Assembly: GCA_023145965.1 (NCBI GenBank)
Contig: JAGLDC010000050.1
Location: forward strand, 1 to 41,030
DNA: 41,030 nt
Direction: 5' to 3'
From: a bacterium
GTDB taxonomy: Bacteria > UBP14 > UBA6098
A program made the translations under genes and the position numbers. This document shows positions 1 through 41,030 of the stretch, piece by piece. Numbering within the stretch: position 1 is the first letter of the stretch; the number at the start of each line of letters is the position of its first letter. The notes below the pieces were generated by a model, which was given only the letters and a program-made list of their open reading frames with translations, did no database searches and was not told the origin of the DNA.

Positions 1-1847
1 GGAGTATTATGCTCGTTTCCTAGACCGAAAACCTCACCTATGTTGCATTTCATCGAAGTTTCGACACCGAATATATTAGCATCCTGAATATTCATGAACT
101 TAACCTGATTACCCAAAAAAGGAATGGGTTCTATCATATCCTTATACCAAGTATTGAAGATTGCGACATCGATCATTTGACTGTGAGATATCCAATTGAT
201 TCCACCCTCGGCACTATATGCCTGCTCTGCTTTCAAGGTAGGATTTGGCCGAACTTTTAAAATACCACCGGCATTCATTTCCGTAAAAAGTTCGGCCATG
301 GTAGGCATTCTAAAACCTGTTCCAAAATTCGACCTCGCAGCAAAATTCTCGGAAATATGATAAACAACCCCGATCTTTGGATTCAATTGAGCATAAACCT
401 CACCATCATAATCGTCAGCAACGTTTACACGGAATACATCGCCTCTTAAACCTATGGTTGCAACCAAAGGATTGAAGGTGTTGATCTCATCCTGAAGATA
501 TAATGCTCCGCCAAATCCGCTGTGTTTCCCAAAAATAGTGGCATCGATAATTATCAAGTTAAAATCTCCACCTGTTGTGAAACGATGATCATCGGAAGGG
601 ACAAAAGTATATTGCACATCGGCCCCTGCTTTGTTTGACTCACTTCGATGATGATCGTAACCGCCGTTACCATCGTAAAGATAATCTACCCAATTGTTAT
701 AATTTGTATAACCTTTTACAATCCAAACCTGCTTTCCCCCGTTCGAGTTGCCCGAATATATCACATTTCCATTTATTTTAGAGGACCACACTCTATCGTC
801 TTCTTTTCCCGGATCCACCATAAGAGCGTTTTTTTGGCTAAACCATTCAAGACCGCAACCTCGATCCTCATATGCAATATTCGTCATAAAACTCAAATTA
901 TTGGAATTCCCAATCCTCTTAGTAGCCTTTCCGAAAAACGACCCTCGATAAAAATAGTCCGCCTGACGGAAACTTTCATCTTGCTTCTCTTCGATAGAAA
1001 AAAGAAAACCCCAGTCTTTTATCTGACGAGTATGTTCAATACCAAGGCGATGAAAAAGCCTTGTATCTTGCGTCCATTCCCACTCCTCATATGCTGGTTT
1101 ATCCCAAGCCCCAATCTCAGTTGTTATACGATAAGTCGATTTTTCTTCGGGTTTACGGGTAATAATGTTTATTACGCCCCCCATTGCATCTGAGCCATAA
1201 AGCGCGCTACCGGCAGATTTCACAACCTCCAGTTGTTCAATCTGGCCTATAGGCATGGAATCCCATTTAATCTCACCTGTATCACCTGCAGACATTGGAA
1301 CACCATCTATCATCACCAAGACACGCGTGCCTGCCCCGTGTACAAATCCCGACGAATTACGAATTGATATTTGGGATTTATTCATCGAAACCCCTCCAAT
1401 AAATCTCATTGCTTCATCGGCTGAAAGAAAATTCCGCTCGGCAATTTGCTCAGCTTCGATAACACTTGTAGTCACAGGGCTATCCTGAAGCTTCTGTCTC
1501 GTTCTGCTAGCGGTAACAATAACTGGCTGAGATTGATAAGCCTTTGGAAGAAGGCTGAAAGTAATTTCCTGATCTGCAACAACAGTGACATCCTGACTGG
1601 TCGTTTCATATCCAATCATTGAGACTGTAAACTCGAAGGTTCCCGAGGGTAAATCACTAATATTATATTCGCCAGCAAGATTTGTTGAAGCACCTTTTCC
1701 TATACCGGCAACCACTATATTAGCACCAGGCAGCCCCTTCCCCTTTTCGTCCACTATTTTCCCGTTTATCTTATGGGTTGTAGCGGCAAAACTGGTTAAG
1801 CCGATCAATAAACCAAGACAGACTGTTAATACAAGTCTCTTACTCAT
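1..1847 (-). CDS. TonB-dependent outer-membrane receptor, C-terminus cut by window edge
   Basis: Outer-membrane beta-barrel receptor for energised uptake of a substrate that cannot be told from the sequence. About 615 residues are visible and the frame is open throughout. A signal peptide (residues 1-21, MSKRLVLTVCLGLLIG...) is followed by a carboxypeptidase-regulatory-like Ig domain (about 25-105, with KINGKIVDEKGKGLPGANI), then VIVTASRTRQ and the plug domain, which ends near residues 217-230 with YGSDAMGGVINIITR. The rest is alternating barrel strands. The start is supported by GGAGGT seven bases upstream. The regulatory domain ahead of the plug is typical of receptors in Bacteroidetes and relatives. 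It lies 13 bp after the small secreted protein at 1861-2385 and is probably co-transcribed with it. The barrel C-terminus lies outside the window. Confidence 0.93.
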   Translation of the reverse strand, partial: MSKRLVLTVCLGLLIGLTSFAATTHKINGKIVDEKGKGLPGANIVVAGIGKGASTNLAGEYNISDLPSGTFEFTVSMIGYETTSQDVTVVADQEITFSLLPKAYQSQPVIVTASRTRQKLQDSPVTTSVIEAEQIAERNFLSADEAMRFIGGVSMNKSQISIRNSSGFVHGAGTRVLVMIDGVPMSAGDTGEIKWDSMPIGQIEQLEVVKSAGSALYGSDAMGGVINIITRKPEEKSTYRITTEIGAWDKPAYEEWEWTQDTRLFHRLGIEHTRQIKDWGFLFSIEEKQDESFRQADYFYRGSFFGKATKRIGNSNNLSFMTNIAYEDRGCGLEWFSQKNALMVDPGKEDDRVWSSKINGNVIYSGNSNGGKQVWIVKGYTNYNNWVDYLYDGNGGYDHHRSESNKAGADVQYTFVPSDDHRFTTGGDFNLIIIDATIFGKHSGFGGALYLQDEINTFNPLVATIGLRGDVFRVNVADDYDGEVYAQLNPKIGVVYHISENFAARSNFGTGFRMPTMAELFTEMNAGGILKVRPNPTLKAEQAYSAEGGINWISHSQMIDVAIFNTWYKDMIEPIPFLGNQVKFMNIQDANIFGVETSMKCNIGEVFGLGNEHNT

Positions 1848-1860
1848 AATTGACCTCCGT

Positions 1861-2385
1861 TTAGCGGCTTTCAAGATGGAAATAACCCGGGTTGCCGATT
1901 CCCTGGTATGGCGTTGTAAAATCGACTAACATGCGTATTTTAGGTTTCGAAGATTCTCCTATTTCGAGAGAACCCAACTTGTTTGGATCTTCTTCATCTA
2001 TGTATTCTGTCGCCAGATTCCTCCAACCAAGCCCATTTTCCGGATCGTTGAGAGCTGCGCTATCTAAAATAGCCACAAATGTCCAATTATAGGAACCTTG
2101 ATTCAATTCAATTTCGAAATGAACCGAATCTGTCCTCGCCGAAACATCACTCTCAGGAATTTGGTAAAAACCTTTTAGCAAGTTTGGATCTAGAACCAAC
2201 TCATCAGGTTTTTCATCGACGATGACAATAAAACACATAATTGCCTGCTCCGGCCATTCGCCGTTAAAAATAAGATCGCCTTCGACTGCCGTATATCTCG
2301 GCGCAAGGCCGTATTCACAGTTACTACCCAAAAGGAATAGCCCTGCAACAACCATAAACGCTAATATCCATACCCTATTTCTCAT
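1861..2385 (-). CDS. Small secreted protein of unknown function upstream of TonB receptor
   Basis: 174 residues. I do not recognise a family. The N-terminus is a clear export signal (MRNRVWILAFMVVAGLFLLG) followed by SNCEYG. A cysteine just after the hydrophobic core suggests a lipoprotein, but Asn at the -1 position is not a canonical lipobox, so lipidation is uncertain. The mature part is acidic, probably beta-rich, with no catalytic motif that I can see. The start has GGAGGT at the right distance. It is the first gene after a good promoter (2443-2471), and the TonB receptor starts 13 bp after its stop. It could be a surface or periplasmic accessory of that receptor; this is inference from position only. 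Confidence 0.8.
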   Translation of the reverse strand: MRNRVWILAFMVVAGLFLLGSNCEYGLAPRYTAVEGDLIFNGEWPEQAIMCFIVIVDEKPDELVLDPNLLKGFYQIPESDVSARTDSVHFEIELNQGSYNWTFVAILDSAALNDPENGLGWRNLATEYIDEEDPNKLGSLEIGESSKPKIRMLVDFTTPYQGIGNPGYFHLESR

Positions 2386-2442
2386 TTATTTACCTCCGAA
2401 GTTTAAATAAAACTCTTCTTCGGCGACACACTGTATTTGTTA

Positions 2443-2471
2443 AATCTAAATACGATACGAATAGATGTCAA
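2443..2471 (-). promoter_or_regulatory. Promoter of the secreted protein / TonB receptor pair
   Basis: Read on the minus strand: -35 TTGACA (2466-2471), 17-bp spacer, -10 TAGATT (2443-2448). This leaves a leader of about 50 bases before the start at 2385. Confidence 0.6.
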
Positions 2472-2502
2472 GCGCTATAATATAGACTATTAGAATATGA
2501 TA

Positions 2503-2521
2503 CTATTACATTATGTAATAG
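2503..2521. repeat. Perfect 8-bp inverted repeat upstream of the receptor promoter
   Basis: CTATTACA-TTA-TGTAATAG, about 30 bp upstream of the -35 box at 2466-2471. It could be an activator or repressor site for the receptor operon. It lacks the G+C stem and T-tract expected of a terminator for the gene ending at 2573. Confidence 0.45.
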
Positions 2522-2572
2522 CTATTAATAAAGCGCCTCAAGAACACAATCTATAGAACTTTTTTGTAGCAA

Positions 2573-3499
2573 TTATTTCTGAACGGGAATATCAGATTCT
2601 GTAATAAGGTGATAGGTCACTTTCTGTTCTTGATAATATGAGAAACTGTTCTCCTCTTGAGTCGATTCATCGACACTAGTTATTGTGAAATCCAAAATCC
2701 AATTAAACATTGAATAAATAGGATAACCTGCCTTAAAATCGAAATAAACTGTTCCGTTACCCTCTCCACGACCTTCGTTATAATAGTGGTATGTTGTCCC
2801 CTCGTTGTCGACAGTTCCTTCGCCGGTATTGTCGATGATGATCTTAATCTTGCACTTTACACATGGATGGCCATCCTTCTCGACAAAATCTTGCACCGTA
2901 TAGATCTTCTTGGTCATCTGGTGCATATCCCCCTCTTTGGTATTAACATCCATTGCGTTTTCTCGCACCCATTCGGACCCGATTTTCAATAGTTCTTGCG
3001 GAAAGTGGTCGAAGAAAATCGATGCGTAATTACTAGCCATCATTTCTCCACGATCGACTCCGGATTCATCCCTTTCAAGGTCTTCCAGGCCGAACCATCC
3101 GATAAGCTTGCCATCAGTGTCAACAATTATAGATAATTCTTGCCCAATAATATCATCTTCCTCTCGCTGAGGCTGATACATCCCATTCTGAAATATACCT
3201 GTTTCGCTCCCAAGGAATTTATATGTAACCCCTGTTATTTCATTCTCAACAGAATCGACTGTAAAGGATTCCCAACTTGTCGTTTTCGACAGAGTGCTTT
3301 GATGATAACCCTGTTCGGTGAATTCGGTAAGATTATCTGCATTTGAGCGATAAAAAACCTTTTGGCCTTGGGCAGGTTTATAAGAAACTGGGATGCCCTT
3401 CTCGAGATAATCGCCAATAAGCTTCTTCTCCCCACCGCAACCAAAAACCAGAAGTGCGACAATAACGCAAATCAAACCTAATATAATACCTTTTCTCAT
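2573..3499 (-). CDS. Lipoprotein, DUF6263-like, function unknown
   Basis: 308 residues. The N-terminal hydrophobic segment ends in a good lipobox (LLVFGC, then GGEKK), so this is very likely a lipidated periplasmic or outer-membrane-facing protein. The body contains long beta-strand-like stretches, a mid-protein segment with PQELLKIGSEW and a C-terminal part rich in Gly, Thr and Tyr. The overall layout resembles lipoproteins annotated as DUF6263, but I cannot confirm that without a profile search. The start has GAGGG upstream. It follows the outer-membrane-like gene at 3532 by 32 bp with no visible terminator between, so it may be the last gene of the fatty-acid operon transcript. Confidence 0.82.
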   Translation of the reverse strand: MRKGIILGLICVIVALLVFGCGGEKKLIGDYLEKGIPVSYKPAQGQKVFYRSNADNLTEFTEQGYHQSTLSKTTSWESFTVDSVENEITGVTYKFLGSETGIFQNGMYQPQREEDDIIGQELSIIVDTDGKLIGWFGLEDLERDESGVDRGEMMASNYASIFFDHFPQELLKIGSEWVRENAMDVNTKEGDMHQMTKKIYTVQDFVEKDGHPCVKCKIKIIIDNTGEGTVDNEGTTYHYYNEGRGEGNGTVYFDFKAGYPIYSMFNWILDFTITSVDESTQEENSFSYYQEQKVTYHLITESDIPVQK

Positions 3500-3531
3500 T
3501 TTCCCTCGTATTCTTTAGTGTTACTATTTTT

Positions 3532-4134
3532 TTATATCATAATACCGACACAAAATACATGATCGAGATTCTCGGAAACACCGAAAAATTCATACCCCAC
3601 AAAAAACCTTTTAAAACTAAGAACAATTTTTGGTTTAATATAAAACTCTATATCCGTCGGCGTTTCACTAATGCTATATATTGGAGGCGGATCGAAATCT
3701 TTCTTCACTTCATCGTAAGCAGATATATTTATTAATATGCCACCATTCGCAAATGTCGAAATCGAAAAGACCTCGTTCAACTCAAGCCTATATCTAACAG
3801 ATGGCCCGAGAAATAAATTAATATCTGTTCCATTTTTATACCATACATCATAAAGCAATGTATCTTCAGGCTCTGGACTATTCTTTAGATTTAATGTATC
3901 GGACCAACTCGAGATTATCATTATCCCTGCGCCAAAACCTAATCTACCGTTCTCTCCTATAACAGGAAAATCGATACTTCCACCCACACCCATAGGACTG
4001 ATATCATGTGCAACACTATTGCCATATTTGAATTCTGCAAAAATCGAAAAATTTCGCTCTACGGCGAATAAGTTCGTGGAGAAAATGGATATTACGAATA
4101 TTAAAATTAATAATACTAGCTTAAACTTAATCAT
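3532..4134 (-). CDS. Predicted small outer-membrane beta-barrel protein
   Basis: 200 residues with a signal peptide (about 1-24, MIKFKLVLLILIFVISIFS...FAVE) and a body of alternating polar/hydrophobic strands with Gly and aromatic residues (RLGFGAGIMIISSW, FLGPSVRYRLEL, FVGYEFFGVSE). This is typical of an 8-10 strand outer-membrane barrel of the OmpW/porin-like kind. No specific family is recognised. Its ATG overlaps the fabD stop (ATGA, 4131-4134), so translation is probably coupled to fabD. That ties an envelope protein to membrane-lipid synthesis genes, but the functional link is inference. Confidence 0.78.
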   Translation of the reverse strand: MIKFKLVLLILIFVISIFSTNLFAVERNFSIFAEFKYGNSVAHDISPMGVGGSIDFPVIGENGRLGFGAGIMIISSWSDTLNLKNSPEPEDTLLYDVWYKNGTDINLFLGPSVRYRLELNEVFSISTFANGGILINISAYDEVKKDFDPPPIYSISETPTDIEFYIKPKIVLSFKRFFVGYEFFGVSENLDHVFCVGIMI

Positions 4135-5036
4135 ACTAAATAATCTTTCAATGATTGGACATTAGATATTCCGCTTAAATTCACTCCCCTGAGTATCCTT
4201 TTGATTAGCCCACGAAGCACCTTGCCTGGACCCGCTTCTACAAATTGGTCGAATCCTCTTCTCGACATCGAATTCACCAATTTAATCCATTGGACCGGGC
4301 TTGATATCTGTTCGACTAAAAGCCGCCTTATCCGATCGGGATCGCTTTCCTCTTCGCCGGACACATTACTATAATAGCTGACTTTCGGTTCGTCAAACTT
4401 TATTTTTTTAAATAAATCTTCCATTGTATTTCGCGTTTCGCTCATCAGAGGCGAATGAAACGCCCCAGACACAGGCAAACGAACAACTCTTTTTGCACCA
4501 CTATCGATAAGTTTTTGCTTTGTTTTATCGAGCATCGACTCCTCGCCCGAAAGAACAATCTGCCCCGGGGCGTTATAGTTTGCCACTATTATTATGCCTT
4601 TATCACTTATTTCATCGACAACACGCTGTGCGGCCTTTTCGTCAATGCCCAACGAAGCTAACATTCCACCTTTTTTTGCGTGAGACATCGAGCGCCCTCG
4701 CTCGATAACACAATTAAGCGCATCCTCGAAAGAGAGGACATTGGCGGCATAAAGCGCAGAGTATTCTCCAAGTGAATGCCCCGCTACGCCCTCGAAAGAT
4801 CCACTCACCCCGGGACACGCGAGTATCCCTGCACTTAAAATAAAAAGGCAAGGTTGTGTGTTTTCTGTTTTGGAGAGTTTATCGTTATCGGTTTCAAAGC
4901 AAATATTGGCCCAATCCTTGCCGGATATCTCCCTAGCTTTTGAAAATATTTCTTTAAACTCCGGAACCGTTTCGTAAAGTTCCTTTCCCATACCCTTTTG
5001 TTGGCTTCCCTGTCCGGGAAAAACGAAAGCTCTCAT
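4131..5036 (-). CDS. fabD: Malonyl-CoA:ACP transacylase FabD
   Basis: Transfers the malonyl group from CoA to acyl carrier protein, supplying the extender unit for fatty acid synthesis. 301 residues, the usual length. The N-terminus FVFPGQGSQQKGMG is the family signature. The nucleophile Ser88 sits in GHSLGE (86-91), and the catalytic His194 in SGAFHSPLM (190-198). GGAAGA precedes the ATG. It is 9 bp downstream of fabH in the conserved order plsX-fabH-fabD. Its stop overlaps the next start by 4 bases. Confidence 0.97.
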   Translation of the reverse strand: MRAFVFPGQGSQQKGMGKELYETVPEFKEIFSKAREISGKDWANICFETDNDKLSKTENTQPCLFILSAGILACPGVSGSFEGVAGHSLGEYSALYAANVLSFEDALNCVIERGRSMSHAKKGGMLASLGIDEKAAQRVVDEISDKGIIIVANYNAPGQIVLSGEESMLDKTKQKLIDSGAKRVVRLPVSGAFHSPLMSETRNTMEDLFKKIKFDEPKVSYYSNVSGEEESDPDRIRRLLVEQISSPVQWIKLVNSMSRRGFDQFVEAGPGKVLRGLIKRILRGVNLSGISNVQSLKDYLV

Positions 5037-5045
5037 TTTATCTTC

Positions 5046-6029
5046 CTAGGCTCTAAAAACAACACTGCCCCAGGTGAATCCAGCACCGAAAGCAACCAGT
5101 AGAACAGTTTGACCCGGCTTAATTCTCCCAGATGAAAAAGCCTCATCGAGTGCAATTGGAACACTTGACGCGCTAGTATTACCATATTTATCAAGAGTAA
5201 TAACAACCTTATCCATGGGCATTTTAAGGCGCTTAGCCGTGAATTCGATAATCCTAATATTAGCCTGATGCGGAATCAGCCAGTCCAATTCGGAGATTTC
5301 CAATCCCGCAGATTTAAGCCCCTCTAAACTAGCTTCTTCCATAGCTCGGACTGCCGCTTTAAATGTCTCATTACCAAGCATTTTTATTGTATGGAGATTC
5401 TCCTTAACGGTCTTCTCGCTAGCAGGGAGCCTGCTTCCTCCAGCAGGCATCTCCAAAAGTTTAGCAAAAGTGCCATCGGCAGATAAGAAACTTCCCATAA
5501 GACCGGAAGGATCATCATCCTCAGTTCGGCCTAAAATAGCCGCGCCAGCACCATCTCCAAAAAGCACACAGGTTCCCCTATCATCCCAATTTGTTATCTT
5601 ACTGAGAACTTCAACACCAACAACGAGGATATTTTTGAATCCTTTTGTTCTGATGAGTGAGTCTGCAATTACTAGAGAATATACGAAACCTGTGCATCCA
5701 GCTGAGAGATCGAAACAAGGTATGCGCCTGCAACCCAGTTTTTTCTGGAGTATGCATGCCGTGCTGGGAAAAAACATATCGGGAGTTATAGTCCCAATAA
5801 TAATTGCATCTATGTCTTGCGGAGATAGATGCGCGCGTTCGAGCGCTCTTTCTATGGCTGGCATAGTAAGAGTCGAGGCAGAATCATCGGAAGAAGCTAT
5901 GCGTCTTTCTCTAATTCCTGATCGACTAACAATCCACTCGTCTGTTGTATCTACTATTTTCTCCAGATCGGCATTAGTCAATACTCGATCCGGTAGATTC
6001 GATCCGGTCCCCAATATCTTCGTTTTCAT
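5046..6029 (-). CDS. fabH: 3-oxoacyl-ACP synthase III FabH
   Basis: Condenses acetyl-CoA (or another short acyl-CoA) with malonyl-ACP to start fatty acid chains. 327 residues. The Cys-His-Asn triad is complete: Cys112 in DLSAGCTGF, His254 in WLIPHQANIRI and Asn284 in YGNTSASS. The N-terminus MKTKILGTGSNLPDRVLTN matches the family start, and GAGGAAAG lies just upstream of the ATG, so this start is secure even though it lies 56 bases inside plsX. Confidence 0.97.
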   Translation of the reverse strand: MKTKILGTGSNLPDRVLTNADLEKIVDTTDEWIVSRSGIRERRIASSDDSASTLTMPAIERALERAHLSPQDIDAIIIGTITPDMFFPSTACILQKKLGCRRIPCFDLSAGCTGFVYSLVIADSLIRTKGFKNILVVGVEVLSKITNWDDRGTCVLFGDGAGAAILGRTEDDDPSGLMGSFLSADGTFAKLLEMPAGGSRLPASEKTVKENLHTIKMLGNETFKAAVRAMEEASLEGLKSAGLEISELDWLIPHQANIRIIEFTAKRLKMPMDKVVITLDKYGNTSASSVPIALDEAFSSGRIKPGQTVLLVAFGAGFTWGSVVFRA

Positions 6030-7101
6030 CTTTCCTCACCTTTCCTTTAATGTAATCCTCGATTACTCCGGCAATATCAGCGAAAGCCATCACAGATGCC
6101 AGCGATATTGCGTTGGTTACAGCTGCGATCGAGGATTTTCCATGCCCTATAACAATATTGCCCTTAATACCGAGTAGAGGTGCTCCTCCATATTCTGCAT
6201 AATCGAATTCCTTCATAATTTTGCGGAAATGGCCTTTAATAAGCAAGCCACGGGCGAGTGTAAAGAGGTTGTTTCTCCGTCCTTTTTTAGCTATGGATTT
6301 GAAAAACCCCATGCTACCCTCACCGAATTTAAGAAGGACATTACCAGCGAATCCATCGGTAACAATAACATCAGCTTCGCCGGTAAGTATAGCTCCTCCC
6401 TCGACATTGCCGATAAAATCCAAATTGCTTTCCCTCAAGAGCTTATTTGTTGCTTTTGTAAGAGTATTACCTTTGGAATCCTCTTCGCCCACAGATAACA
6501 ATGCCACCTTAGGATTTGATCTATCGAGAACTTCTTTGGCGTAAAGTGAGGCCATCTGTCCGAAGCGAAGCAAATTTATAGGTTTGCAGTCAACATTGGC
6601 ACCGATATCTACAACGAGCGTGGGTCTTCCTTCGATTGTGGGAAAAAGAGTCATAAGTGCTGGTCGCTCAACACCGGGAATCCTGCCAATTTTTACCAGT
6701 GCGGAAGCCATTACAGCTCCTGTGTTGCCCATACTAACGAAACCGTCGGCTTCTCCTGTGGCGACGAGATCAACGCCCATCATTATACTGCAATTTGGTC
6801 TTCTTAACGCAGCCGTTGGGCTTTCGTCCATACCAAAAGCATCATCGGAGTTTAGAATCTCGATTTCTTCTGGGAGAAATTTATTGCCGAGCTTCTCAGT
6901 AAGTTCATCTTTCTTACCAATAAGTAAGATTTTTAGGTTCTCTTGCTCGGCAACAGCATTAAGGGCGCCTTCCAATGTGACTTCTGTCCCATGGTCGCCG
7001 CCCATAGCATCTAGAGCGATAACAATAGGTTTCTCGCGTGAGGCAACCTCTCTCGCCCATCGATAGGCAAATTTCTTTGTATAATAGGACCAGCGCCCCA
7101 T
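5974..7101 (-). CDS. plsX: Phosphate acyltransferase PlsX
   Basis: Makes acyl-phosphate from acyl-ACP for the PlsX/PlsY route to phosphatidic acid. 375 residues, somewhat long for the family (about 330-350). The conserved ALDAMGGDHG begins near residue 29, whereas most PlsX proteins start almost at this motif; the first 24 or so residues (MGRWSYYTKKF...) are an extension. No alternative ATG/GTG/TTG lies in frame between. Other family motifs are present (SPTAALRRP, VSMGNTGA, VDIGANVDC). The C-terminal tail (KGKVRKDENEDIGDR...) overlaps the first 56 bases of fabH. rpmF ends 17 bp upstream. Confidence 0.95.
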   Translation of the reverse strand: MGRWSYYTKKFAYRWAREVASREKPIVIALDAMGGDHGTEVTLEGALNAVAEQENLKILLIGKKDELTEKLGNKFLPEEIEILNSDDAFGMDESPTAALRRPNCSIMMGVDLVATGEADGFVSMGNTGAVMASALVKIGRIPGVERPALMTLFPTIEGRPTLVVDIGANVDCKPINLLRFGQMASLYAKEVLDRSNPKVALLSVGEEDSKGNTLTKATNKLLRESNLDFIGNVEGGAILTGEADVIVTDGFAGNVLLKFGEGSMGFFKSIAKKGRRNNLFTLARGLLIKGHFRKIMKEFDYAEYGGAPLLGIKGNIVIGHGKSSIAAVTNAISLASVMAFADIAGVIEDYIKGKVRKDENEDIGDRIESTGSSID

Positions 7102-7118
7102 TGCGCCCTAAACTTGGC

Positions 7119-7301
7119 CTAGGTTGATTTAACAGAAACGGCTATTCGCCCTGAATAATAACCGCAACTCGGGCAAGCCCTATGAGAAAGGGTTGGCGCC
7201 TTACATTGCGGACACTCGATAACATTCGGCATCTTGGCTTTCTGATGAGTGCGCCTTTTGGCTTTACGGGTCTTTCCTGTTCGATGCTTTGGCAGTGCCA
7301 T
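7119..7301 (-). CDS. rpmF: 50S ribosomal protein L32
   Basis: 60 residues. The basic N-terminus MALPKHRTGKTRKAKRR is the L32 signature. Four cysteines in two CxxC pairs (Cys30/33, Cys43/46) form the zinc-binding version of the protein. It sits between yceD (10 bp upstream) and plsX, the arrangement seen in very many bacteria where ribosome and membrane-lipid synthesis genes share a transcript. Confidence 0.97.
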   Translation of the reverse strand: MALPKHRTGKTRKAKRRTHQKAKMPNVIECPQCKAPTLSHRACPSCGYYSGRIAVSVKST

Positions 7302-7311
7302 GATTATCCTT

Positions 7312-7806
7312 TCAATTATTATTCTTAACTTTATTAAGTTTTTCCCATCTAGGATCGATTATATTATTTTTTTCTTCATTGAATTCTATCCCAACACAAT
7401 TTTCGTCACAAATTGGAATTCGGGGGATATCGAATACTATTTCTTCTCGTATCCTCTCGCGTAGGTCTATTAAACCGTTCGTTTCATCTAAAAATGCAAA
7501 ATCTTCGTCCAAAAAATTAGCGAAACGAGACGCACCTCTTTCAACTTTCATCTGCAATTCAAATTTAGATTCCACCTTATATCTGAATTTTTTTAAACAT
7601 CGCGCACAAATAAGTTCGACGCTTGTTTCTATTTCTGCATTGCCAGATATCATTCTGCCGAATCTTGATAATAAAATAATAATCAAGATTCTTTCCTTAA
7701 ACTCGACATCGACAAATTCGAGATCGAGATCCTCTGGCAAAACGGAAACTTCCATCCGCGTTTCGCCTTCTAAAATGTCAAATACTGGAATTCTCAAGTT
7801 AAACAT
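7312..7806 (-). CDS. yceD: DUF177/YceD family protein (23S rRNA accumulation)
   Basis: 164 residues. The DUF177 core has CARCLKKF (Cys67 and Cys70) and a later CDENC (Cys133, Cys137), probably one metal site. Family members are linked to large-subunit rRNA accumulation and nearly always precede rpmF, as here. No Shine-Dalgarno site precedes the ATG. The -10 box of the best promoter ends only 8 bases upstream, so the mRNA is probably leaderless or has a 1-3 base leader. The N-terminus MFNLRIPVFDILEGET looks like a natural family start. Confidence 0.9.
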   Translation of the reverse strand: MFNLRIPVFDILEGETRMEVSVLPEDLDLEFVDVEFKERILIIILLSRFGRMISGNAEIETSVELICARCLKKFRYKVESKFELQMKVERGASRFANFLDEDFAFLDETNGLIDLRERIREEIVFDIPRIPICDENCVGIEFNEEKNNIIDPRWEKLNKVKNNN

Positions 7807-7814
7807 TTCGGGAA

Positions 7815-7843
7815 ATTATAATTATACTGTATCGATAGGTCAA
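7815..7843 (-). promoter_or_regulatory. Promoter of the yceD-rpmF-plsX-fabH-fabD operon
   Basis: Minus strand: -35 TTGACC (7838-7843), 17-bp spacer, -10 TATAAT (7815-7820). A second TATAAT (7821-7826) lies directly upstream but with only 11 bp of spacing. The expected start point falls within a few bases of the yceD ATG (7806). Confidence 0.65.
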
Positions 7844-7871
7844 GAAGAAATTTCTCTGTTTAAATTTATGT

Positions 7872-8243
7872 CTATATTTTCATCTTATCTTTTTGTGTTA
7901 TTACTCCAATAAAATATAGTATTATTGTAATAACACAAAGGGCAATAATAGGCCCACCCATCTTCCAAAAACCAGGTCCAGAGGACATATACCAGACCCC
8001 TACTTTCCTTAACAATTGGATTAAAAGGGATGCTCCAACACCTATAAGAAGATATTTAAAAATATGCCTTCCCACAGGCTCAAACGCTAATACTCCAGTA
8101 AGAATAATGAGAATATCGATAATAAACCTTCGAATTTCCATTGATACTTGTGATTGTAAAAGAACCTCGACCACACCTACCCATATCGCTGAAATAACAA
8201 ACTGAAGCCAATATATTCTAACATTTCGTCTGCTTTTTCTCAT
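7872..8243 (-). CDS. Small four-helix membrane protein, function unknown
   Basis: 123 residues. I do not recognise a family. Four hydrophobic segments are visible (about 12-30, 40-57, 62-80 and 95-115), with a basic N-terminus (MRKSRRNVR) and a basic C-terminus (TQKDKMKI), which suggests both ends are cytoplasmic. The ATG lies one base after the dnaJ stop and has no clear Shine-Dalgarno site, so translation is likely by coupling or re-initiation. It would therefore be made with the chaperone operon. Any link to heat stress is inference from position. Confidence 0.75.
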   Translation of the reverse strand: MRKSRRNVRIYWLQFVISAIWVGVVEVLLQSQVSMEIRRFIIDILIILTGVLAFEPVGRHIFKYLLIGVGASLLIQLLRKVGVWYMSSGPGFWKMGGPIIALCVITIILYFIGVITQKDKMKI

Positions 8244-8244
8244 A

Positions 8245-9393
8245 TTAGTTAAATAGGTCTTTCAATCTACTGAAAATATTTTCGTCATTATGCTCGGCGG
8301 AATGCTCGGAGTCGAATTCTGCTAATTCTGCGAAAACTTCCTTTTCCTTTTTACTCAACCTCGTCGGAGTGCGAATGAAAGCCGTCACTACTATATCGCC
8401 CCTCGACCTTGAATTCAATGCCGGTAATCCAGAGCCTTTTAGCTTGAATGTTTGACCGAATTGAGTTCCAGAAGGGATTTTTAGCGCTTTATCCTCGCCC
8501 TCGAGGGTTGGAATTTTTACCTCCGCGCCAAGTGCGGCCCGCGAGAAGGTCAATGGGAACCTTATGTAAAGGTCTTCGCCACGGCGATTGAAAACCTTAT
8601 GAGGAATTTCTTTGAAGAAAATAATAAGATTACCCGGAGGTCCTCCAGCAATACCAGCATTGCCTTTTCCATCCATAACAAGATAATTCCCTTCGGAAAC
8701 ACCGGGTGGCACTTCAAAATCTATCGATTGGCTTCCATCGATACGACCTTCACCAGAACACTTTGGGCAATGTGCTGTTACAGTGGTGCCTGTTCCACCG
8801 CAAGTCGAGCAGGTTGTAACTGTAGATATTGAGCCGAGAAGGGAAGCCCTTACTGTGCGCCTACGGCCGGTCCCGCCACAATCCGGACAGGTTTTTTCTT
8901 TCGCACCCGCAGGAATACCACTTCCCCCACACTCCTTGCATACATATTTTTTGGATAATTTAATTTTCTTCTTGGCCCCGCTGAGTATTTCTTCGAGCGA
9001 AACTTTAACCGTCACCTGAAGGTCGCCACCCTTTCTGCTTCTGGAAGCGCGACCACTACCACCAAATCCACCACCAAAGAAACTACCACCGAAAGGGTCC
9101 ACTCCACCAACAGCCTCCATAAACATTCTTAAAGCGTCAGATATATCGAATCCCCCCATACCAGCAAAGGGATCTTGAGAACGCCCAGTTGTGCCGTAAG
9201 TATCGTATTGCCGCCTTTTCTGTGGGTCCGAAAGTATAGCATAAGCCCCAGATAACTCTTTAAAGAGATTCTCTGCTTCGGGATCGGAATTAGTATCCGG
9301 ATGGCATTCCTTCGCTTTTTGTCTGTATGCTCTTTTAAGTTCTTCTTCAGTAGCGCTGCGATTTACACCTAATATTTCGTAAAGATCTTTCAA
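8245..9393 (-). CDS. dnaJ: Chaperone DnaJ (type I)
   Basis: Hsp40 co-chaperone that delivers substrates to DnaK and stimulates its ATPase. 382 residues. The J domain is at the N-terminus with HPD at 31-33; a Gly/Phe-rich linker follows (about 75-120). All four zinc-centre motifs are present: CKECGGSG, CPDCGGTG, CSTCGGTG and CPKCSGEG. The substrate-binding C-terminal domains follow. Two bases separate it from grpE, so the two are one operon. dnaK itself is not in the window. Confidence 0.98.
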   Translation of the reverse strand: MKDLYEILGVNRSATEEELKRAYRQKAKECHPDTNSDPEAENLFKELSGAYAILSDPQKRRQYDTYGTTGRSQDPFAGMGGFDISDALRMFMEAVGGVDPFGGSFFGGGFGGSGRASRSRKGGDLQVTVKVSLEEILSGAKKKIKLSKKYVCKECGGSGIPAGAKEKTCPDCGGTGRRRTVRASLLGSISTVTTCSTCGGTGTTVTAHCPKCSGEGRIDGSQSIDFEVPPGVSEGNYLVMDGKGNAGIAGGPPGNLIIFFKEIPHKVFNRRGEDLYIRFPLTFSRAALGAEVKIPTLEGEDKALKIPSGTQFGQTFKLKGSGLPALNSRSRGDIVVTAFIRTPTRLSKKEKEVFAELAEFDSEHSAEHNDENIFSRLKDLFN

Positions 9394-9395
9394 AT

Positions 9396-9929
9396 CTAGT
9401 CCTTTTCGTCTTCCAAATGGTTGGAAACCAAGACTTTAGCAGGCCTGATAAGTCGTTCACCACACTTAAATCCTTTTTGTAAAACTCCCACTACTGTATT
9501 CTCCTTTTCATCCGATGGCACCATTGCCACTGCTTCGTGTATCTGGGGGTCAAAACAATCGCCGATCTCGCAAACCGTATGTATATCTTCAGAATGCAGC
9601 ATATCCACAAATTGCTTGTGAATAAGGTCTATCCCCTCGACAAGCAAATCGACTGATGGTGGTTCCTCATAGGATTGAATTGCCCTTTCGAAGTTATCGA
9701 GAACATCTAGAATTTTGAGTAGCAGGGCATCCCTAGCTGCAGAAACCATTTCGCTGAAATTTTTCGTTTGGCGTTTTTTATAATTATCATATTCCGCCGC
9801 AAGCCTCAGATAGGCATCGTTTAATCGTTCCTTCTCTTCCTTTAACGACTCGATCTCAGCCGTCAGGTTTTCTAAGTTATCGGTTTTCTGTTCTTTAATT
9901 TCTTTTCCCTTTTTTTTCTTATCACCCAT
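9396..9929 (-). CDS. grpE: Nucleotide exchange factor GrpE
   Basis: Releases ADP from DnaK. 177 residues. A charged Lys/Glu-rich N-terminus leads into a long coiled-coil helix (about 20-75, with LAAEYDNYKKRQ), then the beta domain with GDCFDPQIHEAV and the C-terminal KGFKCGERLIRPAKVLVS. It is first in the grpE-dnaJ pair and has its own promoter (10004-10031) separate from hrcA, about 200 bp downstream of the hrcA stop. Confidence 0.96.
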   Translation of the reverse strand: MGDKKKKGKEIKEQKTDNLENLTAEIESLKEEKERLNDAYLRLAAEYDNYKKRQTKNFSEMVSAARDALLLKILDVLDNFERAIQSYEEPPSVDLLVEGIDLIHKQFVDMLHSEDIHTVCEIGDCFDPQIHEAVAMVPSDEKENTVVGVLQKGFKCGERLIRPAKVLVSNHLEDEKD

Positions 9930-9982
9930 TATTTCTCCATAACTTCTTCTTATATTATTGAATAATGATGTCGCGAGCCTGT

Positions 9983-9999
9983 GGTTAAGCTAATTAACC
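9983..9999. repeat. Inverted repeat at the grpE transcription start
   Basis: GGTTAA-GCTAA-TTAACC, perfect 6-bp arms around a 5-bp centre, placed 4 bp downstream of the -10 box, so it probably spans the start point. It is not a CIRCE sequence. It is a plausible operator for a regulator other than HrcA, or chance in AT-rich DNA. Confidence 0.35.
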
Positions 10000-10003
10000 G
10001 CAT

Positions 10004-10031
10004 AAGATAAACATAACCTTGAATATGTCAA
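10004..10031 (-). promoter_or_regulatory. Promoter of grpE-dnaJ
   Basis: Minus strand: -35 TTGACA (10026-10031), 16-bp spacer, -10 TATCTT (10004-10009). The leader to the grpE ATG is about 65 bases. The box pair resembles those before fhs and the giant surface-protein gene. Confidence 0.6.
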
Positions 10032-10128
10032 AAAGTATTATGTTATTAAACCTCATCTTATATATGATTACAATTCTTAAAATAGTCAAAAACTAATATT
10101 TAATTAGATGCCTCTAAATTAATGATTT

Positions 10129-11133
10129 TTATCTCCCAAAAGATTTAGACAGGGCGTCTCGAGCATATATTAATATGCTTATTGCACGAGCGTAATCCAT
10201 ACGAATGGGGCCTAAAAGGCCGACTATCCCACAATTAGTGGCTATCGGGAACTCGCAGGTAACTATAGACAAATCGTTCATGGAGCCACCAATACGAATG
10301 CTCAATGGTTGCCCATGCGAAACCGCAAGTAACCGCGTAAGATTCTGCCTGTTTTCGAGGAGAGAGATCAGGCCGCCAAGGTTAGAGGTTTCTCTGAATT
10401 CAGGTTTTTCCAGCAGCTGGCTCGTGCCGTAATAGTGAAGGCATTCCTCCTGGTCGAAATGGAATATCGTATCTACCGAGTTTATCAAGCGCAGAAGGAA
10501 AGCCTCTTTCAAACTAACTATATCTTCGAAGCGTTTTTCGATATTAACTCGTATCTCGCCGAATGTCTTTCCGGAGAGCCTTTCGTTAACCAAATCCACA
10601 ACAATATTCAGTTTTCGAAAATCTATATTATAGCTAAAACGTAGTGGAACGCTTTTCACCATACCACTCGTTGTAGAAACGATAAGGAAAACCTCCATGG
10701 GCGATGCCGGGATATACTCGACCCGGAAAAGTTTCAAATCCTCGCCGTGTGGCGCAACTACTATCCCAAGCTGTTTACTCAGTTTGGCCAAAGTTCGCGC
10801 GACACCATCGAGTAACTCGTTTGTATTAGTATAGAAAGTCGAAGAAGAACTATCAATTTCCGCAATCTCGCTCTCTTTTAGTTTTTGGGGATCCATTAAA
10901 TTCGAAACGTAATAACGAAAGCCATCGTTTGTAGGAACTCGTCCTGCGCTGGTGTGAGGCTTTTCGATAGCACCTTTAGCTTCTAAATTCACGAAGATAT
11001 TGCGAATAGTCGCAGAAGATATCGTCGAGCCCAGGCGCTCGGCGATAGTCTTGCTTCCGACCGGATGCGCCGTCTCTATAAAAACCTCGGTGAGGAGTTT
11101 TAAGATAGATGATTCTCTGTCTGTCAGTTCCAC
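10129..11133 (-). CDS. hrcA: Heat-inducible transcription repressor HrcA
   Basis: Represses class I heat-shock operons by binding the CIRCE element; GroEL is known to help it stay active. 334 residues, normal length. The N-terminal winged helix-turn-helix is at about 1-75, with SSATIRNIFVNLEAKGAI and the family signature KPHTSAGRVPTNDGFRYYV. The HrcA effector domain and LLGPIRMDYARAI near the end complete the protein. The start codon is GTG (11131-11133). It lies downstream of the groEL terminator, so it is probably transcribed separately; no CIRCE site is visible in front of it. The target site before groES (13222-13248) is in the same window. Confidence 0.96.
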   Translation of the reverse strand: MELTDRESSILKLLTEVFIETAHPVGSKTIAERLGSTISSATIRNIFVNLEAKGAIEKPHTSAGRVPTNDGFRYYVSNLMDPQKLKESEIAEIDSSSSTFYTNTNELLDGVARTLAKLSKQLGIVVAPHGEDLKLFRVEYIPASPMEVFLIVSTTSGMVKSVPLRFSYNIDFRKLNIVVDLVNERLSGKTFGEIRVNIEKRFEDIVSLKEAFLLRLINSVDTIFHFDQEECLHYYGTSQLLEKPEFRETSNLGGLISLLENRQNLTRLLAVSHGQPLSIRIGGSMNDLSIVTCEFPIATNCGIVGLLGPIRMDYARAISILIYARDALSKSFGR

Positions 11134-11161
11134 AATTACTCTCTGAGCACTTCCTATAAAC

Positions 11162-11186
11162 CATAAACCAAAGCTTGTGGTTTATG
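11162..11186. repeat. Perfect 9-bp inverted repeat in the hrcA upstream region
   Basis: CATAAACCA-AAGCTTG-TGGTTTATG, 29-53 bases upstream of the hrcA GTG and about 20 bp past the groEL terminator. No T-tract follows it on either strand, so a regulatory site or an mRNA leader hairpin is more likely than a terminator. Confidence 0.45.
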
Positions 11187-11203
11187 AGGGCTACCAATTA
11201 AAT

Positions 11204-11227
11204 TAAAAAGGGGGCTATAGCCCCCCT
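11204..11227 (-). terminator. Rho-independent terminator of groES-groEL
   Basis: Minus strand: GGGGGC-TATA-GCCCCC stem (11210-11225) followed by TTTTTAA. It begins about 25 bp after the groEL stop and separates groESL from hrcA. Confidence 0.88.
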
Positions 11228-11248
11228 TTATTATCGAGTTTATCTGTA

Positions 11249-13175
<1,927 letters not shown>

Positions 13176-13221
13176 GTGTTCCTCCTTGTGAGTTATGTTT
13201 TTCAATTTGGGTTTTCAATGA

Positions 13222-13248
13222 TTAGCACTCTAACAATTAGAGTGCCAA
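13222..13248. promoter_or_regulatory. CIRCE operator (HrcA binding site)
   Basis: TTAGCACTC-N9-GAGTGCCAA, which matches the CIRCE consensus with one mismatch in 18. It lies 9 bp downstream of the groES -10 box, where HrcA binding would block transcription. Confidence 0.93.
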
Positions 13249-13257
13249 ATTCGTGTA

Positions 13258-13285
13258 AATATATCCAAGGGATAAAAGATGTCAA
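13258..13285 (-). promoter_or_regulatory. Promoter of groES-groEL
   Basis: Minus strand: -35 TTGACA (13280-13285), 16-bp spacer, -10 TATATT (13258-13263), with CIRCE directly downstream. It looks like a housekeeping sigma site, as expected for HrcA/CIRCE control. Confidence 0.75.
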
Positions 13286-13400
13286 GAGAAAATCTAAAAG
13301 TAACTACCAAAATAAAGTGGGGTAGCTAGAACTATCCAAAACCCAATATGCCAATTCAAGCTCTTAATAAATTACTAAACTAAGGCAATGGCGCGGGTAG

Positions 13401-13529
13401 GGCGATGGCGCGAATTTTGCCGTAATTGCAAATTTCGTGACAGAAAGGTGGTGATCTGGTGGATTTTTGCCCAAGCTATTTAAGCTGTTAACAACCTATG
13501 ATACTTATAGCAAAAATCGTGACATCGCC
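13401..13529. repeat. Dispersed intergenic repeat, copy 1 (alternating inverted arms)
   Basis: Between fhs and groES, a 457-bp stretch (13176-13632) holds no gene. Its middle carries a repeat also found at 29984-30120. The ends form a 20-bp terminal inverted repeat (13401-13420 against 13510-13529, 17 of 20 paired). Two inner arms, at 13428-13443 (GCAAATTTCGTGACAG) and 13461-13470 (GGATTTTTGC), are further copies of the same unit in alternating orientation. Transcripts could fold into two hairpins. Apart from this, CIRCE and the groES promoter I see nothing in the gap. Confidence 0.75.
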
Positions 13530-13632
13530 GATATCTATAATGAAAAACGACGTTTGCCCTTAAACTTCGATTTAGTTATTAATCCAGTTGCTAAAGACTA
13601 AACTGCTCAAAGTTTTTCTTAGTTACATCGCC

Positions 13633-15279
13633 CTAAAACAACCCAGAAATATTTCCATCAGAGTCTATATCGATACTATCGGCTGCAGGTTTCGAGGGTA
13701 ATCCCGGCATAAGGAGAACGTCTCCACACACTACTACTACAAAACCTGCGCCAGCATTGACATAAGCACTATCAACGACGAAAGTGTAATCCCTCGGACG
13801 ACCTCTAAGTTTCTTATTGTCCGATAACGAGGCGGGGGTTTTCGCTATTATCAGATGTAGCTTATCGAAACCAAGAGCTGTAAGATTTTTATTAATATTA
13901 CCTTTAGCTCGGTTTGAATAGGTTATATTGCCAGCACCATAAACCCTTTTAGCGATTATCTCAATCTTCTCTGTTATTGACATATTCTTATTGTATATAG
14001 GTTGGACCTTGGCGCCGCTGTGAACACTTTCTGAAACTGCTTCCGCCAACTCGATGCAACCATCACCTCCACCGTTATAAGGATCACAAATTACAGCGGA
14101 AACCCCTTTGTTCCTGGCTCGTTTCAACACAATTTCGATCTCTTCCGGATCGTTATCCGAAAATTTATTAACTGCGACAATAATAGGCAAACCAAAGTTC
14201 TGCATATTCTCTATATGAGCATCGAGGTTTTCCAGACCTTTCTTCAAAGCCTCGACATTTTTCCCAATTAGGTTTTTTTTGTCAAGACCGCCATGATATT
14301 TCAAAGCCCTAATAGTCGTAACTAAAACAACGGTATCAACATCGAATTTTCCAACTTGAGATACAAAATCGAGGAATTTTTCCCCTCCAAGATCTGAGCC
14401 GAAGCCAGCTTCGGTAATAGTTACGTCCGAATACGCCTGCGCAAGGCGTATTGCCTGAATAGAGTTGGTTCCATGAGCAATATTTGCGAATGGACCACCA
14501 TGGATTATCGCGGGGGTTCCTTCGCATGTTTGAACTATATTAGGTTTGATCGCATCCTTAAGAAGTAATGCCAGTGCTCCCACTGCATTAAGGTCCTTTG
14601 CTAAAACAGGTTTACGGCTTCTAGTATAGCCAAGCACGATCTTTCCAATGCGCTCTTTCATATCATTAAAATCATCTGCAAGACAGAGAATGGCCATTAT
14701 TTCGGATGCAACAGAAATAATGAATTTATCCTCGCGAACAAACCCATTCGCAGTGCCACCCATCCCAACTACCACATGCCTGAGTGCCCTATCATTCATA
14801 TCCAGAACGCGCGACCATGTGATTCTCCGAGGGTCGATATCTAGTTTATTGCCATGATGGATGTGATTATCCAACATCGCAGCAAGAAGGTTATTCGCTG
14901 TGGTTACAGCATGAATATCACCTGTAAAGTGCAAGTCAATTTCATCCTCGGGAAGGACAGTGGAAGCACCTCCGCCAGTCGCACCTCCTTTTATCCCGAA
15001 CGTTGGCCCCAAAGAAGGTTCGCGCAAAGTAACTATCGATTTTATCCCAATCTTATTTAGCGCCATTGAAAGACCGATAGAGGTCGTTGTTTTTCCCTCT
15101 CCTGCCGGTGTCGGTGTAGTTGCAGTTACTAAAACCTGCTTGCCTTTGGGCCTTCCATCGGTCAAATCACTGATGTTCGGATAAATCTTGGCTTTGTAAG
15201 GACCGAAATAGTATAAGTCCTTTTCATCAAGGCCAACTTGCTTTGCAATTTCCGATATGTGTTTCATTTGGTAAGTCAT
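13633..15279 (-). CDS. fhs: Formate-tetrahydrofolate ligase
   Basis: Makes 10-formyl-THF from formate, THF and ATP, feeding one-carbon metabolism (purines, formyl-Met, or the methyl branch of acetyl-CoA synthesis). 548 residues, normal length. The ATP-binding TPTPAGEGKTTTS lies at about 55-67, and FGIKGGATGGG, RRITWSRVLDMNDRALR and FANIAHGTNS follow as in the family. AAAGGAGAAGG precedes the chosen ATG. It stands alone with its own promoter; no folD or CODH/ACS genes are in the window, so its pathway role cannot be decided here. Confidence 0.98.
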   Translation of the reverse strand: MTYQMKHISEIAKQVGLDEKDLYYFGPYKAKIYPNISDLTDGRPKGKQVLVTATTPTPAGEGKTTTSIGLSMALNKIGIKSIVTLREPSLGPTFGIKGGATGGGASTVLPEDEIDLHFTGDIHAVTTANNLLAAMLDNHIHHGNKLDIDPRRITWSRVLDMNDRALRHVVVGMGGTANGFVREDKFIISVASEIMAILCLADDFNDMKERIGKIVLGYTRSRKPVLAKDLNAVGALALLLKDAIKPNIVQTCEGTPAIIHGGPFANIAHGTNSIQAIRLAQAYSDVTITEAGFGSDLGGEKFLDFVSQVGKFDVDTVVLVTTIRALKYHGGLDKKNLIGKNVEALKKGLENLDAHIENMQNFGLPIIVAVNKFSDNDPEEIEIVLKRARNKGVSAVICDPYNGGGDGCIELAEAVSESVHSGAKVQPIYNKNMSITEKIEIIAKRVYGAGNITYSNRAKGNINKNLTALGFDKLHLIIAKTPASLSDNKKLRGRPRDYTFVVDSAYVNAGAGFVVVVCGDVLLMPGLPSKPAADSIDIDSDGNISGLF

Positions 15280-15302
15280 ACCTTCTCCTTTCAGTTTTAT
15301 AG

Positions 15303-15331
15303 AAGATATGACTTTTATACAATACAGTCAA
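15303..15331 (-). promoter_or_regulatory. Promoter of fhs
   Basis: Minus strand: -35 TTGACT (15326-15331), 17-bp spacer, -10 TATCTT (15303-15308), about 25 bases before the ATG. No riboswitch-like structure is evident in the short leader. Confidence 0.6.
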
Positions 15332-15449
15332 TATCTTTTAGTATTACTGTCAACAAGAAAAGAGATTAAGGTATCAGGAAACTCAATTTAACAGAAATTC
15401 AGTATGGCAATTCCTAAATCGCCCTATTGAATATAATAAAAATTTACAA

Positions 15450-16907
15450 TTAAAGACCGAATCGAGGTAACTCCATTTTTGGAGTAGCGTATTCGCCAGC
15501 CTTAATTACATTGGTTGCAGAACCGGAGTTAAAGGGAAATCCGGCTGTAATAACGTAATGATCGCCTTTTTCGATAAGCCCTTGTTTTGCTGCTGTATCT
15601 AATGATATTCTAATCAGTTCATCGAAATCGTCAATCTCTGGTATTTCCTTTGGGATAACCCCCCAAAATGAGCCGAGACGGTGAAAAGTATCTTTTTTAT
15701 GAGTAAGGGCATAAATCATTGCCTCAGGGCGATAACATGAAATCATCTTCGCAGTGAAACCACTACTGGTGGGACATATAATGACAGGTGCGTTAAGAGT
15801 TCGAGATAAACCTGCCGCCGAACCGGACACAGCCATAGGCACTGAAATCTCCTGAGGGATTTCCTCCTTGCGGAATCGCCTAAGAAAATGATAATCCTTT
15901 TCGGTCTCGATGGCTATTTGAGCCATTGTCTCGACAGCCTTTATCGGGTATTTACCGATTGCAGTTTCCTCTGAAAGAAGTAGCATATCTGCCCCATCGA
16001 GAATTGCATTAGCAATATCGGCAACCTCCGCTCTGGTGGGTCGTGGATTTCTTGTCATCGAAGCAAGCATCTGTGTAGCTATGACAACCGGTTTACCGCG
16101 TAAGTTAGCTTCATGGATTATTCTTTTTTGAATCCCCGGGACCTTTTCTTGCTGAACCTCAACACCTAAATCGCCTCGGGCAACGATAACCCCATCGGAT
16201 ATCCGAACTATCTCATTCAGGTGCTCGACTGCCTCGTGTTTCTCAATTTTTACAATAAAAGGTATGTATTTATCAACAGCACGAGCAATGTCTAAGAGCG
16301 GTTCTAAGTCTTCTGCAGAGCGCACAAAAGAGGGTGATACAAAATCGATCCCAAGAGAAATGCCCAATTTGAAGTCATCGATGTCCTTTTGAGTGACCGC
16401 AGGCACATCGAATGAACCATCTGGATAATTAATTCCTTTTCGCGAGGTTAATGTTCCATCCACAATGACTTCACATTCTACCTCCGGAGGTCTAACATCG
16501 ATTATCTTAACCTCGATCGAACCATCGGCAAGAAAAAGATAATGGCCCTTTTCTACATCATTGGCAAAGTTCTTATGATTTACAGGTAAACGATTTCCTA
16601 CATTATACTCGAGTGTAGAATCAAATATTATTTTCGAGCCCGCTTCCAGTTTAATCGATGGTTCCTTTAGGTCTCCAAGCCTAATCTTCTGCCCGCCTAA
16701 ATCCTGCAATATACTAACAGGAACCCTAAGGTTTTTTCTTACTTCTTTAATAAGAGCAATCGTGCGTTCGTGTTCTTGGATGCTACCGTGAGAAAAATTA
16801 AGCCTGAATGCGTTAACTCCAGCCTTAATAAGACCTTCAAGCATCTTGCGATTCGATGAAACCGGTCCGATTGTGGCAATAATTTTTGTTCTTCTCAAAT
16901 TCTTCAT
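15450..16907 (-). CDS. pyk: Pyruvate kinase
   Basis: Last ATP-forming step of glycolysis: phosphoenolpyruvate plus ADP gives pyruvate and ATP. 485 residues. The N-terminal RRTKIIATIGP and FRLNFSHG begin the barrel. VARGDLGVE, the active-site stretch IATQMLASM and LLSEETAIGKYP follow, and a C-terminal regulatory domain is present (about 355-480). AGAGGTTATATT precedes the ATG. The promoter at 16933-16960 has perfect consensus boxes, suggesting strong expression. Confidence 0.98.
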   Translation of the reverse strand: MKNLRRTKIIATIGPVSSNRKMLEGLIKAGVNAFRLNFSHGSIQEHERTIALIKEVRKNLRVPVSILQDLGGQKIRLGDLKEPSIKLEAGSKIIFDSTLEYNVGNRLPVNHKNFANDVEKGHYLFLADGSIEVKIIDVRPPEVECEVIVDGTLTSRKGINYPDGSFDVPAVTQKDIDDFKLGISLGIDFVSPSFVRSAEDLEPLLDIARAVDKYIPFIVKIEKHEAVEHLNEIVRISDGVIVARGDLGVEVQQEKVPGIQKRIIHEANLRGKPVVIATQMLASMTRNPRPTRAEVADIANAILDGADMLLLSEETAIGKYPIKAVETMAQIAIETEKDYHFLRRFRKEEIPQEISVPMAVSGSAAGLSRTLNAPVIICPTSSGFTAKMISCYRPEAMIYALTHKKDTFHRLGSFWGVIPKEIPEIDDFDELIRISLDTAAKQGLIEKGDHYVITAGFPFNSGSATNVIKAGEYATPKMELPRFGL

Positions 16908-16932
16908 AATATAACCTCTTCAAATGAATTTC

Positions 16933-16960
16933 ATTATAAGAACGAACCCGCATTTGTCAA
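16933..16960 (-). promoter_or_regulatory. Strong promoter of pyk
   Basis: Minus strand: -35 TTGACA (16955-16960), 16-bp spacer, -10 TATAAT (16933-16938). Both hexamers match the consensus exactly. Confidence 0.8.
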
Positions 16961-17053
16961 AACCCTACAGAAAATCCTCGATGTATGCATGTATTTGCTT
17001 CCCAACCTCAAAATTAACATTGAAGTTAAAATAAAAAACTGGGTAGCGGACTT

Positions 17054-17617
17054 TCAGATTTTCTTCACGATAACTGTGTCTTTGCGAATTCTAATCTCGG
17101 TTCCCGGAACAGCTTCACCACTCGACTTAAACCATCTTAGCAACTTTTTTCGGTCGGGCTGGGGAGTCAAAAATTCAGAGGGAAGCAGCGAACCGCTGAC
17201 GACCCCTAGATAAGGTGTTCCTGGCCTATATAAAATTGAAAAACAGCCCCTTTTCGTATTGCCTTGAGGAAGGAATTTCTTTAATCTGTTCTTTTTATCG
17301 TCGATTTTGGCCTGAATCCTCCCCTTTTTTTCAGAAAGATTATCTAATTCCATGCAAAGCTGTTCGATTATCGGGTCCGAAGATAATAGGTGCTCGATTT
17401 CTTTCGTTAACAACTCAATTAGTTTCTTAATATTTGAAGAATATTTTTCCGAAGCTGTAAGAAGTTTGTCGCTCAGGAATACTTGATAATCGGTTAATCT
17501 TTCGAGACCTATAGCCTTGTTTCTAATATTTGTTTCGAAAGCGCTTTCTATTTCACTCGTATCTACCGAAACCAAAGACCTCAATAAAATTGTATCCTCT
17601 TCAGATATTGAAATCAC
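17054..17617 (-). CDS. Coiled-coil protein downstream of acpS, function unknown
   Basis: 187 residues. I do not recognise a family. No signal peptide or membrane segment, so it is probably cytoplasmic. Residues 45-115 are rich in Leu, Lys and Glu with heptad-like spacing (IKKLIELLTKEIEHLL, LCMELDNLSEKKGRIQAKI), suggesting a coiled coil. A more globular C-terminal part holds GCFSILYRPGTPYLGVV and ends in alternating Ile/Val/Lys. The start is GTG (17615-17617) with GGAGGT at good spacing; it begins 16 bp after the acpS stop, so co-transcription with acpS is likely. Nothing visible names its job. Confidence 0.75.
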   Translation of the reverse strand: MISISEEDTILLRSLVSVDTSEIESAFETNIRNKAIGLERLTDYQVFLSDKLLTASEKYSSNIKKLIELLTKEIEHLLSSDPIIEQLCMELDNLSEKKGRIQAKIDDKKNRLKKFLPQGNTKRGCFSILYRPGTPYLGVVSGSLLPSEFLTPQPDRKKLLRWFKSSGEAVPGTEIRIRKDTVIVKKI

Positions 17618-17632
17618 AAGACCTCCATGAAT

Positions 17633-18010
17633 TTAACCCTCCAAAACAACCATCGCAATGGCGTTTCCCGCAGTATGGCTCAAAGATACATGAATCTTAT
17701 TAACGCCGAGTTTATCCGCAGCCTCCTTAGCTTTGTTTGACAAACTCAAAAAAGGGCGACCGAATTCGTCTTTCACAACGGATATATCTTTCCACTTTAT
17801 ACCCCCGCGAAGACCAGTTCCTATGGCCTTTAAAAAGGCCTCCTTTGCGGCAAACCTTCCTGCATAATTAATAGCTGGATTCTTTTTACTATTGCAATAG
17901 ACTATCTCGTTTTTCGCGAAGATGCGATTAATAATATCCTCGCCGTATTCTTCAGTGATCCGTTCTATACGAGGGATGTCTATTATATCAATTCCGATTC
18001 CGAGAATCAT
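17633..18010 (-). CDS. acpS: Holo-ACP synthase AcpS
   Basis: Attaches 4'-phosphopantetheine from CoA to apo-ACP, switching on the carrier used by the fatty-acid genes elsewhere in the window. 125 residues from the chosen start. The Mg-binding Asp8 is in GIGIDIIDI and Glu57 in RFAAKEAFLKA, both family hallmarks; HVSLSHTAGNAIA is near the end. An in-frame GTG at 18022 would give 129 residues, but it lies inside the likely Shine-Dalgarno GGTGA, so the ATG at 18010 is preferred. The gene follows the dehydrogenase at 18026 with no gap for a promoter. Confidence 0.95.
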   Translation of the reverse strand: MILGIGIDIIDIPRIERITEEYGEDIINRIFAKNEIVYCNSKKNPAINYAGRFAAKEAFLKAIGTGLRGGIKWKDISVVKDEFGRPFLSLSNKAKEAADKLGVNKIHVSLSHTAGNAIAMVVLEG

Positions 18011-18025
18011 GCTATTAATCACCCA

Positions 18026-19003
18026 TTAATAAAGCTTACCTTCTTCAAACCTTTTCTTTAACTTTTCCAACATATCGCGCGTCATAGAATCGAGATCCCA
18101 GTCTGGTTTCCAATCCCACTCGTTTCGTGCAATCGAGTCATCGATGCTATTCGGCCATGAATCGGCTATAGGTTGACGATAATCAGGTTTATACGTGCAA
18201 TTAAATTCAGGAATATACTTTTTAATACTCTCGGTGATTCCGGCGGGTGTTACACTAAATGCGGCGAGATTAAAGTCGCTGTGATGCTCAATTTTTTCCA
18301 GGGGCGCTTCAGCAAGGTCTAGCGTGGCCTTGATGCAGTCGGGCATGTACATCATCGGAAGCATAGTGTTTTCCGAGAGAAAGCATTGATAAGAGCCTTC
18401 AGAGACAGCTTTATAATATATCTCCACGGCGTAATCGGTCGTGCCACCACCCGGCAAGGTCTCAGATGAGATAATACCTGGATAGCGTAGGCCCCGAACA
18501 TCTATACCGAAGCGCTTAACGTAATAATCGCAAAGCCTTTCAGCACAGACCTTGGTAACGCCATACATAGAGGTAGGGCGAAGTATTGTGTCATTTGGTG
18601 TGTTATCTCGTGGAGTATCGGGGCCAAAAGCGGCAATGGAAGAAGGAATAATTACCCGTGTAAGATTCTTATCTATCGCGCATTTTAGTGTATTGATAGT
18701 GCCGTTCATGTTTACATCCCAACAGAGAAAGGGATTCTTCTCGCCAACCGCCGAAAGTATAGCGGCCATGTGGAAGACTGTATCGATTTTGTGTTGGTCA
18801 ATAATAGCAGCTATCTGCTCATATTTAGTAACATCGCAAAACTCGTATGCCCCAATATTTTTGATATTAACCTCTTCTGAGGGTCGAATATCGGAGGCGA
18901 TAACATTCTCCGCACCATATTTTTCTCCGAGTGCAAAACAGAGTTCTGTGCCTATCTGACCGCAAGCCCCGGTAACTAGTATTCTCTCGATTTTTTTAGA
19001 CAT
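18026..19003 (-). CDS. SDR-type L-threonine 3-dehydrogenase (NAD-dependent epimerase fold)
   Basis: Probably oxidises L-threonine to 2-amino-3-ketobutyrate with NAD. 325 residues. The Rossmann motif GACGQIG is at 12-18; Tyr147 and Lys151 in MYGVTK form the SDR catalytic pair; Ser121/Ser122 lie in IIPSSIAAFGP. The stretches LRYPGIIS, PGGGTTDYAVEIY, CFLSENTMLPMMYM are typical of the epimerase-like threonine dehydrogenases known in several bacteria and animals, and distinguish it from GalE. The usual partner, glycine C-acetyltransferase (kbl), is not in the window. GAGGTTT precedes the ATG. Confidence 0.85.
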   Translation of the reverse strand: MSKKIERILVTGACGQIGTELCFALGEKYGAENVIASDIRPSEEVNIKNIGAYEFCDVTKYEQIAAIIDQHKIDTVFHMAAILSAVGEKNPFLCWDVNMNGTINTLKCAIDKNLTRVIIPSSIAAFGPDTPRDNTPNDTILRPTSMYGVTKVCAERLCDYYVKRFGIDVRGLRYPGIISSETLPGGGTTDYAVEIYYKAVSEGSYQCFLSENTMLPMMYMPDCIKATLDLAEAPLEKIEHHSDFNLAAFSVTPAGITESIKKYIPEFNCTYKPDYRQPIADSWPNSIDDSIARNEWDWKPDWDLDSMTRDMLEKLKKRFEEGKLY

Positions 19004-19030
19004 ATAAACCTCGATTTAGCAAGAAATTAA

Positions 19031-19068
19031 AATAATAACCGATGTCGTTTATTAAATCGACACCGGTT
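19031..19068 (-). terminator. Terminator of the SatP-like transporter gene
   Basis: Minus strand hairpin: arms 19058-19068 and 19037-19047, 11 bp with one G-U pair, loop of 10, followed by ATTATTTTAATTT. It lies 28 bp after the transporter stop. Confidence 0.7.
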
Positions 19069-19096
19069 AATATAATCGAAATTTTTACAGATTCCG

Positions 19097-19663
19097 CTAT
19101 TTTTTCTTGATTTCGCCGATAGGGAGAACAAACCTTCCATGGCTTTCATGCAAAACTTCGGCAATAGCAAGATACATTGCTGAAAAACCGCAGATGATGC
19201 CCTCGAACCCTGCAATGGTTCCGATAAGTTGGTTTCCTGTCCAATCGCGAATGGCGAGAAGCCAAAAGAGAATGGTCAAGCTAAAAAAAACAAATTGCAA
19301 TGCCCGATTCTTGCCCCAGGTACCGAACCACATTCCGAATGTAAACAATCCCCACATAAACAGATACCAACCAACAAACTGCGTCGGAGGTTTAGCAATA
19401 CCCATGTTCGGCATCACGAGAAGTACAACAAGAGTTAGCCAGAAAAGGCCATAGCTGCAAAATGCTGTTACTCCGAAGGTGTTGCCTTTTTTAAATTCAA
19501 GAATACCGGCGAATATCTGTGCCAAGCCACCGTAAAAAATACCCATGGCTAATATCATCGAACCAAGCGGGAAAAACCCTGCATTATGGATGTTTAGAAG
19601 CACAGTAGTCATACCGAATCCCATAAGACCAAGCGGTGCGGGATTAGCGAGTTTATTGTCCAT
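19097..19663 (-). CDS. satP: Acetate/succinate transporter, GPR1/FUN34/YaaH (SatP) family
   Basis: 188 residues with six predicted membrane helices, the family size. The signature [14 protein letters not shown] is at residues 6-19, the anion selectivity motif of the family. [24 protein letters not shown] matches the second conserved block and is followed by [11 protein letters not shown]. Family members take up or release acetate and succinate with protons. AAGGAG precedes the ATG. It has its own promoter (19709-19737), divergent from lpxC-fabZ. The substrate is inferred from the family only. Confidence 0.93.
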
Positions 19664-19708
19664 TCTTCTCTCCTTAGGGGTTTGAGGTTTACAAATTTAA
19701 TTGAGTAA

Positions 19709-19737
19709 AATATATCTTATGCTTTTCAAGAATGCAA
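19709..19737 (-). promoter_or_regulatory. Promoter of the SatP-like gene
   Basis: Minus strand: -35 TTGCAT (19732-19737), 17-bp spacer, -10 TATATT (19709-19714), about 45 bases before the ATG. Confidence 0.5.
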
Positions 19738-19860
19738 GAGAAAAACTAATCAAAAAATCATCATTTCAATGTTCTTATAAAATAGGTTTTGGAATAATCT
19801 TCTGAGTGTTGTAGTATGAGTTAATGTATTCTGATAATTCACTTTTGGAACACATTTTCC

Positions 19861-19889
19861 TTGCTCAATTCAAAATGGCTTCATATAAT
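19861..19889 (+). promoter_or_regulatory. Promoter of lpxC-fabZ
   Basis: -35 TTGCTC (19861-19866), 17-bp spacer, -10 TATAAT (19884-19889). GGAGATG follows at 19901, so the leader is very short, about 15 bases. Confidence 0.6.
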
Positions 19890-19909
19890 CATGCCAAACT
19901 GGAGATGTT

Positions 19910-21328
19910 ATGAAAAAAATGCAATGTACCATAAAGCGCGAAGTGAGTATTGAGGGCGTGGGCCTTCATACAGGAAAACCCGTGAAACTGACTTTTAGGC
20001 CTGCGCCGCCTAATACATGGGCTGTGTTCGTGCGCGAGGATGTCGATCCACCGCAAAGAATTTTAGCATCGGTGACCAATGCCACTGGCGAGCATGTTCG
20101 CGGAACTACGCTTGCCAACTCCGAGGGCTATCGCGTTACAACTATCGAGCATGTCCTTGCCGCCTGCGCCGGCCTTCAGATAGACAATATTGAGATTGCT
20201 CTCTCCGCTGAAGAGCCGCCTGTGCTCGATGGCAGTGCTAAGGAATTCGCAGACAAGCTTCTCGAAGCTGGTATAGTCGAGCAGGATGTCGAAAGGCAAT
20301 TCTTCGTTGTCAAAGAGGTTATTCAATACAATAATATCGGGCGTCAAACCGATATCCATGTGGTGCCTTTCGATGGTTACCGATTAACATTTATGGTAGA
20401 TTATCACAATCCAGCCCTCGGAACACAATACACTACTCTGGTCGATATCGAGGAGGAATTCCTTGAGGAATTCTCCTCAGCACGTACATTCTGCTTTCTC
20501 TCGGAGGTCGAGGACCTCCTTAAAGCGGGGCTTATCAAGGGCGGCGATCCGGAGAATGCTCTTGTTATTATCGACAAGGAATTCACCGAGAACGATGATA
20601 GATTCCTCAGAGATAATTTCCATATAAACGAGAAAACGAAGCTTAAGATTGAAGATAGTCCGCTGCTTTGTGGTGTCAAACAGCGCTTCTACAACGAACC
20701 TGTGCGACATAAAGTCCTGGACTTATTGGGAGACATGCATCTCCTTGGCTTCCCCATTAAAGGATTTGTTTTAGGCGCGCGTTCTGGCCACTCGGCGAAT
20801 ATCGAGCTAGTTAAACTTATCAAAAAACAGAAGGATAAACTAGAAATAGCCGGCCAGTTCGGATCGGGAAAAAAGCGCGCTATCCTCGATGCGAAAGCAA
20901 TAATGAAAATACTCCCTCATCGCTATCCATTTCTCATGGTTGACGAAGTCGTCGATTTTGAAAAGGGTAAATGGGCGATCACGCGCAAGAATGTCACTGC
21001 AAACGAGTTCTTTTTTCAGGGACACTTCCCGGGATATCCGATAATGCCCGGTGTGCTTCTCGCCGAAGCTCTCGCTCAAACCGGAGCGTTCCTGCTCATG
21101 GATGGTTTCGATGATCCAGAGCGTTATGTTACCTATTTCCTCGGAATCGACAAATTACGTTTCCGAAGGGAAGTTACTCCGGGCGATACACTCGTTTTTC
21201 GGGTGGACATGATCAATTTTAAGCATGGTTTATGTAAATTTGATGGCAAAGCTTTTGTCGATGGCGATTTAGTTTGTCAGGGCGAATTTATGACTATGGC
21301 TGTGAAACGGCAAAAAGCATCCGGGTGA
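19910..21328 (+). CDS. lpxC-fabZ: LpxC-FabZ fusion: UDP-3-O-acyl-GlcNAc deacetylase / 3-hydroxyacyl-ACP dehydratase
   Basis: One 472-residue protein joins the committed step of lipid A synthesis to a fatty-acid dehydratase that uses the same hydroxyacyl-ACP pool. LpxC domain, about 5-310: Glu80-His81 in TTIEHVLAA, His267 and Asp271 in VRHKVLDLLGD (zinc ligands with His81), His294 in SGHSANIEL. FabZ domain, about 325-468: LPHRYPFLMVDEV, catalytic His372 in GHFPGYPIMPGV and Glu386 in LLAEALAQTG. The fusion is characteristic of Bacteroidetes and relatives in the FCB group. Both active sites look intact. The start follows GGAGATGTT. It is the only protein-coding gene on the plus strand here. Confidence 0.97.
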   Translation: MKKMQCTIKREVSIEGVGLHTGKPVKLTFRPAPPNTWAVFVREDVDPPQRILASVTNATGEHVRGTTLANSEGYRVTTIEHVLAACAGLQIDNIEIALSAEEPPVLDGSAKEFADKLLEAGIVEQDVERQFFVVKEVIQYNNIGRQTDIHVVPFDGYRLTFMVDYHNPALGTQYTTLVDIEEEFLEEFSSARTFCFLSEVEDLLKAGLIKGGDPENALVIIDKEFTENDDRFLRDNFHINEKTKLKIEDSPLLCGVKQRFYNEPVRHKVLDLLGDMHLLGFPIKGFVLGARSGHSANIELVKLIKKQKDKLEIAGQFGSGKKRAILDAKAIMKILPHRYPFLMVDEVVDFEKGKWAITRKNVTANEFFFQGHFPGYPIMPGVLLAEALAQTGAFLLMDGFDDPERYVTYFLGIDKLRFRREVTPGDTLVFRVDMINFKHGLCKFDGKAFVDGDLVCQGEFMTMAVKRQKASG

Positions 21329-21372
21329 TTTTAATGTTGACATCGGGCGTGAAGTAGATAAAATAACCGAAG

Positions 21373-21464
21373 CTCTTTGAATTGTCGCCCTTTCGGTCCG
21401 ACGCTTAATTTGCGAGCGTTCATAAACACGCTCTCATACAGGAGCATACGAACGAATCAAAGAG
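21373..21464. repeat. Inverted-repeat-bounded segment downstream of lpxC-fabZ
   Basis: CTCTTTGA (21373-21380) pairs with TCAAAGAG (21457-21464). Inside lie two smaller pairings: GAGCG (21414-21418) with CGCTC (21429-21433), and GCTC with GAGC near 21430-21445. The segment could form a branched RNA or be a decayed mobile repeat. No open frame of interest. Confidence 0.35.
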
Positions 21465-21487
21465 AGGTGCTGGAGCGAAAATACAGG

Positions 21488-21512
21488 AATATGCTTAGCA
21501 TATTTATTTAAT
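21488..21512 (+). terminator. Possible weak terminator after lpxC-fabZ
   Basis: AATATGC-TTA-GCATATT followed by TATTTAATAA. The stem is perfect (7 bp) but AT-rich, so strength is doubtful; it may instead lie in the tRNA promoter region. Confidence 0.3.
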
Positions 21513-21533
21513 AACTAAATAAGTAATCAATTT

Positions 21534-21620
21534 GGAGAGGTGCCGGAGCGGTTGAACGGGGCGGTCTCGAAAACCGTTGTCCCTTTTTAGGGACCCCGGG
21601 TTCGAATCCCGGCCTCTCCG
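21534..21620 (+). tRNA. tRNA-Ser (anticodon CGA)
   Basis: 87 bases. Acceptor stem GGAGAGG / CCTCTCC with discriminator G (21620). Anticodon loop CTCGAAA with CGA at 21568-21570, reading UCG codons. The long variable arm (GTCCC...GGGAC, 21579-21594) is typical of serine tRNA. T arm CCGGG-TTCGAAT-CCCGG. The 3' CCA is not encoded. Confidence 0.97.
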
Positions 21621-21626
21621 TGTTTT

Positions 21627-21668
21627 AATAAAGCTCGATTAAAGAATTAATCGAGCTTTATTATTTTA
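21627..21668 (+). terminator. Rho-independent terminator of tRNA-Ser
   Basis: A perfect 16-bp stem (21627-21642 with 21647-21662), loop AGAA, followed by ATTTTA. Starts 6 bases after the tRNA. The run of A on the other side means it could also stop minus-strand transcripts. Confidence 0.88.
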
Positions 21669-22009
21669 TAATGTGGTGCATTTACACTTGCGCCAATCTT
21701 TCATTGCTGTCGGCTTCAGACGACGTATTTATTATTCCCAGCCAGACCGTAAATCCAGCGTTAGATGGGTTTTATGCTCGTCGGCCCTGTCATTTCGGGA
21801 AAGGGGAGATATTTCCTCCATATCCAGCGAGATTTCTCGCCGCTACGCTCCTCGAAATGACAATGCAATCCTATCTTTTCCTAAAAAGATAGGAAATCTA
21901 TACAAGCTCTTTTCCCTGTGAGAAAAAGATTTGATTCAACAAGGAACCGAGAGGATTAGAGCAGGCGAGACATGCCCCAATCCCTTTTATTTCATATTGT
22001 GGGACTCCC
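21669..22009. other. Gene-free stretch with palindromic repeats
   Basis: 341 bp between the tRNA terminator and the giant surface-protein gene. It holds the 75-bp palindromic element (21788-21862) and a 9-bp hairpin TCCTATCTT...AAGATAGGA (21869-21894). Short open frames here (for example 21671-21892) run through the palindromes and have no coding signs. I see no clear terminator for the giant gene, which ends at 22010. Confidence 0.6.
21788..21862. repeat. 75-bp palindromic repeat element
   Basis: Perfect 10-bp terminal inverted repeats TGTCATTTCG (21788-21797) and CGAAATGACA (21853-21862). Inside is a perfect GCGAGA-TT-TCTCGC hairpin (21827-21840). Elements with a TGTCATTTCG/CGAAATGACA end and a GAGATTTCTCGC core are widespread dispersed repeats in bacterial genomes, as far as I know; this looks like one copy. 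Confidence 0.7.
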
Positions 22010-25000
22010 CTATCTCAGCAGCACTACTGTGCCGTTACAAACAATCTCGCCTTCTACAATAATAATATAAAGATATAATCCTTCGGGAGCCGGCACACCC
22101 TTGCTATCAAGGCCGTTCCATGTTCTGCCAGCATAATCCTCATAAGAAGCCGCCGGGCTTATCTCACTTCGCCACACCTCTATGTTACGCGAGTTGAATA
22201 TCACAACAGTACCCTCTTCGGACATCATGTTCGGATATGTGAACGCTGCATTATCATTGATACCATCATAATCCGCTGTGATTGGATTTGGGAAAACCGC
22301 ACAACCGACCTCTGGTTCGATAAGAAACTGCCATTCGAACTGCGCTGAATTAGCATCGCAACGATCGGGTGAGTCATATACTGTGATTCCTACAAAGACA
22401 GTATCGCCCGCGATAAAGCTAATATTGTGGTTTTCCGGAATAAAGCCAAGTATGCCATCGTTTTCGCTTGTATAACTCCAGGAGAATTCGTGGTATTCGT
22501 ATTCGACGCCATCGATGTTCAGTATCAGCGCCGTCGGATCGACACCGGAGAGTATGTCCTCGATTTCGATATCGATGTTCTGTTGAACATCGCGGGTCAT
22601 ACTGTTTTCGACCGGAAGCGTCATTTGCGCGGTGGGCGGTGATAAATCGACCGTAAACATGAAGTCGAGCGTCGAAGTGATGTCATTGCCAAAAATATCC
22701 TCGGCGCGAAGCAGGCTAATGTTCACCACTGTGGCATCATTCCACATAGGCAAAGGCCGGAAGATGAGCAGCGGTTCCGCCCATTCGAGTTCTGAATCGT
22801 CTGTGGTATAGCTGATCGAATTGACCTCGAGCTCGATTGTCAATTCGACAACGCCATCCGGATCTTCGATACGTATAACTATGCTCTCGGGATCGCAGGC
22901 AGTAAAATCGCCATCTTCAGGCGTAACTATTGAAGGTACCGGCGGATTTGGATCTCGGACGAACCACGCAAAATGTGTGGTGTCGATGTTAGGATCGCAG
23001 TAGTCCGGCGAATCCGCTGCGACAATCTCGAAGATGATAGAATCGCCCGGTATCCATAAAAGCCCCGCGCCTGCTGCATCGAAAAGGAGTGTCGGATCGG
23101 CCCAGGATGGATTAGCACCGGCGGAATAAGGTGTTCCATCAATAATCGCAACTATCGATGTGGGGTCTATTCCGCAGCCAATTTCGAGAATATCGAATTG
23201 GAAACTCGCTGGCGAAGATGTCTGATCCACAAGCGGTGGCGAAAAGACGCTCGGCACCGGCGGCATCAGATCGACGAAGAAGCTCCACCTAAACGGAAGG
23301 CCGTTAACCGTGTTGCCATCGGTGTCTTCCGCGCGCTCGAGGCTGACATTGACCTGCTGACCGTTAGTCCATAGCTGCCACGGTGTGAATGTCAGAATCG
23401 AGTCTTCGACCCAGGTGACGACAGTGCCATCGACGAGATATATGCTGTCCTCAATGACCAACTCGAATGTCGCGGGGTCGAGCGCGAGGCCGCTGTCCGG
23501 CTGAACTATTTTAAGCGCGATAATCTGGTCGTCGCATGCCGACCACGCGCCATCGAACGGTTGGATTATCTCCGGAGTGCCTGTCTCGCAGGGATCCATA
23601 TAAAACGGCGGATCGAAGCCGCCGGCAAAAGTATCGCCGGGGACGAACACTCCGCCGGTTGTACTATCCGGATACCAGACCCACATTGTATCTCCCGCGC
23701 AGTCGATTGGATAACAGAAATTATAGGATTCGATGAACCACCAATGCATTTCGCCGCATGGGAACGGCCCAACGGTGTAACATGTGTCGGTGATTTCCTC
23801 GACAACGAGGCCGCTGTCGAGATAGACGTCGAAGTAAATCGGCGCGGTGCCGCTCGGCATCTCCCAGCAAAGTTCGACCGTGCCGGGCGTAAGCGTGTCG
23901 TCCGGTTCGGGGCTATGCCACGCGAATGGCCCGGGTGCTTCGTGCTCGTAATGGACGACCATGGTATCGTAGGCCGTGCAGCCAACGCCGTCTATTATTT
24001 CGAGGACAAGCGTCGTCGTCGATTCCGGCGCGAATTCGAAGCTCGAATCAGTGGAAACGACCGCTCCATCGAGGTCTCGCCAAGTAATCGAAATCGGATT
24101 AACTGGCGAACCAAATAAAACCGGCGGACAACCCACTGTGCCGATGCCATCCGGGCAAACCCAAATATCGCCGCCCGCGTTCGCTGTAAAGCTGCTAATC
24201 GAAACATAAACGGTATCCATCGCTGTGCAACCTGTGGAATCGGTGACGAGGATGACATATTGCGTAACAGCGCCAATCGGCGGCGTGGCAACGATATCCT
24301 CGATATGTCCGTCAATATAAGCCCCGGCTGGCGCCCAGATATAGGTGAAGGGCGGAGTTCCGCCTGTGGTCGTCGCGTTAATCGGGAAGCTAAGACTGCC
24401 GGGCGCTTCGCAGATCACAGTGTCGGGCATATCAATTGTAACAACAAGGTCGCAGTCGATGATGAAGATATCCCAACATGTCGTGTCGATATTCGCGTCG
24501 CAATAATCCGGCGAGTCGCCCGATATCGCGCAGAATGTTATCGTATCACCACGCGGGAAAATGTATCCGGCGCATTCGAGGTCGATAACAAAATCGCCGG
24601 CAAGAGTATCGTATGTGACACACGGATCGCCGATGCAATGAACATCCGAAAATCCGGAGCCACTCACTTCGATACAAACCAACGACGGATCGACGCCGGA
24701 AAGAGCGTCAACAACGTTGAATCCTGCGGAGGTCGTGAAACCGGGGGCATAGCCGCCGGTCGGTGGAATCAACCCCGTAGCAACAGGCGCAGTATAATCA
24801 ATTGTGAAGCTGAAGACAAGCGGCGAGACGATATCGACGCCATAGATATTTTCCGCGTGAAGCAAAGAAACATTCACGGCATCGCCATCCGACCAAAAAT
24901 CCGTTGAAGGTGAAAATATAAGTATATTAGGTGCGTGGAAGGTCAGGAAGGCATCAGTTGTAGCATACGAGACGCCGTCGATCTCAAGCTCAATCGTAGC

Positions 25001-28000
25001 TTCGACAATGCCCGAGGTATCGTCTATCTGGATAATTATGCTTTCGGGATTGCAGGCCGAGAAGGTTCCGTCGAGGGGGCGAATAACGCTTGGTATCGGG
25101 CCATCACAGGGGTAGGTGCGGAAGGTCCGCCCCGAATCGGTAGCTACTGCCGAGTATTCATTGTCGGGACCTAAGAAAATGTATGTTGAATCGCCTATCG
25201 TATCAGCAGTGCAATAGAAGTATTCCGTTGCACAATGGTTATAGGCCACTACTCCCCAACTATGAGTCTCTCCGCAAGGGAAATCCACTGCAAAGGTTGT
25301 TTCTGAGATTGCAGTAGCAACAACCGCATCATCGACTATTACATCGTATGTAAATTCCGGAGAACCACCCGGGCTCTGCCACAGGAGATCAATCGAAGTC
25401 GGCGATGGCGGAAGTAATGAGCCAGCTGTTGGTGAAATCATAACCGGCTCACTCGTTGGGATAAAATCTACAGTTATAGTAATTGTGTCCCAGTCCTCGG
25501 TGGAAATCAAAGCGTCGTCTGTAACATGAAGAATATAACTCGTTGTGGTCGTGGGATATATAGTGGGATTCGGATCGCCACTCGTCCACGAACCGCCAAT
25601 CTGTGACCATTCCCACATATATGGGGCAATACCACCATAGGCGCTCGGGTGACACCCGAGCTCTATTGAGTCACCCGGACACACTGTTACATCTACACCT
25701 GCATGAACATAAACATGAGGTGGCGGCATGATTAATGTCCAGCAAGAATCAAAAGAATTAGCGCTACATGTATCCGGTGCATCGGCCATGTGAAGGCAAA
25801 TCTCTATAGTGTCGCTTTCTGGGAAATCGAGCCCTAAGGCTCCAGCATCCCAAGTAAGACATGTATCATCTGTTATCCATCCGCTGCCGAAGGTATAAGG
25901 AACACCCTCGACATTTAATATTACAGAATCTCCATCTACTCCGGCAACCTCATCCGAAATGCAAAAATCGATCACCGGGCTTGTCGAGGATATCTCTGTT
26001 CCAGGGGAAGGCGTAACACCATAAACAACCGGCGGAACGAGATCCATGTAGAAAGTTATGCAAACAGAATCGAGCATGGCATGGGCCATGGAGTCCATAA
26101 GTTCGGCTAAGCACACGGTAACTGTCTCATGTTCACTCCACACTACAGAGGGCACAAGGCAAAGCTCACCAGACATCGGTGAGATTGCCGAATAGGTGAG
26201 GAGCCCTGAGGCATAATCGTAAACTGTTCCATTGGCAACCACAACAGCGCTTGCGGGATCGATTCCATTGGAAGCCTCGACAAACCAGCAAACACCTTGG
26301 TAATCGCATGCACTGATAGTTCCCATATCGGGCAGGATAACCATAGCTGTGGGAGTCGCAAGATTAACTATTAGCATCCAACAAGTGTCAGCCGCATTCG
26401 GATCACAATAATCCGGATCATCGCGCGAACCCCTGAGGCAGAAATTTATCGTGTCACCATCGGAAAAGCTAAGCCCTAAATCAAGTAGCGAAGCAGTAAA
26501 AGTTATTCCATCCCACGAGAGACCTGCTGTTGGTAGTGTATAACTTAAGCCTTCGATTGTGATATAAATCTCATCATCAACAAGGCCAAGACCGTCATCA
26601 TGGGGACGAATAGAAACAGTCGGCGAAGCACCAACGAAAGTGCCTGGAAGCGGTGTGATGTTCGTGAAATAAGGAGGCGTTAAGTCGATTGTAAAGTTGC
26701 CAGAAACAGCGGTGGGTAAGGATGAACCGGAAATACTTCTTGCTGCGATCAAGCTGAATGAGTGCAAACCCTCTGTCCAACACGGCATTGTGGGCTGGAA
26801 GACCAGCGTATCAGCAAAATATGTCAGTCGAGGATCGGTGATTCGATAAACCACACCATCAACTTGAAGCTGGATTGTCGTGTCATCAATAGCAATATCA
26901 TCGTGGAGATATATAATAACCGGTTGACATGTGCATGCACTAGCCACAACACCATCGAGATTGATATCGAGAGGTTCGACAACCCAAGCCTCGGGTGTCG
27001 ATAGGCGAATATAAAATTCCCAACAGAACGAAGTGTCATTCGGTGGGCAGTATGTGTAGCCGGGAGCATCGAATAAACTATCGAGACATATTCTAACGGT
27101 ATCCCCATCGACAAAAGTCAGACCAGTAATACTGAGATGAGAACCATCCCATATGGGTGTCAATCCACTCACCGGAACGCCGTCAACAGTTACAGTAATA
27201 TAATTAAAGCTCTCGGGACTAACCCCCGCTGGCAGGTCTTCTATATCAAGACCGATAGTCGGCGAGGCGTTATAAAGTGTGGTATCGTTCGGCGGGATGG
27301 TATCTGTTATCACCGGTGGTTCAAGATCGACTATAAAAGTGCATGGTTCCACAGTAACTGCACAATAAGCGTAGTTCATTGCCTGTGCCAATTCAGCAAC
27401 GACGGTTGAACCGTGCGCCCATCCGGGATCGGCGGGAGTGAAGGTCGCAATAGTCGTTCCGGCGGATGCCGTAGTAACGACCAGCTCAACTCCTGGGTAA
27501 TAAGTAACACCGTTCACAATGGCTATTGTCGATTCCGGAATCACACCGACAACATCGTCTAACATCCACCAAACGATCTCTTGATTATAACAGGAAGTAA
27601 CAAGACCGCAAGGCTCCGGGATTCTCCTACCAGCAATCGGAGACTCGACAACGGTTATTCGGCAAGTATCGACATCTGAGAAGTCGTTAGAGTCTGTAAC
27701 AGTAACTATATAATCGGTAGTTACAATCGGGAAAACGCTAGGATTCGCAAGGAAGCTTGAAAAACCGGATGGTTCGCTTTGCCATGAAATTCTATAGGGC
27801 GGCGTTCCGCTATCGGCTGTGGGATCTCCTCCGATTGTAACCGTGTCGCCCATACAAATAGTCGTATCCCATCCAGCATTGGCAATAGGAAAAACAGGAA
27901 GAACAACCATGACATCATCCTGAGATCCGAGAAGACCGCCTGCATTACCAGAGGTAGTTCCCGAATCATCGACTACGATTATTGAGTTATCAAATAAACC

Positions 28001-29770
28001 CTCGACACCAAATTCAATATCCACAGAAAAAGTAATAACAATAGAATCCCCTTCAGATGTGCTAAACCAACCCCATTCAAGAATTGAATCACCAGGAGAT
28101 GGATCGAGAACACTATCGCGAGTCGCAGTTCCGAATAATTCTATAGTTGCTGGCGTTGTGCCGTATGTGAAACCCGGGGGCAGAATGTCCGCAAATTGAA
28201 TACCATATCCCGGATCACCACCACTCTGAACAAGGACAATGCGCCATGTCGTGTATGTCCCACTCATTGCCGGAGTGTGTGTGCAATATTTAATAACAGA
28301 ATAATCCGCATTAATTGGATTAAGGTTCTGCCCTGCAACAGCAGCATAGGAAGCCCAATCGTTATCATAACCATACATCTGAATAAGCATGGTCGTATCA
28401 GCTTCGAGGATATGCGCACCAGGATCGAGTTCAATCCTCGCGCCGCGTAGCGTGGTGCCGGGAAGATTGAACCATGCAGTCGAATAGGATGGCGGACCGC
28501 CATCGAGAACAATCGAAGCCTCGTGTCCCGATACAATTGTAACATTCAAATAATCATTTGTGTATCCTGATGGAGTCATGAAAATATAGCGCTTGGAATA
28601 CTGCTCCTCAGGAGGAACAACCATAAATGCCGGGTCACCGAGGGGATCATCACCCAAACCGGTGAAAAAATCCGGTTCGCCTTTAGTTAAAACACCACCA
28701 ACAATAAATTGCCCTACAAGAATAGGCTCATCGGAGGTGATTCTCGTGGGGCTATCGAGCAGCTTACCATCACAATCGGCAGCATAACCTAGAAGAGGTA
28801 AATAACTGCCCGCATCGCATGGTTGACCATTCCACTCCCATGTTTCACCGCGATTCAGTGTAACTGGAGTAGTGCCACTTGCATCCACTATCGTGATGTT
28901 CGTCCCATCGACAGATGCGACTATTTTTAAAACGTCCTCTTCCCAATCATTTCTGGGCTGAATCGGAAATACATTGAATATTTTCCCCCAAGCAGATAGT
29001 GGCGGCATCTGTTCGATAAGATAATCCGCTGCAGGAATTGTGTTGGGAACTTGCGCTATCTGACTTCCAGAAATAATAGCAATGGGTTTATCTGAAGTTA
29101 TCTCAGAACCAGTTAAATCATAAAGCGTTGTCGAATTGGGTGAATTGGCTAAAACTTGATAACAATCATAGCTATTCAAAGTAATATTCCACGGAACACC
29201 TGCAGAATGCCCCCCCTCTGTTGGAACAGGTGTTGTTATCTGCACATTCGTGCCATCGAAGGGAGCTACTATTGTAAACATACTCGGGCCACGATCGATT
29301 ATCAATGGATTATAAGCAGGTATATTGTCCCGCCAACACATAGTGATATACTCTGTCCCAAGACTGGGTACTGGAAAAACAAGAGCCATATCGTTTGTCG
29401 AGCCAGGAGTCCTGTAGGAAAGGAAATAGGCCGATATCGGATTGTCTGAGTGTATATACAAACCCTTGGAAACTATAACTTCAGATTCCGTGATCCAATG
29501 GGTGCTGTCTATGGCTACTGTCGTGACAGAATTTGGCGGTATCGTGAATGGAACATTGAAAGTCCCGCTAGCATTGCGAATATAACCCGTCGATGCCCAT
29601 GTCGATGTAAGAATCAGCTCACCATCAAAAACCGAAGCAGGCGGAATAGGTATTCCAACCGGCTCTCGACAAGCATTGGCAGGATAACAAATATAAAAAT
29701 CGGTCCCGAGATTAGTGAAACCAAAAATTATTGACGAAAATAAAATCAAAATAAATATCGCATTTTTCAT
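22010..29770 (-). CDS. Giant exported multidomain surface protein with IgGFc-binding-type head
   Basis: 2586 residues from the chosen ATG (29768-29770), preceded by GGGAGATATT; an in-frame ATG at 29839 would bury the signal peptide. Order: signal peptide 1-18; IgGFc-binding N-terminal-type domain 20-483 (DLTGSEITSDKPIAI, YLIEQMPPLSAWG); DUF11-like domain 490-627; PKD-like domain 628-710; three A/B Ig-like pairs 710-1346; PKD-like 1350-1436; fibronectin-III-like 1440-1560; fourth A/B pair to 1770; two PKD-like domains to 1940; fibronectin-III-like to 2056; A/B pairs five and six to 2483; C-terminal sorting domain 2487-2586, ending CNGTVVLLR. Boundaries are approximate. B halves share the SPDYC...CW motif. 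It is probably exported by a type IX-like system and anchored on the surface, perhaps as an adhesin or glycoprotein-binding fibre. Heads of this family were named for IgG Fc binding in a mucus protein; ligand here unknown. Confidence 0.9.
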   Translation of the reverse strand: MKNAIFILILFSSIIFGFTNLGTDFYICYPANACREPVGIPIPPASVFDGELILTSTWASTGYIRNASGTFNVPFTIPPNSVTTVAIDSTHWITESEVIVSKGLYIHSDNPISAYFLSYRTPGSTNDMALVFPVPSLGTEYITMCWRDNIPAYNPLIIDRGPSMFTIVAPFDGTNVQITTPVPTEGGHSAGVPWNITLNSYDCYQVLANSPNSTTLYDLTGSEITSDKPIAIISGSQIAQVPNTIPAADYLIEQMPPLSAWGKIFNVFPIQPRNDWEEDVLKIVASVDGTNITIVDASGTTPVTLNRGETWEWNGQPCDAGSYLPLLGYAADCDGKLLDSPTRITSDEPILVGQFIVGGVLTKGEPDFFTGLGDDPLGDPAFMVVPPEEQYSKRYIFMTPSGYTNDYLNVTIVSGHEASIVLDGGPPSYSTAWFNLPGTTLRGARIELDPGAHILEADTTMLIQMYGYDNDWASYAAVAGQNLNPINADYSVIKYCTHTPAMSGTYTTWRIVLVQSGGDPGYGIQFADILPPGFTYGTTPATIELFGTATRDSVLDPSPGDSILEWGWFSTSEGDSIVITFSVDIEFGVEGLFDNSIIVVDDSGTTSGNAGGLLGSQDDVMVVLPVFPIANAGWDTTICMGDTVTIGGDPTADSGTPPYRISWQSEPSGFSSFLANPSVFPIVTTDYIVTVTDSNDFSDVDTCRITVVESPIAGRRIPEPCGLVTSCYNQEIVWWMLDDVVGVIPESTIAIVNGVTYYPGVELVVTTASAGTTIATFTPADPGWAHGSTVVAELAQAMNYAYCAVTVEPCTFIVDLEPPVITDTIPPNDTTLYNASPTIGLDIEDLPAGVSPESFNYITVTVDGVPVSGLTPIWDGSHLSITGLTFVDGDTVRICLDSLFDAPGYTYCPPNDTSFCWEFYIRLSTPEAWVVEPLDINLDGVVASACTCQPVIIYLHDDIAIDDTTIQLQVDGVVYRITDPRLTYFADTLVFQPTMPCWTEGLHSFSLIAARSISGSSLPTAVSGNFTIDLTPPYFTNITPLPGTFVGASPTVSIRPHDDGLGLVDDEIYITIEGLSYTLPTAGLSWDGITFTASLLDLGLSFSDGDTINFCLRGSRDDPDYCDPNAADTCWMLIVNLATPTAMVILPDMGTISACDYQGVCWFVEASNGIDPASAVVVANGTVYDYASGLLTYSAISPMSGELCLVPSVVWSEHETVTVCLAELMDSMAHAMLDSVCITFYMDLVPPVVYGVTPSPGTEISSTSPVIDFCISDEVAGVDGDSVILNVEGVPYTFGSGWITDDTCLTWDAGALGLDFPESDTIEICLHMADAPDTCSANSFDSCWTLIMPPPHVYVHAGVDVTVCPGDSIELGCHPSAYGGIAPYMWEWSQIGGSWTSGDPNPTIYPTTTTSYILHVTDDALISTEDWDTITITVDFIPTSEPVMISPTAGSLLPPSPTSIDLLWQSPGGSPEFTYDVIVDDAVVATAISETTFAVDFPCGETHSWGVVAYNHCATEYFYCTADTIGDSTYIFLGPDNEYSAVATDSGRTFRTYPCDGPIPSVIRPLDGTFSACNPESIIIQIDDTSGIVEATIELEIDGVSYATTDAFLTFHAPNILIFSPSTDFWSDGDAVNVSLLHAENIYGVDIVSPLVFSFTIDYTAPVATGLIPPTGGYAPGFTTSAGFNVVDALSGVDPSLVCIEVSGSGFSDVHCIGDPCVTYDTLAGDFVIDLECAGYIFPRGDTITFCAISGDSPDYCDANIDTTCWDIFIIDCDLVVTIDMPDTVICEAPGSLSFPINATTTGGTPPFTYIWAPAGAYIDGHIEDIVATPPIGAVTQYVILVTDSTGCTAMDTVYVSISSFTANAGGDIWVCPDGIGTVGCPPVLFGSPVNPISITWRDLDGAVVSTDSSFEFAPESTTTLVLEIIDGVGCTAYDTMVVHYEHEAPGPFAWHSPEPDDTLTPGTVELCWEMPSGTAPIYFDVYLDSGLVVEEITDTCYTVGPFPCGEMHWWFIESYNFCYPIDCAGDTMWVWYPDSTTGGVFVPGDTFAGGFDPPFYMDPCETGTPEIIQPFDGAWSACDDQIIALKIVQPDSGLALDPATFELVIEDSIYLVDGTVVTWVEDSILTFTPWQLWTNGQQVNVSLERAEDTDGNTVNGLPFRWSFFVDLMPPVPSVFSPPLVDQTSSPASFQFDILEIGCGIDPTSIVAIIDGTPYSAGANPSWADPTLLFDAAGAGLLWIPGDSIIFEIVAADSPDYCDPNIDTTHFAWFVRDPNPPVPSIVTPEDGDFTACDPESIVIRIEDPDGVVELTIELEVNSISYTTDDSELEWAEPLLIFRPLPMWNDATVVNISLLRAEDIFGNDITSTLDFMFTVDLSPPTAQMTLPVENSMTRDVQQNIDIEIEDILSGVDPTALILNIDGVEYEYHEFSWSYTSENDGILGFIPENHNISFIAGDTVFVGITVYDSPDRCDANSAQFEWQFLIEPEVGCAVFPNPITADYDGINDNAAFTYPNMMSEEGTVVIFNSRNIEVWRSEISPAASYEDYAGRTWNGLDSKGVPAPEGLYLYIIIVEGEIVCNGTVVLLR

Positions 29771-29811
29771 AATATCTCCCAAATACATTTTGAAAAGTGA
29801 TTCATTTAGAA

Positions 29812-29839
29812 AAGATAAATCATTATTAGTATATGTCAA
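29812..29839 (-). promoter_or_regulatory. Promoter of the giant surface-protein gene
   Basis: Minus strand: -35 TTGACA (29834-29839), 16-bp spacer, -10 TATCTT (29812-29817), about 35 bases of leader before the ATG. This gives the giant gene its own transcript apart from the upstream surface-protein genes. Confidence 0.65.
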
Positions 29840-29983
29840 GATATAAGAAGATAGACAACCATAGTTATATATATATGCTCTTCTATAACTTACCGAAACC
29901 TAAAATAAACCCTATCTAAATGCTAAATAATGCAAAAATAGCTCAAAACTAAATTCCTCACTTTCGAGGCTATTTATCTTGAA

Positions 29984-30120
29984 AAAGGCGGGGCGATAGC
30001 TCAAAATTCGCCGCCTTTGCAAATTTCGTGACAGCAAGGTGGTTTGGTGGGGATTTTTGCGAAAATAAATCGAATCATTAACTGCGGTTTTCAATAATAG
30101 CAAAAATCGCGACAGCGCAA
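29984..30120. repeat. Dispersed intergenic repeat, copy 2
   Basis: Aligns with 13401-13529 at nearly constant spacing. Shared blocks: GGCGAT and GCCG in the left arm, the identical 16-mer GCAAATTTCGTGACAG (30019-30034), GGATTTTTGC (30051-30060), TTAAC in the centre, and TAGCAAAAATCG near the right end (30098-30109). The centre is otherwise diverged. This copy also has a perfect AAAGGCGG (29984-29991) / CCGCCTTT (30011-30018) hairpin that copy 1 lacks. Confidence 0.75.
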
Positions 30121-30151
30121 AAGGAAGAAGAATTTTTAAATTATACTCCGA

Positions 30152-30179
30152 AACAACATTGGTTATAACCCATGTCGTT
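30152..30179. repeat. Nested palindrome downstream of the VWA gene
   Basis: AACAACAT-T-GGTTATAACC-C-ATGTCGTT: outer arms pair 7 of 8 (the eighth is G-U in the minus-strand RNA) around a perfect 10-bp palindrome. It lies 41 bp past the VWA gene stop. It may act as a terminator or mRNA end hairpin for that transcript, though no clean T-tract follows. Confidence 0.45.
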
Positions 30180-30219
30180 TCTACAACTTAAAGCCTTTTC
30201 ATTTTATCTTATGCTTTTC

Positions 30220-33200
30220 CTATTTTATTAGCATTCCCATAATTATATCCTCGTCAACACCAGTCGCTGCACGAAAAAGATAGAGGCCGCTAGGTAACTG
30301 AGAGCCATCATCAGCTAAACCATCCCAGGTTATTCTGTTCAACCCAGCAGACATCTCTCGATCGAAAGAATTAACCCTCCTGCCAGATATATCGAAAACC
30401 TCGAGCCTAACTCCCTTTTCCGAGGGCAATGTTAAAAGAATCGTAGCTGTAGTATTAAATGGGTTAGGATAACAACCAATCAATGTCATCTCTTCTGGAA
30501 GAATATTTTTAAACTTCAATTTATGTAATCCTACACCAATAGATACGGGATTATCATTAACTCGTTTATCATCGATGAACATCTCCCCCATCACCGGAAC
30601 ATTAATCCTAATTATCGCCTCCTCACGAAGTAATATAGTCCATTCGCCATCGGAAGCCGAAGTAGAAAGCTGAATATCTCCTTTTATCAGCGTTGCTATC
30701 CGCTCTGAGGAATATGGAGTGAGAGGTGGAATTGCGATATCGCCTGAACACAAATCCGAATTTGACATGGGCGAATAAGCTATTGAAAGTGTGGCCATTT
30801 CTCCATCTGCTATAATTTCGATAGTTCCAGTCCACTCGATTGGAATTTTGGGCTGGAATTTCCGAGAACCATCGAAAGGAACCTCCAAAATTCCATCCGA
30901 ACTGGAAAGCAGCCAATACGCGCATCCAGGGCGAAGCGAGTCGGTGGAATAATATTCTGAACCATCCCAAGCAAATATATCCCCAATGATTCCTCCCGAA
31001 GGAAATATTTCAATTTCGCTAATAGAAACCGCTTCAAACGGCGCGCCAATAAGATTCCATCCATTAAATACAATCCGAGAATAGGAATCGAGTCTTCCGC
31101 CAACAGTCATTATCGCGTAGGATGAATCCGCCCATATCCAATAACCTTGACCCTCCTGAATCAATTCGGCATTGCGATAGCTTGCCATTTCATTGGAATA
31201 GCGATAAACACTTAGCATAGTGTTAAAAACTTCTTGGGCGGGAACCACGGTCGGAAGAACAGGACTGCTAACCATATTCCATCCATTGTGAACTGTAAGT
31301 GAACAATAGGTGAATTCTGGGAAGAACCATTCGATAAGAAGTGTATCATTTAAACCGTAAGTTGCCGTTGAATCTCGTTTCATATCGACAATCCCTTCAA
31401 GGCGGAATTCACCCTCCGGCAAATCTGCTGGATTCCAATGAATTGTGCCGTTTGGCTCATCGAAAGTCGCAAGATTCCATGCTCTCGGTGGAAAAGGACA
31501 ACGAATATCACGCAAAAGCCCTGCTATATGAGGATAAGCGGCGTCATCGAAGACAAAACGGCCATCTACCATCCAATCTGGAGCGGGAACATCGATAATG
31601 TCAATACCATAGTCATAAGAATCTCCAGCACCCCATGTTGCCCCAAAGGTAACAACTCTATCAAAATGATTGGGTAGATGTGTTCTATTAAGATATAAAT
31701 CGCAAGTGAAAACCTCGGGCGTAAGCGTAACATAGAAGAAACCATCTGAGGTCTCGACTAATGGGAAGCCCAGATTGAACTCGAAACCGGTTATATCTAT
31801 TGAAGTATATTGACCTCCTAATGCGTCGCAGTTAACAATTGCACGCAAGAAAAGAAAATCGCCACCGGAGCCACTGGAAAGCGGGGCACCAATTATTGTC
31901 GCACTGACTAAACCAGTTTCTTCATCAATATCGATAGTATCCACTAACCAACCATCCGTGAGTGTTCCTGAAGTCACAAGTCCAAGCGGAATAAGAACAT
32001 TAGGATCGACGGTGAATGTCATCTCAGCCGAACCGATAACAGACATTTCGAGACCGTCGATAGAAAGGGGAATCAATACTGTATCACATGGCGCACCAAA
32101 CATGATAGGGAACCCAACCTCGCGACTTGCTGCAGCGGCAAAAAACTCCCAGCATGTTGGTTCCATCTGGTTTGGTGAACAATAACAATAATCCGGCGAA
32201 TCAAATAACTCGGAGATACATACCCGAATGACCCCGCTTCGCTCAATTATTACAGTATCAATGCTTACAATAGCGGTATCTTCGTGTAGAGTCCAGATGG
32301 GCCCTGAAGTATCGAGCGTGTCTGAATCCATTGTTACATCGATTCGTGCAGGAATTGACAACGGCGATATTCCTGAAAATTCATCTATTAGATTTGCACT
32401 GATCGAAACTTCCCCTACGAAAAGAGTATCGTCTTCGCTCGGGTAATGATAGATAAGCTCCGGAGGCTGAAGATCAACATAAAATGTGCACGGAGATTCC
32501 ACTCCAATGCATCCCCAATTATTGACCAATTCCACGAACTCGAAAACAACAGTATCACGATGTGCAAATGTTGTTTCTGGAAAAAAGAACATGGTATCAC
32601 CGGCTATAGAAACATCGAAAGCCACTTCGATTCCGTCCACTTTAATTCCAAGATTATAATCAGTTATATAACCATATTCTGGGTTAGTGTGAAGCACTTT
32701 TATCCATTGGTTAGCACATGAGGTTATGCCTCCACAAGGGGAAGGCATTAGTATATCAATGCGCGGTTCACAGAAACTGTTGTATGTCGAATCGTCCCAA
32801 CCTATGAAATCAACACTATTCTCCACAACAACATTGAAAATAACATCTGTAAGTTCGCAAAACTTGGACGTTAGATATTCAAATTCGTAACAACAAGGTA
32901 TATTTCCCAAGGCAAGCCCGAGACTCTCTACCATTGCGCTGTATTCAGCATCATATAGGTCACTCCAGATACCACCGGTTGACTCAGCAAGAACACGGTA
33001 TCCGGCATAATAAGCTCGATCCGGACTATCGCCAGAAAGAGGATACCACTCCATATCGGAATCGGGTGGGCATACCGCAAAAAAAGTTACGGAATCACTC
33101 GAGCAGTAATCCATGATTTGATACAGAGAAGAATCGGAATAGTCGTAATATGGCAAACATGGTGGCGAAACAATCTGCACTTCCTCATCTGTGAACATGA

Positions 33201-33834
33201 CGACAGCTTTATGACAACCAGGACGCCAATCGAGTGTATCGATTATCCAGTGAAGAGCACCGTATTGGTCCTCATGACCACTTCCTCTCAATGCCCATGG
33301 GAGTGAATAATAGAACAGCGTTGCCTGAAATAGCATGTAAAAATCTGTAGGATTATCAGCCCACATGTCCGTTCCAACAGTGCAAGGCGGCGCGGCGGAA
33401 AAATCCGTCAACACCATATGTCTAAGACCATTTATCTCCGCAGGACATCCATTAAAGATGGCAATACAAATACGATAATCAATGCCGGCGAGACCGGCAG
33501 TGAATATCGATAGCGCCGAAGAAAAAGTCGAAACATCGTCGTCCATCGAGCCAGAAAAATCCATTAGGAGAACAATATCGATGTATGGTGCCGGGCATTC
33601 ATTAAGTTGCCTAATACTTGGTGGAACAACAGGTGTTCCATTTTCAGAAAAAGAGAAATCCTCCAATTCAAGTTCGGGTGTATATCGTCCGAGGGAATCG
33701 AAAACGCAAACCATCGTGTAAATTGTTTCGCAATCGTCTGATTTGATTATTTCCTCGATTTGGACATCACCTGACTGAGCGAAAATTGAAATGGCGGCTA
33801 TTAAAGCCGCCAAGATTGGATTTTTTATTTTCAT
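30220..33834 (-). CDS. Exported surface protein with von Willebrand A and cohesin-like domains
   Basis: 1204 residues. Signal peptide 1-20. A von Willebrand A domain (about 84-300) has the metal site DFSGS at 92-96 (DIVLLMDFSGSMDDD). One A/B Ig-like pair follows (about 355-565), with SPDYC...CW in the B half. Residues 568-690 look like a cohesin-type domain (APCDTVLIPLSIDGLE, TFTVDPNVLIPL, GGDFLFLRAIV). Two GWN segments (GWNMVSSPV, GWNLIGAPF; 848-985) occur often in type IX-secreted proteins. The C-terminus (1115-1204, CYPNPFNTTATI...FDISGRRV...GLYLF) is a type A sorting/FlgD-like domain, unlike the CNGTV type of its neighbours. It lies 32 bp after the FG-GAP gene. Role inferred: surface adhesion or scaffold protein; ligands unknown. 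Confidence 0.88.
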   Translation of the reverse strand: MKIKNPILAALIAAISIFAQSGDVQIEEIIKSDDCETIYTMVCVFDSLGRYTPELELEDFSFSENGTPVVPPSIRQLNECPAPYIDIVLLMDFSGSMDDDVSTFSSALSIFTAGLAGIDYRICIAIFNGCPAEINGLRHMVLTDFSAAPPCTVGTDMWADNPTDFYMLFQATLFYYSLPWALRGSGHEDQYGALHWIIDTLDWRPGCHKAVVMFTDEEVQIVSPPCLPYYDYSDSSLYQIMDYCSSDSVTFFAVCPPDSDMEWYPLSGDSPDRAYYAGYRVLAESTGGIWSDLYDAEYSAMVESLGLALGNIPCCYEFEYLTSKFCELTDVIFNVVVENSVDFIGWDDSTYNSFCEPRIDILMPSPCGGITSCANQWIKVLHTNPEYGYITDYNLGIKVDGIEVAFDVSIAGDTMFFFPETTFAHRDTVVFEFVELVNNWGCIGVESPCTFYVDLQPPELIYHYPSEDDTLFVGEVSISANLIDEFSGISPLSIPARIDVTMDSDTLDTSGPIWTLHEDTAIVSIDTVIIERSGVIRVCISELFDSPDYCYCSPNQMEPTCWEFFAAAASREVGFPIMFGAPCDTVLIPLSIDGLEMSVIGSAEMTFTVDPNVLIPLGLVTSGTLTDGWLVDTIDIDEETGLVSATIIGAPLSSGSGGDFLFLRAIVNCDALGGQYTSIDITGFEFNLGFPLVETSDGFFYVTLTPEVFTCDLYLNRTHLPNHFDRVVTFGATWGAGDSYDYGIDIIDVPAPDWMVDGRFVFDDAAYPHIAGLLRDIRCPFPPRAWNLATFDEPNGTIHWNPADLPEGEFRLEGIVDMKRDSTATYGLNDTLLIEWFFPEFTYCSLTVHNGWNMVSSPVLPTVVPAQEVFNTMLSVYRYSNEMASYRNAELIQEGQGYWIWADSSYAIMTVGGRLDSYSRIVFNGWNLIGAPFEAVSISEIEIFPSGGIIGDIFAWDGSEYYSTDSLRPGCAYWLLSSSDGILEVPFDGSRKFQPKIPIEWTGTIEIIADGEMATLSIAYSPMSNSDLCSGDIAIPPLTPYSSERIATLIKGDIQLSTSASDGEWTILLREEAIIRINVPVMGEMFIDDKRVNDNPVSIGVGLHKLKFKNILPEEMTLIGCYPNPFNTTATILLTLPSEKGVRLEVFDISGRRVNSFDREMSAGLNRITWDGLADDGSQLPSGLYLFRAATGVDEDIIMGMLIK

Positions 33835-33866
33835 TTCATACCCCCGAAAATCGGAGTTAAAGTCAC

Positions 33867-36800
33867 TTATCGAGCAAGCACAACTGAACCGTTACAGATA
33901 ACCTTGCCATCTTGTTTAATAACATATAGATACAACCCCTCCGGCAAAAGTTTGCCCTTGGTGTCTTTACCGTCCCAGCTTCGAGCATCGAAATTCCTGG
34001 CGTCATCGATGGGGTCGATAGTTTTCGAAAAAACAGGTCTATTTCGAATATCAAATATGGTCAATTCGCCCGATTGAGTGAACATATGCGGGAAATCAAA
34101 GACCGTTACCTCGTTGATATTATCGCTGTTAGGTGTAAATGGATTGGGAATAACCAAACAGGCAATCAGCGGCTCTATAATGAAGCTATCCGTCAAGGTG
34201 TAACAATTTGCATCGCAGTAATCTGGTGAATCACAAGCCTTAAGGCTTACTTCAATTGTGTCACTGGTGTTAAACTCGATGCCTGCAAATGCTGGATCGA
34301 AAATGACAGTCCACATTCCGTCGCCCTCGTTATTCAAAATTGCGGGAGGGAATTGGATTTCATCGCCGTTAATCCAAAGACGCACCGAATCAGTATTGAG
34401 TCCGCTAAGAGGTTCATCAAGTGAAGCGGTTATTCTAGGAGCAACATCGCGAATCATTTGACTAAGCCCCATCTGAGGCGTAAGGAACTCGATCTCCGGT
34501 GCATCGAAATCAAGCCAGAAATTAAAGCAGAAAGGAGCATTAGCAATATTCTGTCCTATCCTACTCTCAGCTCTATTAAGGCATACATTCGCCATATTGC
34601 CACTTTGCCACCAACCGGGTTCAGGTGTCCAATGAAGATCGTTACTGTCACTGTCCCACCAGAGATATTCTTCATCTATACTATAAGTTATGCTATCGAT
34701 CTCCAATTCAAAGGAAATGGAATCCATCGAAACCTCAGAGACTATGTGAATAATTATCTCTTGATCCAAACAAGCGCTATATGTATCACGTTCAGGATGT
34801 TTCAAATAAGCTACAGGCTCATGCGCTAAAATGAAGAATTTCCAGCAAGTGGTAGGATTGACATTCGGACCGCAGAAACTTGTATCATCCGGAGTATCTT
34901 CCATTCCCCACATACATATCTCGATAGTATCTGCTGGCAATACACCATCATATATATCAAAATATACCGTATCCGGATCCACGCCATCACAGTGTATATC
35001 GACATTATAATCGTTAATCGGAACTCCGTTTACTTCAACAGACATATTTTCAGCTAGAACTGTAGTCGAATCGATACTCATAAAATCGTCCGCTAAAACA
35101 GCATATACTTCATCGAGAACATCATAAGAAGCATAATCCATATGATCCGGGTGAACATCGATGGTATCGGGATACATATCATCGACGATTATTGTGCACA
35201 CCGATGGAGTAGTCATACAGAAAAGTTCGTTATAGATAGTTTCGAGCTTAAACACCACAGTATCTCCATGCGGATAAAGTGGATTGGGATTATAAAACAG
35301 CCCTCCATGATATTCGTCGCCGTCCCAGTAAAGCCTTGGATCGTCGAGTGTAATAGTCTCGAGTGGCGTAGAGTTCGATTGGACTGTTAGCATTATTAAT
35401 GTATCTAACAAAGGATAGCTAGTTCCATATATCGAATCAGCAGAGATATTAAATATCAGCTCCTGCCCTGTGTTAATCACAGAACCAAGACTGTCCATGG
35501 GGCCGCAAGAAATAACATTACCGCATTCATTGGGTCTAATTCTAACTACCGCCGGTGGATAATGACAACGAGGTGTCCATGATTGTATTGGGATATGGCG
35601 ATTAGACACAATAAGCGAATTTAAACATGTAGCATGTAGCCAGAAAGAGATATCGCATGAATCGCAACTCGGATCGACTTCAAATCGCCAAATGAGAACA
35701 GTGTCAGTTTCAGGCATAAGATCGCCGATATACGTTGTGCATTGCCCCTCAATATAATCTAGGCAATTAGACCCGATCGAATCGAATTCCAAGATGCAAT
35801 GAGTATAATAAGCGATTTCCTCACAGGTGGGGTTCCAGATTTTAGCGGAGAATATAAATTCACCTATGCTATCACATTTGGCACATTGAATTGGATTGGC
35901 CAAAAGCTCCGGGCCGGGAATAGCCTCCAGGCCACAAGGAATAACTCTTTGTGCACGCCATATATTATCGACTTCCCAATGTAGTTGAGCGGAAGTGTCC
36001 GACAGCATGTGCATATCATCGTCAATATTAGTATAGTAATAACTACCCGTATTCCACATTCTTCTAACTGGATTCCAATCATCGTCGTCACCGTATATGT
36101 AAATACCACGATTAGTGGACGAATAGCCGCCCCTATATGTGCTAACCGCGAATTCTGCGTGACAGTCGTTATCCAAGTCTGCTATAGGTACAAATCTATT
36201 AGGATCAGGACGATAATCTCCATCAAAATCGTCGAAGGTTGCCCAGAAATAGCCGGTTCGTCCATCGAAAACAATAAATTCGCCAGCCATGTTATAGCTA
36301 CAAAGGTCCCATACGCCGTCACAACTGAGGTCGGCAGCGGACATAGAAATTATTTCCCCTGAAGTAAATGGATCGGTTTGCCAGAATATTGTTCCATCGA
36401 CACGAACAACAGTAATAATACATTGCGAGCTCGAGGGTGAATGATTAACCGCGAAAGCTATTTCAGGTTCTGGAGTTGCTAGATCAAAATCGGCAATAAC
36501 CGGACATTCATAATGACTGTAAACTGTGCTAACAGCATCGATAGAAATGACTTCACTTTCGAGAACACCATAACCATCGTAAATAAATATATGTGCATTG
36601 TAGCTTCCATCAACCCATTCGCAAATCACTTCAGGGTCATTATCCAAATCGATATCTGCAACAGCAATTGGTCCGCCAGGCACACGCCATAACTCTGTCC
36701 CTGTATTATCCCAACAAACAACCTCTACGTCCCCTGAACTGCCGGCTGTAATCGAAGCCAGAAGCTCATAGTTACCATCAAGGTTTATATCTTCGCAATC

Positions 36801-37406
36801 CATCGAAGCGTAAGACCTCTTTGAACCTGTATCAATTATAAGCTCGAGCGCACCAGTTAAGCCATCGAGAACAACGATTTCATAATTTGTTCCAGAACGG
36901 TTTTGTTGAGCGATAACTTCGACCTGACCATCACCATCGAAATCCGCGAGAAGGACCTCGTGACCGGCATTGCTGTAAAAAGCACCTCCACCATTATAAA
37001 TCCAATTGACACTTCCAGTGTTACCATTTACACTCATTACACCCATTTCACCTGGCGAATCAAAATAAACGCAACAATAAATCTCCCCTATTCCATCGCG
37101 GTCGAGATCCGCGATCGCAGGTGTGAAAACACCTCTTCCAAATCGATCAGACCAAAGTGTATCGACAGTATCATCATGGAACTTGTCAACAACAGCAATC
37201 CAACCATCCCCGGAAGATGATGAAATCGTCTCTGAACGAGAAGTTATAACAATCTCGGGATGACCATCACTGTTAAGATCTCCAATCACCGGAGAATTAG
37301 GTATTTCATTTGATCGTGTTCGTAGGTTCACCTCGACTCTAGGAATAGCATAAACGGAAGTTATTGCTAATAAAAGAATTACAGTAAACTGCCAGTTTTT
37401 TCTCAT
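33867..37406 (-). CDS. Exported FG-GAP repeat surface protein with shared sorting domain
   Basis: 1179 residues from ATG 37404-37406 (GGAG eight bases upstream); a TTG four codons earlier lies inside that ribosome site and is rejected. Signal peptide about 1-21. The first 450 residues are FG-GAP/VCBS-like beta-propeller repeats with calcium-loop cores (DLNSDGHPEI, DLDRDGIGEI, DFDGDGQVEV, DINLDGNYEL) and the closing stretch RRMWNTGSYYYTNIDDD seen in related propellers. A Cys-rich CARDB-like segment (about 490-600) follows, then two A/B Ig-like pairs, the second with SPDYCDAN. The C-terminal sorting domain starts ACLVIPNPFTPNSDN and ends ICNGSVVLAR. Gaps to neighbours are 43 and 32 bp, so it is probably in an operon with them. 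Likely a surface recognition protein; ligand unknown. Confidence 0.9.
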   Translation of the reverse strand: MRKNWQFTVILLLAITSVYAIPRVEVNLRTRSNEIPNSPVIGDLNSDGHPEIVITSRSETISSSSGDGWIAVVDKFHDDTVDTLWSDRFGRGVFTPAIADLDRDGIGEIYCCVYFDSPGEMGVMSVNGNTGSVNWIYNGGGAFYSNAGHEVLLADFDGDGQVEVIAQQNRSGTNYEIVVLDGLTGALELIIDTGSKRSYASMDCEDINLDGNYELLASITAGSSGDVEVVCWDNTGTELWRVPGGPIAVADIDLDNDPEVICEWVDGSYNAHIFIYDGYGVLESEVISIDAVSTVYSHYECPVIADFDLATPEPEIAFAVNHSPSSSQCIITVVRVDGTIFWQTDPFTSGEIISMSAADLSCDGVWDLCSYNMAGEFIVFDGRTGYFWATFDDFDGDYRPDPNRFVPIADLDNDCHAEFAVSTYRGGYSSTNRGIYIYGDDDDWNPVRRMWNTGSYYYTNIDDDMHMLSDTSAQLHWEVDNIWRAQRVIPCGLEAIPGPELLANPIQCAKCDSIGEFIFSAKIWNPTCEEIAYYTHCILEFDSIGSNCLDYIEGQCTTYIGDLMPETDTVLIWRFEVDPSCDSCDISFWLHATCLNSLIVSNRHIPIQSWTPRCHYPPAVVRIRPNECGNVISCGPMDSLGSVINTGQELIFNISADSIYGTSYPLLDTLIMLTVQSNSTPLETITLDDPRLYWDGDEYHGGLFYNPNPLYPHGDTVVFKLETIYNELFCMTTPSVCTIIVDDMYPDTIDVHPDHMDYASYDVLDEVYAVLADDFMSIDSTTVLAENMSVEVNGVPINDYNVDIHCDGVDPDTVYFDIYDGVLPADTIEICMWGMEDTPDDTSFCGPNVNPTTCWKFFILAHEPVAYLKHPERDTYSACLDQEIIIHIVSEVSMDSISFELEIDSITYSIDEEYLWWDSDSNDLHWTPEPGWWQSGNMANVCLNRAESRIGQNIANAPFCFNFWLDFDAPEIEFLTPQMGLSQMIRDVAPRITASLDEPLSGLNTDSVRLWINGDEIQFPPAILNNEGDGMWTVIFDPAFAGIEFNTSDTIEVSLKACDSPDYCDANCYTLTDSFIIEPLIACLVIPNPFTPNSDNINEVTVFDFPHMFTQSGELTIFDIRNRPVFSKTIDPIDDARNFDARSWDGKDTKGKLLPEGLYLYVIKQDGKVICNGSVVLAR

Positions 37407-37449
37407 AATATACTCCAATTATGTTTATTATGTTCTTTTCATGAGTTAC

Positions 37450-40400
37450 TTATCGAAGAAGAAGGACTGTCCCATTACAAACAACCCTAGCTTCGTTTAT
37501 CAATAAATATAAATACAATCCTTGTTTTAGCATTTTCCCCTGAGCATCTCTACCATCCCAGGCAAAAGAACCATTGAGTTCATAATGATAAACCTCGATA
37601 TTTTCAAGGTTATAAATGGTTAATTGTGCTGTTCTCGTATAACTATGCGGATAATCGAACAGCACTATATCGTTAACGTTATCCCCGTTAGGGGTAAATG
37701 GATTAGGCTCAGCAATACAACTCGTTTTAGGTTCCACAACGAATCTCCAAACTGTTGTAGTGCAGTTGGGAGAACATAGATCGGGATCGTCACAGATATA
37801 TACATGCATATCGACGGTATCCCCCGGTGTAAAAGAGAAGCCTATCTCGCTGGGTCTTATTTCGAATATTCCACCGTTTTCGCTTGAAAGCCAAATGCCA
37901 TCCTCGAAATCGATAACTCGACCATCGCATATAATCTGCAGAGTGCTTAAATCTAATCCTGCTGGATAATCTTCGAGAGAAAATTGAGTTATCTGATACT
38001 CATCAGAAGTAATCGTTCCTACAACTGGAACTAAGGGTTGAACAATGGGCGATTCCAAATCAACCATAAAAGAGAAATCTGTAGTATCAATGTTTCTTGT
38101 CCCATGAATATTATAGAACTCGACTAAAGAACCTTCGACTGTTTGATTATGCCACCAATTGACAGACGGTGTAAAATAAAGCGTGTCGTTGGTAATTTCG
38201 AGTTCGGTATCGATACCTGTGGTATATTCCCGTTCATTCAATATCATCACGGCCCCAGAATCTTCGATGCCAATACTATCAAAAAGGGCGATAACAATCT
38301 GTTGGTCATCGCAAGAAGTAATATCGTTTATATTTGGAACTACAAGCTCTGCTGTCGGAGGTGAATAAACAACACTGATCTCGAAACAAGTAGTGTCGAT
38401 ATTTGGCTCGCAATAATCGGGAGAATCAGCAGCAATAATGCATACTTCAGGGCAATCAATCCATGTATTCCCAGTTCCAGTTAGTAGAGGTGAAAAAATT
38501 ATTTCACTTCCATCCCATCCAACCGCTGCATGGCCAATATTAAAGGAATTTCCACAAAAAACAACCTGTATCGAAGCCGAATCTACACCGGTAAGAGTAT
38601 CCTCGAGTCCGATAACAATAGGTAAATCATTCGAGCCGTAGAACACTCCACCCGAGGGATCTGTGAGACTAGCCACTGGAGGAGTTAAATCTATAAGAAA
38701 ATCGAAAACAAGTGGCGAATCCAAATTGCATCCAAGGATATTATAACATGTATCGAGACGAGCGTTATGCCAGCCTTCCAACCAAGTCTGGCCAACCGGG
38801 AATTGCGCGATTACAGCGCCCATCGAAGCATCGACAGATAGATTACCCTCATTGACCGTGAAGTGATTCGTGTTATCAACCCAGATAACTACACGAGAAG
38901 AATCTACTATGGATTCTCCACCGACATTGATGACAATCTCCTGCCTTTCGCAACTCGAACTGGAGCTATCGGCTGGCGTAACAAGAGTGGCATTAGGGGT
39001 GTGAGTTCCAGAAACATCGACACATAATGTATGAAGAAAAGGCCCTATGGGATACTGCACAGTCGAAAGCCTGAATTCGTCGAGGAAAAAGCCCTCTCTA
39101 TTATCAAAACTTGTGCTTCCGAAAACAAAACGAATTCTAACAGTATCGTCGGTGTTTAAAACCCCCATGCCGATCAAATTCTGAGAAACAACCTCGATCC
39201 ATCGTCCAGAGGAGTCGCAATAAGCCATCCGGTTAGCGATTGGATTATCAACCCACTCATCGATGTATGCATCGTATCGTGGAAGGAGAAGCCCAACGCC
39301 ATACTCATCTAATTGAGTCCAACTACCATGGTTTATCTCGATTTCTACAAGGAATCCATCCTCACCATCTCGCGACCAACCAGATGGGTCAATTTGCGGG
39401 ACAGAAAGCCAATACCAGAAAGCGATATAAGCCTCAACCCAACTGGATAGATAAAAATATTCGCTTGTCAAAACAGAATAGACATGACTCGGGTATTCGT
39501 CCGAACCGTCGGAAGGTATTCCCACTACACCAAAACCAGTCACAGCGGACTCCGGACCGAAAGGCAAACGGACATCACAATAGTCAAAATTTTCATCGCC
39601 GATAAACAGCGGTTCATCTCCTTCAAAATTATCGTGATAACCAATTAATGAATCTGCGCTCGTAACAACAACATGCCAGCAATAAGATGTATCTTCGAGG
39701 GGGGGATCGAGAACTTCAATTTCCCAATAAACTGTATCCTTTTCTCCGGGAGCCATCGTTCCCAGCGGAACACTGGGCATTCCAAAACTTAAATCAAGTT
39801 CGGTGGGTAAATCAATAGTTAGAAATACTTCTTCGGCAGCCTCTCCTCCAATATTCTCGATAATAAATTCATGCGGAAAAGGATTAGGGTCCAAATGGCA
39901 ATCGACTACGCCTAGAGGATTTGGATATTCCGGTCTTCTGATAAGTTGAGCTTCTTCCAAACCACAGCTATCATATAGATCATAGATAAACCAACCGCGA
40001 AAGCCGTTGTATAAAGGATCTTCAGTAGAAAAGAGGAATTGTAATATTATATTATGTCCGGAGTATTCCGGATCAAGGAAATATGTCCATTTTATCCAGA
40101 CCCCGGGTTCTAAATATCCGCCCGACGAATAACCTTCCCAATGATCCCATCCGGGAAGACGAGAGAAAGGCGGATTCAACCAATTTAAAGTGTCCCATGA
40201 AACACCAGTATCTGTGGAAATTAAAATATACATCATATCGAAAGCATCGATATCGATACATTCGACTTCCCACCAGGTCCAGAAACTAAATGAAATATGT
40301 GCTAGTTCGTCGGTTTCTAACAAGGGACTTATAAGCCTTCCGCCATGTTCATCCTCTGAATTACCTCCGGTAAATTCAGGACCTCCAAAAGGTGAATGGT

Positions 40401-40824
40401 CGAATGGCTCACCGATAAATGATCCATTCTCTGGATTTCCATACCAAAAACAAGAATTACCTGAATGTGAAAAAGGCAAATAAGCAGGGCGTGGATCTCC
40501 AAGATCGATCATTGTGCCATAGATATCCGAATGAACGAATATAAGTTCGGGATTTGTCATCCTTTGCCATTGGCACAAAGGTCCGAACGCGGAAGTCGTC
40601 CATCCACCATCGCCAGCCTCGAAATCCTCAAAATAAGGAACAGAAACTGTAGCTGGCCTTAAACGCGGAGTAGTGTCAGACACAATCTCATATACTTTCG
40701 CCGCTTCGATCCTCTCAGACCTAGAAATCGAGATAGAAAATGCGCTGTTAGCGCAGATTATCATTATCAGCGCTAATAAAAAACCGTTCTTCAATTTTCT
40801 CCTAAAATAACGCGCTCTCCGCAT
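37450..40824 (-). CDS. Exported surface protein with jelly-roll-like head and shared sorting domain
   Basis: 1124 residues. A basic N-terminus (MRRARYFRRKLKNG) and hydrophobic core to about residue 30 form the export signal; the ribosome site is weak. Residues 68-285 (VPYFEDFEAGDGGW, ISFSFWTWWE, FRGWFIYDL) resemble MAM or immune-inhibitor-A-like jelly-roll modules that often accompany secreted peptidases, but no peptidase motif is present. A second region of the same style is at about 400-590 (FFLDEFRLS). Two A/B Ig-like pairs follow, with SPDYCEPN and DDPDLCSPN. The sorting domain begins SCIAEPNPFTPNGDN and ends VCNGTVLLLR. The gap to the partial gene upstream is 30 bp, so it is probably an operon member. 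Confidence 0.88.
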   Translation of the reverse strand: MRRARYFRRKLKNGFLLALIMIICANSAFSISISRSERIEAAKVYEIVSDTTPRLRPATVSVPYFEDFEAGDGGWTTSAFGPLCQWQRMTNPELIFVHSDIYGTMIDLGDPRPAYLPFSHSGNSCFWYGNPENGSFIGEPFDHSPFGGPEFTGGNSEDEHGGRLISPLLETDELAHISFSFWTWWEVECIDIDAFDMMYILISTDTGVSWDTLNWLNPPFSRLPGWDHWEGYSSGGYLEPGVWIKWTYFLDPEYSGHNIILQFLFSTEDPLYNGFRGWFIYDLYDSCGLEEAQLIRRPEYPNPLGVVDCHLDPNPFPHEFIIENIGGEAAEEVFLTIDLPTELDLSFGMPSVPLGTMAPGEKDTVYWEIEVLDPPLEDTSYCWHVVVTSADSLIGYHDNFEGDEPLFIGDENFDYCDVRLPFGPESAVTGFGVVGIPSDGSDEYPSHVYSVLTSEYFYLSSWVEAYIAFWYWLSVPQIDPSGWSRDGEDGFLVEIEINHGSWTQLDEYGVGLLLPRYDAYIDEWVDNPIANRMAYCDSSGRWIEVVSQNLIGMGVLNTDDTVRIRFVFGSTSFDNREGFFLDEFRLSTVQYPIGPFLHTLCVDVSGTHTPNATLVTPADSSSSSCERQEIVINVGGESIVDSSRVVIWVDNTNHFTVNEGNLSVDASMGAVIAQFPVGQTWLEGWHNARLDTCYNILGCNLDSPLVFDFLIDLTPPVASLTDPSGGVFYGSNDLPIVIGLEDTLTGVDSASIQVVFCGNSFNIGHAAVGWDGSEIIFSPLLTGTGNTWIDCPEVCIIAADSPDYCEPNIDTTCFEISVVYSPPTAELVVPNINDITSCDDQQIVIALFDSIGIEDSGAVMILNEREYTTGIDTELEITNDTLYFTPSVNWWHNQTVEGSLVEFYNIHGTRNIDTTDFSFMVDLESPIVQPLVPVVGTITSDEYQITQFSLEDYPAGLDLSTLQIICDGRVIDFEDGIWLSSENGGIFEIRPSEIGFSFTPGDTVDMHVYICDDPDLCSPNCTTTVWRFVVEPKTSCIAEPNPFTPNGDNVNDIVLFDYPHSYTRTAQLTIYNLENIEVYHYELNGSFAWDGRDAQGKMLKQGLYLYLLINEARVVCNGTVLLLR

Positions 40825-40854
40825 TATTTCAATTTAACACCTTAACTTAAATTC

Positions 40855-41030
40855 CTATCTTGCTAATACAACCGTTCCGTTACAGATTATCTCTCCATTT
40901 TGCACAATGATGTAAATATACAATCCCTCCATCATAATTATCCCTCCAGAGTCCCTTCCATCCCAGCTTCTTGGAATTATATCCGTGAGGTCTCCGTCAA
41001 CTATATCTATCCATCTCCTGAAAACCTCGA
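40855..41030 (-). CDS. C-terminus of a further surface protein, cut by right window edge
   Basis: Only the last 58 residues are visible, in an open frame. They contain SWDGRDSGG, GLYIYIIVQNGE and the terminal CNGTVVLAR, matching the sorting domains of the proteins ending at 22010, 33867 and 37450. It lies 30 bp upstream of the next gene in the same direction. What the rest of the protein carries cannot be seen. Confidence 0.88.
   Translation of the reverse strand, partial: EVFRRWIDIVDGDLTDIIPRSWDGRDSGGIIMMEGLYIYIIVQNGEIICNGTVVLAR

Follow-up and report, generated by a model that had tools for sequence, protein, structure and literature searches.

A paired Ig-like module with covarying cysteines, a putative disulfide-clamped stalk segment of giant proteins in the candidate phylum UBP14

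The window, i.e., the whole stretch of 41,030 nucleotides that was analyzed (contig JAGLDC010000050.1 of assembly GCA_023145965.1), contains four genes on the minus strand, to which all the features given below also belong. Gene 1 (22010..29770, defined by its translation and Pfam) encodes a giant protein composed of an IgGFc_binding head (28370..29389; PF17517, E=2.8e-61), PKD/SprB-like spacers, six copies of a two-part A/B unit, and a CHU_C-like C-terminus, which is a T9SS type-B-like domain (22055..22294) that matches CHU_C with E=7.6e-6 and 26.4 bits, against a cut-off of 27. Its start is probably the ATG at 29770, a choice based on the signal peptide, MKNAIFILILFSSIIFG, that follows from it. 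Gene 2 (30220..33834) combines a VWA-like head (a weak match), one A/B unit, a cohesin-like region, and a T9SS C-terminus. By translation and Pfam, Gene 3 (33867..37418) has an FG-GAP repeat head, two units, and a CHU_C C-terminus, while Gene 4 (37450..40824) has two units and the same type of C-terminus, together with an N-terminal region that weakly matches the accessory domains of sorted M36 proteases.

The boundaries of the 11 A/B pairs of the window were set manually on the four translations, and the pairs are distributed as six in the product of Gene 1 (P0001), one in that of Gene 2 (P0002), and two each in those of Genes 3 (P0003) and 4 (P0004). These numbers, as well as the positions of the B-half signatures, agree with a preliminary description of this DNA. 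In Gene 1, the units are 1a (half A, 27314..27631; half B, 27002..27313, with a TYC..N..CW signature), 1b (A, 26672..27001; B, 26360..26671), which was the pair modeled with AF2, 1c (A, 26030..26359; B, 25721..26029), 1d (A, 24785..25105; B, 24455..24784), 1e (A, 23258..23587; B, 22952..23257), and 1f (A, 22634..22951; B, 22313..22633). The B half of 1e is devoid of both strand F/G cysteines, while 1f has a single cysteine in each half, that is, the interdomain pair only. Gene 2 contributes unit 2a (A, 32461..32769; B, 32131..32460), Gene 3 contributes 3a (A, 35169..35561; B, 34824..35168) and 3b (A, 34497..34823; B, 34170..34496), and Gene 4 contributes 4a (A, 38677..39003; B, 38365..38676) and 4b (A, 38047..38364; B, 37729..38046).

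All 11 pairs retain the cysteine of the A half (SxC), the Asp and the final Pro of the linker, and, in the B half, the D-x-P motif, the DYC cysteine, and an Asn. The D-L-x-P-P ending first proposed for the A half is exact in seven of the 11 and deviates in the others, and the proposed two-cysteine signature of the B half holds for the DYC cysteine, whereas the CW/CF cysteine was found in only 7/11 pairs, being missing from 1e, 1f, 3b, and 4b. Written as a strict DNA pattern, the motif matched the window five times, compared with 0.13 matches expected, and the profile of the 11 pairs matched approximately 130 places in the host genome, with E-values down to 6e-74, so the repeats of the window are not due to chance.

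In the host genome, 134 alignable matches are spread over 35 reading frames, and the A/B copies account for 3.1% of its bases. Tandem runs comprise up to 15 units. Every one of the 17 genomes of the class that were searched has at least 45 copies, whereas 225 genomes from outside the class returned only weak, partial Ig-like matches that lacked the signature, and the viral contigs and plasmids searched contained no relative of the module. Given that the module extends over the whole genome and class, the range initially assigned to it (22010-41030) was too narrow; its proposed lineage specificity is supported. The giant secreted, presumably surface-displayed proteins of UBP14 (“Ca. Idrufiota”), a candidate phylum of uncultured bacteria, are built from 100 or more copies of the module.

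The A and B halves are homologous to one another (hhalign, 98%, E=2e-14), and their sequences indicate that both are divergent relatives of Pfam Big_5 (PF13205), which is matched by nine of 91 units at E <= 0.01, and more strongly by certain A halves and by B-like domains that stand alone in the host genome. In the search of the host's own genome, no window unit matched Big_5 at E <= 0.1, and none of the four window proteins reached its curated cut-off (23.6 bits). No family among Pfam, NCBIfam, and the PDB sequences covers the pair as a whole; the PDB sequence search gave chance flagellin matches only, and none with the 91-row alignment. The earlier view that no named family exists is true of the pair and its signature, but each half is a distant relative of Big_5.

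The AF2 model of pair 1b (pLDDT 95.8, pTM 0.83) is all beta and consists of two beta-sandwiches, as would be expected of the two-domain Ig-like module anticipated in the preliminary description. This model has 252 PDB fold matches at E <= 0.001, headed by tandem Ig domains, and the best of them are the titin segments Z1Z2 and I9-I11, although titin is an intracellular protein of eukaryotic muscle and provides an analogy only. The whole-length TM-scores against two-domain PDB chains are low (mostly 0.3-0.5), so that the angle between A and B has no solved match. The Ig-like beta-sandwich is common to the module and to Big_5, Big_7, and Big_3_3, while the A/B pairing with C18 and C195 is missing from the examined Ig-like relatives outside the class.

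The features of type IX secretion cargo are also found together here, that is, the signal peptides, read by eye in the four window proteins, a sorting C-terminus, and the translocon genes SprA and PorV, both of which are encoded in the host genome. With E <= 0.01 as the limit, CHU_C, Por_Secre_tail, or FlgD_ig C-termini were recognized in 32 of the 35 reading frames, many of them under the cut-off, and among the 17 genomes of the class, SprA is above the cut-off in 15 and PorV in all 17. The signal peptides and C-termini support the export first proposed for these proteins. The T9SS type B cargo of the Bacteroidota (SprB/CHU_C) likewise includes giant repeat proteins with a signal peptide and a CHU_C-type C-terminus, although the UBP14 proteins lie outside the Bacteroidota and have a different repeat module. 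A literature search on giant T9SS proteins in candidate phyla returned nothing directly relevant.

Cysteine covariation was analyzed in 526 non-redundant units, with the columns numbered on the unit model. The A cysteine and the DYC cysteine (18-195, interdomain) are both present in 465 units, single in one, and both absent in 12 (discordant in 1/478), while the DTIxxC and CW cysteines (185-203, on neighboring B strands) are both present in 355, single in two, and both absent in 131 (2/488). Columns 79-96, on the last two A strands, have both cysteines in 73 units, one in three, and neither in 426. On a tree built with these columns left out, approximately 38 joint changes of state were found for 185/203, 32 for 79/96, and nine for 18/195, nearly equal to the single-column changes; given that 18-195 is so rarely lost, its changes are not significant on independent supported branches alone. 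The same pairs rank first (185-203), second (79-96), and fifth (18-195) in direct coupling, and the canonical Ig disulfide, from strand B to strand F, was not encountered. We infer from this covariation that the bonds themselves form.

The preliminary description had bonded the DYC and CW cysteines to each other, which are six to nine residues apart and both common, but for this pairing (195-203), 123 of 486 units have one cysteine without the other, a number near the mean of 136 obtained by shuffling, the two columns change 38 (203) and six (195) times on the tree, and each cysteine has a near-perfect partner elsewhere, which leaves this bond with next to no likelihood. It is also very improbable that the interdomain bond joins the B half of one unit to the A half of the next, making B-A the true module. 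Neighbors nearly always have both cysteines, so most units cannot discriminate between the two arrangements, but discordance is 1/249 within units versus 3/168 between neighbors, both cysteines are kept in the single-unit protein of the window (2a), and the modeled strand order places both at the A-B junction. Eleven of the interdomain couplings in the top 50 lie within units, versus two across unit boundaries, and those near the clamp include 17-192, 15-134, 14-194, and 102-190. The AF2 pTM is only somewhat higher within the unit (0.83) than across units (0.75), a difference that is no more than mildly informative.

On the other hand, the cysteine pairs might hold a metal or cofactor, a reading favored by the anoxic habitats, by the Asp and Asn conserved beside C195, and by the results for the oxidizing enzymes, given that DsbA, DsbB, VKOR, and Thioredoxin_4 were not found over the Pfam cut-off in any of the 17 class genomes. 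This is unlikely, however, given that the proteins are exported, that there is an excess of even cysteine numbers (300/448), and that the lost 185-203 and 79-96 pairs, both on adjacent strands, are replaced jointly by varied residues (e.g., Ser, Thr, Glu), as is typical of disulfides. It is also unlikely that the module is a binding or catalytic unit (a lectin, adhesin, or enzyme domain): many copies with diverse sequences would suit a variable binder, but the most conserved and coupled residues cluster at the A-B junction, and the units are found in tandem arrays and alongside a wide variety of heads.

The preferred reading, to which a probability of approximately 0.78 is assigned, is that the A/B unit of some 210 residues is one structural module, in which homologous Big_5-like Ig domains are stacked end to end as a disulfide-clamped stalk segment. 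The clamp, C18-C195, would link the A loop between the first two strands (Ser-x-Cys) to the F-G loop of B (Asp-x-Pro-Asp-Tyr-Cys), while 185-203 would staple neighboring B strands in about three quarters of the units, and 79-96 would do likewise in A in about 15%. D102, D132, D190, and N198, which are all present in 471 of 498 units and are coupled, cluster beside the clamp and would probably bind Ca2+, being compatible with a SiiE-like interdomain site. Placed between varied N-terminal heads and the type IX secretion C-terminal domain, the units may act as semi-rigid segments that keep the heads off the outer membrane, so that the stalk-like use suggested at the outset is supported, with surface display and the stalk function itself presumed.

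The Salmonella SiiE and an Antarctic ice-binding adhesin are very long secreted tandem Ig rods stabilized by Ca2+. Their likeness to the module extends to fold matches, with 2yn5 for the cross-unit model and 4p99 for the pair model. They use secretion routes other than the T9SS, however, and in the UBP14 module the interdomain disulfide is predicted to be a further source of rigidity. Intimin and invasin provide a bacterial Ig stalk that shows a head, with a terminal two-domain superdomain, and the intimin Big domains have no canonical B-F disulfide (PMC7718877); the putative UBP14 stalk differs in that F-G and interdomain cysteine pairs are repeated along it. For disulfides between the domains of bacterial Ig stalks, the literature search gave no directly relevant result.

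Obligate anaerobes are said to keep cysteines out of the proteins that they export, and DsbA and DsbB or VKOR are usually present in organisms that show an even-cysteine excess (PMC12453122). UBP14 contrasts with this, in that the excess is seen and the known oxidizing enzymes were not found in the 17 class genomes. One tentative reading, which may well be wrong, is that a whole candidate phylum secretes at least 100 clamped domains per genome without DsbA, DsbB, or VKOR, in which case an unrecognized oxidation route would have to exist for exported cysteines in anoxic habitats.

The even-cysteine excess without known disulfide enzymes is a testable gap, and the approximately 80 joint changes on one tree offer a clean, naturally occurring example of how paired cysteines evolve. 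The clamped pair may serve as a rigid building block. Finally, the module, at 3% of one genome, is a hallmark protein module for an almost unstudied candidate phylum.

The A/B units, each composed of two Ig-like domains (half A followed by half B, approximately 210 residues), are carried, upon translation, by four large minus-strand reading frames of the window (contig C50), whose host genome comprises 2.5 Mb in 139 contigs and is 96% complete. The pairing reported in the preliminary description was confirmed in these four giant proteins, with 11 pairs being delimited by hand and then aligned. A single Cys (of Ser-x-Cys, column 18 of the unit alignment) is invariant in the A half, as are an Asp and a Pro in the A-B linker and the Asp-x-Pro, Cys and Asn of the B signature, the proposed final Cys of which is absent from four of the 11 pairs. 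Searches of the four proteins against Pfam and NCBIfam placed their heads and C-termini, with no match to the units.

A model of one pair (pLDDT 95.8, pTM 0.83) consists of two beta-sandwiches, for which tandem Ig domains are the best PDB fold matches, while a cross-unit B-A fragment (pLDDT 93.3, pTM 0.75) has SiiE among its matches. C18 falls in the loop connecting strands one and two of A, and C195 in the loop connecting the final two strands of B; both loops would face the A-B junction if the Ig domains stack end to end. The Big_5 profile matches 9/91 units and some A halves elsewhere in the host genome, but none of the window units at E <= 0.1; given this, and the homology of the two halves to one another, the pair most probably represents a Big_5-like domain that was duplicated and has diverged.

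The disulfide originally envisaged, between the close Cys of DYC and CW (195-203), was contradicted by 526 non-redundant units from all 17 class genomes, in which these columns are discordant 123 times. The columns pair instead as 18-195 (both Cys in 465, one in 1, neither in 12), 185-203 (355, 2 and 131) and 79-96 (73, 3 and 426), and all three are perfectly concordant across the 118 full copies found in the host genome and recur in the loci of named genomes. Relatedness fails to explain this concordance, because paired states change together on a tree built without the paired cysteine columns: joint changes (approximately 38 for 185/203, 32 for 79/96 and 9 for 18/195) nearly equal those of each column alone. 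For 185/203 and 79/96, independent pairs drawn from supported branches are in agreement in 7/7 cases, and in 10/10 where the partner differs; 18/195 changes too rarely for this test. The Cys count is even in 300/448 units.

A D-x-x-G-N turn with Gly is common in bacterial Ig domains, and column 195 is Gly in 10 of the 13 units without C18, so a turn Gly was apparently replaced by the Cys of the 18-195 clamp. In another bacterial family, Ig-like repeats (loci L085 and L190 of genome G049, and L188) carry the 185-203 pair (CIRAADLGG..EYCWSF) without C195, which would fit an F/G bond that predates the clamp.

Among mean-field couplings over 491 rows, 185-203 ranks highest and 79-96 next; 18-195 comes fifth and is surrounded by coherent interdomain couplings (72-134, 17-192, 15-134, 14-194, 102-190 and 102-132). 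At equal sequence numbers, the top 50 include 11 interdomain pairs within units versus two between B and the next A, and the clamp is discordant in 1/249 cases inside single units versus 3/168 between neighbours. D102, D132, D190 and N198, which are coupled to one another and all present in 471/498 units, suggest a probable Ca2+-binding site where A meets B; the linker between units has no such invariant Asp, and this joint is probably looser.

No VKOR, DsbB, DSBA or Thioredoxin_4 protein exceeded the Pfam cut-off in the 17 class genomes (nine at least 90% complete), yet exported proteins of the class are rich in covarying Cys pairs. According to a recent paper, DsbA together with DsbB or VKOR is the general rule in bacteria whose exported proteins show an even-Cys excess, and obligate anaerobes tend to exclude such Cys (PMC12453122). 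Either an unknown oxidase acts here, or the Cys oxidize spontaneously once outside the cell, or the search missed divergent members of known families. UBP14 is listed as Candidatus Idrufiota, whose 12 genomes measure 1.29-3.98 Mb and derive from hydrothermal sediments and wastewater (PMC11382960), and is named among the Zodletone spring phyla with reductive sulfur processes (PMC9040765). Judged from habitat, these organisms would be anaerobic.

A profile of the 11 units matched 128 places in the host genome, where 134 alignable matches span 35 frames, with tandem runs of up to 15 units, totaling 26,055 residues (3.1% of the genome). All 17 class genomes searched carry at least 45 copies; when the search was widened to 242 genomes, best E-values in the class ran from 6e-60 to 4e-82. 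Outside the class, 11/44 genomes of a first set matched weakly and 15/225 of the wider set at 4e-19 at best, through partial, generic Ig-like stretches, and no match read there combined C18 with C195. A motif-based scan covering the genomes of 84,980 named species returned 29 loci, those with an assigned genome all being of this class (e.g., UBA6098 ("UBP14") and SpSt-1142, both of the window's genus); one weak archaeal match (L125) had no signature. Absence outside the class refers to the 225 genomes and this one scan. The viral contigs and plasmids searched held no relative.

The window also encodes an LpxC-FabA/FabZ-type fusion (19910-21328, plus strand), of a type associated with the FCB group, and a small protein (17054-17617, minus strand) that matches Siphovirus Gp157 weakly, below the cut-off. 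One giant protein of this uncultured sediment bacterium bears a strong IgGFc_binding head (28370-29389, minus strand, E=2.8e-61), and Gene 2 (30220-33834) has, after its A/B unit, a weak cohesin match below cut-off (residues 584-682), similar to one at locus L047.

In the host genome, the heads of unit-bearing proteins include IgGFc_binding, VWA, FG-GAP, sortilin/BNR and LVIVD domains and, in 32/35 frames, the C-termini are of CHU_C, Por_Secre_tail or FlgD_ig type, often under cut-off; in 20/35, a tail of 75-130 residues follows the last unit, a size that fits a C-terminal sorting domain. PorV is encoded in 17/17 class genomes and SprA exceeds the cut-off in 15/17, and the unit is best read as a stalk segment for T9SS cargo.
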